From NCBI RefSeq assembly GCF_006385705.1, contig NZ_VFRQ01000005.1, positions 310,001-374,000 on the forward strand: DNA of 64,000 nt, written 5' to 3'. Source of the DNA: Pontibacter mangrovi (GTDB taxonomy: Bacteria; Bacteroidota; Bacteroidia; Cytophagales; Hymenobacteraceae). Of the stretch, positions 1 to 64,000 are shown one piece after another. The stretch's first letter is position 1; each line of letters opens with the position of its first letter. The notes under the pieces are model-generated. The model was given only the letters and a program-made list of their open reading frames with translations, made no database searches and was not told the DNA's origin. The position numbers and the translations under genes were made by a program.

Positions 1-1329
1 AGCAAGTATGATTTCGAGGGACCGGCCCGGGATGGCTTCGCCGTAGACTGGCCCATCCGCTACGACGACCTGGCCCCCTGGTACAGCCATGTGGAGCGAT
101 TTGTCGGGATCAGCGGCAACAAAGATGGGCTGGACACCTTGCCGGATGGGGAGTTCCTGCCGCCCTGGGAGATGAACGTGGTCGAGAAAGCTATCCGCAA
201 AAGAATTGTGGAGGCGTACCAGGACCGGCATGTGGTGATTGGCCGCTGTGCCCATTTAACGAAGCCCCAGGAGATCCACCATCAGCAGGGGCGCGGGCAG
301 TGCCAGGCCAGAAGCCTGTGCCAGCGCGGTTGCCCTTACGGCGGCTATTTCTCCTCCAATTCCTCCACACTGCCCTGGGCCGCCAAAACCGGTAACCTCA
401 CCCTGCGCCCCGACTCCGTGGTGCACTCCATTATGTATGATGAGAAAAAGGGAAGAGCGGTAGGCGTAAGGGTGATAGACGCGCACACGAAAGAGGCAAC
501 CGAGTACTTTGCCAAAATTATCTTCGTGAACGCCTCCACCCTGAACACCAACCTCATCCTGCTGAACTCCACCTCCTCGCGGTTCCCCAGCGGCTTGGGC
601 AACGACAATGGCTTACTGGGCAAGTATGTGGCTTTCCATAACTACCGGGGCTCGCTTTCGGCAAGTATGGAAGGGTATGAGGATAGCTATTACTACGGCC
701 GCCGGCCCTGCGCCGTAATGATGCCGAACTTCCGCAACGTGCACAGGCAGGAGACAGATTTCCTGCGGGGCTACATGGTTTTCTACAGCGCCAGCAGGGG
801 GAGAGGAGGCGCCGCCGCAAACGGCGAGCAGCTAGGGGCCGCCTACAAGGATGCGCTGCTGGAGCCCGGCGGCTGGGGCATTTACATGATGATGCAGGGA
901 GAGACGATCCCGAAGGAGAGCAACCATGTGCGCCTGAGTGCCGACGAGAAAGATGCCTGGGGCGTGCCGCTGCTGAAGGTGTCGGTGGGGTATGATGAGA
1001 ATGATGAGAAATCCCTGAAGGACTTCCTGGAGCAGGGCGCGGAGATGCTGGACAAAGCCGGTTGCAAAAACATCCACGTCAACGACAGCCGTCAGGCCCC
1101 GGGGCTGGACATACACGAGATGGGCGGCGTACGCATGGGCCACGATCCGAAGACTTCGCTCCTGAATAAGTATAACCAACTGCATGCCTGCCAAAATGTA
1201 TTCGTAACCGACGGCGCCTGCATGACCTCCACCGGCACGCAGAACCCATCAATCACTTACATGGCGCTAACGGCAAGGGCTGTAAACCATGCGGTGAGCG
1301 AACTGAAGCAGGGGAATCTACAAGTATAA
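1..1329 (+). CDS. GMC-family FAD oxidoreductase (5' end cut off by the window)
   Basis: This is the C-terminal 442 codons of a GMC oxidoreductase of the gluconate/glucose 2-dehydrogenase large-subunit type. The frame is open from base 1; the first in-frame ATG at 91 is internal, because the preceding codons (WPIRYDDLAPWY) align with the complete paralogue at 7785-9503. The probable GMC active-site pair is visible: His in HEMGGVRMG (codon 372 from the window start) and Asn in NPSIT (codon 415), 43 residues apart as in the paralogue. A cysteine motif LCQRGCP is also shared with the paralogue. The family oxidises sugar alcohols or aldoses on the outer face of the cytoplasmic membrane and passes electrons to a cytochrome or quinone. 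The last 75 residues are nearly identical to the paralogue, while the middle has diverged strongly. Its FAD-binding N-terminus and any subunit 3 gene would lie before the window. Confidence 0.9.
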   Translation, partial: SKYDFEGPARDGFAVDWPIRYDDLAPWYSHVERFVGISGNKDGLDTLPDGEFLPPWEMNVVEKAIRKRIVEAYQDRHVVIGRCAHLTKPQEIHHQQGRGQCQARSLCQRGCPYGGYFSSNSSTLPWAAKTGNLTLRPDSVVHSIMYDEKKGRAVGVRVIDAHTKEATEYFAKIIFVNASTLNTNLILLNSTSSRFPSGLGNDNGLLGKYVAFHNYRGSLSASMEGYEDSYYYGRRPCAVMMPNFRNVHRQETDFLRGYMVFYSASRGRGGAAANGEQLGAAYKDALLEPGGWGIYMMMQGETIPKESNHVRLSADEKDAWGVPLLKVSVGYDENDEKSLKDFLEQGAEMLDKAGCKNIHVNDSRQAPGLDIHEMGGVRMGHDPKTSLLNKYNQLHACQNVFVTDGACMTSTGTQNPSITYMALTARAVNHAVSELKQGNLQV

Positions 1330-1377
1330 ACTTTGGGAGCAGAGTAGCCTTACTGCATAGATGTATAAAAAGTATAA

Positions 1378-1427
1378 GTATAAAAAGAAAACCACCTGTA
1401 AAACTACAGGTGGTTTTCTTTTTATAC
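1378..1427. terminator. Bidirectional intrinsic terminator, 23-bp perfect stem
   Basis: Perfectly complementary arms at 1378-1400 and 1405-1427 enclose a 4-nt loop AAAC. The GC-rich stem core CCACCTGTA is flanked by A-rich and T-rich tracts, so it can end transcription of both the GMC gene (+) and the convergent susD gene (-). The outer ends of the stem are GTATA/TATAC, part of the window-wide AAGTATA motif, and two overlapping AAGTATA copies (1370-1382) sit directly against it. Confidence 0.85.
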
Positions 1428-1474
1428 ATTCCGTTGTGCTGGAATGTAATGCAAAGTATAGATGATACTATAGC

Positions 1475-3265
1475 TTAGTAGCCAGGGTTCTGCGTCAGCG
1501 TAGAAACTCCGTTTACCGTTTGCAGGTCTATCTGTATTTGCGGGATTGGGAAGTACTCATTCTTGCCTGTCACAAAGTTTCCACCGTTTACATCTGGTAG
1601 AATAGCCCCTTCATAGTTGAAGAAAGCGTTTAGCTCCTCTTCCGCCTTGCCCCAGCGCACCAAGTCAAAGAAACGATGGCCCTCCAGCGCTAATTCCAGC
1701 TTGCGCTCAAAGTAGATTGCCTCCAGTGCCTGCTCTTGGCCAAGCCCTGCAAAGTAGCCATCCGGGTATGGCGCTACGTTGTAATTGGCGGCTTCCTCAT
1801 TGCTGAAGCCGGCTGTAGGGTTTTCCGGGTCTTTGTAGTCATAAACTTTGTTTACCGGCAGGGCCGCTCTGGCGCGCACCATATTTACGTATTCCTGTGC
1901 CTGCGCCAGGTTACCCAGTTGGGCTTCCGCCTCGGCAGCCATTAACAGCACGTCAGCAAAGCGGATCAGCACTACGTTGATGGCTGAGCCCGGTGCCCAT
2001 GAACTCTGGTCGGAGTAAGTATCTGCAGTAGCTTGCCAGTAGATGTGCTTTTTAGAGGAGTACGGGCCGGCAGTGCTCTGCTCACGTATCCAGGCCTGGC
2101 CAGGATGATAACCCCAATCCAGGAACGGAATGTCACGACGACCTACGGTCCAGTCCAGGCGCGGGTCTACAGGCTGTGTGTCTGGTGTGAAGGCTGTGCT
2201 GGAAGATACTCCTTGGTCGTTCTTCAACGGCTGTGCGTTATAGCTGTCCAGGTATGGTAGGCCCTGATTGTTGGTGCGGTAAGAGTTAGCCAGGTCAATG
2301 GTTGGCTGAAAGAAACCGCAGCAGCGGAACGGGCTGTTATACGGGTAGTTCAGCATCTCGCCCTGGTTGGCGTTAGAGATGGTGCCGGTTCCGTCGTAAG
2401 CCACCATTTGTATGGCAAATACCGACTCCTTGTTGTTCTCGTTCGCTGCGTCAAAGTTGTCCTTAAACCTATCTACCAAGCCATACTTCAGACCATTGGA
2501 AGTAACCCCTTCGTTAATAACCTGGTCAAAGACACTTTTGGCTTCCGCATACTTATGCTCAAACATGTAGGTTTTGCCCAAGTAGGAAGCTGCTGCCCAC
2601 TTGTTGGCCCTACCCACCTGTGCCTGTGTTTCTGGCAGGTTATCCATGGCAAACTGAAAGTCAGCCTCAATCTTTGGCCAAATGTCCTGGTCGTTTGGCT
2701 GGTTAAAATCCTCAGTGGTTTCGTCTATCCATGGCACCATGTTAAACATCTTCTTCAGCTCAAAATAGAAGTGCCCGCGCAGGAAACGCGCCTCGCCCTC
2801 AATTCTTTGCCTATCGGCGTCAGAGATGTCGTTAGCCTGCGCCAACAGCTTGAGTGTAGAGTTGGCACGGGAAATACCTTCATACAAAGCCTTCCATTTG
2901 GTGTTGAAAAAGCCATTGCTAGGGTCGGAGATAAAGGTGGCGATAGAGTTAATGGCAGGCTGGTCTGCGCCATCGCTGCCTTTGTGTGCCTCACCTCCGG
3001 CCACGCTGCCGTAGATCCAGTTGGTTGGCGCGGCCTCCCACTGGCCGCCGCCAGCAATAGCGGCGCCATTGCCTTGGCCGTCCAGGGCAGCATAGGTACC
3101 GATGAGCAGTTTCTCTACACCGGCCTGATTAGCGATAATGTCCTCGCTTAAACCGCCAATGGCTGGCTTGTCAAGAAAATCCTCGCTGCACGAAGTTGTT
3201 AGCTGCAGAGAGCCAACACAGGCAGCGGCTAACAGTAACAGTTTATATCTTTTCATACGATTCAA
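1475..3265 (-). CDS. SusD/RagB-family nutrient-binding outer-membrane lipoprotein
   Basis: This 596-aa protein is a surface glycan-binding lipoprotein that acts as the lid of the partner SusC transporter. The N-terminus is a lipoprotein signal (hydrophobic LLLLAAACVG, lipobox Cys about residue 26, followed by SEDFLDKP as in many SusD proteins). The TPR-like N-terminal half contains GEARFLRGHFYFELKKMF, and the C-terminal half contains ERKLELALEGHRFFDLVRWG, both hallmark SusD segments. The stop lies 16 bp before a minus-strand susC is reached when reading upstream (spacer 3266-3282), so the two genes form a susC-susD operon. Its flanking GMC dehydrogenases suggest uptake of a sugar or oxidised sugar, but the substrate is unknown. 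Confidence 0.93.
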   Translation of the reverse strand: MNRMKRYKLLLLAAACVGSLQLTTSCSEDFLDKPAIGGLSEDIIANQAGVEKLLIGTYAALDGQGNGAAIAGGGQWEAAPTNWIYGSVAGGEAHKGSDGADQPAINSIATFISDPSNGFFNTKWKALYEGISRANSTLKLLAQANDISDADRQRIEGEARFLRGHFYFELKKMFNMVPWIDETTEDFNQPNDQDIWPKIEADFQFAMDNLPETQAQVGRANKWAAASYLGKTYMFEHKYAEAKSVFDQVINEGVTSNGLKYGLVDRFKDNFDAANENNKESVFAIQMVAYDGTGTISNANQGEMLNYPYNSPFRCCGFFQPTIDLANSYRTNNQGLPYLDSYNAQPLKNDQGVSSSTAFTPDTQPVDPRLDWTVGRRDIPFLDWGYHPGQAWIREQSTAGPYSSKKHIYWQATADTYSDQSSWAPGSAINVVLIRFADVLLMAAEAEAQLGNLAQAQEYVNMVRARAALPVNKVYDYKDPENPTAGFSNEEAANYNVAPYPDGYFAGLGQEQALEAIYFERKLELALEGHRFFDLVRWGKAEEELNAFFNYEGAILPDVNGGNFVTGKNEYFPIPQIQIDLQTVNGVSTLTQNPGY

Positions 3266-3282
3266 ATTTTAAAGTCATTAAA

Positions 3283-6200
3283 CTAGAAGGACAGGTTCAG
3301 GCCAACCAGGTACTGGCGCACGTTCGGATAGTTGCCTTCGTCTATACCAAAAGCAGTGGTGCCACCAGAAATCTCTGGGTCGATGCCGGAGTAGTTTGTG
3401 ATGGTAAACAGGTTGGTTGCCTGCAGGTAAACTCTCAGGCTGCCAACGCCATAGTTGTCCAGGATGGTCTTCGGCAAAGTATAACCTAACTGCATGTTTC
3501 TGGCTCTCAGATAAGAACCATCCTCCACAAAGTAGGAGTTAGGAACGTTTGTGGTGCTGAAAGACCCGCTTTGCTCCTGGATAGGGGCAGTGGCGTTGCG
3601 GTTCTCAGGTGTCCAGGAATCATGCACAGCGGTTTTGCTCTTAGCTCCACCAAAGTTCGGGTAGAAATCGGTCCACCACTTTACCTGGTTCCAAATGTCA
3701 TTGCCTTGCGAACCGTACAGGAACATGCTGAAGTCGAAGTTTTTGTAGTTGGCACCAATGTTCAGGCCGTAGGTGAAATCCGGGTTCGGGTTACCAAGTA
3801 TGGTCTTGTCATCCGGGGTGATGACGCCGTCGCCGTTGGTATCCGCATAGCGGAAGCGCCCTACTGCTACGTCTGACTGGTAAACGGCACTTGCGTCGCC
3901 GGTGGCGGCTTGCGCTGTTTCGTTGGCTGCGTTTATCTCGGCCTCGTCATCCCAGAAACCCTCTATCTGGTAACCGTAGAAAGAGCTCATGGCATCGCCT
4001 ACGCGGTTGCGGACAATGTAGCTGCCGTTAAAGCGACGACTCTCCAGGTCAAAGTACTGAGAACCATTAGACACTTTCTGTATTTCGTTGTCGTAGGTGG
4101 TTAACGTACCGGTAATGTCAAAGGTAAGGTCGGAGGTTGCGTTAATATGGCCTGTTATGGCCAGGTCCAAACCGCTGTTCTTCATCTTGGCAATGTTCAC
4201 AAATGGCCTTGTCGCTGCACCAGAAGTGGCCGGCAGTTCCGGGTCAAACAGCAGATCGTCTATCACTTTGCGATAGTAATCGGCTGTGATATCGATTTTG
4301 CCATTAAGTAAAGTCGCATCGATACCAATGTTGCTGTTGATATTGGTTTCCCATTTAGCATTTGTGTTGCCAATGCGCGATTGGCGGAAGCCCTCTGCTG
4401 TAGTTTTGTTAGTCCCATCAATATCATAGTAGGTCAGGTTGGGGTCAGCGCCATACAGGTAGAAGGCGTTCTCAGGTGCTACGTTCAACTGGTTACCCAT
4501 CACGCCATAGCCTCCGCGTATCTTCAGGTCGTTTATCCAACTGATGCCCTGCATGAAGCTTTCCTCCGAAATACGCCAGCCGGCACTAGCCGCCGGGAAA
4601 GTGCCGTAGCGCTTACTGGCGCCAAATCTGGACGAACCGTCGCGGCGGACAACGAAGCCAAACAGGTACTTGTCCATCAGGTTGTAATCCAGGCGACCGA
4701 TCAGGGAGTAAAGTGCATCTTCGCCTCTTCCGCTGAAGCTGTTACGTGCCGTTGTACCGGTAGAGAGGGTTGTATAGTCAGGGTCGAAGGAGAAGTACCC
4801 CCTAGCCGTGCCATTCACGTAATCCCAGTAGTTGTTATAAGCCTCTGTACCGACTACAACAGTTATGTCATGCACATCATTGAAGTTCTGCTTGTAGGTC
4901 AGCGTGTTGGTCCAGGTCCAGTTATAGCCACTGTTAGCATTTTGGTCAAACTGGTTGAACGAGTTGTTTTCGGCGTTCTCGTACTCCGGGAAGATAAAGG
5001 CACGGGTATTGGTGTTATACATCTCGCCACCGAAACTGGTACGTAGCGTAAAGTGCTGCAGCAGGTCTGCCTCCGCAAACACATTACCAAACAGACGGCT
5101 GTTCAGGGATCTGTTGTTTTTAATTCTATCGAGCTGTGCCACCGGGTTTCTGGCGTTACCCAGGCCATTGCCGAAGGAACCGGCAAAATTGCCCATAATA
5201 TCATACACAGGAATGATAGTCTGCTCGCGGTAGGCCATGTTGATCATGTTTTCGCCTCCGCCAACTCTTCTGCTGTTAATGATGGAATACGCCAGGTTCT
5301 CTCCTATACGTACATTTTGAGCAAGGTTGTAGGTGCTGTTTGCCCGTACAGTATACCGCTTATAGAAGGTATTCTTTAGAGTACCTTCCTGGTTAAAGTA
5401 GTTCGCGCCGAAATAGAAGCTGCCCATTTCTCCGCCGCCACTCACGCCCACATTGTGGCTCATAATAGAAGCGGGGTCAAATATCTCGTCGAACCAATCT
5501 GTACCCTCCTTGTTCGCCTTTACTATACGGTAGAAAGAGCCTAATTCTGTACTTCCTCCGGTATAGAAAGGGTTAACATAATACAGCGAAGGGTCCACGG
5601 CCGGGTCGCCTTCCATTAATCCCGTTTGGTTCCCGGCCACGAGGTAATCAGGAAGGGTTGGCGAGCTGCTAGGAGTATAGGTGCCATACAAAGGGTCCAC
5701 TTCCGTAGGATCATCTACATTCCGCCTATTTTTGTAAACCAGCCAGTTCAGGTCGGCCATTTCCTGCGGGTTAGCTAAGTCCCAAGGGTTATCCTTAGGG
5801 GGGCGTTGCGTGCCGTAGAAGCCATCGTACGTCACCTTCACTTTATCCTTGCCCCTTTTGGTAGTGATGATCACCACACCGTTGGCGGCACGGGAACCGT
5901 AGATAGAGGCGGAGCCGGCATCTTTGAGCACCTGCATCGTCTCCACATCATTCGGGTTCAAGTCGCTGATGTTCTGGGTTGGCACTCCGTCTACCACGTA
6001 GAGCGGCGTGTTGTTGCCAAAGGTGTTGAATCCCCGTATCCTAACCTGCTGCGACTCTCCCGGCTGGCCAGAGCTAAGCACGGTTACACCGGCCGCTCTA
6101 CCTTGCAGCATACTGGTTACCGTAGGCTCCGGCTGCTTGGTCATCTCCGATACGTCTACCACGGCTACGGCGCCCGTCAGGTCTTTTTTCTCCTGTACGG

Positions 6201-6642
6201 CATATCCCGTCACAACCACTTCCTGAAGCGCCTTTGTGTCGGCAGCCATGGACACGTTTATAGAGGCGCGGTTATTTACCGGTATTTCCTGTGTCTTATA
6301 GCCAATAAAAGAAACAACCAGGGTGCTGTTGCCGTCCGGTACGCTCAGGCTAAAATTACCACTCAGGTCAGTCGTGGTGCCCAGCGTGGTGCCTTTCACC
6401 ACTACGGTGGCGCCAGGTATGCCTTCTCCGTTTTCGTCGGTTATCTTACCTTTTACCTCAACGCCCTGTAGCACCGTCAGGCTGCTTTCGGCGGCAAAAG
6501 CAGCCGTGGCAGCCGAGGAGGCGGTAGGGGCCTGTAACAGACAGGCTACCGCTAGTGCCGTGGCTAGCTTCATCTGCCGGGACGTAAACTTCGCATGTCT
6601 GCCCAACGGGGGAATCCATGCCTTTGAGTAATTCTGTTTCAT
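3283..6642 (-). CDS. SusC/RagA-family TonB-linked outer-membrane transporter
   Basis: This 1119-aa protein is a TonB-dependent beta-barrel importer for oligosaccharides. It has a signal region, then a carboxypeptidase-regulatory-like domain at about residues 61-145 (GEGIPGATVVVKGTT). Next come a TonB box/plug with the typical LYVVDGVPTQ and SASIYGSRAANGVVIITTK segments, and a barrel ending in aromatic Phe (LVGLNLSF). The start at 6642 gives a 23-residue extension before a cleaner signal peptide beginning at Met24 (6573); either start is possible. It is the first gene of a two-gene operon with the susD at 1475-3265. The 600-bp AT-rich region upstream is shared with the divergent dehydrogenase operon. 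Confidence 0.94.
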   Translation of the reverse strand: MKQNYSKAWIPPLGRHAKFTSRQMKLATALAVACLLQAPTASSAATAAFAAESSLTVLQGVEVKGKITDENGEGIPGATVVVKGTTLGTTTDLSGNFSLSVPDGNSTLVVSFIGYKTQEIPVNNRASINVSMAADTKALQEVVVTGYAVQEKKDLTGAVAVVDVSEMTKQPEPTVTSMLQGRAAGVTVLSSGQPGESQQVRIRGFNTFGNNTPLYVVDGVPTQNISDLNPNDVETMQVLKDAGSASIYGSRAANGVVIITTKRGKDKVKVTYDGFYGTQRPPKDNPWDLANPQEMADLNWLVYKNRRNVDDPTEVDPLYGTYTPSSSPTLPDYLVAGNQTGLMEGDPAVDPSLYYVNPFYTGGSTELGSFYRIVKANKEGTDWFDEIFDPASIMSHNVGVSGGGEMGSFYFGANYFNQEGTLKNTFYKRYTVRANSTYNLAQNVRIGENLAYSIINSRRVGGGENMINMAYREQTIIPVYDIMGNFAGSFGNGLGNARNPVAQLDRIKNNRSLNSRLFGNVFAEADLLQHFTLRTSFGGEMYNTNTRAFIFPEYENAENNSFNQFDQNANSGYNWTWTNTLTYKQNFNDVHDITVVVGTEAYNNYWDYVNGTARGYFSFDPDYTTLSTGTTARNSFSGRGEDALYSLIGRLDYNLMDKYLFGFVVRRDGSSRFGASKRYGTFPAASAGWRISEESFMQGISWINDLKIRGGYGVMGNQLNVAPENAFYLYGADPNLTYYDIDGTNKTTAEGFRQSRIGNTNAKWETNINSNIGIDATLLNGKIDITADYYRKVIDDLLFDPELPATSGAATRPFVNIAKMKNSGLDLAITGHINATSDLTFDITGTLTTYDNEIQKVSNGSQYFDLESRRFNGSYIVRNRVGDAMSSFYGYQIEGFWDDEAEINAANETAQAATGDASAVYQSDVAVGRFRYADTNGDGVITPDDKTILGNPNPDFTYGLNIGANYKNFDFSMFLYGSQGNDIWNQVKWWTDFYPNFGGAKSKTAVHDSWTPENRNATAPIQEQSGSFSTTNVPNSYFVEDGSYLRARNMQLGYTLPKTILDNYGVGSLRVYLQATNLFTITNYSGIDPEISGGTTAFGIDEGNYPNVRQYLVGLNLSF

Positions 6643-7243
6643 ATTAGTAGGTTAGTTAGGTGAATTATTTTTTATGCTCTACAGAGGGTGTAAGCACACA
6701 CCTGAAAGACTCTCGTTAGAAGACTCTTGATTACCTGACATATAGTAGCAGGAGACCAGGAAGAATAAAGGAGTTGAAGTATAGATGTTACATAGGCTTT
6801 AAGATATAATTGAGTAATCAATCATATAAATATGTGCAACATGAAATACAAAAGCAATATGGGTTTGTTGTTATACTATTATTTTGCTTTAAAGTATATA
6901 AATTTATTGAAAAAATAACAAAAATAATGTTTTAGAGGGTGATTCGTTATAGAACTATTGCTCATAGGCATGTAAAGGAGAGGTGAAAAGGATGTTTTAA
7001 GCGTGATAGAATCTGTGAAAAACCATCTTTCTGGTTTAATGGTGAGTAGTCACACTTTTTTTAATGTTGCAGCATTATTTCTTTGTGAAGCTTATACATA
7101 TTACTATATTAGTGATCTCGTAGCTTACGGTACTCGTGCCCGCATCTTTAAAACGCTCCTTTTAGAGTGAATGCGGCGCTTACCGGCAACTCGTCTGGCT
7201 TCAGGCGAGACCAACAGAAAAGTTTACTTAATGATTTATACTT
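6643..7243. other. AT-rich divergent intergenic region
   Basis: About 600 bp without a convincing gene separate the divergent susC and dehydrogenase operons. It is clearly richer in A+T than the coding DNA around it. A minus-strand -7-like box (TATTTTTG, complement of 6919-6926) is the best promoter match for susC but would leave a leader of about 270 nt, so it is weak. AAGTATA/TATACTT copies are present at 6777, 6892 and 7237; the last ends directly against the ATG at 7244. I see no RNA gene or riboswitch. Confidence 0.5.
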
Positions 7244-7780
7244 ATGGATAGGCGATCGGTCGTAAAAGGCCTCCTGATCTTTGCGGGCGGAGCAGTGATG
7301 CTGCCCTCCTGCGTGCTGGATGAGAGCAAAGCTTCTATTCCGCTGGATAACCTGGATGTGTCGGAGGGGCAGGAGCAGCTGCTGGCGCAACTCGTGGAAA
7401 CGATCATACCGGCCACCGACACGCCGGGCGGCAAGGCTATGGGCCTGCACCTGTTTACCCTGAAGATGGTGGATGACTGCCATGGAAAAGAGGACCGGGA
7501 GGTGTTTATGAAAGGCATGGACGCCTTCGACGAGCTAGCGAAAAAGCAGGCCGGCGACAGCTTTACAAAGCTAAGCCCGGCGGAGCAGCGGGACGTGGTG
7601 GCGGCCGTGAATGAGGGCAAGGCTTCTGAGGAGGTGCTCGGCTTCTACGCCATCCTGAAAGGGGAAACGATCAAGGGCTACCTCAACTCCGAACTGGTGA
7701 TGACCAAGCTGCGGGTGTATGAACTGGTGCCCGGCAGGTATGACGCCTACTATCCGGTTAACAAAGAACAGATAAGCTAA
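7244..7780 (+). CDS. Gluconate 2-dehydrogenase subunit 3-family protein
   Basis: This 178-aa protein is the small partner of a GMC-type sugar dehydrogenase. The N-terminus MDRRSVVKG has a twin-arginine motif (Arg3-Arg4) followed by a hydrophobic stretch and a lipobox-like LPSC (Cys23). This suggests export in folded form by Tat and lipid anchoring. The mature part contains LVETIIPATDTPGGKAMG and a C-terminal TKLRVYELVPGRY, both typical of the subunit 3 family. The stop is only 4 nt before the GMC gene, so the two are co-transcribed and probably co-exported as a complex, the GMC subunit having no signal peptide of its own. The physiological substrate cannot be read from the sequence. Confidence 0.88.
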   Translation: MDRRSVVKGLLIFAGGAVMLPSCVLDESKASIPLDNLDVSEGQEQLLAQLVETIIPATDTPGGKAMGLHLFTLKMVDDCHGKEDREVFMKGMDAFDELAKKQAGDSFTKLSPAEQRDVVAAVNEGKASEEVLGFYAILKGETIKGYLNSELVMTKLRVYELVPGRYDAYYPVNKEQIS

Positions 7781-7784
7781 AGAC

Positions 7785-9503
7785 ATGGCAAACCTGAACA
7801 TAGACAGCGTAAAACAGCGCACCTACGACGCCATTGTGATCGGCTCGGGCATCAGCGGCGGCTGGGCAGCCAAGGAGCTGACGGAGAAAGGCCTGAAGAC
7901 ACTGGTGCTGGAGCGGGGACGGGAAGTAAAGCACAACCGCGACTATCCCACCACCAACATGATGCCCTACGAGTTTGATCACCGCGGGGAGGTGCCGCTG
8001 GAGATAAGAGAGAAAGAGCCGGTGGTCAGCCGCTGCTACGCCTTCCGCGAGGATGCCATGCACTTCTTCGTGAAAGACTCCGAGCACCCCTACGTGCAGG
8101 AGAAGCCCTTCGACTGGATACGCGGCTACCAGGTGGGCGGCAAGTCGCTGCTGTGGGCCCGGCAAACGCAGCGTTGGAGCGACCTGGACTTTGATGGCCC
8201 TGCGCGCGACGGCTTTGCCGTGGACTGGCCCATCCGCTACAAAGACCTGGCCCCCTGGTATAGCTATGTGGAGAAGTTCGCCGGCATCTCCGGCAACAAC
8301 GACGGGCTTGCCGAGCTGCCGGACGGGGATTTTCTGCCAGCCTACCCGCTCAACAGCGTGGAAGATTACTTTAAGCAGAAGCTGAAAGCGAACTACGGCA
8401 ACCGCCACGTCATCAGCGCGCGCTGCGCCCACCTCTCTAAGCCTAACCAGGTGCACCTGGACCAGGGGCGGGGCCAGTGCCAGAACCGCACCCTTTGCCA
8501 GCGCGGTTGCCCCTTCGGCGGCTACTTCAGCAGCAACTCCTCCACACTTCCCTGGGCCGAGCGCACCGGCAACATGACGCTGCTGCCGTTCTCGGTGGTA
8601 GAGTCGGTGATATACGATGAGAAGGCCGGAAAGGCAACGGGCGTGCGCGTGATAGACGCCAACACCAAAGAGGCGACCGAGTACTACGCAAAGGTGATAT
8701 TCGTAAACGCGGCCGCCCTGAATACGAATCATATCCTCCTGAACTCCACTTCTTCCCGGTTCCCGAACGGGCTGGGCAACGACAGCGGCGTGCTGGGCAA
8801 GTACGTGGCCTTCCATAACTACAGGGCCAGGATATCGGCAGAGTACGACGGTTTGCTGGAGTACGCCACCGATGGCCGAAACCCGGCGGGCGGAGGCTAC
8901 ATCCCGAGGTTCCGGAACCTGCACAAGCAGGAAACCGACTTTCTGCGGGGCTACGCCGCCGGCTTCAGTGCCAATAGGTATAAAGGCGAAGACCGTTCCG
9001 GCTTTGGCGAAGATCTGAAGCGGCAGCTCCTGAACCCAAGCTGGAGCAACTGGAAAGTGGGGTCGCACATGATGGGCGAAACCATTCCGAAAGAAGAAAA
9101 CTACGTGAGCCTGAGCGCCGATAAAAAAGACGCCTGGGGCATCCCGCAGCTCAACATCTCGGTCGGCTACGACGATAACGACGAGAAGATGGTGAAAGAC
9201 TACATCGAGCAGATGACGGAGATGTTCACCAAGGCGGGCTTCACCAACATCCGCGCCAACGACTCCAAGCAGGCACCGGGGCTGGACATACACGAGATGG
9301 GCGGCGTGCGCATGGGCCACGACCCGAAAACATCCATGCTCAACAAGTATAACCAGCTGCACGCCTGCCAAAATGTGTTCGTGACCGATGGCGCCTGCAT
9401 GACGTCCACCTCCACCCAAAACCCATCGCTCACCTACATGGCCCTGGCAGCCCGCGCCGTGGATTACGCCGTGAGTGAGCTGAAAAAAGGAAATCTCTCG
9501 TGA
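7785..9503 (+). CDS. GMC-family FAD oxidoreductase (gluconate/glucose dehydrogenase-like large subunit)
   Basis: This complete 572-aa GMC oxidoreductase has the FAD-binding GSGISG at residues 20-25 and ends the first beta-alpha-beta unit with VLERG. The expected catalytic pair is His503 (HEMGGVRMG) and Asn546 (NPSLT). No signal peptide is visible, so it probably rides through Tat with the subunit 3 protein encoded 4 nt upstream. The family oxidises sugars or polyols at the periplasmic face. The partial gene at 1-1329 is a close paralogue: the C-terminal 70-odd residues differ at only about eight positions, while residues roughly 345-420 are diverged and probably set substrate range. A long antisense open frame overlaps this gene but is a codon-bias shadow. 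Confidence 0.92.
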   Translation: MANLNIDSVKQRTYDAIVIGSGISGGWAAKELTEKGLKTLVLERGREVKHNRDYPTTNMMPYEFDHRGEVPLEIREKEPVVSRCYAFREDAMHFFVKDSEHPYVQEKPFDWIRGYQVGGKSLLWARQTQRWSDLDFDGPARDGFAVDWPIRYKDLAPWYSYVEKFAGISGNNDGLAELPDGDFLPAYPLNSVEDYFKQKLKANYGNRHVISARCAHLSKPNQVHLDQGRGQCQNRTLCQRGCPFGGYFSSNSSTLPWAERTGNMTLLPFSVVESVIYDEKAGKATGVRVIDANTKEATEYYAKVIFVNAAALNTNHILLNSTSSRFPNGLGNDSGVLGKYVAFHNYRARISAEYDGLLEYATDGRNPAGGGYIPRFRNLHKQETDFLRGYAAGFSANRYKGEDRSGFGEDLKRQLLNPSWSNWKVGSHMMGETIPKEENYVSLSADKKDAWGIPQLNISVGYDDNDEKMVKDYIEQMTEMFTKAGFTNIRANDSKQAPGLDIHEMGGVRMGHDPKTSMLNKYNQLHACQNVFVTDGACMTSTSTQNPSLTYMALAARAVDYAVSELKKGNLS

Positions 9504-9597
9504 GTCCCGCCGCAGGGCCTTGCGAAGTATGATAGAATCGTCTCTACTTTGAGGCCACTGAAGTTTTAATTGTTAGTGTTACTTTATTTTAGGTTAG

Positions 9598-9630
9598 AAA
9601 GGCTCTGGAGGTAAAGCTTCAGGGCCTTTT
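9598..9630 (+). terminator. Intrinsic terminator after the dehydrogenase operon
   Basis: The stem AAAGGCTCTGGA (9598-9609) pairs, with G-T wobbles, with TTCAGGGCCTTTT (9618-9630), leaving an 8-nt loop and a T-run. It lies about 95 bp after the GMC stop and before the GH2 gene. Confidence 0.6.
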
Positions 9631-9738
9631 GCCTTTTACAGGATGCGGAAGCGAGCGGCAGCAACACCATACGGAAATAATTTATACTTTTACCTGTACA
9701 CAGAACCATACCCACCTGTAGCAGCCATGCCTTGTAAA

Positions 9739-12144
9739 ATGAAGTTACCATACCTGTTTCATACTTTTGTGTTTCTAGCTTTTACCGTGTTAGCCGGCTG
9801 CAGGAGCGTGCCCGAGGAGGCAGGCGTTGCCGGCGCAACGTCATTAGGGAAACAAGTTTTTAACGACGGCTGGGAGTTTGTGCGTGATGCAGACTCGGCT
9901 GCGGTGTTTGGCGGGCAAAACAGTCTGGCCTGGGAGCAGGTGTCGCTGCCGCACACGGCGCGCCTGGAGCCGATCGAGAAAACAGAGCAGCAGTGGCAGG
10001 GCACAGCCTTCTACCGTAAAGCGTTTACCATACCTGCCAGCCACCAAGGCAAGCATATCGCGCTTCAGTTTGAGGCGGCCATGCAGGTGGCGGAAGTATA
10101 CCTGAACGGGCAGCACATTTTCCGGCACCTAGGCGGCTACCTCCCTTTTTATGTGGATATCACAGCACAGGTAAAGTATGGCGAGGAGAACGTGGTGCTG
10201 GTAAAGCTCAACAACGAGGACAACCCCAACATAGCGCCCGGCAAACCGCTCGCCGACCTGGACTTTAACTACTACAGCGGCATCTACCGCAATGTATACC
10301 TCATCACCAAAGACAAACTGCATATTTCGGACGCCGTGGCCGCCAACCGCGTGACTGGCGGAGGCGTATTGCTGAACTACCAAAACGTGAGCCAACAAGC
10401 CGCCACCCTGCAGGTGCAGACGGAGCTGAAGAATGACCACGCCGAGCAGCAGGAGGCGCAGGTGAGAATCATACTTTCAGATAGCAGCGGAAACAAGATA
10501 GGGGAGGCGCAATCAGAAAGTATGGCCGTGCAGCCGGGTGCGTTCGGCACGTTCCGGCAAAGTATAAACATCACTAACCCGAAGCTGTGGTCGCCGGACG
10601 CGCCATACTTGTATACCCTGGATGTGGAGCTGCTGCAGGATGGCAAGGTGCTGGACAGGCAACGTATAAAAACCGGCATAAAGTCCTTCCGCTTCGCGAA
10701 AGACGGCTTTTACCTGAACGGCGAGAAACTGTTCCTGCGCGGCACCAACCGCCATCAGGAGTATCCATACCTAGGCTACGCGCTTTCTGATAATGCCAAC
10801 TACCGCGATGCCTGGAAGATAAAGGAGGCCGGTTTCAACTTCGTGCGCTTGTCGCACTACCCGCAGTCGCCGGCGTTTATGGAGGCCTGCGATGAGTTGG
10901 GTTTGCTGGTGATGGACGCCATACCGGGCTGGCAGTTTTTCGGCGAGGCTGAGTTCCAGCAGAACGCCCTGCAGGATGTGCGCGAGATGGTGCGCCGTGA
11001 CCGGAACCATACTTCGGTTATACTTTGGGAGGCCTCCCTGAACGAGTCGGGGATGACGAAAGCGTTTATGCAGCAGGCCCACCAGGCGGTGCACGAGGAG
11101 CTGCCGTTTGAAGGAGTTTATACTTGCGGCTGGATAGATGACGTGTACGATGTGTTCATTCCGGCGCGGCAGCACGCCAAAGCCCCCGACTACTGGAACA
11201 AGTATGGCAACGACAAACCGCTGTTCATTGCCGAGTATGGCGACTGGGAATATTACGCGCAGAACGCCGGCTTTAACCAGAAAGAGTTTGCCAACCTGAA
11301 GGAGGAGGAGCGCACCAGCCGCCAACTGCGCGGCTTCGGGCAGAAGCGTTTGCTGCAGCAGGCCCTGAACTACCAGGAGGCCCACAACAGCAACCTGCAG
11401 GGCCCGGCCGTGGGAGACGCCAACTGGCTCATGTTCGACTACAAGCGCGGTTACGCCGATGATATCGAGTCTTCCGGCATTATGGACATAGTGCGCCTGC
11501 CCAAGTTTGCCTTTTACTTTTACCAGAGCCAGGCTAATCCAGACCTTGATGAGGATGCCGTGTTCCACAAGCCGATGGTGTTTATCGCCAATTACTGGAG
11601 CGACCCTGCGCTAAAGACCGTGAAAGTATACAGCAACTGCGACGAGGTGGAGCTGCAACTCAACGGCAAAACCATCGCCCGCCAGAAGCCTGACCAGGAC
11701 CGGAACTCCACGCACCTGCCGCACCCGCCGTTTACCTTTGAGGTACCCAGGTATGAGGCAGGCACCCTCACGGCCATCGGCTACATCAACAACCGTAAAG
11801 CAGCCACGCACCAGCAGAAAACCGCCGAAAAACCAGCCAAGCTCATACTTAGCGTAGATGTTAGCGGCAAAAAGCTGGCAGTTGGAAAGAACGATGCGGT
11901 ATTTGTGTACGCCAGCGTAACCGACGCCAGCGGCACCGTTGTCCCCGATGCCACCAATGCAGTCACTTTCTCGGTGGAGGGAGATGCCGAACTGGTAGGG
12001 CCTGAAACAGTGGACGCGGAGGCAGGCATAGCCGCCATACTAGTGAAAGCCGGGAAGCAGGCGGGCCCCATAAAAATACAGGCCCAGGCAAACGGGCTGG
12101 AGGCGGCAAGCTATACGTTGGAAGCGGTGGGAGAAAACAAGTAA
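9739..12144 (+). CDS. Glycoside hydrolase family 2 (beta-galactosidase-like) lipoprotein
   Basis: This GH2 enzyme is 801 aa from the start at 9739. That start was chosen because it gives a clean lipoprotein signal (MKLPYLFHTF, hydrophobic core, lipobox LAGC); in-frame starts also exist at 9643 and 9727. Domains in order are a sugar-binding jelly-roll (HLGGYLPFYVDIT), an Ig-like domain, a TIM barrel (FLRGTNRHQEYPYLG) and C-terminal Ig-like domains. The catalytic acid/base is the Glu of SLNESG (codon at 11044) and the nucleophile the Glu of FIAEYGDW (codon at 11233). The enzyme removes terminal beta-linked sugars, most plausibly galactose given galK and galT downstream, probably in the periplasm or at the cell surface. 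GH2 also includes glucuronidases and mannosidases, so the specificity is inferred. Confidence 0.88.
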   Translation: MKLPYLFHTFVFLAFTVLAGCRSVPEEAGVAGATSLGKQVFNDGWEFVRDADSAAVFGGQNSLAWEQVSLPHTARLEPIEKTEQQWQGTAFYRKAFTIPASHQGKHIALQFEAAMQVAEVYLNGQHIFRHLGGYLPFYVDITAQVKYGEENVVLVKLNNEDNPNIAPGKPLADLDFNYYSGIYRNVYLITKDKLHISDAVAANRVTGGGVLLNYQNVSQQAATLQVQTELKNDHAEQQEAQVRIILSDSSGNKIGEAQSESMAVQPGAFGTFRQSINITNPKLWSPDAPYLYTLDVELLQDGKVLDRQRIKTGIKSFRFAKDGFYLNGEKLFLRGTNRHQEYPYLGYALSDNANYRDAWKIKEAGFNFVRLSHYPQSPAFMEACDELGLLVMDAIPGWQFFGEAEFQQNALQDVREMVRRDRNHTSVILWEASLNESGMTKAFMQQAHQAVHEELPFEGVYTCGWIDDVYDVFIPARQHAKAPDYWNKYGNDKPLFIAEYGDWEYYAQNAGFNQKEFANLKEEERTSRQLRGFGQKRLLQQALNYQEAHNSNLQGPAVGDANWLMFDYKRGYADDIESSGIMDIVRLPKFAFYFYQSQANPDLDEDAVFHKPMVFIANYWSDPALKTVKVYSNCDEVELQLNGKTIARQKPDQDRNSTHLPHPPFTFEVPRYEAGTLTAIGYINNRKAATHQQKTAEKPAKLILSVDVSGKKLAVGKNDAVFVYASVTDASGTVVPDATNAVTFSVEGDAELVGPETVDAEAGIAAILVKAGKQAGPIKIQAQANGLEAASYTLEAVGENK

Positions 12145-12147
12145 ACG

Positions 12148-12195
12148 AAAACGGCGCCCAGGCTTTCCGTGTAAGAATAGCCTTAGCGCCGTTTT
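12148..12195. terminator. Bidirectional terminator between GH2 and lacI-type genes
   Basis: AAAACGGCGC (12148-12157) and GCGCCGTTTT (12186-12195) are perfect inverted arms, with a further short AGGCT/AGCCT pairing inside. It lies between two convergent genes, so it can act in both directions. Confidence 0.8.
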
Positions 12196-12241
12196 AAGTC
12201 ATACTTCAGGTAGTATGCCGAACCTCTCTAAGGTATAGGCT

Positions 12242-13249
12242 TTAGGAAGAGGACCTGACAATAAGTTCGCTGCTGAGCACCTTGTGGAAATGCTGGGTAG
12301 ACTTCTGCTCGATCTCATCAATCAAAAGCTGCGTGGCCAGCTTGCCCACCTCAAAGCTCGGCTGCATAACGGTTGTTAAAGCCGGCCATACCACCTCACT
12401 CACGGGGTCATTGTTATAGCCCACCACGGCTACATCTTCGGGCACCCGGATGCCTAGCTCTTTCAGGTACTTAATGCAAAGCACGGCGATAGAGTCGTTT
12501 ACCGTAAAGATGGCGTCCGGTTTCTCCTCCAGGTTAAACAGCGCCTGAATTTTCTCCATGGCATCATACTGGAAGTCTTCGCAGTGCAGCAGGTACTCCT
12601 TGTTAAACGGGATGTTATACTTTTGCAGCGCGTCGAGGTAGCCATTCATCCGGTCGATGGCGATGGAAAGGTGCCGGGGGCCGGCGATGTGCGCTATTTT
12701 GGTACAGCCTTTCCGGATGAGGTGCTCCACGGCCAGAAACGCCCCCTCGTGCTGGTTTACCGTAACTTTTGTGGCGTCGATATGCTCAAGCGCCCTATCG
12801 AAGAAAACCACCGGTATACCTCTTTGCTGTACTTTCTGGAAAATCTCCGTATCGCTGGTGCACTTAGAGACCGACACAAGCAAGCCATCTATCCGGATGG
12901 AAACCAGCTTTTTTATGTTGCTGGCCTCCTTCTCGGGCGACTCGTCCGACTGGCAGAACATGATGTGATAGCCGTTTGCGTCGGCCACCTCCATCATCCC
13001 CGATAACGCATTAGCAAAGTAGCGCGCCGCAATAACAGGAAGCACCACGCCGATCACCTTCGTCTGCTTGTTCACCAGGCTGCGGGCAATAAAGTTCGGC
13101 TCGTAGTTCAGCTCCTTGGCCAAGGCGAGCACCTGCCTTTTGGTTTCCGGGTTGATATCCTGCACATCGCGCAAGGCCCGGGAAACAGTGGACACCGAAA
13201 GCCTCAGCTTCCGCGCCAGGTCTTTGATGGTAACTTGTTTATTTAACAT
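12242..13249 (-). CDS. LacI/PurR-family transcriptional regulator
   Basis: This 335-aa protein has a standard LacI length. An N-terminal helix-turn-helix (VTIKDLARKLRLSVSTVSRAL, residues about 6-26) is followed by the hinge helix segment NFIARSLVNKQT and a periplasmic-binding-protein-like effector domain (VIGVVLPVIAARYFANALSG, GRRVPEDVAVVGYNN-like segment near the C-terminus). It is divergently oriented from the SusC/SusD operon at 13502. Three AAACGTT operator cores lie in the shared 252-bp region, so it most likely controls the polysaccharide locus and itself. The inducer is presumably a mono- or disaccharide released from the glycan. Confidence 0.93.
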   Translation of the reverse strand: MLNKQVTIKDLARKLRLSVSTVSRALRDVQDINPETKRQVLALAKELNYEPNFIARSLVNKQTKVIGVVLPVIAARYFANALSGMMEVADANGYHIMFCQSDESPEKEASNIKKLVSIRIDGLLVSVSKCTSDTEIFQKVQQRGIPVVFFDRALEHIDATKVTVNQHEGAFLAVEHLIRKGCTKIAHIAGPRHLSIAIDRMNGYLDALQKYNIPFNKEYLLHCEDFQYDAMEKIQALFNLEEKPDAIFTVNDSIAVLCIKYLKELGIRVPEDVAVVGYNNDPVSEVVWPALTTVMQPSFEVGKLATQLLIDEIEQKSTQHFHKVLSSELIVRSSS

Positions 13250-13362
13250 TTTAAGGTTGAGGTAAGGTTAGTTAGAAGTACAGGCGTTCAGGTTTCCGGG
13301 TGGCACAGCAAATGCGCTTTGGGTGGATCGATAGACAATAAAGAGGATTGCCAGGCTATTGT

Positions 13363-13372
13363 CAAACGTTTG
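13363..13372. promoter_or_regulatory. LacI-type operator O1, perfect palindrome CAAACGTTTG
   Basis: This 10-bp perfect palindrome carries the central CG typical of LacI/PurR operators. It overlaps a minus-strand -7-like box AACGTTTG (complement of 13363-13370), one mismatch from TAnnTTTG, which could serve the regulator gene and make it autoregulated. Its centre (13367.5) is 41 bp, about four helical turns, from the next core. Confidence 0.7.
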
Positions 13373-13402
13373 CGAAAAAAAAGATGCCCCTGTAGGCGCT
13401 CT

Positions 13403-13424
13403 GCAAACGTTACCGGAAACGTTA
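13403..13424. promoter_or_regulatory. Tandem LacI-type operator cores O2 and O3
   Basis: Two further AAACGTT cores lie at 13405-13411 and 13417-13423, their centres 12 bp apart. Both are upstream of the presumed susC promoter (-7 box at 13473-13480), about 60-70 bp from the end of the box. That position fits activation or looping repression rather than simple promoter blocking. Confidence 0.65.
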
Positions 13425-13472
13425 TCTTGCTTTTGTCATAATCAAGAGTGGAAAAAGTGAAAGTCAATAGCT

Positions 13473-13480
13473 TATATTTG
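13473..13480 (+). promoter_or_regulatory. Bacteroidetes -7 box for the SusC/SusD operon
   Basis: TATATTTG is an exact match to TAnnTTTG and lies 21 bp before the susC ATG, so the leader would be short. No good -33 TTG element is present at the expected distance, consistent with a promoter that depends on a regulator bound at the upstream AAACGTT sites. Confidence 0.6.
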
Positions 13481-13501
13481 GTTAACTAAACCAAGAGAGT
13501 T

Positions 13502-16500
13502 ATGGCGAAAAAACTTTTACTCACAGTTGCTTCAGTTTTCTTAACCATCCTATCTGTAACGACAGCCGTTGCCCAGCAAAGGCAAATTTCAGGAGTGGTA
13601 ACAGATGGGAAAGATAGTCTGCCTCTGGTTGGGGCGGTGGCAAGGATAAAGGGGACAAGTATAGCAACCTCCACCGATGTTAACGGCCAGTTCCAGTTAA
13701 GCGGTGATTTCGGATCTACAGATGTGCTGGTGGTATCTTATGTGGGATATACTCCCAAAGAGGAGACCATCGGCAACAAGACACAATTTAGTGTAAGCCT
13801 GGAGCCTGACAACAAGGCGCTGGACGAAGTGATTGTAACGGGGGTGGCAACGGGCACGCCTAAAAAGAAGCTGGGATTTGCCGTGGCCAAAGTAGATGCG
13901 GAGACGCTGCAGAAGGTACCGGGCACCGATCCGGCTGCGGCCCTGCAGGGCAAGGTAGCCGGTGTTAAGATCACCAAAACAAGCGGTGCCCCCGGCTCCG
14001 AAAGCGACATCCAGCTGCGTGGTGTCAAAACGATTTTTGGCTCCTCAAACCCATTGGTTATAGTAGACGGCGTGCTGACGACCGGCGGCCTGGCAGACAT
14101 CAACGTGCAGGACATCCAGTCGATGGAGGTACTAAAAGGGGCGGCAGCGTCCTCTCTGTACGGCTCCAGGGCGGCGAACGGGGTTATCAGCATCATCACG
14201 AAGCGTGGCAACTCGCTGCCAGCCGGCAAAACAGAGATAGGCATCCGCAGTGAGTATGGCCAGAGCTTTATGGGCTTTGTGCCGGAGAAGTCGTCTGCCA
14301 CCAACCGAATCATCAAACCTAATGAAGAGACCGGCGAGCCGGAGGTGACGAACGTGGGAGACGCTGACCAGGTGGTGGACAACGTATATCCCAAAACCTA
14401 CGACAACGTGAACCAGTTCTTTAGCCCGGGCAGCTACCTGACGAACTATTTATACTTTAAAGGCAACTCCGACGACAACCGCCTCTCGGCTTACTCCTCT
14501 ATTGAGAAAACAGATGAGACGGGCGTGGTGAAAATGGTAGAGGGCCTGGACAGAACCAACGTAAAGCTGAACCTGGACTATAGCCTGACCGATAAGCTGG
14601 ACTTCACGACATCCAACCTGTATGCGCAGTCGATTGCGGATAACCGGGCAGCGGGCATATTTGGGCAGCTGATGAACACAGACCCTAACGCGGACCTCTA
14701 CCAGCTAAACGATGACGGCAGCCCCTACAAAGTAAACGTGAACACCATCGCGCAGGCTCCGAACCCGCTGTACAACATCGCCAACTCCGTGAACGACTCC
14801 CGCTCGGAGCGCCTGTTGAGCTACTTCGCCTTAAAGTATAGGCCGCTGGAGTACCTGTCGTTTCAGGGATCTTACGGAACCGACCGCAGCCGCTCCGAAA
14901 GCTTTTACCTGGCCCCGAAAGGTCGCTTGGATTATAACCTGAACCCCAGCAAAGGAAGCATTGGCAGAAGCAACTCCATTGCCAGAAGCCAGACCGTGCA
15001 GTTGGAGGGATCATTCTTTAAGCAGTTTGGCGACTTCAACACCCGCTTTAAGGGGCAGTACATGTATGAGTCGGAGAACTACGGCTACCTGAGCGCAAGC
15101 GGCACGGACCTGGGCGTAACGGGTATGGGACTTACCACCATCGACCTGGCGGCCACTAAGTATGCCAGCTCCTTTGCCTCCAAAACAGTGGCCAACAACC
15201 TGGCCGCCCTCACCATGATAGATTACAAGGACAAGTATATTCTGGACGCCCTGGTAAGAAGAGACGCTTCCTCCAGGTTCGGCCCGAACGTGCGGAACCA
15301 GATCTTTTACCGCGTTGCCGGCGCGTGGCGCTTAACAGAGGATTTCAAGATAAACGGCATTCAGGAGTGGAAGCTGCGCGCATCTTATGGCGTGTCGGGT
15401 CTGCGGCCTCCGTTTGAGGCGCAGTATGAAACCTATACCTTGGAGAACGGCCTTACCTCATCGCAGTACACGCTTGGCAACAAAAACCTAAAGCCATCTT
15501 TTTCGAAGGAGTTTGAGGCCGGTACGGATATCTTTTTCCTCAACCGCTTCAACTTCAGCCTGAACTACTCCAGGGCCCGCAACACCGACCAGATCCTGAA
15601 GGTGCCGCTGCCAGCGCTGGCCGGTGCGCCATACAGATGGCAGAACGCCGGCGAGGTGCTGTCGCATGCCTTCGAGATGAGCCTGGGTGGCGCGATCATC
15701 AGCAATGAAACCTTCAGCTGGGATGCTTCGGCCACGTTCGACAAGATCAGCCAGAAAATAACCAAACTGGAGGGGGAGCCATACTACCTGAACGGCACCC
15801 GCTTCAGGATTGAGGAAGGGATCGAGTTCGGTACCCTGTACCTCGATAAGTTTGCCAGAAGCCTGGACGAGGTGCTGAACCAGGTGCCTGAGGGGATGGA
15901 CGTAAGCGATGTATTCGTGCTCAACAACCAGGGCTATGTGGTAAGAAGAACCGAGATAGGCACCGTGAACGAGAAAGCCGTGAAAGTGCGGGACGACGAG
16001 GGCAACATCGTGGCGCTTCCTACGGCTAACTTCACCCCCGACTTTAACGTGAACCTGGCCAATACCTTCCGCTATAAGAAGTTCTCGCTGTATGGCCTGA
16101 TAGCCTGGCAACAGGGCGGCAAAGTATACAACCACGCTGTGCGGTATACCACCGAGCCAAAGTTCCTGGACCAGTCCGGGAAGCCCTGGAACGAAGTGAA
16201 GCCGCTGAAGTACCTGGACAACAGCGGGCAGGAAGGTGGCTTGCTGGGCTGGGACAACGATAACCTGATCTACGATGCCACCTTCGTGAAGCTGAGAGAG
16301 GTGTCGTTAGGGTATGACATCACCGGCCTGGAGAAGTATGGCTTCCACAACTTGCGGTTCAGCATTATCGGGCGCAACCTCCTGACGCTTACAGAATATC
16401 CGGGCTTCGATCCGGAGTCTGGTATGGGCAAAGAGGGTGTGGACACAAACGTGTTTAAGTTTGACTCCAACGAAGCCTACCCAACTTTCAGGACCGTGAG

Positions 16501-16531
16501 CGCCTCTATTTCTTTCAACTTTCAAAAATAA
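13502..16531 (+). CDS. SusC/RagA-family TonB-linked outer-membrane transporter
   Basis: This 1009-aa TonB-dependent transporter is the first gene of the main polysaccharide operon. It has a signal peptide with likely cleavage after AVA (about residue 24), a carboxypeptidase-like domain (QISGVVTDGKDSLPLVGAVA) and a plug carrying NPLVIVDGVL and SSLYGSRAANGVISIITKRG. The outer-membrane barrel ends in SASISFNFQK. It imports oligosaccharides produced at the cell surface, energised by TonB. The SusD partner starts 6 nt after its stop. A consensus -7 box and three LacI-type operator cores lie immediately upstream. Confidence 0.95.
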   Translation: MAKKLLLTVASVFLTILSVTTAVAQQRQISGVVTDGKDSLPLVGAVARIKGTSIATSTDVNGQFQLSGDFGSTDVLVVSYVGYTPKEETIGNKTQFSVSLEPDNKALDEVIVTGVATGTPKKKLGFAVAKVDAETLQKVPGTDPAAALQGKVAGVKITKTSGAPGSESDIQLRGVKTIFGSSNPLVIVDGVLTTGGLADINVQDIQSMEVLKGAAASSLYGSRAANGVISIITKRGNSLPAGKTEIGIRSEYGQSFMGFVPEKSSATNRIIKPNEETGEPEVTNVGDADQVVDNVYPKTYDNVNQFFSPGSYLTNYLYFKGNSDDNRLSAYSSIEKTDETGVVKMVEGLDRTNVKLNLDYSLTDKLDFTTSNLYAQSIADNRAAGIFGQLMNTDPNADLYQLNDDGSPYKVNVNTIAQAPNPLYNIANSVNDSRSERLLSYFALKYRPLEYLSFQGSYGTDRSRSESFYLAPKGRLDYNLNPSKGSIGRSNSIARSQTVQLEGSFFKQFGDFNTRFKGQYMYESENYGYLSASGTDLGVTGMGLTTIDLAATKYASSFASKTVANNLAALTMIDYKDKYILDALVRRDASSRFGPNVRNQIFYRVAGAWRLTEDFKINGIQEWKLRASYGVSGLRPPFEAQYETYTLENGLTSSQYTLGNKNLKPSFSKEFEAGTDIFFLNRFNFSLNYSRARNTDQILKVPLPALAGAPYRWQNAGEVLSHAFEMSLGGAIISNETFSWDASATFDKISQKITKLEGEPYYLNGTRFRIEEGIEFGTLYLDKFARSLDEVLNQVPEGMDVSDVFVLNNQGYVVRRTEIGTVNEKAVKVRDDEGNIVALPTANFTPDFNVNLANTFRYKKFSLYGLIAWQQGGKVYNHAVRYTTEPKFLDQSGKPWNEVKPLKYLDNSGQEGGLLGWDNDNLIYDATFVKLREVSLGYDITGLEKYGFHNLRFSIIGRNLLTLTEYPGFDPESGMGKEGVDTNVFKFDSNEAYPTFRTVSASISFNFQK

Positions 16532-16537
16532 ACTGAC

Positions 16538-18043
16538 ATGAGAATTTTAAGATATGTTAAATATGCTGTCCTGGTATGTGTTTTATCTATAGCAAGCTCA
16601 TGCTCGGATGTTTTTGAAGATATTAACGTTAAAAACGAGAACCAACCCCAGACCTCGGACCTGAAGGACCAGTACTTTGCGCAGATCAAGAACGGCTACG
16701 GCGCCTGGTATAACGCCAGCATTGCCGCCAGCCCTGCCATCGGTTTTGCCAGCGCAGACATCGTGACGGCCGGCACCGCCAGCTGGGGATCGGGAACCAT
16801 GTGGTACAGGCCACGGACGCCTCTCTTTAACTCCCAGACGCCCGACCCGGTGATCATCATCAACTTCGGGGCCTGGTACAATTACTACTCCGGTATTCCG
16901 ATCGTAACCAACGTGCTGCGCTCACTCCAGGATCCTGAGTTTAAGATCATCATCGACAAAAAAGATTACACGAAGCGGATACAGGCACACGGCTACTTGC
17001 TGCAGGCCATGCTCTACGGAAACATCGCCTTGCTGTACGACAAGGCCTACCTGTTTACAGAAGACAGCGGCAGCGCCGAGGATTTCGACTACCAGGCCAA
17101 CACCAAAAGCTACCAGGAGCTGATCGCGTTCTCGCTTGACAGGATAGACAAGGCCATCGCCGTGTTAGAACAGGACATCGACGACCCGGACCCGGAGGAG
17201 GTGATGCCGGGCGTAACCTTCACCAAAGCCGATCTGATCGCGTTTGCGAACTCAATGGGTGCCCGCTTGCTGGCCAACTCCCCGAGAACACCGGAAGAAG
17301 CTCAGTCGATCGATTGGCAAAGGGTGAAAAGCTACGCGGAGAAAGGCATTACCAGCGACTTTAAAGTACGCTACGACGAAGGCTGGCGCGGCAAAGTTAT
17401 CAGCCGCGACAACGGCATGAACAGTTTTGCCTTGTTCGACTACGACTGGATGCGGGTGAACCAGAAGGTGATCAACATGATGGCGCCGTCCGATCCGGCC
17501 GCTGAGTATCCGTGGCCGGAGGGCGTTACTTCGCTTGGCCCGGTTACAAACTCGCCTGACGCCCGCCTGAATGAGTACTTCACGTATGCCGACATCAACA
17601 ACTGGTTTGCGCAGAGCCGCGTGAGCCGCCCGGGCTATGGCTGGTTCATTCTGAGCGAGTACAAGTATACCCGTTACCAGGATGTGGTGCGCACCGGCCA
17701 GGGTTTGGTAGACCATTACCTGCAGGTGGAGAACGACACGTACCTGGCGGAGGCTAAAATAAGGCTGGGAGAAAGCGGTGCCGCGGAACTGATCAACAGA
17801 TCGAGGGTAGGCAAGGGCCACCTGCCGCCTGCCACCGACAGCGACAGCGACCTGATGGAAAAGCTGTTTTACGAGCGCTACGTGGAGAGCGACCTGGTAT
17901 GGCTGAACCTTGGCTTCTATGACAAGCGCCGCCTCGGCGAGCTGATGCCCGGCTCGGCTTACCACTTCCCGATACCTGCAGATGAGCTGATCCAACATGG
18001 CCAGGAGGTTTATACTTTCGGCGGCGTCGGAAATGAAATGTAG
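16538..18043 (+). CDS. SusD/RagB-family outer-membrane lipoprotein
   Basis: This 501-aa protein has a lipoprotein signal ending at Cys22 (SIASSC|SDVFEDINVKN). It is shorter than the SusD at 1475-3265 and belongs to the SusD-like group, with a helical repeat half (AHGYLLQAMLYGNIALLYD) and a C-terminal FYERYVESDLVWLNLGFYDKRR segment. It is the ligand-binding partner of the SusC encoded 6 nt upstream. Ligand residues cannot be assigned from sequence alone. Confidence 0.9.
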   Translation: MRILRYVKYAVLVCVLSIASSCSDVFEDINVKNENQPQTSDLKDQYFAQIKNGYGAWYNASIAASPAIGFASADIVTAGTASWGSGTMWYRPRTPLFNSQTPDPVIIINFGAWYNYYSGIPIVTNVLRSLQDPEFKIIIDKKDYTKRIQAHGYLLQAMLYGNIALLYDKAYLFTEDSGSAEDFDYQANTKSYQELIAFSLDRIDKAIAVLEQDIDDPDPEEVMPGVTFTKADLIAFANSMGARLLANSPRTPEEAQSIDWQRVKSYAEKGITSDFKVRYDEGWRGKVISRDNGMNSFALFDYDWMRVNQKVINMMAPSDPAAEYPWPEGVTSLGPVTNSPDARLNEYFTYADINNWFAQSRVSRPGYGWFILSEYKYTRYQDVVRTGQGLVDHYLQVENDTYLAEAKIRLGESGAAELINRSRVGKGHLPPATDSDSDLMEKLFYERYVESDLVWLNLGFYDKRRLGELMPGSAYHFPIPADELIQHGQEVYTFGGVGNEM

Positions 18044-18093
18044 GCGGTTGCACCCGTGTAAGAATCCATCAACAAGAACTTAAAGCAAAGACG

Positions 18094-18495
18094 ATGAACA
18101 ACTATAAGAACTTCCTTACAAGAGTGGGCCATGCTTTGGCGGCCCTCCTGATGCTTGTTTCGGTGAGCAGCTGCGAGCGCGACATGGACATGGACATAGT
18201 TTCGGTAACGCCGCCCGAGCTGCACGTGATCGTGTATAACGGCACTGACACAAACGATAGGGTAGAAGGTGCGACGGTAAAAGTATACGCCTCGGAGGAG
18301 AACCGCACAGCCGGCACAAACGCTGTGGCCGAGGCGGTGACCGACGCCAGCGGTGAAGCTGTTTTCCCGAAAGAGAAATTTGTGAAAGGTATAAATTACC
18401 TAACGGTAAGTATAGATGACGTGACGCTGACCGCGCAAACGCCATACATGCTGCAGAACGACGGCGAAACGCTGTTTTGGGTAGCAAAGAATTAA
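18094..18495 (+). CDS. Small lipoprotein with one Ig-like/regulatory-like domain
   Basis: This 133-aa protein has a lipoprotein signal (Cys27 in VSVSSC|ERD) and a single beta-sandwich segment. The motifs GATVKVYAS, VTDASGEAVF and INYLTVSIDD resemble carboxypeptidase-regulatory-like or CNA-B-type domains. It follows susD by 50 nt in the same operon, the position usually taken by a SusE/F-like surface glycan-binding protein. It is much shorter than those proteins. A role in glycan binding or complex assembly is a guess from position. Confidence 0.7.
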   Translation: MNNYKNFLTRVGHALAALLMLVSVSSCERDMDMDIVSVTPPELHVIVYNGTDTNDRVEGATVKVYASEENRTAGTNAVAEAVTDASGEAVFPKEKFVKGINYLTVSIDDVTLTAQTPYMLQNDGETLFWVAKN

Positions 18496-18627
18496 GGTGG
18501 ATTGTTTGAATAGAGTCTCCTGTGTTCGGCCTGTCATGGGTCGGGCACAGGTACTCGCCTTTCTCATCCGCACCCGTTCCAACCCTGTTCACAGAATTCA
18601 TACTTTACCTCCTGACCCAAAGCCAAG

Positions 18628-19698
18628 ATGAATAAAATTTTATACGTTTGCCTGTTCGTGTTGCTAAGCACGCTCACCTCCAAAGGGCAGTCTTCCTACC
18701 CAAAGGCCGACCCAATTACCGTAAAAGTGGCCGTTGTGATCCAGGACCCTAAGATCCCATCCAAAGGTAACAAGCGGATGCACGAGGTGCTTCGTTCGCC
18801 GGGCAACAGGTATAAGTGGCAGGACCCCCGAAAGCTCATGATCGACTACCGCGACAGCCTGAACTCCCTTAGCGGCGGCGTGGTGAACTATGAGATCGTG
18901 AAAGTATACGATGATAACAAGCTGTTCACGCGCCTAGAGAACAGCACGGAGCTTCTTGGCGTGGAGGAAATGGTAAAGCTACTCTCCGAGCCGGACTGGG
19001 CGACGCTGAAGAAAGAAAACACCAAGTTCGACTACAACAAACTGATCGAGCACTACGGATTCTGCGATATGCGCGACAAGGGCGAGATAAACGAAGTATG
19101 GGTATGGTCATTCCCTTACGGAGGCGCCTGGGAATCCACGTTTGCCGGCGAGAATGCCTTCTGGTTAAACTCCGACCCGGTGCAGAACACCTCCTGCAAA
19201 GACCTTTTAACGATTATGGCCCTGAACTATGAGCGGGACATGTCGCTTGCCCTGGAAAGCTACGGCCACCGTTTTGAGTCCATCATGCGCCAGGTATACG
19301 GCCGCTGGGACCATACTTCCAAGGACCTGAACAACTGGGAGATCTTTACCTCCTATGATAAAATTACACCCGGAAAAGCCTATATTGGTAACATCCATTT
19401 TCCGCCAAACGGGCTGAAAGACTACGACTGGAAGAACACCGCGCCTGTAAAAACCTATGCAGATGTGTGGTTCAACTACCCGAACCTGACGGCGGCAGAG
19501 CCCCGCGTGGTGACGTGCGAGGAGTGGGATTGCTCGCACCTGGGCTACATGTCCTGGTGGTACCGCCACATCCCGAACTTCGCCGGCATCAACCCTGCGG
19601 ATGGCCACCTGAATAACTGGTGGCACTATGTGGTAGACTACAACGCCGCCATGAAACAGGAGAAGCGCTTGAAGCAACAGCTGAATAGCGCCCGGTAA
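18628..19698 (+). CDS. Secreted protein of unknown function
   Basis: This 356-aa protein has a short Sec signal (MNKILYVCLFVLLSTLTSKG|QS). I do not recognise a named domain with confidence. Visible features are an N-terminal beta-rich segment (ITVKVAVVIQDPKIPS) and the motif GEINEVWVWSFPYGGAWEST. A segment YERDMSLALESYGHRFESIM resembles a metal-site-like HR(A/F)ES motif seen in some uncharacterised secreted proteins, and the C-terminus is rich in Trp, Tyr and His (YMSWWYRHIPNF, HLNNWWHYV). Its place between SusCD and the glycosidases suggests a glycan-related enzyme or binding protein exported to the periplasm. A catalytic function is not supported. Confidence 0.75.
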   Translation: MNKILYVCLFVLLSTLTSKGQSSYPKADPITVKVAVVIQDPKIPSKGNKRMHEVLRSPGNRYKWQDPRKLMIDYRDSLNSLSGGVVNYEIVKVYDDNKLFTRLENSTELLGVEEMVKLLSEPDWATLKKENTKFDYNKLIEHYGFCDMRDKGEINEVWVWSFPYGGAWESTFAGENAFWLNSDPVQNTSCKDLLTIMALNYERDMSLALESYGHRFESIMRQVYGRWDHTSKDLNNWEIFTSYDKITPGKAYIGNIHFPPNGLKDYDWKNTAPVKTYADVWFNYPNLTAAEPRVVTCEEWDCSHLGYMSWWYRHIPNFAGINPADGHLNNWWHYVVDYNAAMKQEKRLKQQLNSAR

Positions 19699-19771
19699 TT
19701 TCAGGAGCCACTAGCCGGCTTACCGCTCAGGACAGTCGCTTATCTTTATCAAGAACCAACCCTTACCCCTC

Positions 19772-22477
19772 ATGCTAAGGAAGTTATTTCAGGCAGCTTT
19801 TTTATCCCTGGTTGCCATTCCAACATTCTGCCAGACACCGTACCTTTCTAACCTAAAGGCAGGCAAGGATTTCCCGCTTTACGCCACCTATGCCGCGGCC
19901 ATGGAGCGGTCTAACTTTGTGCTGGACGAAGGCTATGAGTTCCGCTACTATGCTGACTCGCTGGGAGCCGATTTTGTAACCGACACTGGAGGGGACCTGG
20001 GCCTTGGCTTTAAGTTGAAGGACAAGTGGGTGTACAAGGTGGCGGACATGTATAAAGCACCCGTTATCACCAGCAGCTACCCGGATATGGTGACCTATGA
20101 GTTCTATCCATTTAAGGATATCAAAGTAGAGGCCTTTTTCGCCGTGCACAGTTCTACCGCCGCCTTGCTCGACATCAAAGTACAGAATAACTCCAGGGCA
20201 AAAGCAACGCTAACGGTGGTGCCTTTCATGCGCAACGATTACCGCGCTTTCCGGAATGTGGGCACAAGCGGAAGTATGATCACTTTTGACCATGAAGAGT
20301 ACCCGGACGGCTGGACACTGAACCACGAGCTTCCCTACACCGATAGCATACAGAATGTCTTTTTACTGTCAGAGAAGCCGGATTTTGCCGGCTCATTCAG
20401 TAGCAAGTATAACGAAGCGCCTGCCATACCTTTTTCGGTGGATTTAACTGGCCAGGCGAAGCGGCAGGTAAACGGAAGAACCTATCTGCCCGGCAAAGTG
20501 CGCATCGCGGATGCGGGCAGGACCGTACGGCTGCAGCTTTTTGTAGATGACGATCTCTCGCAAATGATCACCGAGAAAAGCCCTGTGGTAGGCGGGGCGC
20601 AGCCTGTAATTGACAACGGCGGATACTTCCGGCTCGAAACTGCCCTTCTCAACCCTGCCGCTAACAAGTATACCATTGCCGCACAGTATGGCAGCCAGAT
20701 GAGCGGAAGGATAACCGGTACGCTGGACGATAAAACCCAAAGGCGCGCCGATGTGGACCTGGAGAAAAAAGCCTTGCCAGCGTCTGTCGGGGAGCCAGGT
20801 ATAAAAGTTACGCCGAACGCCATTGCGCTGCAGTGGCAGCCGGTGAAAGCGGGCACGCGGTACTCGGTTTACCGCAGGGCCTACCCCGAGGCGGTTTACA
20901 AGCGTGTCGCCAACCGGCTGGAGGCCACCACCTACACGGACACAAGTATAAACCCGGAGGCAGTTTATGGCTATGTGGTGGTGGCGCACGACGGGGACCG
21001 GATGAGTATCCATTCTCCGGAGGTGAACAACCTGCCCAAAACCGTTTTTGACGCCTACGTGCAGCGTGGGGTAAAGCCAGGAGCCCCGGCAAAGTATGCC
21101 AAAGTAGTAGCCTTCAGCAAGAAACTCAAACTCAAGCCGGGGAAAAGCGCTGAGCTAAGAGTAGTACGCGTCGTAGCGGCAAAGGAGGATGAAAGACAAA
21201 AGCTGATGCAGGAAGCGCAGGACCTGTTGGCGCAGGATCTGCAAGAATACAAGAAGTATAACGAAGCATTGTTCTCCAAAACGCCGGCCCCGGAGTTTGA
21301 GGACCCGGAGAAAACAGCCCTTTACTGGAGCGCCAACAACATGATGCGGCAGGTGTTCTACCCGGCTGAAGGAAAATCAGACTACAACTACTACGTCTTC
21401 TCCCGGGAGCCCACCTGGGGCTGGGGGCATGGCGGACAGGTGTTCCACGAAAGTATAACCATGCTGGCCTACGCCTACATCGACCCTGTCAGCGCCATGA
21501 ACTCGCAGCGGGTATACCTGCAGCGGCAGTACCCCAACGGCTACATCAACTACCGCACAGGTTCTTACCTGGATGAGATCATCAAGCACAACGGGCAGCT
21601 GACCTCGTCGGCCCCCTGGTACTCCTGGCTGAACTGGGAGGTTTACAAGATCACGCAGGACGAGGCTTTTCTGAAGGAAATGTACGGCTCCTCCAAAAAG
21701 TTTTTCGAGTTCTACGTGAGCAACCGCGACAGCGATAAGGACGGCTTGTGTGAGTGGGGTGGAGAGGCCATACTGGAGTCGGTGCGGGATGCGCTGGTGG
21801 CGGTATGGGATGAGGTGGGCTACCCCACCAACTTCGAAAGCCTGGACCTAAACTGCATGCTGGTAATGGAGGCGAAGTCATTAGAAGCCATGGCCCGCAA
21901 GCTGGGACTGGAGGAAGAGGCCAACCGCTGGAAGGCAGACCATGAGCGACGGGCTGCACTGATCAACAAAACCTTTTGGGACGAGGAGAACGGCTTTTAC
22001 TACAACGTGGATAAAAACACGCACCGCTTTACTTTTAAAGAAGAAAACGACCTGAAGCGCGACGAGATCATCGGCTTCCTGCCGCTGTGGGCCGGTATTG
22101 CCGATAAGCAGCAGGCCGAGCGGCTGGTGAGCAAGCTAACGGACCCGGAGCAGTTCTGGCGCCCCTACGGCGTGCCTTCCCTGTCGGCAAAAGATCCCTA
22201 CTACAACGCGAAAGGCTACTGGAACGGCCCGGTATGGGTGGAGTGGGATTACCTGATCATGCGCGGGTTGATGGACTATGGGTATAAGCAGGAAGCGCGG
22301 GAGTTGGTAGACAGGGTGGCTGCCGGCATGACCGAAGTGCTGAAAAAGGACCATAACCTGTGGGAGTTCTACAGCCCCGACGAGGCCTGGGGCGGATATC
22401 ACCGCACCTACATCTGGGCCGGGATCATCAACAGAATGATGCTGGATACCTACAAAACTAAACCTCAGGTAAAATGA
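19772..22477 (+). CDS. GH63-like (alpha/alpha)6 glycoside hydrolase with fibronectin-III-like insert
   Basis: This 901-aa protein has a Sec signal (MLRKLFQAAFLSLVAIPTFC). Domains in order are an N-terminal beta-sandwich (about 20-330), a Fn3-like insert (about 340-425: IALQWQPVKAGTRYSVYRRA) and a C-terminal (alpha/alpha)6 barrel (about 500-895). The barrel carries EPTWGWGHGGQVFHES and the glucosidase/trehalase-type segment YWNGPVWVEWDYLIMRGL near the end. GH63-like enzymes remove alpha-linked sugars; the exact family and substrate are uncertain, and GH37-like folds are the alternative. Its stop overlaps the next start (ATGA), so it is translationally coupled to the GH172 gene. Confidence 0.78.
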   Translation: MLRKLFQAAFLSLVAIPTFCQTPYLSNLKAGKDFPLYATYAAAMERSNFVLDEGYEFRYYADSLGADFVTDTGGDLGLGFKLKDKWVYKVADMYKAPVITSSYPDMVTYEFYPFKDIKVEAFFAVHSSTAALLDIKVQNNSRAKATLTVVPFMRNDYRAFRNVGTSGSMITFDHEEYPDGWTLNHELPYTDSIQNVFLLSEKPDFAGSFSSKYNEAPAIPFSVDLTGQAKRQVNGRTYLPGKVRIADAGRTVRLQLFVDDDLSQMITEKSPVVGGAQPVIDNGGYFRLETALLNPAANKYTIAAQYGSQMSGRITGTLDDKTQRRADVDLEKKALPASVGEPGIKVTPNAIALQWQPVKAGTRYSVYRRAYPEAVYKRVANRLEATTYTDTSINPEAVYGYVVVAHDGDRMSIHSPEVNNLPKTVFDAYVQRGVKPGAPAKYAKVVAFSKKLKLKPGKSAELRVVRVVAAKEDERQKLMQEAQDLLAQDLQEYKKYNEALFSKTPAPEFEDPEKTALYWSANNMMRQVFYPAEGKSDYNYYVFSREPTWGWGHGGQVFHESITMLAYAYIDPVSAMNSQRVYLQRQYPNGYINYRTGSYLDEIIKHNGQLTSSAPWYSWLNWEVYKITQDEAFLKEMYGSSKKFFEFYVSNRDSDKDGLCEWGGEAILESVRDALVAVWDEVGYPTNFESLDLNCMLVMEAKSLEAMARKLGLEEEANRWKADHERRAALINKTFWDEENGFYYNVDKNTHRFTFKEENDLKRDEIIGFLPLWAGIADKQQAERLVSKLTDPEQFWRPYGVPSLSAKDPYYNAKGYWNGPVWVEWDYLIMRGLMDYGYKQEARELVDRVAAGMTEVLKKDHNLWEFYSPDEAWGGYHRTYIWAGIINRMMLDTYKTKPQVK

Positions 22478-24603
22478 GAAGATCGCTGAAATCAATTTAT
22501 ACTTTATTTCTGGTTGGGATTTGCGCGCTCCTGAGCCAGTGCGCCTCTGTAAAAGATAGCTCCGGCGCGAGCGAGGTGACGTTTAACAGCCTGTTGCAGG
22601 AGATGGCGGACAGGGAGTCGCTGGCGCGGTATCCTTCGCCGGCGTATACTTTGGCGCAGTTCAGCAGCTACGACCGCGCCATGCAAAAGCCCGGGGACTC
22701 CACCTGGTTTGCCAACTGGGACCGCTCCATGTTCCTCCGCGAAGAGACGACAAAAGGGCGCCAAGAGTATGTGCTTTTCGACACGACGGGGCCGGGTGCC
22801 GTGGTGCGTTTCTGGATGACCTTTGCCGGCGAAGACAGCGGCAAAGGCACGCTGCGCTTTTACCTCGACGGCAGCGAAGAACCTGTGATCGCCGCGCCGG
22901 CGATGGATGTGCTCAGCGGCAACGTGCTGACCGATGGTCCGCTGGCAACATCCGTCAGCGACGCCACCGATTACAAGATGCGCGGGCACAATTTATACTT
23001 GCCCATCCCTTACGCCAAAAGCTGCAAGATCACTTATGAAAGCCAGAATATAAAAGATGCCGGCGCGAAAACGGGGGGAGAGGCTGTCTACTACAACATC
23101 AACTACCGCACCTATCAGGATGCCAGTGTCAAAACCTTTACCATGGCAGATGTGGGAGCGGACAATCCTGTGCTTAAAACAGTACAGGAAAAACTAAGCA
23201 GCCGCTATCGTGGAACAGATGAACTGAAAACCGCCTCTCATCCTGTAAGCGGAGAAATAAAGGCCGGCAACTCGCTTGCTGTTTCGCTTGCGGAAGGACC
23301 CCATGCTGTGCGGCAGATCAAGCTAAAACTGGAGGCGGATAACCTGGAGCAGGCGCTGCGAAGCACCGTGCTGGAGATAAGTTTCGACGGTGAGCGAACC
23401 GTATGGAGCCCTGTTGGAGACTTCTTCGGCACAGGCTATCAGCTGCGCTCCTCTAACACCTGGTATACCAAAGTAGATACGGTCACAGGCGAGCTTTCGG
23501 CATGGTGGGTGATGCCTTTTGAGAAAGAAGCAAAACTGACCGTGCACAACCTGACGGATGCTCCGGTAACGGTAGAGGGCGAGGTCCTGACCAGCCCCTG
23601 GAAGTGGGACGACAGAAGCATGCACTTCGGCGCCAGCTGGCACCAGTTCACCAATTTGTTTACAGGCGAGATGAAGAATAACGAGGGCGGCGGCGACCCT
23701 TTCGACATCAACTACGTGCAGCTCGACGGCAAAGGCACCTATGTCGGGGATGCGATTACGCTGTTTAACACCGTGTATGCCTGGTGGGGAGAAGGGGATG
23801 AGAAAGTTTACGTGGATGGGGAGAATTTTCCCTCGCATGTAGGCACCGGCACAGAAGATTACTACGGCTACGCCTGGTGCCGCCCGGAGCGGTTCTCCAA
23901 CCACCCTTTTATTGCGCAGCCCGACGGAAGCGGCAATTTTGTGCCGGGCTATACTATGAACATGCGCTTCAGAGGCCTGGATGCCATTCCGTTTAGCAAC
24001 ACGCTTAAATTCGACATGGAGATGTGGCACTGGACACGCGCCCACATCAACTTTGCCCCTGTCTCTTTTTACTACATGCTGCCAGGCGGCAAAACGAACA
24101 TTGCCCCGGATGTAGAAAATGCCAAAGAGCCGGTGGTACTGAAGCGCTCAGATTTGATCTCGCCGGTAGTTGCCGATGGTAAAATAGAGGGAGAGCAGAT
24201 GATTTTCGAAAACGCCACCGGGGGCAACTTCCGCTACCAGAACACGCAGAAGTATGGCTGGAGCGACAACATGCAGGTTTTCTGGCACGACACCAATGTA
24301 GGCGATAAGCTAAAGCTAAGTTTTGTATCCGATAAGGCGGGCAAGTTTCACGTGGCAGCGCACCTTACCAAGGCCCCGGACTACGGCAAGTTCAAATTCA
24401 GCCTGAACGGGAAAGAAGTTAAAAACATAGTGGACGGCTACAGCAAGGAGGTGAAAACCGAGACGGTAAACCTGGGGCGCTTCGCGCTGCAGCAGGGCCA
24501 GAACACGCTGGAGGTAGAGGTGGTGCAGTCCAGGCCGAACGAGAAGGAAACCGCCTTTTTCGGGCTCGATTATTTGTCCGTTGATCAGTACCCTAAGCTT
24601 TAA
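22474..24603 (+). CDS. GH172 (DUF2961) furanosidase-like lipoprotein
   Basis: This 709-aa protein has a lipoprotein signal (LLSQCAS) and the DUF2961 fold. Recognisable blocks are LARYPSPAYTLAQFSSYDR, a tryptophan-rich substrate wall (WFANWDRSMF) and the conserved GTGTEDYYGYAW around Glu461, a likely catalytic acid. A C-terminal carbohydrate-binding-like domain covers about residues 560-705. Characterised GH172 members act on alpha-D-fructofuranosides or on D-arabinofuranose in mycobacterial arabinan. This is the clearest sign that the target glycan contains furanose sugars. It overlaps the upstream gene by 4 nt. Confidence 0.85.
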   Translation: MRRSLKSIYTLFLVGICALLSQCASVKDSSGASEVTFNSLLQEMADRESLARYPSPAYTLAQFSSYDRAMQKPGDSTWFANWDRSMFLREETTKGRQEYVLFDTTGPGAVVRFWMTFAGEDSGKGTLRFYLDGSEEPVIAAPAMDVLSGNVLTDGPLATSVSDATDYKMRGHNLYLPIPYAKSCKITYESQNIKDAGAKTGGEAVYYNINYRTYQDASVKTFTMADVGADNPVLKTVQEKLSSRYRGTDELKTASHPVSGEIKAGNSLAVSLAEGPHAVRQIKLKLEADNLEQALRSTVLEISFDGERTVWSPVGDFFGTGYQLRSSNTWYTKVDTVTGELSAWWVMPFEKEAKLTVHNLTDAPVTVEGEVLTSPWKWDDRSMHFGASWHQFTNLFTGEMKNNEGGGDPFDINYVQLDGKGTYVGDAITLFNTVYAWWGEGDEKVYVDGENFPSHVGTGTEDYYGYAWCRPERFSNHPFIAQPDGSGNFVPGYTMNMRFRGLDAIPFSNTLKFDMEMWHWTRAHINFAPVSFYYMLPGGKTNIAPDVENAKEPVVLKRSDLISPVVADGKIEGEQMIFENATGGNFRYQNTQKYGWSDNMQVFWHDTNVGDKLKLSFVSDKAGKFHVAAHLTKAPDYGKFKFSLNGKEVKNIVDGYSKEVKTETVNLGRFALQQGQNTLEVEVVQSRPNEKETAFFGLDYLSVDQYPKL

Positions 24604-24628
24604 TAACACTCATCTATATAATCCTTAA

Positions 24629-26653
24629 ATGAAAACAATATTGGCAATTGGTATACTGGCCTGGTTGTTTGTTACCCAGGCGCAAGCTCAGAACTATACT
24701 AATAACAGAGCTCCGCTGAAGGAGAAAACCTTCATAGAACTACCGCTAGGAAGCATTAAGCCCAAAGGCTGGCTGCACGAGATGCTGGTGAGGCAGAAGA
24801 ACGGCGCCAGTGGTCAGCTGGACCAGCTGTACCCGCAGGTGATGGGGCCACGAAACGGCTGGCTCGGGGGAGACGGCGACCAATGGGAGCGCGGCCCCTA
24901 CTGGATAGACGGCCTTCTGCCGCTGGCTTACATCCTGGACGATCAGGAACTGAAAGACAAGGTGCAGCCGTGGGTAGAGTGGGCGATCAAGAGTCAGCGG
25001 CCGGATGGGTATTTTGGCCCGTCTACCGACTATGGCCCTGAGAAGGGCTTGCAGCGCAACAACTCCCAGGACTGGTGGCCCAAAATGGTGATGCTGAAAG
25101 TGCTGCAGCAGTACTACTCCGCCACCGGAGACCAAAGGGTAATCAAGCTGATGAGCAATTACTTTAAGTATCAGCTAAAAACGCTGCCTGAAAAGCCGTT
25201 GGGCAACTGGACCTTCTGGGCTGAGTACCGCTCGGCCGACAACCTGCAGGCAGTGTACTGGCTCTACAATATTACCGGCGAAAAGCACCTGCTGGAACTG
25301 GGCAACATCCTGCACGAGCAGGGCTACGACTTCGTGGACATGTTCCTGAACCGCGACGATTTGACGCGCATCAACACCATCCACTGCGTAAACCTGGCCC
25401 AGGGTATAAAAGAGCCTGTTATTTACTATCAGCAGGATTCTGATGAAAAGTACCTGCATGCCGTAAAGAAAGCCTTTGCCGATATACGCCAGTTTCATGG
25501 GCAGCCGCAGGGCATGTATGGCGGCGATGAGGCCCTGCACGGCAACAACCCGACCCAAGGCTCAGAGCTTTGCTCGGCGGTGGAGCTGATGTTCTCGCTG
25601 GAGAAGATGATGGAAATAACAGGGGACCTGCAGTTTGCCGACCATCTGGAGCGGGTAGCCTTCAACGCGCTGCCCACGCAGGTATCCGACGATTTTATGA
25701 CGCGCCAGTATTTCCAGCAGGTCAACCAGGTGAAGATCTCGCGCCACCCCCGCAACTTCGACATCAACCATGGCGAAACCGACTTGGTGTACGGGCTCCG
25801 GACCGGTTACCCGTGCTGCACGTCCAACATGCACCAAGGCTGGCCGAAGTTTACCCAGAACCTCTGGTACGCCACCAAGGACAACGGCCTTGCCGCCCTG
25901 GTTTTCTCGCCGAGTGAAGTACGCGCCAAAGTGGGAGACGGGGTAGCCGTGAAGATGACCGAAGACACCAACTATCCCTTTAACGAGGGCATCAACTTTA
26001 AACTGGATATAGAAGGTAAGCAGAAGAAAGTGGCTTTCCCGTTCCATGTGCGCATCCCATCCTGGAGCAAAAACGCCAAGGTAACCATCAACGGAAAACC
26101 CTGGGAGGGAGAGGCAAAACCGAACAGCATCATCGTGATCAACCGCACCTGGAAGTCGGGGGATGTGGTAGCGCTTGACCTGCCGATGCACATAGAAACC
26201 AGCACCTGGTATGAGAACGCCATGGCCGTGGAGCGCGGCCCGCTGGTGTATGCGCTGAAAGTGGAGGAAGACTGGAGCAAGAAGCAGATAAAGGACAATC
26301 CGGAGCGGTATGGCAGGGAGTACTATGAAGTGAGCCCTGCCACCGACTGGAACTACGGCATCCTGGACTTTCCGAAGGATAAGACGCAGGAGGTGTTTAC
26401 GGTGGTGAAAAAGGACACCAAGGGCGCCTACCCCTGGAACCTGGCCGGTGCCCCGATCGAGATCAAGGTGAAGGGCAAGCAGCTGCCTTTCTGGAGCCTG
26501 TACAACGAGATGGCCGGCCCGCAGCCCTACAGCCGCATGATCTACGGCATCTCCTCAGTCAAAGAGATGCCTGAAGTTGAGCTGACGCTTATCCCGTATG
26601 GCTGCACCACGCTTCGGGTAACAGAGTTCCCGGTCATTAAAGAGTATGAGTAA
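24629..26653 (+). CDS. GH127-family (DUF1680) beta-L-arabinofuranosidase-like enzyme
   Basis: This 674-aa protein has a Sec signal cleaved near AQAQ|NY. The (alpha/alpha)6 barrel carries the zinc/thiolate signature of GH127: Glu313-x-Cys315 (GSELCS) and Cys396-Cys397 (GYPCCTSN). These correspond to Glu338/Cys340 and Cys417/Cys418 of Bifidobacterium HypBA1, where a cysteine is the nucleophile. All four ligands are present, so the enzyme should be active. The C-terminal beta-sandwich contains VERGPLVYALKVEEDW. L-arabinofuranose is the best-known substrate, but the DUF1680 superfamily also includes other activities. It lies 25 nt after the GH172 gene in the same operon. Confidence 0.87.
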   Translation: MKTILAIGILAWLFVTQAQAQNYTNNRAPLKEKTFIELPLGSIKPKGWLHEMLVRQKNGASGQLDQLYPQVMGPRNGWLGGDGDQWERGPYWIDGLLPLAYILDDQELKDKVQPWVEWAIKSQRPDGYFGPSTDYGPEKGLQRNNSQDWWPKMVMLKVLQQYYSATGDQRVIKLMSNYFKYQLKTLPEKPLGNWTFWAEYRSADNLQAVYWLYNITGEKHLLELGNILHEQGYDFVDMFLNRDDLTRINTIHCVNLAQGIKEPVIYYQQDSDEKYLHAVKKAFADIRQFHGQPQGMYGGDEALHGNNPTQGSELCSAVELMFSLEKMMEITGDLQFADHLERVAFNALPTQVSDDFMTRQYFQQVNQVKISRHPRNFDINHGETDLVYGLRTGYPCCTSNMHQGWPKFTQNLWYATKDNGLAALVFSPSEVRAKVGDGVAVKMTEDTNYPFNEGINFKLDIEGKQKKVAFPFHVRIPSWSKNAKVTINGKPWEGEAKPNSIIVINRTWKSGDVVALDLPMHIETSTWYENAMAVERGPLVYALKVEEDWSKKQIKDNPERYGREYYEVSPATDWNYGILDFPKDKTQEVFTVVKKDTKGAYPWNLAGAPIEIKVKGKQLPFWSLYNEMAGPQPYSRMIYGISSVKEMPEVELTLIPYGCTTLRVTEFPVIKEYE

Positions 26654-26687
26654 GCCCTGCGGGGAGATAAAATAAACTGTTTATACG

Positions 26688-29486
26688 ATGGTAAGATTAG
26701 AACTTAAAAGGACTTTCGCCACGCTTCTGGGGCTTGTCGTGCTGTTTTCGGCACAGGCGCAGGAACTGCAGGGCATCTCGCTGAGCAGCGGAGCGAAAGG
26801 GGTAAAGGCGTTCACGGTGAAAGGCAAAGAGCTGCAGGCACCCGCAGAACTGCCGCTGGTATACTACGAGGTGGATAAAAAGGCCGCCACCAGCCTGCAG
26901 CCGGAAAAGAAGGTGCAGGTAAGCTTTGAGCAGGAGAAGGGCTTTACGCCAGGCTATAAAGGCAAGGTTACGTTCAAAAACACCTCGCCGGATACCGTGT
27001 GGCTGTCGAACGTGGTGCCGCTGGGCCGCGAGGATAAAGCAGTTTATATCACCGGCAAGGGCGAGCACCCACTTTCGCGCACGCACCTGTTTCTGCCAGG
27101 CAAGAGCCCTGTCAACGTGATCGTGCCGGATAATGCCTGGGAGCTGGGATACACCGGGCTGGAGCTTGGCAACGGGCAGGCGGTGTGCGCACTGGTGCGC
27201 CGGGACCTGGAAAGTATGGAAAAGGCCACCCGCCGCCGATTCGAAACGGTGATTGCCCCAGGCGGCTCTGTAAAGTATGATTTTTACGCCGACGCCTACA
27301 ACGGAGACTGGCAACAGGGCCTCAAAAAGATGTTCCAGGAGCGCTACCTGTACGATGTGGCCTCGTTTGACAACACCCTTTTTGAGCGCGAGGACCTGAA
27401 ATGGATTCGCCATACTTATGTGATGCACCTACTCATGGGCTGGGACAAATTTTACTACGATGACGCGGACGGCAAATTCCACCTGGAGGAGTTCCTGAAG
27501 CGCGGACAGCGGCTGTATGGCGGTGATGACGCGATCGGTATCTGGCCTACCTGGCCTACCCTTGGCCTGGACCAGCGCAACCAGTTCGACCTTTTTCGTG
27601 ACCTGCCGGGCGGTTTGGCGCAAGTGCGGCAAACGGCAGATGAGACCAGAAGTATGGGTACCGCCTTTTTCATTTGCTACAACCCCTGGGACGAAAGCAC
27701 CCGCGACGAGGGGCACATGAGTGGCATTGCCGACATCATCAAAAACACCGGTGCCGATGGGGTGGTGCTGGACACGAAAGGCTCCTCGAGCAAAGAACTG
27801 CAGGAGGCGGCAGACGAGGTGAAGAAAGGCGTGATCATGTACAGCGAGGGCATGGCCGTGCCGAAAGACATGCAGGGCATTGTTTCGGGGCGGGTGCACA
27901 ACGCGCTATACTATGCGCCCATGCTCAACCTGAACAAGTTCATCAAGCCTGAGTTTGCCATTTACCGCGTGGCTGAACTGTATAAGGAGCCGATTCAGCG
28001 GGAGTATGCGACCTCTTTCTTCAACGGCTATGGCACCGAGCTGAACATCTTCGCCCCGGGCCAGCCAAGCTGGGCGGAGGAACAGTATAACTACCTGGGC
28101 CGCACTTCCCGCATCCTGCGCGAGAACACCTATAACTTCACCTCCAAAAATTACACGCCGCTTATCCCGGTTACAGCTGATAAAGTATATGCCAACAAGT
28201 GGGTGGATGGCGACAAGGTGATCTACACCATTTACAGCATCGTGCCGGAAGGCTACAAGGATCTGTTGTTTGAGGTGCAGCCGCAGGAGGGCAGGCATTT
28301 CGTGGACCTGTGGCACCACAAAGAGCTGCAGCCGGAGAAGAAAGACGGCAAATTCTACGTAGAGGCCGAGACGGATGCTTTCCACAAGGCTTACCTGGGC
28401 ACGAACAACGAGGGCGAAGTAGACTGCATCGCCGAGCTTCCTGTTATCTTAAAAACCTCGTTAGAGAGCGACATGCTTTTGGTGAGCGCCGATAAAGGGG
28501 ACCAGATAAAGATATGGGCGGGCGTGCCGGACTATGAGAAAAAGCCGCTGGAACTGAAGCCGGGGAGCCACCAGGTGCGCCTTCTGGATCACTTTGGCCG
28601 CTTTGAGGGCAAGTTTATCATTCAGCTGTTTAACGAGGGCATTTTGCTGGACGAGAACATCGTAGAGGTGAAGCCGGGTACGCCGCGCCTGACCTCCGAA
28701 GTAGAGAAGACCACGAAAAGCGGCGGCAAGCGTGGGATGGTGAAGATCCCGGCAGGCAAATTTACCTTCAAAGCTACGCAGGGCGATGACTTTATCCCTT
28801 ACCCAAAGTATAACCAGGGCAGAACCTACCAAATGAACGCCTTTTACATGGACAAGTATCCGGTGACGAATGCCCAGTTCGAGGAGTTTTTGAACAAGAG
28901 CAAGTATACGCCCGCCGACACAGCCAACTTCCTCAAGCATTGGGTAGACGGCAAGATACCTGCCGGCACGGAAGATCACCCGGTAACCTATGTGAGCTAT
29001 GAGGATGCTAAGGCCTACGCCAAGTGGGCCGGCAAAAGGCTGCCAACCGAGGTGGAGTGGCAGTACGCCGCCCAAACACCAGACGGAAGGGCCTGGCCTT
29101 GGAGTGCGAAAACAGACAACATCCGCCGCGAGGAAGAGCCCATAACCGGCACCCTGACGGTGTTCAAGATCAAAGGGATAGATCCGGCCTATGCCAACCT
29201 CGGCAACGGGAAGCTAGACCCGGTAGGCTCTTATCCGAAAGGGAAGAACCCCTACGGGCTGCAGGACCTGGTAGGCTCAGTATGGCAACTCACCAACGAT
29301 GAATACAGAAATGGTTCCTATGATTACGTCATCATGAAGGGCGGCTCTTACTATAACCCCACCTCCAGCTGGTGGTATGTGCAGGGCGGGCCGCGCGAGC
29401 TGCACTACCGGCAGTTCCTACTCCGGGTGTCCGAAGGCTTCGAAAGAAACGCGACCGTGGGCTTCCGCTGCGTGAAGGATAACTAA
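26688..29486 (+). CDS. TIM-barrel glycosidase-like protein fused to a sulfatase-modifying-factor-like domain
   Basis: This 932-aa secreted protein has a signal ending near SAQAQ. Residues about 30-220 form a beta-sandwich. Residues about 225-480 look like a TIM-barrel glycosidase (GWDKFYYDD, GADGVVLDTKGSSS, VIMYSEG, with an acidic residue at the end of each predicted strand), followed by Ig-like material. From about residue 683 there is a complete FGE-sulfatase/SUMF1-like domain (MVKIPAGKF, MDKYPVTNAQFEEFL, WAGKRLPTEVEWQYAA, GFRCVKDN). The CxxxxC catalytic cysteines of true formylglycine-generating enzyme are missing: the corresponding RELHYRQFLLRVSEGFERN segment has none. The domain is therefore probably a binding module. 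No sulfatase is encoded nearby. Confidence 0.75.
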   Translation: MVRLELKRTFATLLGLVVLFSAQAQELQGISLSSGAKGVKAFTVKGKELQAPAELPLVYYEVDKKAATSLQPEKKVQVSFEQEKGFTPGYKGKVTFKNTSPDTVWLSNVVPLGREDKAVYITGKGEHPLSRTHLFLPGKSPVNVIVPDNAWELGYTGLELGNGQAVCALVRRDLESMEKATRRRFETVIAPGGSVKYDFYADAYNGDWQQGLKKMFQERYLYDVASFDNTLFEREDLKWIRHTYVMHLLMGWDKFYYDDADGKFHLEEFLKRGQRLYGGDDAIGIWPTWPTLGLDQRNQFDLFRDLPGGLAQVRQTADETRSMGTAFFICYNPWDESTRDEGHMSGIADIIKNTGADGVVLDTKGSSSKELQEAADEVKKGVIMYSEGMAVPKDMQGIVSGRVHNALYYAPMLNLNKFIKPEFAIYRVAELYKEPIQREYATSFFNGYGTELNIFAPGQPSWAEEQYNYLGRTSRILRENTYNFTSKNYTPLIPVTADKVYANKWVDGDKVIYTIYSIVPEGYKDLLFEVQPQEGRHFVDLWHHKELQPEKKDGKFYVEAETDAFHKAYLGTNNEGEVDCIAELPVILKTSLESDMLLVSADKGDQIKIWAGVPDYEKKPLELKPGSHQVRLLDHFGRFEGKFIIQLFNEGILLDENIVEVKPGTPRLTSEVEKTTKSGGKRGMVKIPAGKFTFKATQGDDFIPYPKYNQGRTYQMNAFYMDKYPVTNAQFEEFLNKSKYTPADTANFLKHWVDGKIPAGTEDHPVTYVSYEDAKAYAKWAGKRLPTEVEWQYAAQTPDGRAWPWSAKTDNIRREEEPITGTLTVFKIKGIDPAYANLGNGKLDPVGSYPKGKNPYGLQDLVGSVWQLTNDEYRNGSYDYVIMKGGSYYNPTSSWWYVQGGPRELHYRQFLLRVSEGFERNATVGFRCVKDN

Positions 29487-29493
29487 AGAAAAT

Positions 29494-29560
29494 TGCAGTC
29501 TCCGTGTTGCGTCAAGTATGGCAGGATAAGAAGCCGGAAAGATGCTGCGCGGAGACTGCA
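29494..29560 (+). other. Long-looped inverted repeat in the 139-bp gap
   Basis: TGCAGTCTCCG (29494-29504) and CGGAGACTGCA (29550-29560) are perfect 11-bp inverted arms enclosing 45 nt, and the inner flanks also partly pair. It may be an operon-internal attenuator or RNA-stabilising hairpin; there is only a short T-run after it. Confidence 0.45.
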
Positions 29561-29625
29561 TCCTTTAAGAAAGAGCCTCATTTGGGGGCAGCTGTTTTTG
29601 AAAATCTTAGCTTTAAGAACTAACT

Positions 29626-30804
29626 ATGAAAATCGGAAAATTCATTGCTCCCTGCCTTTATCTCTTGCTGGCAGCATCCTGCAATAACCAAACAGATAAC
29701 ACCACGGCAGGCACCTCGGTAGAAGAGAGCGCCTCAGAAAGCAAACTGAAAAGCACACTGGACCCGGCAAACTTTGAAAGGGAGCTGGACGGAAAACAGG
29801 TGCAGTTATACTTCCTCAAAAACAAGAACGGACTGGAGATGGCGGTAACCAACTACGGGGCCAAAGTGGTGTCGTTGCTGGTGCCGGATAAGGATGGCAA
29901 AATGGAGGATGTGGTGCTGGGCTTTGATAACCTGGACGGCTACCTGAACGCTAACGAGCCATACTTTGGGGCAGCGATCGGCCGCTACGGGAACCGCATT
30001 GCCAATGGCAAATTCACCTTGGACGGGAAACAGTATAAGCTTGCCACCAACAACGCCCCCAACCATCTGCACGGCGGCACTAAAGGCTTTAACGCGCAGG
30101 TGTGGGATGCCAAACAGGTGAACGACCAGACGATCGAGTTCACGCGCCTTTCGCCAGACGGAGAGGAAGGCTACCCGGGCAACCTGCAGGTGAAGATGGT
30201 CTACACCCTCACCGACGACAATGCCTTTAAGATCACCTATGACGCCAGCACCGACCAGCCCACGCCCATCAACCTGACCCACCATTCCTTTTTCAACCTG
30301 CACGGCGCCGGCAAAGGAAGTATAAACGACCATGTGCTGATGATCAATGCCGATGCCTATACACCGGTGGATGAGACGCTGATCCCTACAGGAAAGCTCG
30401 AAAAAGTGGCGGGTACGCCGATGGATTTCCGGGAGCCTACCGAGATCGGCAAAAGGGTGGAAGATGACTTTGAACAGCTGAAGTTCGGGAAAGGCTACGA
30501 CCATAACTGGGTGCTGAAAGACAGCAGCAACAGCCAAAAACTGGCCGCCACAGTATGGGAGCCAACGAGCGGCAGGTACATGGAAGTATACACCACAGAG
30601 CCTGGACTGCAGTTTTACGGCGGCAATTTCCTGGATGGCAAGGACAAAGGCAAAGGCGACAAACCCTATGAGTTCCGGTCGGCGTTTTGCCTGGAGACGC
30701 AGCATTTTCCCGACTCTCCGAACCAGCCGAACTTTCCTTCCACCATACTTCAACCCGGGGAGCAGTACCAGCACACCGCTATCTACAAGTTTTCGGTAAA
30801 GTAG
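29626..30804 (+). CDS. galM: Aldose 1-epimerase (mutarotase), lipoprotein form
   Basis: This 392-aa protein has a lipoprotein signal (LLLAASC, Cys19), so it acts outside the cytoplasm. Family motifs are GRYGNRIANGKF, NHLHGGTKGF, the catalytic histidine segment NLTHHSFFNL and the catalytic Glu in FCLETQHFPD. It interconverts alpha- and beta-anomers of galactose or glucose, preparing free sugar for the symporter and galactokinase encoded downstream. The length is typical for GalM plus a lipoprotein leader. Confidence 0.92.
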   Translation: MKIGKFIAPCLYLLLAASCNNQTDNTTAGTSVEESASESKLKSTLDPANFERELDGKQVQLYFLKNKNGLEMAVTNYGAKVVSLLVPDKDGKMEDVVLGFDNLDGYLNANEPYFGAAIGRYGNRIANGKFTLDGKQYKLATNNAPNHLHGGTKGFNAQVWDAKQVNDQTIEFTRLSPDGEEGYPGNLQVKMVYTLTDDNAFKITYDASTDQPTPINLTHHSFFNLHGAGKGSINDHVLMINADAYTPVDETLIPTGKLEKVAGTPMDFREPTEIGKRVEDDFEQLKFGKGYDHNWVLKDSSNSQKLAATVWEPTSGRYMEVYTTEPGLQFYGGNFLDGKDKGKGDKPYEFRSAFCLETQHFPDSPNQPNFPSTILQPGEQYQHTAIYKFSVK

Positions 30805-30834
30805 CAGCTCCCGGATTACCTTACCCTAAAACGC

Positions 30835-33800
30835 ATGAGAAGACCTCTGTTTATACTTTTGCTGGCGCTTCTGAGCACCTTTACTTACGCCCAGAAAAAC
30901 CACCCTACACAACAGATAAAAATAGGCCTGGTAGCTAGCGCCCTGCCCGCCGACGAACAGGCAGTTGTGGAGGCCTTTCTGCAGGACCAACAGGATTTTG
31001 AAACGGTAGCACTGCGCCTGGACCAGCTCAAAAAGGGCAGAGCCTTAAAGAAAGCGGGCGTTACGCATGTATGGCTCCACAAGCTTTCCCCGGATGGTAG
31101 CACAAAACAGGAAGTAGCGGCCGGAAAAACGCTGAAGGAGTTTGTGCAGAACGGCGGCAACCTTATTCTCTCAATGGAGGCTGTGCGCTTACTCAACGAC
31201 TGGGGCATTGAAAAGCATTCGTTTGAGGTGAAGACAGACACCGTGAAGGACGAAGGATTTGGGCGCCCGCTTGGGTTTCACGCGTTCAAATCGCATCCTG
31301 TTTTTGAGGGGCTGCACGGCGGCGCCTACCCCTGGAAAGCGAAGAAGGACCACGTGATCCGGAAGATAGGCTTTTTTGAGAACAGCCTGCCGGATACAAC
31401 CATCGCGAAGGTGATCGGCACGGAGTGGACGTACATCACCTTCCATGAAAACAACAAGCTTGTGCTGGAGTACACGCTCGGCAAAGGAAAGATCATCGCC
31501 GTGGGGGCCTATTCATACTTTGCCCCCGCAAACTTTAACACGCTGCAACTCCACCGCTTCTACCGCAACCTGTTCCGCTATACGGCCGGGCAGATAGAGG
31601 GCATCGAGCCGCGCTACTGGAACTATGCTGCCCAACAGGTAGTGGCCTTGGAAAGTGATTTTCCGCAGACGGGCCTTGTGCAGGCCACCAAATGGCAGCT
31701 GCCGGAGCTGACGCTGCAGCTGGAGAAACAGCAGGCCACGGAGGATTTCGTCAGCCTGGCCGGCCGGCGGATGCTGGTGATGGGGAAGCAGAAAGGCGGC
31801 ATCGATGAGATCTGGTCGCACCCGTTCATGTCGTTTAGGGATGTGGCGACCGGCGTGCTGATGAAGGGAGCTGACTCGGTGGTATGGCTGAACGAGCTGA
31901 CACCCGCTGTCACCATTTCGCCGGAGCTGTTGATTAGGAAATATACTATAAACGGGGCTGTCATCCGCGAAATCACCACCGTGGCCATGGACAAGCCGGT
32001 GGCCGCTGTGCACTACGAGTGGGAGAGCGCCGCGATCGATAAGATCTTCATCAGGTATACTTCAAACTTCCGCTACATGTGGCCATACTCTTCCAAAGCC
32101 ACCAACTCCATTCACTTTGCCTGGTCCCCGGAAATGAACGCTGCCGTAGGCTCTGCCCAGGGCGGCGACCTGGCCAGTGTCATGGGCTTTAGCAGCAAAC
32201 CGCAAAAGTATACTTTGGGACAATTCGATGGTTTCAAGTATAGAAACGGAATGTACACAGGAAAGAAAACTGACCTGATCCAACTGAGTGGCCTTTTCAG
32301 TTTTGATGCCGCCGATGCCCAGGGAAAACTGAGCGCCTACCTGGTGGCCGGCAGCGAGGGGCTGGACAACACACTGCAGCTGTACGACCAGGAATCGAAG
32401 GAATTTAACAGCCTTTTCAAAAAGTCCTCCGCATACTTTGCAAACCTCTTGCGCAACAGCCTGATCGTAACTACCCCGGATAAGGAGTTCAACACAGGGT
32501 ATAAATGGGCACTGGCGCGGACAGACCAGTTTCTGCAGGAAACCCCTGGCCTGGGCACCTCGCTCATGGCCGGCTTTGGCACCACGGCCCGCGGCTGGGG
32601 CGGCGGACAAAAGATAAGCGGCCGGCCCGGCTACGCTTGGTATTTCGGGAGGGATGCCCAGTGGAGCGGCATGGCCATCAACGCCTATGGCGGGCATCAG
32701 ATGGTGAAGAAAGCGCTGGATGTGTTTGTGAAGTACCAGGACCTGACCGGTAAAATTTACCACGAGCTCACCTCCAGCGGGGCGGTGCATTATGACGCTT
32801 CCGACGCGACGCCGCTGTATGTGGTGCTGGCGGCGCATTACCTGAAATATTCCGGCGACCTAGACTATATCCGCTCGATCTGGCCATCCTTAAAAAAGGC
32901 AATGGATTTTTGCTACAGCACCGACACCGACAGGGATGGCTTGATAGAGATCACGAACGTGGGGCATGGCTGGATAGAAGGTGGTCCGCTGTTTGGCGCG
33001 CATACCGAGATTTACCTGGCCGGCAGCTGGGTGGCCGCGTTGGATGCTGCCGCTTACATGTCCGGAATGCTGGAGAACCAAAGCCTGGCAAAAGGCTATA
33101 GCCAGGACGCAGCAAACGTGCGCCAGATCATCGACAGGGAATTTTGGGACACCAAGGGCGAGTACTTCTACAACGGCAAAATGCGCGACGGCAGTTTTAT
33201 GCAGGAAGAAACCATGCTGTCGAGCGTTCCCATCTACTTCAATGCGGTGGCTGATCCGGCAAAAGCCGCTAAAACAACGGCTTCTTTTTCCCGGAACGAC
33301 TATGCAACCGACTGGGGCCTGAGGATTCTGCCGGAGAGCAGCGACAAGTTTAACCCCAAGGCCTATCACGCAGGTATGGTGTGGCCGCTGTTCAGTGGCT
33401 TTGTAGCGCTGGCAGAGTATAAAACCGGCAAGTACGTGAGCGGCTTTACCCACACGATGAACAATTTGCTGTTGTACCAGCACTACGGTTTGGGCAGCGC
33501 CGAAGAAACCCTCCACGGATCTGAGTATAAACCCGCTGGCGTATGCTACCAGCAAGGCTGGTCCGAAACCATGGTGCTTCAGCCTGTTTTGGAGGGCATG
33601 CTGGGGCTGGCCCCGGACGCGCTGGCAAACCAAATTGCTTTTTCCCCGCGCTTCCCCTGGCACTGGAACGAGGTGCAGGTGGATAACATCCAGTTTGGGG
33701 AGCATCGGGCAAGCGTACTAATGCAGCGCACGGCAACCTCTACCAAGTATGATTTTAAGTATAAACCGGATGACAAAGGCTTTGACCTGATCTTCTCTCC

Positions 33801-34248
33801 GGGCGTGCTCCCGGGAGCACGCATTCAAAAAGTGCTGGTAAACGGGAAAGAGGTAAAGTTCGCACAGGAAGGCAAACCGGAAAGTATGCAGCTGCGCCTG
33901 CAGCCAATCCGCATCACCGGCCAAACCACCGTGGAGATTGTGCAGGAGGGAGGCATAGGCGTCTTGCCTCTCATCAACAAGCCTGCCCCGGGCGACACGA
34001 ACAAGGGCGCGAAAATCGTGGGCGAGACCCTGGGCGGAACGAAGTATACCGTAGCCCTGGAAGGCTTATCCGGCAAAACGTACCAGTTCGAAGTGCTTTC
34101 CAATGATAATGTAAAATCTGTGGCAAACGGCAAGATCCTCCGCAGGAAAGGCAACGTGTATACTATGCAGGCAACCATGCCGGAAGTCTCCGAGAAGTAT
34201 GCTACGCAGCAGGTAACGTTCGAATTACAGGAGCAGCCGCGTTTGTGA
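30835..34248 (+). CDS. Large secreted (alpha/alpha)6 glycosidase, debranching-enzyme-like
   Basis: This 1137-aa protein has a Sec signal (FILLLALLSTFTYA|Q). Residues about 25-250 form a flavodoxin/glutamine-amidotransferase-like domain (GGNLILSMEAVRLLNDWG, GKGKIIAVGAYSYFAP). A beta-sandwich follows to about residue 555. The (alpha/alpha)6 barrel (about 560-940) resembles amylo-alpha-1,6-glucosidase (YAWYFGRDAQWSG, DRDGLIEITNVGHGWIEGG, DWGLRILPESS), and the protein ends in beta domains. Candidate catalytic acids are the Asp in GRDAQW and the Glu in GWIEGG. The gene sits 30 nt after galM. Substrate is unknown; alpha-linked side chains of the glycan are a reasonable guess. Confidence 0.75.
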   Translation: MRRPLFILLLALLSTFTYAQKNHPTQQIKIGLVASALPADEQAVVEAFLQDQQDFETVALRLDQLKKGRALKKAGVTHVWLHKLSPDGSTKQEVAAGKTLKEFVQNGGNLILSMEAVRLLNDWGIEKHSFEVKTDTVKDEGFGRPLGFHAFKSHPVFEGLHGGAYPWKAKKDHVIRKIGFFENSLPDTTIAKVIGTEWTYITFHENNKLVLEYTLGKGKIIAVGAYSYFAPANFNTLQLHRFYRNLFRYTAGQIEGIEPRYWNYAAQQVVALESDFPQTGLVQATKWQLPELTLQLEKQQATEDFVSLAGRRMLVMGKQKGGIDEIWSHPFMSFRDVATGVLMKGADSVVWLNELTPAVTISPELLIRKYTINGAVIREITTVAMDKPVAAVHYEWESAAIDKIFIRYTSNFRYMWPYSSKATNSIHFAWSPEMNAAVGSAQGGDLASVMGFSSKPQKYTLGQFDGFKYRNGMYTGKKTDLIQLSGLFSFDAADAQGKLSAYLVAGSEGLDNTLQLYDQESKEFNSLFKKSSAYFANLLRNSLIVTTPDKEFNTGYKWALARTDQFLQETPGLGTSLMAGFGTTARGWGGGQKISGRPGYAWYFGRDAQWSGMAINAYGGHQMVKKALDVFVKYQDLTGKIYHELTSSGAVHYDASDATPLYVVLAAHYLKYSGDLDYIRSIWPSLKKAMDFCYSTDTDRDGLIEITNVGHGWIEGGPLFGAHTEIYLAGSWVAALDAAAYMSGMLENQSLAKGYSQDAANVRQIIDREFWDTKGEYFYNGKMRDGSFMQEETMLSSVPIYFNAVADPAKAAKTTASFSRNDYATDWGLRILPESSDKFNPKAYHAGMVWPLFSGFVALAEYKTGKYVSGFTHTMNNLLLYQHYGLGSAEETLHGSEYKPAGVCYQQGWSETMVLQPVLEGMLGLAPDALANQIAFSPRFPWHWNEVQVDNIQFGEHRASVLMQRTATSTKYDFKYKPDDKGFDLIFSPGVLPGARIQKVLVNGKEVKFAQEGKPESMQLRLQPIRITGQTTVEIVQEGGIGVLPLINKPAPGDTNKGAKIVGETLGGTKYTVALEGLSGKTYQFEVLSNDNVKSVANGKILRRKGNVYTMQATMPEVSEKYATQQVTFELQEQPRL

Positions 34249-34271
34249 AGCCGGATGTTTGTGTATCTTTA
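34242..34271 (+). promoter_or_regulatory. Possible internal promoter before the PHP gene
   Basis: TTTG at 34242-34245 and TATCTTTA at 34264-34271 (one mismatch from TAnnTTTG) are separated by 18 bp, a usual -33/-7 spacing in Bacteroidetes. The predicted transcript start lies about 60 nt before the ATG at 34339, which supports that start rather than the one at 34276. Confidence 0.4.
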
Positions 34272-34338
34272 GGAGGTGCATCGGCTTTTGCCCGGCTCAT
34301 ACTTTAAAAACTTATTATCTGAACCCACTTTTACACTA

Positions 34339-35535
34339 ATGCGCTACATTCTCCTACTCCTCCTTCTTCTGCCGCTCACCCAACTGCAGGCACAGGAGGC
34401 GACCAAAAAATGGTATAAGGGCAACACCCATACCCACTCTTACTGGAGCGATGGGGACGACTTCCCGGAGATGATCATGGACTGGTACAAAACTCACGGC
34501 TACGACTTTATCTCGCTCTCCGACCACAACACTCTGGCAGCCGGAGAAAAGTGGAAAGCCATCCCGAAGCACCCTTTCCGGCAACGGCGCTTTGAGGAGT
34601 ACCTGGAGAAGTATGGCAGCGAGTGGGTCACCTATAAAACGGATTCTGCCGGGCAGATCAGCGTAAAGTTGAAAACCCTGGAGGAGTACCGGCCTTTGTT
34701 CGAGGAAGCGGAAAAGTTCCTGATCATACAGGCTGAGGAGGTGTCGGACGGCTATGATGGCAAGCCGATCCACATGGGGGCCATCAATGTAAAGGAAGTG
34801 ATCAAACCGCAGGGAGGCAACAGCGTGGCCGAGGTGATGCAGAACAACCTGGACGCGGTGTATGCGCAGCGGGAGCGAACCGGTCAGCCGATGTTTGCCC
34901 ACATCAACCACCCTAACTTTGGCTGGGCGATAAAGCTGGAGGACATGGCGCACCTGAAAGGCGATCGCTTTTTTGAAGTATACAACGGCCACCCGCACGT
35001 GCACAACTACGGCGATTCCACCACGATGGGCATGGAAGAGCTTTGGGACAGGTTGCTTATACTTTACCTGCACCAGGGCGAGCCGCTTTTGTACGGTTTA
35101 GCCACCGATGACGCGCATAATTATCTGAAGAGCGGCGCTGGCCTGTCGAACCCTGGGCGCGGGTGGCTTATGGTGAAGGCCACGGATCTATCGGCAGCGG
35201 CCCTTATCGAGGCCATGGAGCAAGGCGATTTTTACGCCACAACCGGTGTGGAACTGGAGGATGTCCGCTTCCGCAAAAACGCGTTGGAGGTTTCGGTGAA
35301 GCCTGAAGCTGGTGTCAGCTACACCATCCAGTTTTGGGGAGCAAAGAAAACGGCCGATGGCAAAGAGCAGGGCGGTGCGTTGCTGAAGGAGGTGCAAGGC
35401 AGTCACGCAAAGTATAAACTGCGGAAAAAAGACCTGTACGTACGGGCAAAAGTCATCTCCTCCAAACCCAAAGAAAACCCCTACCAGGCAGGCGACATGG
35501 AGACAGCCTGGGTGCAACCGGTTACAGCCCGCTAA
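34339..35535 (+). CDS. Secreted PHP-domain phosphoesterase-like protein
   Basis: This protein is 398 aa from the ATG at 34339, which opens a clear signal peptide (MRYILLLLLLLPLTQLQAQ); an in-frame start at 34276 would bury it. The PHP/CehA-type metal site is visible as NTHTHSYWSDG, SLSDHNTLA, a later HINHPNFGW and an ATDDAHNY segment. PHP proteins hydrolyse phosphoesters using two or three metal ions. In sugar loci they may dephosphorylate sugars or cyclic esters in the periplasm. A C-terminal Ig-like piece (VKPEAGVSYTIQFWG) follows. The substrate is unknown. Confidence 0.82.
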   Translation: MRYILLLLLLLPLTQLQAQEATKKWYKGNTHTHSYWSDGDDFPEMIMDWYKTHGYDFISLSDHNTLAAGEKWKAIPKHPFRQRRFEEYLEKYGSEWVTYKTDSAGQISVKLKTLEEYRPLFEEAEKFLIIQAEEVSDGYDGKPIHMGAINVKEVIKPQGGNSVAEVMQNNLDAVYAQRERTGQPMFAHINHPNFGWAIKLEDMAHLKGDRFFEVYNGHPHVHNYGDSTTMGMEELWDRLLILYLHQGEPLLYGLATDDAHNYLKSGAGLSNPGRGWLMVKATDLSAAALIEAMEQGDFYATTGVELEDVRFRKNALEVSVKPEAGVSYTIQFWGAKKTADGKEQGGALLKEVQGSHAKYKLRKKDLYVRAKVISSKPKENPYQAGDMETAWVQPVTAR

Positions 35536-35623
35536 GTATAACTGGGTTTTTTGCGTTTTGTGCAAAGAATACGCAGCTGCTGTTTCTATTGCTAAGGTAA
35601 TTTAATTATACTGACATGGAGGC

Positions 35624-35631
35624 TATATTTG
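35624..35631 (+). promoter_or_regulatory. Consensus -7 box for galK
   Basis: TATATTTG exactly matches TAnnTTTG, 28 bp before the galK ATG at 35659. It overlaps the alternative TTG start at 35629, which argues against that longer reading. Confidence 0.6.
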
Positions 35632-35658
35632 CAGACCTTCCGTTATACGTTACAAGCG

Positions 35659-36819
35659 ATGCTACAAGAGATTAAAGATAAATTTAAAGAACTGTACAAC
35701 CAGGAGCCGACCATCGTTCGCTCGCCGGGCCGCGTGAACCTGATCGGCGAACACACCGACTACAACAACGGCTTTGTGCTGCCCGCCGCCATCAACAAAG
35801 AAATATACTTTGCCGTGGCGCCCAACAACACCAACACCTTCCGCGCCTACGCCTACGACCTGGAGCAGGGGGCGGAGTTTGACCTGAGCCAGGTGCAGCC
35901 ATCCAACATAAGCTGGGCCAATTACCTGTTGGGCGTGATTGCGCAGCTGCAGCAGGCTGGCTACGAGGTGAAAGGCTTTGACCTGGTCTACGGCGGCAAC
36001 ATCCCGATAGGGGCCGGGCTTTCTTCGTCGGCGGCTGTGGAGTGCGGACTGGCCTATGCGCTGAACCACATCTTCAGATATAACATCCCGAAGCTCGACC
36101 TGGTGAAGATGGCGCAGCTGGCCGAGCACGAATATGCGGGCGTAAAGTGCGGCATCATGGACCAGTTCGCCAGCATGTATGGCCGCCGCGACCACGCCGT
36201 GAAACTCGACTGTCGCTCCCTCGACTTTGATTACTACCACCTGGAGATGGCCGATTACCGCATTGTGCTCTGCGATACACAGGTGAAGCATAACCTGGCC
36301 TCGTCGGAGTATAACACCTGCCGCCAGGAGTGCGAGGCCGGTGTGGCGCACCTGCAGCGCCACTACCCGGAGGTGAACAGCCTGCGTGACGTGACCGTAC
36401 CGATGCTGGAGCTGCACCAGGAGGAGTTCGACCCCACGGTGTACAAGCGCTGCACCTACGTGGTGCACGAGAACCTGCGGGTGGAGGAGGCTTGCCAGGC
36501 GCTGGAGCAGGGCGATATGAAGTCCTTTGGAGAGAAAATGTTCGCTTCGCACCGCGGCCTGCAGCACAAGTACGAGGTGAGCTGCGAGGAACTGGATTTC
36601 CTGGTGGACCAGGCACGGGAGATGGACGCGGTGCTGGGCGCACGCATGATGGGCGGCGGCTTTGGCGGCTGCACCATCAACCTGGTGAAGCTGGAGGCGC
36701 TGGAGGAGTTCATCCAACGTATGGAAGAAGCCTATAAACTGCAGTTCGGCATCCACCTCAAAACCTACGTGGCCGAGATCGTGGACGGCAGCAGCCTGGT
36801 GGAGCCAGGGCAAGTGTAA
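35659..36819 (+). CDS. galK: Galactokinase
   Basis: This 386-aa cytoplasmic GHMP kinase phosphorylates D-galactose at C1 with ATP, the first committed Leloir step. The galactokinase signature GRVNLIGEHTDYNNGFVLP is at residues about 20-38, the ATP loop is IPIGAGLSSSAAVECG and the third GHMP motif is GARMMGGGFGGCTINLV. The ATG at 35659 matches the family N-terminus and lies behind a consensus -7 box. It heads a likely second unit (galK, galT, symporter) of the polysaccharide locus. The 383-aa antisense frame across it is a shadow. Confidence 0.96.
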   Translation: MLQEIKDKFKELYNQEPTIVRSPGRVNLIGEHTDYNNGFVLPAAINKEIYFAVAPNNTNTFRAYAYDLEQGAEFDLSQVQPSNISWANYLLGVIAQLQQAGYEVKGFDLVYGGNIPIGAGLSSSAAVECGLAYALNHIFRYNIPKLDLVKMAQLAEHEYAGVKCGIMDQFASMYGRRDHAVKLDCRSLDFDYYHLEMADYRIVLCDTQVKHNLASSEYNTCRQECEAGVAHLQRHYPEVNSLRDVTVPMLELHQEEFDPTVYKRCTYVVHENLRVEEACQALEQGDMKSFGEKMFASHRGLQHKYEVSCEELDFLVDQAREMDAVLGARMMGGGFGGCTINLVKLEALEEFIQRMEEAYKLQFGIHLKTYVAEIVDGSSLVEPGQV

Positions 36820-36842
36820 GGTGTAAAGTCTAAATTCGATTA

Positions 36843-36920
36843 ACCCGCCCCTAACCCCTCCAGGGAGGGGAAAAGATTACTCGTGTACAAATTCCCCTCT
36901 TGGGAGGGGCGGGGGTGGGT
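36843..36920. repeat. GC-rich palindromic intergenic repeat (copy 1)
   Basis: The left arm (from 36843) reads ACCCGCCCCTAACCCCTCC then GGGAGGGGAA. The right arm (36891-36920) is the imperfect reverse complement, TTCCCCTCTTGGGAGGGG and GGGGGTGGG. It lies between galK and galT. Similar elements occur at 49634-49798, 57037-57067 and 61753-61837. Confidence 0.75.
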
Positions 36921-37005
36921 AAATGCGCATCATAGCAGTAGCAAATTATAATTTGAGTTATCCAGTTGAAGCCCTTTTCTGGCATCAATACAAAAGAAAA
37001 TAAAA

Positions 37006-38034
37006 ATGCCTGATTTTGATTTAGCGGAACATCCGCACAGAAGATACAACCCCCTGACCGGAGAGTGGGTGCTGGTGTCGCCGCACCGGGCCAAGCGCCC
37101 GTGGCAGGGGCAGGAGGAGGAGCAAAGCTGCGATACCCGACCCGAATATGACCCCGGCTGTTACCTTTGCCCCACCAACACCCGCGCAGGCGGCGAGCAG
37201 AACCCGGACTACGGATCTACTTTTGTCTTCAACAACGACTTTGGTGCACTGCAGGCCGAAACACCGGAGGGAGCTTATGTGTTAGGCGATCTGATCCGGG
37301 CGGAGAGTGAGCGCGGTATCTGTCGGGTCATCTGTTTCTCGCCGCGACACGACCTCACGCTGGCCGACATGGAGCCCGAAGATATCCGGAAGGTGGTGGA
37401 CCTGTGGCAGCGGGAGTATGCCGAGCTGGGCAGCAAGGATTTCATCAACTACGTGCAGATCTTCGAGAACAAGGGCTCGATCATGGGCTGCAGCAACCCG
37501 CACCCGCACGGGCAGATCTGGGCGCAGAGCACCGTGCCCGTAGAGCCAGCCAAGGAGACAAAACAGCAGCATTTATACTTTGAGCACCACCACCGCAGCC
37601 TCCTGGCCGATTACCTGAAGCTTGAACTGGAGACGCGCGAGCGGGTGGTGGCGGAGAACGAGCACTTCGTGGCGCTGGTGCCTTTCTGGGCGGTGTGGCC
37701 TTTCGAGACCATCGTGATCAGCAAGCGCCATTTTCAGCATATCGGGCAGATGGGAGAGGAGGAGAAAAACGGCTACAGCCAGATCATCAAAACCGTGACC
37801 GCCACTTACGACCGCGTGTTCGGCGTGTCGTTCCCGTACTCTTCCGGCATTCACCAGAGTCCAACCGACGGGCAGGAGTACCCGGGCTGGCACTTCCACA
37901 TGCACTTTTACCCGCCGCTGCTGCGCTCTGCCACCGTGAAGAAGTTTATGGTGGGCTACGAGATGATGGGAAACCCGCAGCGCGACATCACACCGGAAGC
38001 CGCGGCCGACATGCTCCGCAGCCTAGTGCGGTAA
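37006..38034 (+). CDS. galT: Galactose-1-phosphate uridylyltransferase
   Basis: This 342-aa cytoplasmic enzyme exchanges UMP between UDP-glucose and galactose-1-phosphate. The active-site triad HPHGQ is in [14 protein letters not shown] (about residues 163-176), and the zinc-site cysteines are in CYLCPTN near residue 52. The second half-motif [11 protein letters not shown] is also present. It follows galK on the same strand, separated by a GC-rich repeat. UDP-glucose 4-epimerase (galE) is not in the window. The stop codon lies within an AAGTATACTT palindrome. Confidence 0.96.
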
Positions 38035-38050
38035 GTATACTTTATGTAGC

Positions 38051-38091
38051 CCAAAGCCATTTGTTCTCACCAAAGGATGAATGGCTTTTGG
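38051..38091 (+). terminator. Weak hairpin after galT
   Basis: CCAAAGCCATT (38051-38061) pairs with AATGGCTTTTGG (38080-38091) around an 18-nt loop. The T-run is short, so it may be only a partial terminator before the symporter gene. Confidence 0.4.
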
Positions 38092-38174
38092 TTTAGCACA
38101 GAGTATAAAAAAGACAGACATATAAGTAAATTAAAACTAATATTATATATTAGCTATCCAAAAACCGTTAATCC

Positions 38175-39752
38175 ATGAATTTTTCTACACTCGACTTTAT
38201 TGTCTTCATCGGGTACTGTGTGCTCATCATTGTGGTGGGTATTCTGGTTTCCCGCGAGAAGAAGGGGCATACCAAGAACTCCACCGACTACTTCCTGGCC
38301 AGCAAATCGCTGCCTTGGTGGGCGATCGGTGCCTCGCTCATTGCTTCCAACATCTCGGCAGAGCAGTTTATCGGGATGTCCGGCTCCGGCTTCGCGATCG
38401 GTTTGGGCATTGCCAGCTACGAGTTTATGGCGGCAGCCACGCTTATCATCGTAGCGAAGTTTTTCCTCCCGATCTATATAAAAGAGGGCATTTTTACGAT
38501 GCCGCAGTTCCTGAAGCTGCGCTACGACGACCGCATCCGGACCAGTCTGGCCATTTTCTGGATCATGCTCTACATTTTCGTGAACCTGACTACCGTGCTA
38601 TACTTGTCGGCGCTGGCGCTGAGCGTGGTGCTGGAGGTAAGCACCACAACGGCCATTATTGGCCTAGCGGTGATAGCCGTGGCTTATTCTGTGTACGGCG
38701 GCCTGAAAGCCGTAGCCTGGACAGACGTAATCCAGGTGATCTTCCTGATCATGGGTGGTTTGGTTACCACCTACCTGGCGCTGGATGCCGTGAGCGGTGG
38801 AGCCGGACCATTTCAGGGCATGAGCATGCTGCTGCAGAAGGCTCCTGAGAAGTTCGATATGATCCTGTCGGAGGAGAACCCGTTTTACAAAGACCTGCCC
38901 GGCATAACCGTGCTGGTGGGTGGTATGTGGATCGCCAACATTAGCTACTGGGGCTTTAACCAGTACATCGTGCAGCGTGCCTTGGCTGCCAAAAGCGTAA
39001 AAGAAGTACAGTGGGGGCTGGTGTTTGCGGCTTTCCTGAAGCTGTTGATTCCATTGGTAGTGGTAATTCCGGGTATTGCGGCCTTTGTGCTGAACGCTGA
39101 GATCAGCCGTTACGATGAGGCTTACCCTTGGCTGTTGGGCCACCTGGTGCCAACCGGTATAAAAGGCCTGGCCTTTGCCGCGCTTATCGCTGCCGCCCTG
39201 TCATCGCTTAGCTCCATGATGAACTCTACCGCTACTATCTTTACAATGGACATCTACAAATCTCACCTAAAGCCGGACGCTACCGAAAACCAGATGGTAA
39301 TGGTGGGCCGACTCGTGAGTTTGGTGGCTATCGTGATTGCGGTGCTGGTAGCAGAGCCGCTGTTGGGCGGCGAGGAACAGATCTTCCAGTTCATTCAGAA
39401 GTATACCGGCTATGTGAGCCCGGGTATTGTGGTGCTGTTCCTGTTCGGCCTGTTCTGGAAAAGAGCCACCTCTAACGCAGCCCTGGCAACAGCCATTGCC
39501 TCTGTGCCTTTCAGTATCATCATCGATATGCTGTTCCCGACTATGCCATTCCTGGATCAGATGGGCCTGGTATTCCTGTTGCTGGCAGCGCTGATGGTGG
39601 CGATATCACTGTTCGAGAACAACGTGCGTGGCAAGTTTCCGGAGAATACGGTGGTTATTGAGAAGGAGCTGTTTAAAACCGACAGCATCTTTAACGTTGC
39701 CTCCATGGCCATTGTGCTGGTGCTGGCGGCCATCTACATTATTTTCTGGTAG
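38175..39752 (+). CDS. Sodium/solute symporter (SSS family, SglT-like sugar transporter)
   Basis: This 525-aa polytopic inner-membrane protein has about 14 hydrophobic segments and the SSS-family order. TM1 carries a negatively charged entry (FSTLDFIVFIGYCV), followed by the SLPWWAIGASLIASNISAEQFIGMSGSGF segment of vSGLT-type transporters and YGGLKAVAWTDVIQ. A C-terminal long helix ends AIYIIFW. Sodium-coupled uptake of galactose or glucose fits the adjacent galK and galT. It is followed by a strong bidirectional terminator, marking the end of the polysaccharide locus. Confidence 0.9.
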   Translation: MNFSTLDFIVFIGYCVLIIVVGILVSREKKGHTKNSTDYFLASKSLPWWAIGASLIASNISAEQFIGMSGSGFAIGLGIASYEFMAAATLIIVAKFFLPIYIKEGIFTMPQFLKLRYDDRIRTSLAIFWIMLYIFVNLTTVLYLSALALSVVLEVSTTTAIIGLAVIAVAYSVYGGLKAVAWTDVIQVIFLIMGGLVTTYLALDAVSGGAGPFQGMSMLLQKAPEKFDMILSEENPFYKDLPGITVLVGGMWIANISYWGFNQYIVQRALAAKSVKEVQWGLVFAAFLKLLIPLVVVIPGIAAFVLNAEISRYDEAYPWLLGHLVPTGIKGLAFAALIAAALSSLSSMMNSTATIFTMDIYKSHLKPDATENQMVMVGRLVSLVAIVIAVLVAEPLLGGEEQIFQFIQKYTGYVSPGIVVLFLFGLFWKRATSNAALATAIASVPFSIIIDMLFPTMPFLDQMGLVFLLLAALMVAISLFENNVRGKFPENTVVIEKELFKTDSIFNVASMAIVLVLAAIYIIFW

Positions 39753-39784
39753 AAAAGTATAGTTTACCTGGGGCAGCTTGTCCC

Positions 39785-39830
39785 AAAAACAGCAACAGCC
39801 GGTGTAAACGCACCGGCTGTTGCTGTTTTT
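39785..39830. terminator. Bidirectional terminator, 20-bp perfect stem
   Basis: Arms at 39785-39804 and 39811-39830 are perfect reverse complements (AAAAACAGCAACAGCCGGTG) with a 6-nt loop, A-tract on one side and T-tract on the other. It separates the convergent symporter and small lipoprotein genes. Confidence 0.88.
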
Positions 39831-39870
39831 GCAGGGCCATACATTAAATAAAGGCTGAACCTCAAAGAGG

Positions 39871-40086
39871 CTACTGCTGCTGTTTTTCTATTGTTTTGCG
39901 GGAAACGGTATCCACGTCAAGGCGCTTGTTCGTGCCTGAGTCCAACTCTACCTGGGGCGTGATCTTCTCGCCGGCACCGATCTCTACCGGTTCGTCTGCA
40001 GTTGTTTCACGCTCTGTAGTGTTGTCTGCAGTGTTGTTGCAGGCAAAGGCGATGGTTGCCAGGAGAATCAAGAAAGTCTTTTTCAT
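39871..40086 (-). CDS. Small lipoprotein of unknown function
   Basis: This 71-aa protein starts at Met (complement of 40084-40086); a longer frame begins at 40113. The sequence MKKTFLILLATIAFAC is a lipoprotein signal with Cys16. The mature peptide of about 55 residues is Thr- and Glu-rich and probably unstructured (NNTADNTTERETTADE). It ends in a basic and Gln-rich tail. No family is recognised. It stands alone between two terminators. Confidence 0.6.
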   Translation of the reverse strand: MKKTFLILLATIAFACNNTADNTTERETTADEPVEIGAGEKITPQVELDSGTNKRLDVDTVSRKTIEKQQQ

Positions 40087-40346
40087 TATTTCTCTTCTTT
40101 GGTTCTGGCTCATTCTAACGCAGTGTCAAAAGTATATGTTGTACATAGCTAATATACAGTAACTTGCAGGTATGGCCCGGCTGCCACTGGTTATACTTGA
40201 AGAGGCGTTTTGATAAGTATAACACCAACCGGTGCACCATAGAACATATGATCCTACTGGCAGATTCTCTTAAGGCTGCCGGAAAGTATAAGTTCCTACG
40301 CAACTTATAGTTGATCGTGCTATAAGTATAAAGAGTAGCAAAAAAA

Positions 40347-40385
40347 AGCCGCACTTCGCGCCTGGAGCGGCGCAAAGTGCGGCTT
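40347..40385 (-). terminator. Terminator of the nitric oxide reductase gene
   Basis: On the minus strand a stem of AAGCCGCACTT with inner GGCGC pairing is followed by a run of eight T residues (the A-run at 40341-40348). It begins about 25 bp after the norB stop. Confidence 0.85.
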
Positions 40386-40409
40386 GTGTACATCTAACTA
40401 AAACGTGCT

Positions 40410-42716
40410 TTACTTGCCGGCAGCGGTTTTAGATCGTTGGGCAGAAGGGTAGTCTTCAAATGAAAGGTCCTCATCCTCCTCCAAAGACCAGCCGGTCTTC
40501 AGGCCGATCACGAACCAGCCCAGGGCCAGCACACCGCCTGCAAAAATGGTGTCACCGATCACGCGCAGCCAGCGCAGCACTTCCATAGTATCGGTTTGCA
40601 TGAACTCCATGGAGCGGGCATACCACAGGCCGTACTCCACGCTGGCCCATGTCTGCAGCAGGCCAATCGGCAGCACACTGATCAGCACCATCAGCATTAG
40701 GCCAATGTTGATAGACCAGAACGCGAAGCTGATCACGCCATCCTTCCAGCGGCGGCGGGCCGACAAACCTTTCAGCACAAACAGCATCAGACCAATACCC
40801 AGCATGCCGTACACCCCAAACAGGGCGGTGTGGCCGTGCACCGGCGTGGTGTTGAGGCCCTGCATGTAGTAGAGCGCAATCGGCGGGTTAATCACGAAGC
40901 CGAACACGCCGGCACCCACCAGGTTCCAGAAGGCCACGGCAATAAAGCTGTAGATCGGCCATTTGTAGGCCTTCAGCCAAAGCGTGGCGCGGCTGATCTC
41001 CAGGTTGTGGTAAGCCTCAAAGCCGATAAGCACGAGCGGCACCACTTCCAGGGCACTAAAGGTGGCTCCCAGCGCCATTACCGAGGTAGGTGTGCCGCTG
41101 AAGTATAGGTGGTGAAACGTGCCGATAATGCCGCCGAACAGGAAGATGATAGTGGAGAACAGTACCGTGCCCGTCGCCATTTTGGTATCCAGCAAGCCCA
41201 TGCGCACGAACAGGAAGGCAATTACCACCGTGGCGAACACCTCGAAGAAGCCCTCTACCCACAGGTGCACCACCCACCAGCGCCAGTACTCGGCTATAGC
41301 CAGGTTCGTGTGCTGTCCCCACATCAGGCCGGAGGCGTAGAAAATGGCAATGGCAGCCGAAGAGATCAGGAACATGCCCAGCAGGTGGCGTCCTTCGGCA
41401 TCGTTCTTAAAGGCAGGCACGATGGCCCGAACCATCAGCGTGAGCCACAGCACCAGCCCCACCAGCAGGAAGATCTGCCAGAAACGGCCCAGGTCCACAT
41501 ACTCATAGCCCTGGTGGCCGAACCAGAAGTTCTCGCCGTAGCCCAGCTTCTGCATCACGCCGTACCACTGCCCCGCCAGCGAACCCGCCACGATGATCAG
41601 CAGGCAGATGAACAGGAAGTTAACGCCCAGCCTCTGGAACTTAGGCTCGTGGCCCGACACGGCAGGGGCAATGTATAAACCGGTCGCCAGCCAGGAAGTC
41701 GCGATCCAGAAAATGGCCAGCTGCACGTGCCAGGTGCGGCTGATAGAGTAGGGCAGGTAGTCGGCCAGCGGGAAACCGTAGAGCGCCTGGCCTTCTACGC
41801 CGTAGTGCGCCGTTACCACGCCAAACGTCACCTGCACCAGTATGAGCGCCGTCACGATCCAAAAATACTTCAGCGTCGCCTTCATAGATGGGGTAGCCTG
41901 CAGGCCCAGCAGCGGGTCCTGCTTCGGCAGCTTGGAGGTGTCGATTTCCTCCTCGCGGTTAGAGGCGTAGTAATAAGCCAGCAAACCAACGCCGGCTATC
42001 AGTATGATCACGCTGAAGCCCGTCCAGATGATAAGGTCGGAGCTTGGCTCGTTGGCCACCAGTTTCTCGGCGGGCCAGTTGTTGGTATAGGTAATCTTCT
42101 GGCCGGGCCGTTCGGTTACGCAGGCCCAGGAGGTCCAGAAGAAGAAGGCGTTCAGCTTGCGCATGCGCTCCGGGTCGCTCACGGTGTTTTCCTTCATGGC
42201 GTAGGCATCGCGGTGCTTGGCCAGCGACGGGTCATCCATGAACAGGCCGGTGTAGTGCTTGCCAACGTTAGCGATGGCCTCAGCGCGCAGGTCAGAGATT
42301 TTCAATTCGCCCGTTTCCGGGTCATAGGTATTGGCCCGGATCTGCTTCTGCAGGCGCGCCCGCAGCATGGCCTGTGTCTCCTCGTCCAGGTCCTCATAGG
42401 TTTTGCCTTTTTCCTGTTGCGCCCAGCTATCTAAATGAAACATAGCCTCTTTGTGCAGCCAGTCGGCGCTCCAATCGGGGGCAACATAGGCACCGTGGCC
42501 CCAGATAGAGCCCAGTTCCTGTCCACCCGTGGATTGCCATACATTCTGCCCGTCTTTAATGTCCTGGGCGGTAAATAACACTTTTCCGGAGGCGGTCACC
42601 ACCTTTTCGGGTATAGGCGGCGCTTTTCGGTAGATCTCGGAACCATAGTAGCCGAGAACGGCAAAGGAGCCCACTATTACGGCGATAAATCCTAGCCAGA
42701 GCTTTTTGTACTTCAT
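40410..42716 (-). CDS. norB: Quinol-dependent nitric oxide reductase (qNor)
   Basis: This 768-aa protein reduces two NO to N2O in the inner membrane, taking electrons from quinol. The N-terminal extension (about 1-240: QNVWQSTGGQELGSIWGHGAYVAPDW) is the fused cytochrome-c-like domain without haem that defines qNor, also called NorZ. The catalytic part has heme-copper-oxidase helices with RTWHVQLAIFW, WWVVHLWVEGFFE, GTFHHLYFSGTP and TTPVHGHTALFG, supplying the histidine ligands of the hemes and FeB and the conserved glutamates. It is a single-gene unit. An FNR/Crp-type palindrome TGATCTAAGTCA lies exactly 36.5 bp from a -7-like box upstream. It produces the substrate of the divergent nosZ operon. 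Confidence 0.95.
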   Translation of the reverse strand: MKYKKLWLGFIAVIVGSFAVLGYYGSEIYRKAPPIPEKVVTASGKVLFTAQDIKDGQNVWQSTGGQELGSIWGHGAYVAPDWSADWLHKEAMFHLDSWAQQEKGKTYEDLDEETQAMLRARLQKQIRANTYDPETGELKISDLRAEAIANVGKHYTGLFMDDPSLAKHRDAYAMKENTVSDPERMRKLNAFFFWTSWACVTERPGQKITYTNNWPAEKLVANEPSSDLIIWTGFSVIILIAGVGLLAYYYASNREEEIDTSKLPKQDPLLGLQATPSMKATLKYFWIVTALILVQVTFGVVTAHYGVEGQALYGFPLADYLPYSISRTWHVQLAIFWIATSWLATGLYIAPAVSGHEPKFQRLGVNFLFICLLIIVAGSLAGQWYGVMQKLGYGENFWFGHQGYEYVDLGRFWQIFLLVGLVLWLTLMVRAIVPAFKNDAEGRHLLGMFLISSAAIAIFYASGLMWGQHTNLAIAEYWRWWVVHLWVEGFFEVFATVVIAFLFVRMGLLDTKMATGTVLFSTIIFLFGGIIGTFHHLYFSGTPTSVMALGATFSALEVVPLVLIGFEAYHNLEISRATLWLKAYKWPIYSFIAVAFWNLVGAGVFGFVINPPIALYYMQGLNTTPVHGHTALFGVYGMLGIGLMLFVLKGLSARRRWKDGVISFAFWSINIGLMLMVLISVLPIGLLQTWASVEYGLWYARSMEFMQTDTMEVLRWLRVIGDTIFAGGVLALGWFVIGLKTGWSLEEDEDLSFEDYPSAQRSKTAAGK

Positions 42717-42813
42717 GGTAAATTATTGTGTTTGTGAATCTAAATTTTCAGCCGGTGCAGGCATTGCATCCATATTTATTTAGGACTAAAGCCGCGCCAG
42801 TGTTTGTTCTTCC

Positions 42814-42825
42814 GGACAAAGGTCC
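42814..42825. promoter_or_regulatory. norB -7-like box within a GGACAAAGGTCC dyad
   Basis: On the minus strand GACCTTTG (complement of 42817-42824) is one mismatch from TAnnTTTG. It also forms the dyad GGAC-AAAG-GTCC, whose 10-bp core GACAAAGGTC recurs at 42871-42880. The leader to norB would be about 94 nt. Confidence 0.5.
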
Positions 42826-42847
42826 CCCTGTATGCCTTCCAGAAAAA

Positions 42848-42859
42848 TGATCTAAGTCA
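42848..42859 (-). promoter_or_regulatory. FNR/Crp-family site TGATCTAAGTCA (norB)
   Basis: The palindrome TGAY-N4-RTCA extends by one further pair to ATGA-N6-TCAT. Its centre (42853.5) is 36.5 bp from the end of the norB -7-like box, the same geometry as at 53635-53646 and 60546-60557. The position corresponds to class II activation. An FNR, DNR or NnrR-like regulator is inferred; its gene is not in the window. Confidence 0.65.
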
Positions 42860-42869
42860 TTAATAAAAG

Positions 42870-42881
42870 AGACAAAGGTCT
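42870..42881 (+). promoter_or_regulatory. Degenerate dyad AGACAAAGGTCT before the cytochrome c-nosZ operon
   Basis: The dyad is centred 36.5 bp from the end of the exact -7 box TACCTTTG at 42905-42912. The core GAC-N4-GTC matches TGAC-N4-GTCA except for the outermost base of each half-site. The stronger palindrome at 42848-42859 lies 22 bp (two turns) further upstream and could also act on this promoter. Confidence 0.45.
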
Positions 42882-42904
42882 TTTAATGCGGAAAATAACT
42901 AGCC

Positions 42905-42912
42905 TACCTTTG
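42905..42912 (+). promoter_or_regulatory. -7 box of the cytochrome c-nosZ operon
   Basis: TACCTTTG exactly matches TAnnTTTG. It lies about 50 bp before the cytochrome c ATG and has no obvious -33 element, in keeping with an activator-dependent promoter. Confidence 0.55.
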
Positions 42913-42963
42913 TTTTCGTAGACAATCACTTAATCTTTAGCACTATAATTAAATTCTACAAGT

Positions 42964-43500
42964 ATGAACAGAGAGAGTAAAAACCTGAGAGAAACGCTTT
43001 TAAGCATGTTTTTGAAGCCTCTGCAGTTTGGTGCAGTGGCCCTGATTTCCGGTACAATCCTATTTAGCTGCTCTTCGGGAGATAATGAGAACACCGCTGC
43101 CACGGAGCAGGAAGAGAGCGGCCTGGCGCAGCAGCAGACGGAGGCGCCTGTAGCTGATGAGGGCAAAGGCATTGGTCCTGTTAGCTCTGTGGAGGTGGGA
43201 GACGCAATTGATGAGACCCTTGCTGCCGAAGGTAAAAGCGTGTTTGAGTCCAAATGCTCTGCCTGCCACCAGCTAAGCGACCAGAAAATAGTTGGCCCCG
43301 GGCTGGCAGGTGTGACCGAGCGCCGCAAGCCGGAATGGATTATGAACATGATCATGAACCCGCAGGAGATGACCCAAAAGGACCCTACTGCCAAAAAACT
43401 ACTGGCTGAGCACCTTACCCAGATGACCAACCAGAACATTAACGAGTCGGATGCCAGAGCCTTGTTGGAGTATCTGAGACAGAACGACAAGAATAGCTAG
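42964..43500 (+). CDS. c-type cytochrome preceding nosZ
   Basis: This 178-aa protein has an N-terminal anchor with a lipobox-like ILFSC (about residue 37). An acidic low-complexity linker follows, then one class I cytochrome c domain with haem motif CSACH (about residues 97-101) and a distal Met region (MNMIMNPQEM, HLTQMTNQ). It lies 29 nt before nosZ and is likely the periplasmic electron donor to N2O reductase, a common arrangement in clade II nos clusters. It heads the operon behind the TACCTTTG promoter. Confidence 0.9.
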   Translation: MNRESKNLRETLLSMFLKPLQFGAVALISGTILFSCSSGDNENTAATEQEESGLAQQQTEAPVADEGKGIGPVSSVEVGDAIDETLAAEGKSVFESKCSACHQLSDQKIVGPGLAGVTERRKPEWIMNMIMNPQEMTQKDPTAKKLLAEHLTQMTNQNINESDARALLEYLRQNDKNS

Positions 43501-43529
43501 CAAACAACAAGCAAAACCCATAAATCATT

Positions 43530-45569
43530 ATGGAAACACTGATCAATAAGTTTAGGAAAATGGCACCCAAGGCCGCACTGCTGATGGCAGTGACGGCGGG
43601 TGCGGCCCTGCAAAGCTGTAACAAAATGGGCGGCGAGGGGGCAGCCACTGCCGAGGGCTTAGACACTGATGCGGCGTCTAAAGTATACGTGGCCCCAGGC
43701 AAGCACGATGAGTTGTACTCCTTCCTCTCCGGCGGTTTCAACGGACAGGTGTCGGTGTACGGCATTCCGTCGGGCAGGCTGCTGAAGATCATTCCTGTGT
43801 TCTCGCAATTCCCGGAGAATGGCTACGGCTACAACGAGGAAACCAAGGCGATGCTGAACACCTCGCATGGCTTTATCCCATGGGATGACCTGCACCACCC
43901 CAAACTGTCGCGCACGGATGGCATGGCCGACGGCCGCTGGCTGTTCGTGAACGGCAACAACACGCCGCGCGTGGCCCGCGTGGACCTAAAAACCTTTGAG
44001 ACAGTGGAGATTATGGAGATCCCTAACTCAGCCGGTAACCACTGCTCCCCGTACCCAACCAACAACAACGAGTATGTTATTGCCGGTACGCGCTTCTCGG
44101 TTCCGCTGGACATGGAGGGCAAGACTGCCGATGTGAGCATGAACGAGTATAAGGACAAGTTTAAAGGTTCGATCTCGTTTGTGAAAGTGGATAAGGAAAC
44201 AGGCGACATGGAGCTTGATTTCCAGGTGCTGGTGCCGGGCTTCGACTACGACCTGGCCAATGGCGGCAAAGGCCCATCTACGGACTGGGTATTCTTTACC
44301 ACCTATAACACCGAGCGAAGCAACACGCTGAAGGAGCTGGGCGCCTCTCAGAACGACAAGGACTACCTGGCTGCGATCAACTGGAAACTAGCCGCCAAGT
44401 ATGCCGCCGAGGGCAAAGCCCACGAGATGCCGGCCAATTACTACCACAACAAGATGGACCACGGCACTTTCCAGGCGAAATCTACTATAAAGAAAAAGGT
44501 GCGCTACCTGCTGCCTGAGGAGTGCCCTGGCATGATGTACCTGATCCCGGCGCCTAAGTCGCCGCACGGCATCGACGTGGACCCGACCGGCGAGTATATG
44601 GTGGTGAACGGCAAGCTGGCTTCATCGCTGCCTGTGTTCTCCTTCTCAAAAATGCAGCAGGCCATTAAAGACAAAGCCTTTGACGGTGAAGTGAGCGGCA
44701 TTCCGGTGTTCAAGTATGACGCTGTGCTGCAAGGCGAAGTGAAAGAGCCGGGCCTGGGCCCATTGCACACCGAGTTCGACGGCAAGGGCAACGCCTATTC
44801 TACGATGTTTGTGTCGTCTGAAGTGGTGAAGTGGAGCCTGAAAGACCTGCAGGTGAAAGACAGAATTCCGGTTTACTACTCACCTGGCCACCTGATGATT
44901 CCGGGCGGCGACACAGAGAAGCCGTATGGCAAGTACCTGGTAGTAATGAACAAGATCACAAAAGACCGCTTCCTGCCGACTGGCCCTGAACTGATGCACT
45001 CTGCGCAGCTCATCGACATCAGCGGCGATAAAATGAAGATGCTCCTCGACTTCCCGACCGTGGCCGAGCCACACTACGCCCAGGGTATAAAAGCCGACCT
45101 GGTGGCTGCCAACAGCGCCAAGTTCTATAAACTGGACGAGAACAAGCACCCGCAGGCGGTGAAGAACGAGAAAGACGTGAACGTAACCCGCAAAGGCAAC
45201 GTGGTAACCGTGAAAATGACGGCCATCCGAAGCCACTTAACCCCGGATAACATTGAAGGGGTGCAGGTTGGAGACACCGTGTACTTCCACGTGACCAACC
45301 TGGAGCAGGACTGGGACGTACCGCACGGCTTTGCCGTGATGGGCGCCAACAACGCCGAAACGCTGATCATGCCAGGTGCTACCCAAACCCTTAAGTGGGT
45401 GCCAAAACAAGAGGGAGTGTTCCCATTCTACTGTACTGACTTCTGCTCTGCCCTACACCAGGAAATGCAGGGATACGTCAGGGTTTCTCCGAAAGGATCT
45501 AAAGTGCCGGTCAAGTTCTCTACCGGAGAGCCAAAACCGGTACCACCCGCTACGGCAAGCGTAAACTAA
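43530..45569 (+). CDS. nosZ: Nitrous-oxide reductase, clade II (Sec-exported)
   Basis: This 679-aa copper enzyme reduces N2O to N2 in the periplasm. It lacks a twin-arginine signal; the leader AALLMAVTAGAALQSC is Sec-type and lipobox-like, which together with the neighbouring genes places it in clade II. The CuZ-site histidines lie in DDLHHPK, GNHCSPYP, SPHGIDVDP, GPLHTEFDG and EPHYAQG across the seven-bladed propeller. The C-terminal cupredoxin holds CuA: FYCTDFCSALHQEMQG (Cys, Cys, His, Met). The operon continues with a membrane protein and nosL, D, F and Y. No nosR or nosX is present. A 44-bp perfect palindrome follows the stop. Confidence 0.97.
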   Translation: METLINKFRKMAPKAALLMAVTAGAALQSCNKMGGEGAATAEGLDTDAASKVYVAPGKHDELYSFLSGGFNGQVSVYGIPSGRLLKIIPVFSQFPENGYGYNEETKAMLNTSHGFIPWDDLHHPKLSRTDGMADGRWLFVNGNNTPRVARVDLKTFETVEIMEIPNSAGNHCSPYPTNNNEYVIAGTRFSVPLDMEGKTADVSMNEYKDKFKGSISFVKVDKETGDMELDFQVLVPGFDYDLANGGKGPSTDWVFFTTYNTERSNTLKELGASQNDKDYLAAINWKLAAKYAAEGKAHEMPANYYHNKMDHGTFQAKSTIKKKVRYLLPEECPGMMYLIPAPKSPHGIDVDPTGEYMVVNGKLASSLPVFSFSKMQQAIKDKAFDGEVSGIPVFKYDAVLQGEVKEPGLGPLHTEFDGKGNAYSTMFVSSEVVKWSLKDLQVKDRIPVYYSPGHLMIPGGDTEKPYGKYLVVMNKITKDRFLPTGPELMHSAQLIDISGDKMKMLLDFPTVAEPHYAQGIKADLVAANSAKFYKLDENKHPQAVKNEKDVNVTRKGNVVTVKMTAIRSHLTPDNIEGVQVGDTVYFHVTNLEQDWDVPHGFAVMGANNAETLIMPGATQTLKWVPKQEGVFPFYCTDFCSALHQEMQGYVRVSPKGSKVPVKFSTGEPKPVPPATASVN

Positions 45570-45582
45570 CCCTAAGCCGGGC

Positions 45583-45626
45583 AAAACATAAGCGGAGGTT
45601 GCCCGGGCAACCTCCGCTTATGTTTT
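45583..45626. terminator. 44-bp perfect palindrome after nosZ
   Basis: Two 22-nt arms (45583-45604 and 45605-45626) are exact reverse complements with no spacer, beginning AAAACATAAGCGG and ending TTTT. A hairpin here would terminate part of the transcription. It would leave more NosZ message than message for the accessory genes beginning 20 nt later at 45646. Confidence 0.75.
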
Positions 45627-45645
45627 ATACTTTAATACTAAAAGG

Positions 45646-46239
45646 ATGAAAGCGAGTAGCAGAGTGCTGATGATTATGGCAGCGCTATCCCTAGGTTTGC
45701 TGTTCCTCTTCCCCATGTGGAAGATCTACCTTAAAGCCCCACAATACCCCGAAGGCCTGGAAATGCACATTTGGGTAAACAAAATTTCAGGAAGCTCCGA
45801 GAGCGTGCTCCAGAACTTCAATATCCTCAACCACTACATCGGGATGGAGCCGATCCATGCAGAGTCATTCGCAGAGTTGCGCATTATGCCCTACATCGTT
45901 ATCTTTTTTATGATAACCGGTGTCATTGTGGCCTTGGTGGGCATCCGAAAACTTATCCTGGCCTGGGCCTTGTTGCTGATGGTGGGCGGCGCTGTGGGTA
46001 TCACAGACTTTTACCTATGGCTCGTGCGGTTCGGCACGCACCTGAACCCCAACGCACCCATCAAAATACCGGGCATGACTTACATACCGCCGCTGCTTGG
46101 CAGCAAAGAGCTGCTTAACTTCGATGCGCTTTCGTTGCCGTCTACCGGTAGCCTGGGCATCCTGCTGGCTGTGGTGTTCTCGGGCCTTGCATTTTATGTG
46201 AGCCGCAAAAAGAAGATTAGCCAAAAAGTAACCGCGTAA
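45646..46239 (+). CDS. nos-cluster membrane protein
   Basis: This 197-aa protein has about four transmembrane helices (MIMAALSLGLLFLFPMW, MPYIVIFFMITGVIVAL, LILAWALLLMVGGAVG, LGILLAVVFSGLAFYV) and a periplasmic loop with HIWVNKISG and LQNFNILNHYIGM. Proteins of this kind sit between nosZ and nosL in many Bacteroidetes nos clusters. I know of no proven function; a role in copper delivery or electron transfer to NosZ is inferred from position only. It is 8 nt upstream of nosL. Confidence 0.8.
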   Translation: MKASSRVLMIMAALSLGLLFLFPMWKIYLKAPQYPEGLEMHIWVNKISGSSESVLQNFNILNHYIGMEPIHAESFAELRIMPYIVIFFMITGVIVALVGIRKLILAWALLLMVGGAVGITDFYLWLVRFGTHLNPNAPIKIPGMTYIPPLLGSKELLNFDALSLPSTGSLGILLAVVFSGLAFYVSRKKKISQKVTA

Positions 46240-46247
46240 AATATACT

Positions 46248-46712
46248 ATGATGAAGCTACTGAGGAGTTTAGTTAGCCTGGCGCTTATACTTGTGCTGCT
46301 GAGCGGATGCTCAGTGGAGCCTAAGCCCATACCTTACGGACAAGCAAACTGTGTGCACTGCAGCATGACGGTGTCCGACAGCAGGTATGGTGCTGAACTG
46401 GTAAACGACAAGGGCAAAGCTTACTTCTTCGACTCAGCAGAATGCCTGGCTGCTTATTTAAACGAGCAGCCGGGGCTGAGCCAGAAGGCGGCCTTTGTGC
46501 TGGTATCGGACTACACGAATCCCGAAAAACTGATAGAGGCAGAGCAGGCGTACTTTCTGCAGAGCCGCGAGCTGCCAAGCCCCATGGGCATGTTCCTGAC
46601 AGCGGTGGCAGACAAGGCCGCTGCCGGCCAACTGCAGCAGGAGTATGGTGGCCGCCTGCTTACCTGGAACCAGGTAAAAGAAGCTGTAAAGCAACATGAT
46701 AAACCAGAGTAA
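46248..46712 (+). CDS. nosL: NosL copper-binding lipoprotein
   Basis: This 154-aa protein has a lipoprotein signal (LVLLSGC) and the NosL copper motif CVHCSM (Cys-x-x-Cys-x-Met) near residue 36. It also has the conserved GKAYFFDSAECLAAYL segment and a second MGMFLTA methionine region. NosL delivers Cu(I) for NosZ metal-site assembly in the periplasm. It overlaps the nosD start by 17 nt, so the two are translationally coupled. Confidence 0.94.
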   Translation: MMKLLRSLVSLALILVLLSGCSVEPKPIPYGQANCVHCSMTVSDSRYGAELVNDKGKAYFFDSAECLAAYLNEQPGLSQKAAFVLVSDYTNPEKLIEAEQAYFLQSRELPSPMGMFLTAVADKAAAGQLQQEYGGRLLTWNQVKEAVKQHDKPE

Positions 46713-48021
46713 ACATATTTTTATACTTGCCGGCATACTTGTGCTGCTGCTTTTAAGCCAGAGTGGGTTAGCAGACACCATCAAGGTATGTAAGTCCTGC
46801 CCAATAACTTTGGTGAAGCAGGCAGTGCAAAAGGCTAGCCCCGGCGATACCGTGCTGGTGAGCAAAGGCGTGTACCGTGAGTCTGGCATAGAGATAACCA
46901 AGCCTCTGGCCCTGATCGGCGTGAACAACCCAGTGATAGACGGCAATTTTACCGGCCAGCTTATCACGGTTGTTGCTGATAACGTGACGGTACAAGGCTT
47001 TACGCTGAAAAACGTGGCCACCAGCTACCGCAAAGACGACGCCGCCATCCGGGCAAACGAGCAAACAAATGTTAAGGTACTGGATAACACCATCCTGAAC
47101 ACCTACTACGGCATTTACTTCCAGAACTCGAACAACATCGTGATCCGGAATAACATTGTGCGGGGCGAGAACGAGGGCAGAACCGAGTCGTCGTTGGGCA
47201 ACGCCATACATTTATACTATACCGACAACGTGGAGATTACCGGCAACAACCTGCAGGGCCACCGCGACGGCATCTACCTGGAAGTGGTGAAGAACAGCCG
47301 CGTGAACCACAACATCAGCCAGAACAACATGCGCTACGGCCTGCACTTCATGTTCTCGGACGGCAACACCTATACTTACAACACCTTCCGAAAAAACGGC
47401 GCGGGCGTGGCCGTGATGTATACCGTGAACGTGCAGATGGAGCACAACCTTTTTGAGGACAATTGGGGCGCAGCCTCCTATGGCCTTCTGCTGAAGGAGA
47501 TCCGCGACAGTGCCATCCGTAACAACGTGTTCCGGCGCAACTCCACGGCCATCCACATGGAGAGCTCCACACGCCTGGATATAGAAAACAACGATTTTGA
47601 GCGCAACGGCTGGGCGATAAAGGTGATGACCACCTGCCTGGACGATACCTTTCGGCTGAATAATTTTAGCGGTAACTCTTTTGACGTGAGTACCAACGGC
47701 ACCACGCAATCCAACCATTTCAGCCATAACTATTGGGAGAAGTATACCGGCTACGACTTGGACAAGGATGAGGTAGGCGATGTGCCGTACCGCCCTGTCA
47801 GCCTGTACTCGATGTTGGTAGAGCGCGTGCCGCCCTCTGTGATGTTTATGCGTAGCTTTATGGTAGACCTGCTGGATAACATGGAGAAGGTGTTGCCCAG
47901 CATTATACCGGAGCAATTGGTAGATGAACACCCGTTGATGAAGAAAATACACCATGATAACGATAGAGAACTTGTGCAAGTCTTACGGCAAACTGCAGGT
48001 GCTCCGCCACGTGAGCGTTGA
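46696..48021 (+). CDS. nosD: NosD periplasmic beta-helix maturation protein
   Basis: This 441-aa protein has a Sec signal (HIFILAGILVLLLLSQSGLA) followed by a right-handed parallel beta-helix with regular Asn-rich turns (NNIVIRNNIV, DNVEITGNNL, NSRVNHNISQNN). It ends in the NosD tail DEVGDVPYRPVSLYS. It works with the NosFY transporter in assembling the CuZ site of NosZ. The frame continues 68 nt into nosF, a longer overlap than usual, giving the C-terminal tail VLRQTAGAPPRER. Confidence 0.93.
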   Translation: MINQSKHIFILAGILVLLLLSQSGLADTIKVCKSCPITLVKQAVQKASPGDTVLVSKGVYRESGIEITKPLALIGVNNPVIDGNFTGQLITVVADNVTVQGFTLKNVATSYRKDDAAIRANEQTNVKVLDNTILNTYYGIYFQNSNNIVIRNNIVRGENEGRTESSLGNAIHLYYTDNVEITGNNLQGHRDGIYLEVVKNSRVNHNISQNNMRYGLHFMFSDGNTYTYNTFRKNGAGVAVMYTVNVQMEHNLFEDNWGAASYGLLLKEIRDSAIRNNVFRRNSTAIHMESSTRLDIENNDFERNGWAIKVMTTCLDDTFRLNNFSGNSFDVSTNGTTQSNHFSHNYWEKYTGYDLDKDEVGDVPYRPVSLYSMLVERVPPSVMFMRSFMVDLLDNMEKVLPSIIPEQLVDEHPLMKKIHHDNDRELVQVLRQTAGAPPRER

Positions 48022-48661
48022 GTTTAGCCGGGGCAATGTGATAGCCGTGATAGGCCCTAACGGGGCGGGAAAAACCACCTTGAGCAAAGCCATACTGGGT
48101 ATGGTGCTGCCCGATAGCGGCGATATCCGGATAGATGGCGAGAGCGTGCTTAAAAAGTATGCCTACCGCAGCCAGATCGGGTATATGCCCCAGATCGGGC
48201 AATACCCCGAGAACATGAAAATACGGCAGGTGCTGCAGATGATCCGCGACATACGGAAGGATGTGCAGGAGGTGGATGAGGAGCTGATCGGGCTGTATGG
48301 GCTAAAGGAGATGTATGAGAAGCGCATGGGAGCCCTGTCGGGGGGCACACGGCAGAAGGTGAGCGCTGCGCTGGCTTTCTTGTTTGACCCGCAGGTGCTG
48401 ATACTCGACGAGCCCACTGCCGGCCTGGACCCCATTGCCGCCGAAATCCTGAAGGGCAAGATCCTGAAGGAAAAGAAAAAAGGAAAGCTCATCATCATCA
48501 CTTCCCACATTATGAGCGAGATAGAGGAGGTGGCCGACGAGGTGCTTTGCATGGTAGACGGGCAGGTGAAGTTTTACGAGACCATCCCCGAACTGAAAGC
48601 GCAGACGCAGGAAAGCCGCCTGAGCCGCGCCGTGGCCAAAATCATGAACGAAGAAGCTTAA
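47954..48661 (+). CDS. nosF: NosF ABC transporter ATPase
   Basis: This 235-aa ATPase has Walker A GPNGAGKT at residues 34-41, signature LSGGTRQKV and Walker B VLILDEPTAGLDP. The start at 47954 (MITIENLCKSYG) fits the ABC N-terminal strand exactly, so the 68-nt overlap with nosD appears real. With NosY it forms the exporter that provides a sulfur species or energy for CuZ assembly. It is 3 nt upstream of nosY. Confidence 0.95.
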   Translation: MITIENLCKSYGKLQVLRHVSVEFSRGNVIAVIGPNGAGKTTLSKAILGMVLPDSGDIRIDGESVLKKYAYRSQIGYMPQIGQYPENMKIRQVLQMIRDIRKDVQEVDEELIGLYGLKEMYEKRMGALSGGTRQKVSAALAFLFDPQVLILDEPTAGLDPIAAEILKGKILKEKKKGKLIIITSHIMSEIEEVADEVLCMVDGQVKFYETIPELKAQTQESRLSRAVAKIMNEEA

Positions 48662-48664
48662 GCC

Positions 48665-49432
48665 ATGAACAAGATCATTAAATACGTGCTGCTGGACATC
48701 GTAAAGAGCAAGATCGTCATTGCCTATACGCTGTTCCTGCTGCTGCTCTCCATCGGGCTGTTTACCCTGGGCGGCAGCGCCGACAAAGGTATCCTGAGCC
48801 TGCTGAACCTGGTGCTGCTCACTGTGCCGCTCATCAGCATCGTGTTCGCCACCACGCACTTTTACAACTCCTATGAGTTTATGGAGCTGCTGGTGGCACA
48901 GCCTATCAACCGCAAGAAGATATTCCTGAGCGAGTACCTGGGGGTGGCCTTTTCGCTGTCCGGGGCTTTTATACTTGGCGTGGGTGTGCCGGTGCTGCTG
49001 TTTGGGGGCGGCCTAACGGGCCTGTACCTGTTGCTGACGGGCGTGTTTATTACCTTCATTTTTGTGGGTATGGCCTTCCTGGCCTCCGTCAGCACCCGCG
49101 ACAAGGCCAAAGGCATTGGCATTGCGCTGCTGCTGTGGTTCTATTTCGCGCTGATCTATGATGGCCTGGTGCTGTTCATCCTCTACGTCTTTGCCGACTA
49201 TCCGCTGGAGTATGCCACCCTGGCCATGACGGCCCTGAACCCGATAGACCTGGGCCGCATCATCGTGCTGCTGAACCTGGACGTGTCGGCGCTGATGGGG
49301 TATACCGGCGCCTTGTACAAGAGCATTTTCGGGAGTCTGTTGGGCGTTGGGGCGGCCTTTGGCCTGCTGCTGCTTTGGGTGCTGTTGCCGGTACTAAGCT
49401 CCAGAAGGATCTTTTCGAGGAGGGATCTGTAG
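48665..49432 (+). CDS. nosY: NosY ABC transporter permease
   Basis: This 255-aa membrane protein has about six transmembrane helices, and its N-terminal MNKIIKYVLLDIVKSKIVIAY amphipathic entry is typical of ABC-2/NosY permeases. The conserved cytoplasmic FYNSYEFMELLVAQPINRKKIFLSEY segment is the coupling region, and ALNPIDLGRI is a family motif. It is the last gene of the nos operon; no strong terminator follows immediately, but the downstream region is rich in hairpins. Confidence 0.94.
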   Translation: MNKIIKYVLLDIVKSKIVIAYTLFLLLLSIGLFTLGGSADKGILSLLNLVLLTVPLISIVFATTHFYNSYEFMELLVAQPINRKKIFLSEYLGVAFSLSGAFILGVGVPVLLFGGGLTGLYLLLTGVFITFIFVGMAFLASVSTRDKAKGIGIALLLWFYFALIYDGLVLFILYVFADYPLEYATLAMTALNPIDLGRIIVLLNLDVSALMGYTGALYKSIFGSLLGVGAAFGLLLLWVLLPVLSSRRIFSRRDL

Positions 49433-49633
49433 TATAAGTATAAACCCTGCTGCGGCAGGCGAAAGATTGTGTTTTGTGATTTTTGGCGCGTGGGGCAAAT
49501 GCTCTGCGCGCTTTTTGTTTCTGCGGTACCGGGGCCAATCACTTTAGCCAAGGAGGGAGTCTGTAACCGCTTCTCACAAAGTATAAATTCCTTAGTTGGT
49601 GGCTATAGCGCGACCTGTTCCTACAAGTATGAA

Positions 49634-49798
49634 CCCACCCCTAAGAGCTGCGCTCGCTAGCTCAAAACTCTCGTTTTGGCTAGTCCAGAGGAGGGGAATT
49701 CACCTCACCCCAGCCCTCCCCCCAAAACAGGGGAGGGAGCTTTCTGGAGCACCTAATCCAACCACCCCTGCCCCTCCTTATCCAAGGAGGGGAACTCC
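49634..49798. repeat. Cluster of three GC-rich palindromic intergenic repeats (copies 2a-2c)
   Basis: Unit a begins CCCACCCCTAA (49635) and ends GGAGGGGAATT (49690-49700), with an insert containing AGCTCAAAAC and GTTTTGGCT. Unit b is a tight hairpin, CCCTCCCC with GGGGAGGG (about 49714-49738). Unit c begins CCACCCCTGCCCCTCC (from about 49761) and ends GGAGGGGAACTCC (49786-49798). The ends match those of copies at 36843, 57037 and 61753. Confidence 0.75.
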
Positions 49799-49862
49799 GT
49801 TCAAGCTCTGTCAGCGGTGGCTATCGAAATGTTTCCCAGTCTTTCCGTTGAGCGCCTTCTAG

Positions 49863-49910
49863 ATTTCCGGTGCCGCCTTGGCGGCATTGCGACGCAGGAG
49901 CAAAGGAAAT
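49863..49910. other. Nested hairpin element, possible structured RNA
   Basis: Outer arms ATTTCC (49863-49868) and GGAAAT (49905-49910) enclose the perfect palindrome TGCCGCCTTGGCGGCA (49871-49886). Further downstream another short stem AGCCC/GGGCT follows. It could be a decayed mobile element end or a small structured RNA; strand is not determined. Confidence 0.35.
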
Positions 49911-50278
49911 GTAGACAGCGCGATGCGGGAAGACGAGCCCTCGCGGGCTTGGAGCGAGCCAAGTATGAGGTGCAACGATAGGTATGTAAGACTGAGGATG
50001 AACAGTAGCTAGAAAGGATAGCTTGCCTCTAGTTGCAGAAAGCGGCGGCTATGGAAGTCTAAAAGCATAAGCGGACGCTTGCGCTAGTCAGAGGCTAGGG
50101 AAAGTATAAATGTGCAGCTAGAGCGGCGGCAGGTGCTAATTCCGAGGTTAGATTAACTTTTACCTAGAATAATACATCTTTTGCCCCTGTAAATCAGTAT
50201 GTAAGGGTTAGTGGCAATTCCGCACAATGCTGCTCCATATTAAGTTGATTTTGTTCTACCTTTTAATATGATGAGCCT

Positions 50279-52105
50279 ATGGCTACCACCGACATCACGC
50301 CCAGTGGCGTGCACCCCTTGCATGAAGAGGAGCACGAGCACCACCACAAACTGAGTTTTATCGAGAAATACATTTTCAGCCAGGACCATAAAACTATTGC
50401 CAAGCAGTACCTGATAACAGGTATATTCTGGGCTTTTGTGGGAAGTTTCCTGTCGGTGCTGTTCCGGCTGCAGCTGGGCTGGCCCGAGGCTACGTTCACG
50501 TTTCTGGAGCCCATTTTAGGAGGCTGGATTGAAAACGGAAAGCTGAACCCCGAGTTCTACCTGGCCATGGTTACCATGCACGGTACCATCATGGTGTTCT
50601 TCGTGCTGACGGCGGGCCTGAGCGGTACGTTCTCCAACTTCCTCATTCCGTTGCAGATCGGTGCCCGCGACATGGCATCCGGCTTTATGAACATGCTGTC
50701 GTACTGGTTTTTCTTTTTGTCCAGCGTCATCATGTTCATCTCCCTGTTCTTGCCCACAGGCCCTGCGGCCGGCGGCTGGACGGTGTACCCGCCCCTGAGC
50801 GTGCTGCCCGAAGCCATTCAGGGCTCGGCGGGCGGCATGACCATGTGGCTCGTGGCGATGGCCTTTTTTATCATTTCAACGCTTTTGGGCGGCATCAACT
50901 ACATCACCACTGTGTTTAACCTGCGCACCAAGGGCATGTCTATGTCCAAGTTGCCGCTGACGGTGTGGGCACTGTTCCTCACTGCTGTTGTCGGGCTGCT
51001 TTCGTTTCCGGTGCTGTTTTCGGCCGCTATCCTGCTGATCTTTGACCGTAGCTTCCATACAAGCTTCTTTTTGTCGGATATATACATTGCCGGCAAGGCG
51101 CTCACTAACTCCGGCGGCAGCCCCATTCTGTTTCAGCACCTGTTCTGGTTCCTGGGCCACCCCGAAGTATACATCGTGATTATGCCTGCCTTTGGCATCA
51201 CTTCAGAGGTAATTGCCACCAACGCCCGCAAGCCTATCTTTGGCTACAGAGCCATGATCGGGTCTTTGATGGGAATTTCAGTGCTGTCGATTGTCGTGTG
51301 GGCGCACCACATGTTCGTGTCCGGCATGAACCCCTTTCTGGGCTCGGTGTTCATGTTCCTAACGCTGATTATTGCGGTGCCGTCGGCGGTGAAGGTGTTT
51401 AATTGGCTGGCCACGCTTTGGCGCGGAAACATCCGGTTTACCACAGCCATGCTCTTCGCCATCGGCTTTGTATCCATCTTTATCTCCGGCGGCCTGACGG
51501 GTATTATACTTGGTAACTCCTCGCTCGACATACAACTGCACGATACCTACTTTGTGGTAGCACACTTCCACATGGTGATGGGTGCGGCGGCCTTCTTCGG
51601 GATGTTTTGCGGCGTGTATCACTGGTTCCCGAAGATGTTTGGGCGCATGCTGGACGAGAAGTTGGGCTTTGTGCACTTCTGGCTCACCTTTTTGGCAGTA
51701 TACCTGGTGTTTTTGCCGATGCACTACGTTGGCATTGCCGGTTTCCCGAGGAGGTACTACAACTGGACAGGTTTTGAGACATTCAACATGTTTACCGACC
51801 TGAACACCTTTATTAGCGTGGCGGCCATCATGGGCTTTTTCGCGCAGTTTATTTTCCTGTTCAACTTTATCTATAGTATGTTCTGGGGCCGCAGAGCCAC
51901 AGCAAACCCCTGGCACTCTAACACACTGGAGTGGACAACGCCGGTAAAACTGGAGCATGGCAACTGGCCGGGTCCGCTGCCTGTGGTGTACCGCTGGCCT
52001 TACGACTACAGCAAACCGGGCGCCCCCGAGGATTACATCCCGCAGACGGTGCCGTTCTCCCAGACAACCTCTTCCAACCTGCCTTATGAGCGGGAGAACG
52101 AGTGA
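50279..52105 (+). CDS. ctaD: Cytochrome c oxidase subunit I, A-type, orphan
   Basis: This 608-aa protein has about 12-14 transmembrane helices. It carries the CuB and active-site motif WFLGHPEVY, with the cross-linking Tyr of A-type oxidases, then VWAHHMFVSG, and the haem-ligand region HDTYFVVAHFHMVMG. It reduces O2 to water while pumping protons. The cytosolic N-terminus is His/Glu-rich (HPLHEEEHEHHHK). Unusually, no subunit II or III gene is adjacent: it is flanked by 846 bp of repeats and by a terminator with a convergent proline dehydrogenase gene. It probably pairs with subunits encoded elsewhere. Confidence 0.93.
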   Translation: MATTDITPSGVHPLHEEEHEHHHKLSFIEKYIFSQDHKTIAKQYLITGIFWAFVGSFLSVLFRLQLGWPEATFTFLEPILGGWIENGKLNPEFYLAMVTMHGTIMVFFVLTAGLSGTFSNFLIPLQIGARDMASGFMNMLSYWFFFLSSVIMFISLFLPTGPAAGGWTVYPPLSVLPEAIQGSAGGMTMWLVAMAFFIISTLLGGINYITTVFNLRTKGMSMSKLPLTVWALFLTAVVGLLSFPVLFSAAILLIFDRSFHTSFFLSDIYIAGKALTNSGGSPILFQHLFWFLGHPEVYIVIMPAFGITSEVIATNARKPIFGYRAMIGSLMGISVLSIVVWAHHMFVSGMNPFLGSVFMFLTLIIAVPSAVKVFNWLATLWRGNIRFTTAMLFAIGFVSIFISGGLTGIILGNSSLDIQLHDTYFVVAHFHMVMGAAAFFGMFCGVYHWFPKMFGRMLDEKLGFVHFWLTFLAVYLVFLPMHYVGIAGFPRRYYNWTGFETFNMFTDLNTFISVAAIMGFFAQFIFLFNFIYSMFWGRRATANPWHSNTLEWTTPVKLEHGNWPGPLPVVYRWPYDYSKPGAPEDYIPQTVPFSQTTSSNLPYERENE

Positions 52106-52124
52106 GCCGTCTATATCTAAAAGC

Positions 52125-52168
52125 AAAAAAGGTCCGGTAGCTTGCGCAGAAGCTACCGGACCTTTTTT
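52125..52168. terminator. Bidirectional terminator, 19-bp stem
   Basis: Arms at 52125-52143 and 52150-52168 (AAAAAAGGTCCGGTAGCTT and its complement) enclose the loop GCGCAG. It separates convergent ctaD (+) and the proline dehydrogenase gene (-), whose stop begins 2 nt further on. Confidence 0.9.
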
Positions 52169-52169
52169 A

Positions 52170-53369
52170 TTATAGGTGGCGACGGCGCATTTCCTGCTGC
52201 AGCAGGCTTAGCTCGCGGCCCATCTGCCCCGCAATTGAGGTGTTTTCCTCGGCTCTCCGGATGAGGTAAGGCACGGCGGTGTCAACTTTTCCGTAAGGCA
52301 GGTACTTAGAGGCGCTGTAGCCGGCATTGGCCAGGTTATACGTCAGGTTGTCGCTCATGCCATAGAGCTGCGAGAAATGGATGCGCTGGCGGTGGTCGGC
52401 GATGCCGTCTTGCCGGATGCGTTGGGTCAGGTATTTTATACTTTGCTCGTTGTGCGTGGCGGCACACAGCTCCACCCGGTGCAGGTGCTCCAGGCACAGG
52501 TCTATGGCTGCGTTGTAGCTCTTGTCTGTATCTTCTTTTTTATGGAACACCGGGCAAGGATAGCCTTTCTCTTTTGCCCGCTGCTGCTCCTTCTCCAGGT
52601 AGGCGCCCCGCACCAGCTTTATGCCAAGTATAACCGGTTCTCCTTCAAAGCGGTGCAGGCAGTCTTTCAGGTATTTTACGCGATCGGTGCGGTACATTTG
52701 CAGCGTGTTGAACACCACAGCGCGGTCCTTGTTGTAGCGGCGCATCATGTCCTCTGCCAAGTCATCCATAGGGGCTTGCATCCAGCACTCCTCCGCATCA
52801 ATATACACGGTGATGCCGGCTTCGGCGGCTGCTTTGCAGATGCTGTCGAGCCGCTCCCTGGTTCGTTTATGCGCCTCCTGCTCGGCAGGTGTTAGCTGTT
52901 GTTTGCCTTGCAGTTTCTCAAAAATGCAGTTGTGCCCGATGCCTGTGAGTTTTACGCTGATGAAGGTAAACGTTTTAGCCTCTTTGGCCAGCGCAATGTT
53001 CTGTAGCACCTCATCCCGAACGGCATTGAAGCCATCCTCAGTGTTTTGTGCCTCAGCGGCATAGTCCAGCACGGTCTGTACGTGGGCAGCTGCCAGCTTG
53101 TCAATTACCTTCTGCGCTTCCTGCACCGATTCGCCGCCGCAGAAGTGCCTGTACACTGTGTTCCGGATCATCCACTTTATAGGCAGGCCCAGTTGCAGCG
53201 CCCAGGTAGTGGCAAAGCCTCCTGCTTTTACCAAGGTGGGGTGGCCCATCATCCTGAAAAGCCAGTAGGCCAGCTTCATTTCATCATCTGTCTTGTTGCA
53301 GTAGGTAACTTGTAGGTTTTCCGGATCAAACTGTCCGGGTGTATGCGGTGTAGTAGCGGCAAGCTCCAT
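52170..53369 (-). CDS. Proline dehydrogenase (monofunctional)
   Basis: This 399-aa FAD enzyme oxidises L-proline to pyrroline-5-carboxylate and feeds electrons to the quinone pool. The PRODH barrel motifs are FTFISVKLTGIG, GITVYIDAEECWMQ, ILGIKLVRGAYLEKEQ, a His in AATHNEQS, and the C-terminal FSQLYGMSDNLTYNLANAGY and PYLIRRAEENTS. There is no P5C dehydrogenase domain, as in other Bacteroidetes single-function enzymes. It stands alone, separated from the next divergent gene by a 328-bp regulatory region. Confidence 0.94.
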   Translation of the reverse strand: MELAATTPHTPGQFDPENLQVTYCNKTDDEMKLAYWLFRMMGHPTLVKAGGFATTWALQLGLPIKWMIRNTVYRHFCGGESVQEAQKVIDKLAAAHVQTVLDYAAEAQNTEDGFNAVRDEVLQNIALAKEAKTFTFISVKLTGIGHNCIFEKLQGKQQLTPAEQEAHKRTRERLDSICKAAAEAGITVYIDAEECWMQAPMDDLAEDMMRRYNKDRAVVFNTLQMYRTDRVKYLKDCLHRFEGEPVILGIKLVRGAYLEKEQQRAKEKGYPCPVFHKKEDTDKSYNAAIDLCLEHLHRVELCAATHNEQSIKYLTQRIRQDGIADHRQRIHFSQLYGMSDNLTYNLANAGYSASKYLPYGKVDTAVPYLIRRAEENTSIAGQMGRELSLLQQEMRRRHL

Positions 53370-53564
53370 AGGTATCAGCTTTAAAAGGTTATTAAATCCC
53401 AGACTTTGGCTACCCCTGTGTTCGTAAACCTTCGGTTTAAGTTACCCCTCACGTAAAGAGTAATTTGTATTATTTGTAGTTTATTTGCTTGTTGCAGCCA
53501 TTGTTGTTGCCGTAAGGTAGAGATGTTAGCTAAGGCAAGCGATGCGTTTGGTCAGTGTGCAAAA

Positions 53565-53576
53565 TGATTTTTGTCA
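53565..53576. promoter_or_regulatory. FNR/Crp-family palindrome TGATTTTTGTCA
   Basis: It matches TGAY-N4-RTCA and extends to ATGA-N6-TCAT. No -7 box lies 36.5 bp away on either strand, so it may be an accessory upstream site for the gene at 53698 or serve the divergent proline dehydrogenase gene. Confidence 0.45.
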
Positions 53577-53634
53577 TGTTGCAAGTATAAAAGGAGGATA
53601 ACTGATGAAGAATTCGGAAAACATGCTGACGCAG

Positions 53635-53646
53635 TGATGAATATCA
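53635..53646 (+). promoter_or_regulatory. FNR/Crp-family site TGATGAATATCA
   Basis: This is a full FNR core (TGAT-N4-ATCA). Its centre (53640.5) is 36.5 bp from the end of the exact -7 box TAAGTTTG at 53670-53677, a class II position. No -33 element is visible, as expected for an activated promoter. Confidence 0.7.
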
Positions 53647-53669
53647 TTTTATGGATGGGGCGCTTCTGC

Positions 53670-53677
53670 TAAGTTTG
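53670..53677 (+). promoter_or_regulatory. -7 box of the thioredoxin-like gene
   Basis: TAAGTTTG exactly matches TAnnTTTG and lies 20 bp before the ATG at 53698, giving a short leader. Confidence 0.6.
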
Positions 53678-53697
53678 TAGAGACAAATGATAATCTC

Positions 53698-54318
53698 ATG
53701 AAGCATACAGATAAAGCATCCGAAGCTCTGGTAAACCCTATGACCTACCAGGAGTTTAAAGCCCTTTCAGAGGAGTTGGTGGCGCAAAGCAAAACCACCG
53801 GCGAGGAACAGAGCGAAGAGAAAATTAACTTTACCAAGCTGAACCAACAGCGTATGAAGCGCGTGGAAAAGCAGTTTGCACTGCAGCCAGCCTTAAAGGC
53901 CCTTTTGGACCAGCGACCGCAGCACTGGCAGTGGCTGGTGCTGGTAGAGGCCTGGTGTGGCGACGGAGCGCAGCTATTGCCTGCCATTGCCGCCATTGCC
54001 GAAGCAGCCGACCTGGAGCTGACCGTGCTGCTGCGCGACGAAAATCCAGCCCTGATGGATACCTGCCTTACCAACGGCAGCCGCGCCATACCTAAGCTCA
54101 TCTGCCTGGATGGAGAGACCGGCGAACGCGTGTTTGCCTGGGGGCCGCGGCCAACTGCTATACAGGCGCAGGTAAAGCAGCTGAAAGCCGAGCAACCCGA
54201 CATCAGCCACGCCGATTTGGTGCAGCAGGTACAACTCTGGTACGCCAAAGACCGCAGCGCCTCTTTGCAGCAGGACCTGGTGCAGGTGCTGCAGGAAGCG
54301 CTGGCGCTGGAAGTATAA
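53698..54318 (+). CDS. Thioredoxin-fold protein with a single-cysteine active site
   Basis: This 206-aa protein has no signal peptide, so it is probably cytoplasmic. The thioredoxin-like core spans about residues 75-175. In WLVLVEAWCGDGAQ the usual CxxC is reduced to CGDG with one Cys, and the cis-Pro region is AIPKLICLDG. A monothiol site suggests glutathionylation, peroxide/NO-related thiol chemistry or a non-redox role rather than a general disulfide reductase. Its promoter carries an FNR-type site with the same geometry as norB and ric. It is followed 45 nt later by a polytopic membrane protein gene, likely in one operon. Confidence 0.8.
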   Translation: MKHTDKASEALVNPMTYQEFKALSEELVAQSKTTGEEQSEEKINFTKLNQQRMKRVEKQFALQPALKALLDQRPQHWQWLVLVEAWCGDGAQLLPAIAAIAEAADLELTVLLRDENPALMDTCLTNGSRAIPKLICLDGETGERVFAWGPRPTAIQAQVKQLKAEQPDISHADLVQQVQLWYAKDRSASLQQDLVQVLQEALALEV

Positions 54319-54363
54319 AACATAATTGCCTTTTAAGCGCATAAAATATAAGTATGATGGCGC

Positions 54364-55734
54364 ATGCCTTTTGGGGCTAAACTCTTACCCATGCAGCGTA
54401 ACACAGATGCACATATTACCCCAGCCCCCTGGCGGTTGCCGCTGCTCTCGGCTTTGCTGAGTTTGGCGGTGATCGCTTTGCTGGGCCTGCTGTTGCGCTG
54501 GACGTTTGTATCGCCTGTGGCTTGGGTAAACTATAAATTTCTGTTGCATGCCCACTCGCATGTGGCCTTGCTGGGCTGGCTGTATCCGGTGTTGTTCATC
54601 GCCCTGCTGCACGCGTACCTGCCGCCGGAGATACGCAACAAAAAAGTATACTTCCGGCAGTTCTGGCTGGCGCAGGCGGCGGTGCTGGGCATGCTGCTCA
54701 GTTTCCCGGTGCAGGGCTACGCGGCGGTTTCCATTACTTTTTCCACGGTGCATATCCTGCTGAGCTACTGGTTTATACTTCGTTTTCTGAAAGATGCCCG
54801 CGCGCAACCTATAAACAGCAAAAAGCACAGCCTGTCGTTCCGATTCGTAAAGGCGGCGCTTTTCTTTTTGGCCTTGTCCTCGCTGGGGCCGTGGGCGATG
54901 GGGCCGATCATGGCCACCGGGCACAGTGGCACAGCACTATACTATAACGCCATCTATTTTTACCTGCACTTTCTGTACAACGGCTGGTTTACGTTTGCGG
55001 TGCTGGGGCTGCTGTTCTGGCTACTCGAAAAGTATAGTATCAGCTTTAACCGGAAGCATGGCCTGCTGTTTTTCAGGTTGATGTTCTGGGCCTGTTTGCC
55101 GGCTTATTTGTTGTCGGTGCTGTGGGTAAAGCCTGATGCTATAGTATACATGCTGGGTGGCGCGGCTGCTTTAACGCAGGTGCTGGCACTGGCGCTGTTG
55201 CTTTGGCAGCTCTGGCCGATCAGAAAGCAGGTGCGTACGCTGTTCAGCGGGTGGGGCAGCGGCCTGCTTATACTTTCGGCGCTGGCCTTTATACTTAAAA
55301 CGCTGATGCAGTTCTCTACCGCCTTCCCCTACATGGCCAATTTGGCGTACAACATCCGGCATTTTATCATCGGTTACCTGCACCTGGTGCTCATCGGGTT
55401 TGTGAGCTTTTTTATACTTGCCTGGCTGGCGCAGCAGGGCTGGCTAAGCTTGCGGCAGCGTTTTAGCCGGTGCGGCATCAGCCTTTTTATACTTGCCTTT
55501 GTGGGCAGCGAGGCGCTGCTTTTCGGGCAGGGACTGTTTTACTGGCTTGGCTTAGGTGCCATACCAGGCTATAACGAGCTGCTGTTTGGCATAAGCGTGT
55601 TTCTGCCAGTCGGCATCCTGCTGTTTTTCGCTGCCCAAATCTGGCACAGGCCTACTGATGCCAAAGCTTGCCCCGAAGCCTTGCAAGGCATCGGGGAGGG
55701 CCTTAAAAGCTACGCTGCCGCGGAAAAGCACTAG
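54364..55734 (+). CDS. Polytopic membrane protein, heme-copper-oxidase-like/NnrS-like
   Basis: This 456-aa protein has about 12 hydrophobic helices; alternative starts are 54364 and 54391. Helix 2 is His-rich (KFLLHAHSHVALLGWLYP), and later helices carry further His (MATGHSGTALYYNAIYFYLHFLYNGWF, NIRHFIIGYLHLVLIGF). This pattern resembles small heme-copper-oxidase-subunit-I-like and NnrS-type proteins found with denitrification genes. Heme binding is inferred. The gene follows the FNR-controlled thioredoxin-like gene by 45 nt. It contains seven copies of AAGTATA/TATACTT within 1371 bp, several as Ile-Leu pairs written ATA-CTT. Confidence 0.75.
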   Translation: MPFGAKLLPMQRNTDAHITPAPWRLPLLSALLSLAVIALLGLLLRWTFVSPVAWVNYKFLLHAHSHVALLGWLYPVLFIALLHAYLPPEIRNKKVYFRQFWLAQAAVLGMLLSFPVQGYAAVSITFSTVHILLSYWFILRFLKDARAQPINSKKHSLSFRFVKAALFFLALSSLGPWAMGPIMATGHSGTALYYNAIYFYLHFLYNGWFTFAVLGLLFWLLEKYSISFNRKHGLLFFRLMFWACLPAYLLSVLWVKPDAIVYMLGGAAALTQVLALALLLWQLWPIRKQVRTLFSGWGSGLLILSALAFILKTLMQFSTAFPYMANLAYNIRHFIIGYLHLVLIGFVSFFILAWLAQQGWLSLRQRFSRCGISLFILAFVGSEALLFGQGLFYWLGLGAIPGYNELLFGISVFLPVGILLFFAAQIWHRPTDAKACPEALQGIGEGLKSYAAAEKH

Positions 55735-55748
55735 CCTTTATACTTGGT

Positions 55749-56084
55749 TTACAGATGGCTTTGCAGGTATTTTACCAGCGATGAGTTGGAGCCGTCAGCA
55801 TACATCCCGAAGCCGTTCACCACAATACCCTTCGCCTGGTGCTTGTCCGACGAAATGCCAAACACGATCATTTCATCTCCCGGGTCTGAGTCGCCCTCAA
55901 AGCGGTATACTTCATCTATCCTGAACTCATCCGGCGATAGGCTGACGGAGGTTTTCTGGCATACCAGGCAATCTTCCTCAGCAAACAACGCAAAATCTAT
56001 ACTATAACCGCGCTTTTTCAAGCCTTGTACAGCTTCGCTAACGGTGTCATAGGTGTGGTCGGTGTTCTTTTTTTCGTTTTTCAT
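55749..56084 (-). CDS. Small conserved Bacteroidetes protein (often mis-named PRPP synthetase-like)
   Basis: This 111-aa protein starts at Met (complement of 56082-56084; a longer frame begins at 56111). Conserved blocks are YDTVSEAVQGLKKRGYSIDF, DCLVCQ, LSPDEFRIDEVYRFEGDSDPGDE and KGIVVNGFGMYAD. I recall similar short proteins in many Bacteroidetes, annotated as phosphoribosylpyrophosphate synthetase without a PRPP motif; I see none here either. The function is unknown. It is last in a minus-strand operon behind trHb and a membrane protein, and its stop is 14 nt from the convergent gene. Confidence 0.75.
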   Translation of the reverse strand: MKNEKKNTDHTYDTVSEAVQGLKKRGYSIDFALFAEEDCLVCQKTSVSLSPDEFRIDEVYRFEGDSDPGDEMIVFGISSDKHQAKGIVVNGFGMYADGSNSSLVKYLQSHL

Positions 56085-56133
56085 GGCAGTATAAATTTTT
56101 TTCTGATGCAATAAATACCCGATGCTGCCTTTG

Positions 56134-56553
56134 CTACAGCAGCTGCATGCCTAAGCTGATCAGGAGAATGACCTTGACCAACTCTGCGCCGACGTAGTAA
56201 AAGTGCAGAACCGATTTTGAGACCTGAACGCCAGCCATCACTGACTCGGCCCGCTTGTCCATGGCTGGCAGCAGCCAAACCGTTTGCAGCAGCAGGATAA
56301 GTATGGAAGCGAAAAGCAAAAAAGCCGGGCTGATTCCGAACCCGTTGCCTAGCAATAGCAGCGCTAAAGCAACCAAGGCAAAGGCCCATTCCACTTTGTT
56401 CAGGCCCCTAAATACCAAGCGGCCAATGCTCAAGCCAACATGTAGCGTAACGCCGGGTGCCCGGAACTTCAGCCAGGCCTCCATAAAACTGATGGCGCTC
56501 ATGAAGCCTGCCCAAACAAAGGTGACGAGGACGAGATAGGAAGTATAGTTCAT
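56134..56553 (-). CDS. Four-helix membrane protein of unknown function
   Basis: This 139-aa protein has four predicted transmembrane helices (YLVLVTFVWAGFMSAISFM, WAFALVALALLLLGNG, FLLFASILILLLQTVWLLP, VGAELVKVILLISLGMQLL). Loop motifs are MEAWLKFRAPGV and LDKRAESVMAG-like. No named family is certain. It lies 12 nt after the truncated hemoglobin gene in the same operon, so it may take part in NO or O2 metabolism at the membrane. Confidence 0.75.
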   Translation of the reverse strand: MNYTSYLVLVTFVWAGFMSAISFMEAWLKFRAPGVTLHVGLSIGRLVFRGLNKVEWAFALVALALLLLGNGFGISPAFLLFASILILLLQTVWLLPAMDKRAESVMAGVQVSKSVLHFYYVGAELVKVILLISLGMQLL

Positions 56554-56565
56554 GGCTGGTGATGT

Positions 56566-56961
56566 TTACAGAATCGTTCTGCCGCTGTTCTTTTTGTAGT
56601 ACTCAATCTTGCTGGAAAACATGTCGGCCATTTTCCGCGCCCGCCACTTGGCCTCTTCGGCTTTAGCGCCGGTAAATAGTTCGTCTATGGTTGTAAAGAA
56701 GATTGAGATCCACCTGTCAAAATGCTTAGCGCCAACGGGCAAGGTAATATGTTTTGTGCCCGGGCTGCCCTGGTAGGTAAGTTCCTCCAGCAGCACCGTT
56801 TGCCAAAAGCGGTACATAATATCGAGGTGCCGTGGCCAGCGGTCCTGTATCCGTTCGTCAAAGATCGGCCCCAGCAGCTCATCCGCCCGCACGCGGGTAT
56901 AGAAGGTGTCTACCAGTAACTTGATGTCGTCTAAAGTAAGGATGTCTTGTTTTGGAGTCAT
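56566..56961 (-). CDS. Group III truncated hemoglobin
   Basis: This 131-aa globin has the trHb3 pattern: LLVDTFYTRVRADELLGPIF with the early Phe-Tyr at helix B, and HLDIMYRFWQTVLL. The proximal His lies in PVGAKHFDRWISIFF, and the tail is AEEAKWRARKMADMFSSKI. Such globins bind O2 or NO and are linked to NO detoxification or oxygen sensing. It is first in a three-gene minus-strand operon. No FNR-type palindrome was found upstream; instead the upstream region is a nested repeat. Confidence 0.93.
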   Translation of the reverse strand: MTPKQDILTLDDIKLLVDTFYTRVRADELLGPIFDERIQDRWPRHLDIMYRFWQTVLLEELTYQGSPGTKHITLPVGAKHFDRWISIFFTTIDELFTGAKAEEAKWRARKMADMFSSKIEYYKKNSGRTIL

Positions 56962-56981
56962 GTTGTAAAGTTAAGGCCTGG

Positions 56982-57115
56982 ATCAGGATTTACAGGATTA
57001 GAAAAGGATAGACAGGATTTTGTTCAAAGGTGTAAACCCACCCCTAACACCTACGAGGAGGGGAATTGTTGGAAGATCGATCCTTTTCATACTTCTAAAT
57101 CCTGCAAATCCTGAT
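56982..57115. repeat. Nested repeat: ATCAGGATT inverted arms around a GC-rich palindrome (copy 3)
   Basis: Outer arms ATCAGGATTTACAGGATT (56982-56999) and AATCCTGCAAATCCTGAT (57098-57115) are inverted with one mismatch. A shortened third half-copy, GACAGGATTTTG, is at 57011-57022. Inside lies the short GC-rich element CCCACCCCTAACACC ... GAGGAGGGGAATT (57037-57067), so one repeat family seems inserted into another. It fills the space between divergently placed trHb upstream DNA and the nrdJ 3' end. Confidence 0.8.
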
Positions 57116-57160
57116 TCAGAATAAATCATTTTAATCAGTTAAATCACCTTCATCACCGGT

Positions 57161-60100
57161 TTAGCTACACCCCAAACTATTGCCACAGTTCAGGCATTTG
57201 TAGCAAGTGCCGGAGCGGATGGTGATGTGGCCGCAGACGTTGCAGATCGGGGCGTCGCCCATCATGCTGGCCAGCACCTGTTGCGTTTGCTCCATCAACA
57301 CGGTGCGGCTCTGGGAGACTACTTTGTAGCTCTTGCCGTTGCTTGCTGGGGCTGCCGCAGGCTCCGCTACAGGTGGCGCAGGCAAGGGAACACTTTGACT
57401 AACCTCTGGCTCCTCCGGCTTCACATGCACCAGGTCGGTGCGGTTCAGGTACTCATAGGCCAGCAAGCGGAACACGTAATCAAACACCGAAGTGGCCGAT
57501 TTAATATTGGGGTGCTCCACGCGGCCGGCTGGCTCGAAGCGGGTAAAGGTAAAGCGGTTCACAAACTCCTCCAGCGGCACGCCATACTGCAGCCCCAGCG
57601 ACACCGAAATGGCAAAGCAATTGAGCATGGACCGGAACGAGGCGCCCTCCTTATACATATCTATAAACAACTCGCCCAACGACCCGTCCGGGTACTCGCC
57701 GGTGCGGATGTAAACCGTGTGGCCGTCGATCTTAGCCTTCTGCGTGAAACCGTTGCGCTTGTCGGGTAGTTTGCGGCGCTCCACCATGCGCACCAGTTCC
57801 TGTCTAAAACCCTCGTTCGCCGAGTCGGCAAGTATGGATTGAGCAGCTTTCAGGATTTGCTCGGCGTTATACTTTTCGTCGGCGGTGGCGGCAGCAGTAG
57901 TTTCCTCAGGCTCGTCCTTCTCTTCGGATTGGGTGCTTTTGGAAGTGAGCGGCTGCGAAAGTTTGCTGCCGTCGCGGTAAATAGAACAGGCTTTCAACCC
58001 CAGTTCCCACGACAGTTCATAGCATCGCGCCACGTCCTCCACGCTCACCTCGTTGGGCAGGTTAATTGTTTTAGAGATAGCCCCGGAAATAAACGGCTGC
58101 ACCGCCGCCATCATGTAAATATGTCCTTCGGCTTTGATGAACCGGGTGCCCTTGCTGCCGCAGCGGTTGGCGCAGTCGAATACCGGGTAGTGCTCCGGTT
58201 TTAAGTATGGCGCGCCTTCCACGGTCATGGTGCCGCACACGTAGCTGTTGGCCTCATCAATCTGGCGTGCCGTAAAGCCCAGCGCCTGCAGCAAATTAAA
58301 ATCAGGGCTGTTATACTTTGTAGCTGTGTAGCCCAATCTTTCCAGGCAATCGGTGCCCAAGGTATAAGCGCTGAACAGCGAGCTTACGTCATAAGCCTTC
58401 GGCAGGGCCGCTTCCAGTTGTGCGATCTCTTGTGGTAGAAAACCTTTTTGCAGCAATGTTTCCGGGTTGATGTGCGGCGCACCTTCAAAAGTGCCGTAGC
58501 CTTTGGCATAGTTCACGATCGCCTCGCGCTCCTGCAAAGTATAACCCAGCTTCTGCAGCGCCACCGGTATAGACTGGTTGATGATCTTGAAATAGCCGCC
58601 TCCGGATAGCTTTTTATACTTTACCAGCGCATAGTCCGGCTCCACGCCAGTGGTATCGCAGTCCATCAGCAAGCCAATGGTTCCGGTTGGCGCGATTACA
58701 GAAGCCTGCGCGTTGCGGTAGCCATGCATTTCGCCTTGTGCCAGCGCCTTATCCCATGCATCTTGTGCGGCTTTCAACAGTGGTTTCGGGCACAGCTCCT
58801 GATCCAGCCCGATAGGTTTTATACTTAGGCTTTCATACTTACCGGCCTCGTTGTAGGTGGCGTGGCGGTGGTTGCGGATCACGCGCAACATACTTACGCG
58901 GTTCGGCTCATACTTGGCAAAGGCACCCAGCGTAGCGGCCATCTCGGCAGAGGTTTTATAAGCGATGCCCGTCATGAGCGAGGTGATGCCGGCGGCCATA
59001 GCACGGGCAGCGTCGCTGTCGTAGGGCAGGCCCTGCACCATCAGCAAAGCACCCAGGTTGGCATAGCCCAGGCCTATCGTTCGGTAATCGTAAGAGCGTT
59101 GCGCCACAATTTCGGAAGGGAACTGCGCCATCAAAACGGATATCTCCAGCACCACCGTCCAGAGGCGGCAAGCGTGCTCAAAGGCAGCCACATCAAACTC
59201 CTGCTTCTCCGCATCAAAAAAGCGCATCAGGTTGAGCGAGGCCAGGTTGCAGGCGGTGTTGTCCAGGAACATGTACTCGGAACAAGGGTTAGACCCTCGT
59301 ATCGGACCTTCGGCAGGGGAGGTGTGCCACTCGTTTATAGTGGTGTCGAACTGCACGCCGGGGTCGGCGCAGGCCCAAGCGGCCTCGGCTACCTGCTGCC
59401 ATAGTTTGCGGGCAGGTATGGATTTGAGGACGCTGCCGTCGGTGCGGGCGGTCAGGTGCCAATCTCCGTCAGCATGCAAAGCGTCAAAAAAGTTGTTCGG
59501 CACGCGCACCGAGTTGTTGGAGTTCTGTCCCGAAACGGTCTGGTAGGCTTCGCCCTCAAAATCGCCAGCGTAACCGGCCGCAATCAGCGCCGCCACCTTT
59601 TTCTCCTCGTCCTTTTTCCAGTTGATGAACTCTTCAATCTCCGGGTGGTCCAGGTCGAGGCTTACCATTTTGGCTGCCCGGCGCGTAGTGCCGCCTGATT
59701 TAATGGCCCCAGCCGCGCGGTCGCTCACCTTCAGGAAAGACATGAGACCTGAAGAGCTGCCGCCCCCCGAGAGCGGCTCGTTCCGGCCTCGGATGTTGGA
59801 GAAGTTGGTGCCCACGCCAGAGCCATACTTAAAGATGCGCGCCTCCTGCACCAGTAGATCCATAATTCCGCCTTTCTTGGCCAGGTCGTCCTCCACCGAA
59901 AGTATGAAACAGGCATGCGGCTGCGGGTGCTCAAACGCCGTGTCTGACTCGCGCAGCTCACCGGTGCCGGGATCCACGTAAAAGTGCCCCTGCGACTTTC
60001 CTTTTATCCCATAAGATTCATACAGGCCCGTGTTGAACCACTGCGGCGAGTTGGGCGCGGCATACTGGCCCAGCAACATATACACCAGCTCCTCATAAAA

Positions 60101-60448
60101 TACCTGCGCATCAGCCTCCTTTTTAAAATAGCCATACTTCAGGCCCCATTTCTGCCAGCAGTTCACCAGTCGGTGCACCACCTGCTTTACCGATTTCTCG
60201 GAGCCGGTGCTGCCGTCGGGTTGCGGCACGCCGGCGCGGCGCAGGTATTTCTGGGCCAATATGTCGGTGGCGATCTGCGACCATTGCGCCGGCACCTCTA
60301 CGTCCTGCAGCTCGGCCACCACGTCGCCGGTGGGGTTGCGGATGGTGGAGGAGCGGAGCTCGTAGCGGAACTGGTCGTAAGCGCTTTGCCCGGCTTGGGT
60401 AAAGTGGCGGGAGAAGGAGAGGCCGGGGCGTGTGTCAGGTTTTTTCAT
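57161..60448 (-). CDS. nrdJ: Vitamin B12-dependent (class II) ribonucleotide reductase
   Basis: This 1095-aa cytoplasmic enzyme makes deoxyribonucleotides using adenosylcobalamin, so it works with or without O2. The catalytic barrel includes [18 protein letters not shown]-type segments, the active-site NPCSE with [22 protein letters not shown] and [24 protein letters not shown]-type region lies near residues 900-1000. The C-terminus has a cysteine zinc-ribbon/redox tail ([21 protein letters not shown]). The length is normal for NrdJ. The neighbouring NO and low-oxygen genes fit use of an oxygen-independent enzyme. The FNR-type palindrome at 60546 appears to serve the divergent ric gene instead. 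Confidence 0.95.
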
Positions 60449-60789
60449 AAAAGGTTAGCGGTTAAAGGATGAGGGGATATATCTATATAGTTGCAAGCTA
60501 TGTTTTCCTCAAAAGCCGGGGGATGAGCAAGGTCACCGGCTGAAATGACATCGGTCATTTTCATGGCCTATACTTTAAATTATACTTGCATATAAGATTT
60601 AAGTAACTGGAAACCATGTTTATATAAGTTGTTTAGCGAGGTTTTCAGGAGGATGTATTTACAACTATAACCTGGGATAAAGATAGGACGTAAAATAAAA
60701 TAATAAAATACCTTTAACTCTTTTGTTTTAAAATTACCTCACATACCTTTACCCCGGAGATTGATTAAAAGACCAAATAATTATCTAAA
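60449..60789. other. Divergent regulatory region between nrdJ and ric
   Basis: There is no gene in these 341 bp. It contains the palindrome at 60543-60560, the TATACTTG box at 60581-60588 and a second -7-like TACCTTTA at 60744-60751. The latter is about 40 bp before the ric ATG and could give an additional start. Poly-A/T tracts fill 60680-60740. The nrdJ promoter is not obvious. Confidence 0.6.
60546..60557 (+). promoter_or_regulatory. FNR/Crp-family site TGACATCGGTCA (ric)
   Basis: The core lies within an 18-bp perfect dyad AAATGAC-ATCG-GTCATTT (60543-60560). Its centre (60551.5) is 36.5 bp from the end of TATACTTG (60581-60588), one mismatch from TAnnTTTG. The geometry is identical to the norB and thioredoxin-like promoters. 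The leader to ric would be about 195 nt. Confidence 0.65.
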
Positions 60790-61749
60790 ATGGAAACTAC
60801 ACAGACAATAGAAACCCTCGACGTAACGGTGCTGGAGCCACGCATGAAGCACCCTACCATTTTCCAGTGGTTCGACAACCTGAAAGGCGGCGAGGCCTTC
60901 ATCATCCATAACGACCACGACCCAAAACCGCTGTACTACCAGCTGCTGGGCGAGCGCGGAAACGTGTTTAAGTGGGAGTACCTGGAGCAAGGTCCGGAAG
61001 TATGGGAAGTGAGAATCTCTAAGCTGACGCCGGAAGAAGGGGATACCGTGGGCAAACTGGTAGCCAGGGATTACCGAAAGGCGCAGGTGTTCAAGAAATA
61101 TGGCATCGACTTCTGCTGTGGCGGCAAGAAATCGGTGAAACAGGTGTGCGCTGAGAAAGGCATCAGCCAGGACGAACTGGAGGCAGAACTTATTGCCATG
61201 GACGAGGCCGAGAAGGCACGCGATGCCGAGTATGATAAGTGGGAGCTGGGCTTTCTGGCCGATTACATCGTGAACATGCACCACAAGTATGTGCGGGAGG
61301 CGATACCGGCGCTGTACGAGTATACTACCAAAATTGCCCGCGTGCACGGCAGCCGCCACCCGGAGCTGCTGGAGGTGGTGAAGCACTTCACAAATGTGGC
61401 CAACGAGCTGGAGTCGCACATGCCGAAAGAGGAGCGCGTGCTGTTCCCCTACATCAAGCAACTGGAAGAGGCCAAGAAAAGCGGCGTGAAAATGGAACCG
61501 GCCGGTTTTGGCTCTATCCAGAACCCGATCAACATGATGGAGATGGAGCACGAGAGCGCCGGTGGTGAGCTGGAGAAAATCCGGGAGCTGACCAATGGCT
61601 ACACACTGCCAGCCGACGCCTGCGCCACCTACACCGTTGCCTTTAAGAAACTGAAGGAGTTTGAAGATGACCTTTTCCGCCACATCCACCTGGAGAACAA
61701 CATCCTGTTCCCGAAAGCTGTGGAGCTGGAGAAGGAAGTGTTGAAGTAG
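60790..61749 (+). CDS. ric: Ric/ScdA-type di-iron iron-sulfur cluster repair protein with DUF2249 domain
   Basis: This 319-aa protein has an N-terminal DUF2249-like domain (about 15-85: HPTIFQWFDNLKGGEAFIIHNDHDPKPL). The ScdA N-terminal motif KYGIDFCCGGKKSVKQVC (about 105-122) follows. The C-terminal hemerythrin-like di-iron domain (about 155-310) has ligands in IVNMHHKYV, ESHMPKEERVLFP, MEMEHESAG and RHIHLENNILFP. Ric repairs Fe-S clusters damaged by NO or oxidants in the cytoplasm. The fused DUF2249 may be a heme or NO-related module. The upstream FNR-type site supports NO- or O2-dependent expression. Confidence 0.93.
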   Translation: METTQTIETLDVTVLEPRMKHPTIFQWFDNLKGGEAFIIHNDHDPKPLYYQLLGERGNVFKWEYLEQGPEVWEVRISKLTPEEGDTVGKLVARDYRKAQVFKKYGIDFCCGGKKSVKQVCAEKGISQDELEAELIAMDEAEKARDAEYDKWELGFLADYIVNMHHKYVREAIPALYEYTTKIARVHGSRHPELLEVVKHFTNVANELESHMPKEERVLFPYIKQLEEAKKSGVKMEPAGFGSIQNPINMMEMEHESAGGELEKIRELTNGYTLPADACATYTVAFKKLKEFEDDLFRHIHLENNILFPKAVELEKEVLK

Positions 61750-61752
61750 AAA

Positions 61753-61837
61753 ACCCCACCCCAGCCCTCCCCTAAAAACAGGGTAGGGTGCTAAGAAAAA
61801 TTCCCCCTCCTGTTTTTAGGAGGGGGTTAGGGGGAGG
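61753..61837. repeat. GC-rich palindromic intergenic repeat pair (copy 4)
   Basis: Two units lie between ric and the hemerythrin gene: CCCCACCCCAGCCCTCCCC with GGGTAGGG (61754-61788), and TTCCCCCTCCTG with AGGAGGGGGTTAGGGGGAGG (61801-61837). Each can form a hairpin, and together they form a longer one through CCTAAAAACAGG and CCTGTTTTTAGG. Confidence 0.75.
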
Positions 61838-61860
61838 TTAAACCAATAATACCCACGATC

Positions 61861-62364
61861 ATGAAAAAGACGATCGCACCGCAGAAGAGAGATAAAAGCC
61901 TTGTTCCACTTTCCAGAGAGCACCACTTTGGGTTGCTGTTTGCCTGGAAACTGCGCCAGGGGCTGAAGAACGGAACCAACCTGGAAGTGATGCGCAGCTA
62001 CGTGCGCTACTTCTGGAACAACATCCTGAAAGAACATTGCCAGGAGGAGGAGTGGCTGCTGGAGCGGCTGCTGCCAAGTGATGACACGCAACGCGCAAGG
62101 CTGCAGGAAGAGCACAAACTGATTGAGGCGCTGGTGGAGCTGATAGAGGACGGCTGCCCGATGAACAAAGATCTGTTTAAGGTGCTGGACCAGGACCTGG
62201 TGGACCATATCCGCTGGGAGGAACGCGAGTTGTTTCCGTACCTGCAGGCCGTGGCGCACTCCGATGACCTGGAGCTGGCCGGGGAACTGCTGGCGCACAA
62301 GCACGACCCGCGCGTGGATGCGTTTACGCCGGAGTTCTGGATAGCCAAACCTAAAAGCGAATAG
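61861..62364 (+). CDS. Hemerythrin-domain protein
   Basis: This 167-aa four-helix protein has di-iron ligand motifs SREHHFGLLFAWK, FWNNILKEHCQEEEWLL, LQEEHKLIEALVEL and HIRWEERELFPYLQ. Such small cytoplasmic hemerythrins bind O2 or NO. The gene follows ric after a repeat pair and is 2 nt upstream of the DUF2249 gene, so it belongs to the same NO-protection set. Confidence 0.9.
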   Translation: MKKTIAPQKRDKSLVPLSREHHFGLLFAWKLRQGLKNGTNLEVMRSYVRYFWNNILKEHCQEEEWLLERLLPSDDTQRARLQEEHKLIEALVELIEDGCPMNKDLFKVLDQDLVDHIRWEERELFPYLQAVAHSDDLELAGELLAHKHDPRVDAFTPEFWIAKPKSE

Positions 62365-62366
62365 CC

Positions 62367-63179
62367 ATGCAGATAGCGGCCAACACCAAGATCTCAGCGC
62401 TGATAAAGGAAAATCCCGCTGCCATAGAGGCCATTGCCAGTATAAACAAGCACTTTGAGAAGCTGCGCAACCCGCTGCTGCGCAAGGTGCTGGCCTCCAG
62501 GGTAACCATCGCCGACGCGGCCCGCATTGGCGGTTGCGAAGTAGAGCGGTTCTATGAGAAACTGGAGCCGCTGGGCTTTACCGTGAGCAATATCACCAAA
62601 ACCGAAAAGGCCATGCCTGAACCAACTATAGTTGCCTCTGAGATGCCCGCCGCGCTGGCGAAGCTGAACGTGATCACGCTGGATGTGTGCGAGGATATCG
62701 CCACCGGCAACGATCCGTTCCTGAAGATTATGGATGCCGTGGACAGGATAGAGGATACTAGCGCACTGCTGATCATTAATACCTTTGAACCTACGCCGCT
62801 CATCGCCATCCTTAAAAAGAAAGGCTATAGTTACTTTACTGATGTCAAGTCGCCGGAGCTGGTGCATACTTACTTTTGGCAGGAGAGCGCTGCGGAAACG
62901 AAGGCAGAAGAAAGTATAAAACCTGCCGGCAACAGCTTTGAAGATGCCTTGGCCAGGTTTGCCGGCAAGGTAAAGCGCGTGGACGTGCGCCACCTGGAAA
63001 TGCCGCAGCCCATGATAATCATACTGGGTGAGCTGGAATACTTACCGGCCGGAGAGGCGCTGTACGTGGCGCACAAGCGGGTGCCGCAGTTCCTGTTGCC
63101 GCAACTGGAGGAGCGCGGCTTTGAGGTGGCCATTAATGAGGTTGGCCCGAACGAAGTATACTTATTAATCTATAAATAA
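62367..63179 (+). CDS. DUF1858/DUF2249 multi-domain protein
   Basis: This 270-aa cytoplasmic protein has an N-terminal DUF1858-like segment (ISALIKENPAAIEAIASINKHFEKLRNP), a helical linker, and two DUF2249-type domains at about 95-165 (LDVCEDIATGNDPFLKIM, LIINTFEPTPLIAILKKKGY) and 200-268 (VDVRHLEMPQPMIIILGELEYLPAGEAL). DUF2249 proteins are recurrent partners of denitrification and hemerythrin genes and resemble SirA/TusA-like folds. The precise function is unproven. It is 2 nt after the hemerythrin gene and 9 nt before the next membrane protein gene. Confidence 0.85.
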   Translation: MQIAANTKISALIKENPAAIEAIASINKHFEKLRNPLLRKVLASRVTIADAARIGGCEVERFYEKLEPLGFTVSNITKTEKAMPEPTIVASEMPAALAKLNVITLDVCEDIATGNDPFLKIMDAVDRIEDTSALLIINTFEPTPLIAILKKKGYSYFTDVKSPELVHTYFWQESAAETKAEESIKPAGNSFEDALARFAGKVKRVDVRHLEMPQPMIIILGELEYLPAGEALYVAHKRVPQFLLPQLEERGFEVAINEVGPNEVYLLIYK

Positions 63180-63188
63180 AAAATTACC

Positions 63189-64000
63189 ATGAGCGCTGCC
63201 ACTACATCTAACTCGCCGGGCAAATGGGTTGTGCTGCCGCACTACGCGTTTGCTGCCCTGGCATTTGTGGCCCTGAGCGTACTGTTGCTTTTCTCCACCG
63301 ATGCCTTCAGCGGCCACTACTTCCATCCCAAACTGCTGACCCTGACGCACGTTGCCGCGCTTGGCTGGGCCACTATGCTCATTTTCGGGGCGCTGTACCA
63401 GCTGCTGCCGGTGGTGCTGGAGTGCAAACTTTACTCTGAGAAACTGGCCACGGCTGCCTTCGGATTTCTGGGCATTGGTACCATACTTCTGGGCTGGAGC
63501 TTCTGGCATTTTGAGCTGGGCTGGGTACTGCATGTGGCGGCCTGCAGCCTGGTCATCTCCTTTACACTTTTCAATATAAACGTGGTGCAAACGGCCCGCA
63601 AAGCACCGAAGTGGACTATAGAGTCTGATTTTATCGTTACCTCGGCTATCTGGCTGCTGGTAACCGGGCTGGTGGGGCTTCTGATGGCGGTAAATTTTAC
63701 GATGCCTTTTCTGCCCGTAGAGCACACGCATTACCTGAAGCTGCACGCGCACATTGGCATGGCCGGCTGGTTTTTGCTGCTGATAATCGGGGTAGGGTCT
63801 AAGCTGATCCCGATGTTTTTGCTGGCGCACCACGAGGATACCAAAAAACTCAACTGGTCTTACAACCTCATCAATGCGGGGCTGATCCTGTTTATATTGG
63901 ATCACCTGCTGTTTCATACGTCGCTGCTGCCTGTGTATGCGGTGCTGGTTATAGCTGGGGTGGCGCTCTTCTTATTATACCTGCGCGATGCCGCTAAAAC
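63189..64000 (+). CDS. Heme-copper-oxidase-like/NnrS-like membrane protein (3' end beyond window)
   Basis: The frame opens at ATG 63189 (MSAATTSNSPGKW) and stays open to the last base, 270 codons, so it is truncated by the window. About eight transmembrane helices are visible. Conserved features are LTHVAALGWATMLIFGALYQLLPV and HTHYLKLHAHIGMAGWFLLLIIGVGSKLIPMFLLAHHED, in which paired histidines suggest heme or metal ligands as in heme-copper-oxidase-subunit-I-like proteins. It is 9 nt after the DUF2249 gene in the ric/hemerythrin cluster. It is distinct from, but of similar type to, the protein at 54364-55734. Confidence 0.8.
   Translation, partial: MSAATTSNSPGKWVVLPHYAFAALAFVALSVLLLFSTDAFSGHYFHPKLLTLTHVAALGWATMLIFGALYQLLPVVLECKLYSEKLATAAFGFLGIGTILLGWSFWHFELGWVLHVAACSLVISFTLFNINVVQTARKAPKWTIESDFIVTSAIWLLVTGLVGLLMAVNFTMPFLPVEHTHYLKLHAHIGMAGWFLLLIIGVGSKLIPMFLLAHHEDTKKLNWSYNLINAGLILFILDHLLFHTSLLPVYAVLVIAGVALFLLYLRDAAK

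What the first reader, a model, noticed from the sequence alone, without database searches (positions are those of the whole stretch)
42814..60588. One promoter architecture shared by NO-related genes: TGAY-N4-RTCA exactly 36.5 bp from the -7 box
Palindrome centre to end of -7 box is 36.5 bp for norB (42853.5, GACCTTTG on minus), the thioredoxin-like gene (53640.5, TAAGTTTG) and ric (60551.5, TATACTTG). A degenerate dyad gives the same spacing for cytochrome c-nosZ (42875.5, TACCTTTG). None has a clear -33 element. This is class II FNR/Crp-type geometry and predicts a single NO- or O2-sensing activator for the Bacteroidetes sigma factor.
Basis: partly seen in the sequence, partly recalled or inferred. 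Interest (0 to 1): 0.75.

Follow-up and report, generated by a model that had tools for sequence, protein, structure and literature searches.

The report
Activator-dependent promoters for denitrification genes
Several genes that handle nitric oxide, nitrous oxide, heme and low oxygen in a Pontibacter bacterium share one promoter design, with an activator-binding palindrome at a fixed distance from the phylum's unusual promoter box, and the same spacing recurs in related bacteria.

Summary
Every exact TGAY-N4-RTCA dyad in the window that has a -7-like box in range (3) sits 36.5 bp from the box end. Listed matches from the own genome, 60 family genomes and a phylum sample all peak at 36.5 bp. 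In mapped flavobacterial promoters the TAnnTTTG box lies at -12 to -5 (PMC9723704), so the dyad is centred at -41.5, class II Crp/Fnr geometry.

Targets also include cbb3 oxidase, hemA, ctaA, a globin and sulfur genes. More than one activator is implied: CTG-flanked sites track a Crp protein beside sulfur genes; T-flanked sites (norB, Trx-like, ric) best fit a kinase-linked receiver-CRP hybrid, with an FNR-like protein in some genomes. The "degenerate" nosZ dyad is a conserved variant, AGAY-N4-RTCT, at the same spacing in 14 of 17 relatives tested. It lies exactly 22 bp from the norB dyad, so norB and nosZ share a back-to-back double operator with sites at -41.5 and -63.5 for each. Nothing has been tested at the bench. 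New variant of a known kind.

The parts
42848..42859 (.). TGAY-N4-RTCA dyad TGATCTAAGTCA, centre 42853.5: -41.5 site for norB and -63.5 site for cytochrome c-nosZ
42817..42824 (-). -7 box of norB, GACCTTTG, 36.5 bp from the dyad centre
   Evidence: same spacing in 20 of 78 norB loci examined
40410..42716 (-). norB, nitric oxide reductase subunit B with cytochrome c-like domain (768 aa)
   Evidence: Pfam PF22085 and PF00115
42870..42881 (.). variant dyad AGAC-AAAG-GTCT, centre 42875.5: -41.5 site for cytochrome c-nosZ and -63.5 site for norB; 22.0 bp from the first dyad
   Evidence: AGAY-N4-RTCT with a TA..TTTG box at 36.5 in 14 of 17 relatives tested, all 14 with an exact TGAY dyad 22 bp upstream; at -22 bp from the norB dyad in 16 of 21 norB sites and at no other offset from 13 to 59
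42905..42912 (+). -7 box TACCTTTG of cytochrome c-nosZ
42964..43500 (+). c-type cytochrome (178 aa)
   Evidence: NCBIfam heme-domain matches below cut-off
43530..45569 (+). nosZ, Sec-dependent nitrous-oxide reductase
   Evidence: TIGR04246
53565..53576 (.). second dyad TGATTTTTGTCA, 70 bp upstream of the Trx-like dyad, no box at the slot; a second dyad 59-70 bp upstream also in L171-L175
53635..53646 (.). dyad TGATGAATATCA, -41.5 site of the thioredoxin-like gene
53670..53677 (+). -7 box TAAGTTTG
53698..54318 (+). Thioredoxin_9-family gene
   Evidence: PF14595; dyad+box at 36.5 in 9 of 9 loci with 56% identity or more (own included) and 0 of 21 with less than 50%
60524..60535 (.). distal imperfect dyad TGAGCAAGGTCA, 22 bp upstream of the ric dyad (-63.5)
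   Evidence: one mismatch; exact dyad at this offset in five relatives, two of which have a one-mismatch proximal dyad
60546..60557 (.). dyad TGACATCGGTCA, -41.5 site of ric
60581..60588 (+). -7 box TATACTTG of ric
60790..61749 (+). ric, iron-sulfur cluster repair di-iron protein
   Evidence: TIGR03652

Best explanation
These are class II Crp/Fnr-type activator promoters for the Bacteroidetes primary sigma factor. Shown by sequence: a TGAY-N4-RTCA dyad, or the nosZ variant AGAY-N4-RTCT, lies exactly 36.5 bp upstream of the end of the -7 box, which puts it at -41.5, abutting the -33 region. Inferred: a Crp/Fnr dimer bound there contacts RNA polymerase and stands in for weak -33 recognition. For the NO, nitrous oxide, cbb3 and heme genes (T-flanked sites) the most likely activator is the receiver-cNMP-CRP hybrid at C1:629258-630319, driven by the receiver-kinase next to it; the FNR-like protein at C1:172231-172938 may add O2 input where it exists. 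Sulfur genes with RTCACTG sites belong to a third paralogue, C1:570428-571075. norB and nosZ share a double operator with dyads 22 bp apart, so each dyad is class II for one gene and a -63.5 site for the other; cooperative binding would tie NO reduction to N2O reduction.
For: Spacing peaks: own 20 of 47 listed TTTG-ended matches; family 74 of 150 listed rows, mean 3.8 at each of 20 other spacings; phylum 61 of 137 listed non-own rows, mean 7.6. Box at -12 to -5 (PMC9723704, passages). The box base A was not required in 21 of 23 own sites, yet 17 of those 21 have it. norB: box, dyad and distance kept while spacers differ, 20 of 78 loci. nosZ: 14 of 17 relatives. Trx-like: 9 of 9 orthologues, 0 of 21 others. 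Hybrid: PF00072+PF00027+PF13545; phospho-acceptor Asp motif in 13 of 13; kinase adjacent in 12 of 12 fetched regions and hemA with a 36.5 site in 11 of 11 regions where hemA was found. T-flanked sites in 21 of 24 genomes with a hybrid/FNR match (E<1e-38), 2 of 7 without; CTG-flanked sites in 16 of 19 with the sulfur-cluster Crp (E<1e-30), 0 of 12 without. Its recognition helix REVISR fits the R180-G rule of PMC1274295.
Against: No transcription start, binding or expression data exist here. ric is weakly conserved: exact dyad plus strong box at 36.5 in 6 of 19 orthologues, own included. Of the 58 norB loci without the architecture, most were searched only to 450 bp upstream. The nosZ operator was not found in three more distant loci with the cytochrome (L106, L127, L139) nor upstream of nosZ in L258. 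G054 and G016, below my hybrid/FNR cut-off, each have a T-flanked site; G019, G050 and G059, above it, have none. The genome comparison ignores shared ancestry, and the cut-offs are mine. Two weaker Crp-like frames exist, so the activator's identity is inferred. norB and ric boxes are off-consensus.
Confidence: 0.72

Rival explanations
1. The T-flanked regulon is run by the FNR-like protein (C1:172231-172938): an Fe-S cluster held by CxxC-X10-C and a fourth cysteine is lost with O2 or NO, as in E. coli FNR.
For: It lies beside the cbb3/ccoI sites. It matches FNR structures (best 1.1e-21, after an unspecified Crp/Fnr regulator 2gau at 1.5e-28). N-terminal cysteines are visible in the 23 homologues printed, and the VVCF(V/I)P-type cysteine is matched by the pattern in 19 of 23.
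Against: Five genomes (G001, G002, G007, G012, G022) keep the ric or Trx architecture but their best match to this protein is only the hybrid type; G023 does so with a weak ric box, and G028 with norB if equal contig length to L078 means identity. The FNR/DNR box needs TTGA; T precedes TGA in 2 of 23 own sites. G050 and G059 have a strong FNR-like match but no T-flanked TANNTTTG site.
Confidence: 0.25
2. The dyads are operators of a repressor: a Crp/Fnr-like or unrelated dimer at this position blocks sigma binding.
For: The dyad abuts the -33 region, where steric block is possible (inference; no call tests it).
Against: Repressor sites are usually tolerant in position (recalled, not tested); here one spacing dominates in three nested samples, as expected for contact with polymerase.
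Confidence: 0.1
3. The spacing match in the window is a chance selection from many weak dyads and boxes.
Confidence: 0.01

Closest known systems
Class II CRP/FNR-dependent promoters of Proteobacteria (site at -41.5; recalled)
   Same: TGA-N6-TCA core dyad and centre at -41.5 when the mapped -7 box position is used
   Different: The core promoter is the Bacteroidetes TAnnTTTG -7 box, not a -10 hexamer; the base before TGA is mostly A or G, not T; double operators at 22 bp
DNR/FNR regulons of denitrifying Proteobacteria (PMC1274295, passages)
   Same: nor and nos genes as targets, FNR-like dyad with a 4-bp centre
   Different: The DNR motif is CTTGATnnnnATCAAG; here T at that outer position is rare (2 of 23). 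The favoured regulator carries a receiver domain
HcpR/HcpR2 of Bacteroides and Porphyromonas (PMC1274295, PMC12750200, passages)
   Same: Crp/Fnr-family control of NO-response genes in the same phylum
   Different: The HcpR2 motif GTAACnnnnGTTAC is not the motif here; the predicted regulons in most Bacteroides species contain only hcp
FixL/FxkR/FixK low-oxygen cascades of rhizobia (PMC7888657, start of abstract in a listing; the rest recalled)
   Same: A sensor kinase linked to Crp/Fnr-family control of cbb3 oxidase
   Different: Here receiver and CRP domains are in one polypeptide

Membership tests
Class II Crp/Fnr-dependent promoter | Two-fold TGA-N6-TCA site | tested here: met
   for norB, Trx-like and ric; the nosZ variant has AGA instead
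Class II Crp/Fnr-dependent promoter | Site centred near -41.5 with fixed spacing to the core promoter | tested here: met
   36.5 bp to box end plus box at -12 to -5 in F. psychrophilum; start sites not mapped in Pontibacter
Class II Crp/Fnr-dependent promoter | Activation by contact with RNA polymerase | not testable with these tools
   needs expression and in vitro transcription
FNR/DNR box (TTGAT-N4-ATCAA) | T immediately before TGA | tested here: not met
   own sites A8 C4 G9 T2 of 23
HcpR2 site (GTAAC-N4-GTTAC) | GTAAC half-sites | tested here: not met
   window sites read TGAY/AGAY; motif from PMC1274295
FNR-type Fe-S regulator (C1:172231-172938) | Three N-terminal cysteines plus a fourth near position 122 (E. 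coli numbering, recalled) | tested here: inconclusive
   CxxC-X10-C visible in 23 printed homologues and the fourth cysteine pattern in 19 of 23, but the third-cysteine spacing differs from E. coli (recalled) and the NCBIfam Fnr model scores 96 against a cut-off of 228 bits; FNR-like, not shown to be Fnr
Receiver-CRP hybrid response regulator | Receiver with phospho-acceptor Asp fused to cNMP-binding and Crp HTH domains, kinase adjacent | tested here: met
   phosphorylation itself not testable

The most novel reading that the evidence does not exclude
Bacteroidota use one -41.5 code for Crp/Fnr activation of TAnnTTTG promoters. In Hymenobacteraceae the denitrification, heme and cbb3 part of it is switched by a phosphorelay-driven receiver-CRP hybrid, and norB and nosZ (like ccoI and its divergent promoter) are fired together from back-to-back double operators two helical turns apart. 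The conserved AGAY half would be a lower-affinity site that sets the order of NO and N2O reductase induction.
Probability: 0.4. Interest if true: 0.75.

Novelty: new variant of a known kind. Interest (0 to 1): 0.62.

Why it matters
Promoters of this phylum show little -33 signal, and how activators work on them is poorly charted. A fixed -41.5 rule gives a testable code for Crp/Fnr control in Bacteroidota. It names a candidate regulator for nitrous oxide reduction in bacteria with the Sec-dependent nosZ, and it lets regulons be predicted from sequence. In the searches I saw no paper that states this spacing, the double operator or the hybrid's role; these cover open-access full text only, and I read passages of five papers.

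Tried and rejected
Single regulator for all sites: rejected, since CTG- and T-flanked sites follow different paralogues.

ccmC as a target: the site at C23:420345 lies inside a same-strand open frame of 230 codons that I read as ccmB-like, and its near-identical copies in relatives look like conserved coding sequence; such rows were left out of the CTG count. The C30:197828 and C31:196542 sites have no downstream frame within 500 bp and are treated as likely chance; C13:4715 and C23:168054 were not fetched. C33:168580, before a 164-aa frame, is undecided. The minus-strand partner of C1:568848 has no credible gene.

HcpR2-type motif: not met. A one-mismatch window hit at 62836-62878 lies inside the frame 62367-63179. 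The globin-like frame at 56566-56961 shows no such site upstream by eye.

A first pass over ric and Trx loci forgot that minus-strand loci are not turned; redone. One search's spacing labels are 1 too high. The norB passes reached only 450 and 400 bp upstream; one search looked at the whole of 12 loci. Structure prediction was not used.

Full report
WHAT IS IN THE WINDOW. The window is G000:C31:310001-374000 of a 4.88-Mb genome. Its norB is 85-93% identical at protein level to the norB of 16 Pontibacter records (one Rufibacter reaches 86%), so I take it as Pontibacter (Hymenobacteraceae, Cytophagales). A relaxed scan of 154 box-like sites over 21 spacings finds exact dyads only at 36.5 bp, 3 there and 0 elsewhere; the nosZ dyad appears there with two mismatches.

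IS IT MORE THAN CHANCE. Own genome, pattern dyad + N{19,29} + TTG: 109 matches, 100 listed; of the 47 listed TTTG-ended ones 20 are at 36.5, mean 2.7 at each of ten other spacings. With TANNTTTG over 31 spacings, 9 of 16 are at 36.5. In 60 family genomes 74 of the 150 listed rows are at 36.5, mean 3.8 at each of 20 other spacings, with 11 at 37.5 (more rows were not listed). In a phylum sample of 90 genomes, after dropping 13 own rows from the 150 listed, 61 of 137 are at 36.5, mean 7.6 at ten other spacings, 17 at 37.5 (more were not listed). Those 137 rows come from 15 genomes of the same order or class as the tool groups them, so the rule is shown there and not for every branch of the phylum.

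WHERE IS IT RELATIVE TO THE START. In F. psychrophilum the sigma-A box TAnnTTTG lies at -12 to -5 (PMC9723704, two passages seen). A dyad centred 36.5 bp above the box end is then at -41.5, the class II position recalled for CRP and FNR, abutting where a -33 TTTG would be.

FOOTPRINTS. norB: of 80 norB loci fetched, 78 had enough upstream sequence. A dyad with TTTG at 36.5 is present in 11 within 450 bp and in 9 more among 12 loci then searched whole: 15 of 16 Pontibacter, and Rufibacter, Adhaeribacter aerolatus, Cesiribacter and two Fulvivirga (20 in all; Pontibacter, Fulvivirga and Cesiribacter are Cytophagales). In 8 of those 9 a frame of about 300 codons lies between the box and norB. Spacers differ while dyad, box and distance stay. 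The other loci, Bacteroidales among them, show no such site within 450 bp; Rudanella and Adhaeribacter rhizoryzae, searched whole, lack it for norB. nosZ: the cytochrome upstream of nosZ was found in 17 relatives. In 14 of them, Pontibacter and Cesiribacter, AGAY-N4-RTCT lies at 36.5 from a TA..TTTG box with an exact TGAY dyad 22 bp further up; the other three, more distant MAGs (L106, L127, L139), have none, nor does L258 upstream of nosZ. Among the 15 genomes of the own genus the AGAY variant with TANNTTTG at 36.5 occurs in 11 (once each, twice in G038); in the seven where ric was also located it lies about 14 to 20 kb from ric. Trx-like: of 30 loci fetched, 9 of 9 with 56% identity or more (own included) have the site at 36.5, 0 of 21 with less than 50%. 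ric: 6 of 19 orthologues, own included, have an exact dyad with a strong box at 36.5; one more has a weaker box, two have one mismatch in the dyad, and the rest have a dyad at another distance or none.

DOUBLE OPERATORS. The norB and nosZ dyads are 22.0 bp apart. For norB the TGAY dyad is at -41.5 and AGAY at -63.5; for nosZ the reverse. In 16 of 21 norB sites (own included) an AGAY dyad (one mismatch allowed) lies 22 bp upstream, and none at any other offset from 13 to 59. In seven relatives (L073-L076, L080, L082, L137) the exact double operator exists twice, once at norB and once at nosZ. The ric dyad has a second dyad at the same 22-bp offset (one mismatch in the window, exact in five relatives). 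Of 20 own sites examined (three others left out) 5 counts of a second TGAY-like dyad fall at 22 bp, one each at 70 and 80, none at other offsets from 13 to 119. A search of 395 genomes for outward-facing promoter pairs over two TGAY dyads with an inner gap of 0-28 found 8 places in 8 genomes: gap 10 (22 bp) in 4, 21-23 (33-35 bp) in 3, of which two are in one genus, and 28 in 1; the reversed-pattern control found 0. One of the four is ccoI and its divergent promoter in the own genome. The gaps 22 and 33-35 bp are about two and three helical turns.

TARGETS. Own sites at 36.5 precede, besides the window genes: ccoNO (NF011053), ccoG (TIGR02745), a ccoI-like metal ATPase (TIGR01525, below cut-off), ctaA (PF02628), hemA (TIGR01035), a bacterial globin (PF01152), TrhO (NF001133), a universal stress protein (PF00582), an OprD-like porin (PF03573), a 123-aa frame without a family match, and a sulfur cluster of two beta-lactamase-fold/rhodanese proteins, a TauE exporter and a rhodanese-like frame (the last named by eye).

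WHO BINDS. Three proteins pass the Crp HTH cut-off in the own genome; two weaker Crp-like frames exist. (a) C1:570428-571075 sits inside the sulfur cluster; its recognition helix reads REVISR in 19 of 19 orthologues fetched, and each of the 19 has an RTCAC-flanked 36.5 site (TTTG-ended) within 1.4 kb downstream on the same strand. With TANNTTTG boxes only, in 31 genomes whose rows were fully listed, CTG-flanked sites occur in 16 of 19 genomes with it and 0 of 12 without. (b) C1:629258-630319 is receiver + cNMP + Crp HTH, next to a receiver-histidine kinase. In 12 of 12 fetched regions the kinase is adjacent, and in 11 of 11 where hemA was found hemA has a 36.5 site; I chose these regions because they hold the hybrid. 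(c) C1:172231-172938 is FNR-like with conserved cysteines, but five genomes that keep ric or Trx architecture (G001, G002, G007, G012, G022) have only the hybrid-type match. T-flanked sites occur in 21 of 24 genomes with (b) or (c) at E<1e-38 and 2 of 7 without (G016, G054); G019, G050 and G059 are the three with a match and no site. Two genomes without a strong match to any of the three (G003, G041) have no 36.5 site. Shared ancestry is not corrected for.

HOW IT MOST LIKELY WORKS. Shown: anatomy, conservation, co-occurrence. Inferred: the hybrid, phosphorylated through the neighbouring kinase, binds T-flanked dyads and activates by class II contact; the FNR-like protein adds O2 or NO input where present; the sulfur-cluster protein does the same at its own sites. 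What signal the kinase reads is unknown.

LITERATURE. Seen as passages: PMC9723704, PMC1274295, PMC7366714, PMC12750200, PMC8510549. The last predicts Crp/Fnr targets in Flavobacteriales and Saprospiraceae with a MalR matrix and gives no promoter spacing in the passages seen. Other papers were seen only in listings. Class II positions, FNR cysteine numbering and the -41.5 convention are recalled.

VERDICT. Observation confirmed; class II reading supported; single gas-sensing activator not supported; a known mechanism in a new promoter setting with an uncommon double operator and a likely two-component switch.

Noticed in passing
G000:C1:568848-568859 (locus L052): One perfect dyad TGACCTAGGTCA has a TTTG box 36.5 bp away on both strands; only the plus side has a credible gene.
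   Followed up: partly
G000:C1:170830-170925 (locus L265): ccoI promoter and a divergent promoter share two dyads 22 bp apart, the same plan as norB-nosZ.
   Followed up: partly
family genomes, e.g. G042, G054, G006 rows: A third flank class, RTCAAGG or RTCAAAAGAA, recurs at 36.5 and is present in G054 and G006, which lack a strong hybrid/FNR match; it may mark another Crp/Fnr paralogue.
   Followed up: no
G116 rows: In this relative a spacing one base longer (37.5) is nearly as common as 36.5 (6 against 7 of 15 rows), as if another paralogue or a longer spacer is used.
   Followed up: no
L073-L076, L080, L082, L137: The exact AGAY/TGAY double operator exists in two copies, one for norB and one for nosZ; in L072-L076, L082, L083 and L137 a frame of about 300 codons lies between the norB promoter and norB.
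   Followed up: partly
window 56566-56961: A globin-like frame in the window has no dyad with box upstream by eye, unlike the globin at C12:55712.
   Followed up: partly
window 53698-54318: This Thioredoxin_9 gene has a more distant paralogue elsewhere in the genome (G000:C32, not fetched); 21 fetched loci of similar low identity from other genomes lack the operator.
   Followed up: yes
window 54364-55734: A multi-spanning membrane protein with a HAHSH motif follows the Trx-like gene and may be in its operon; its family was not looked up.
   Followed up: no
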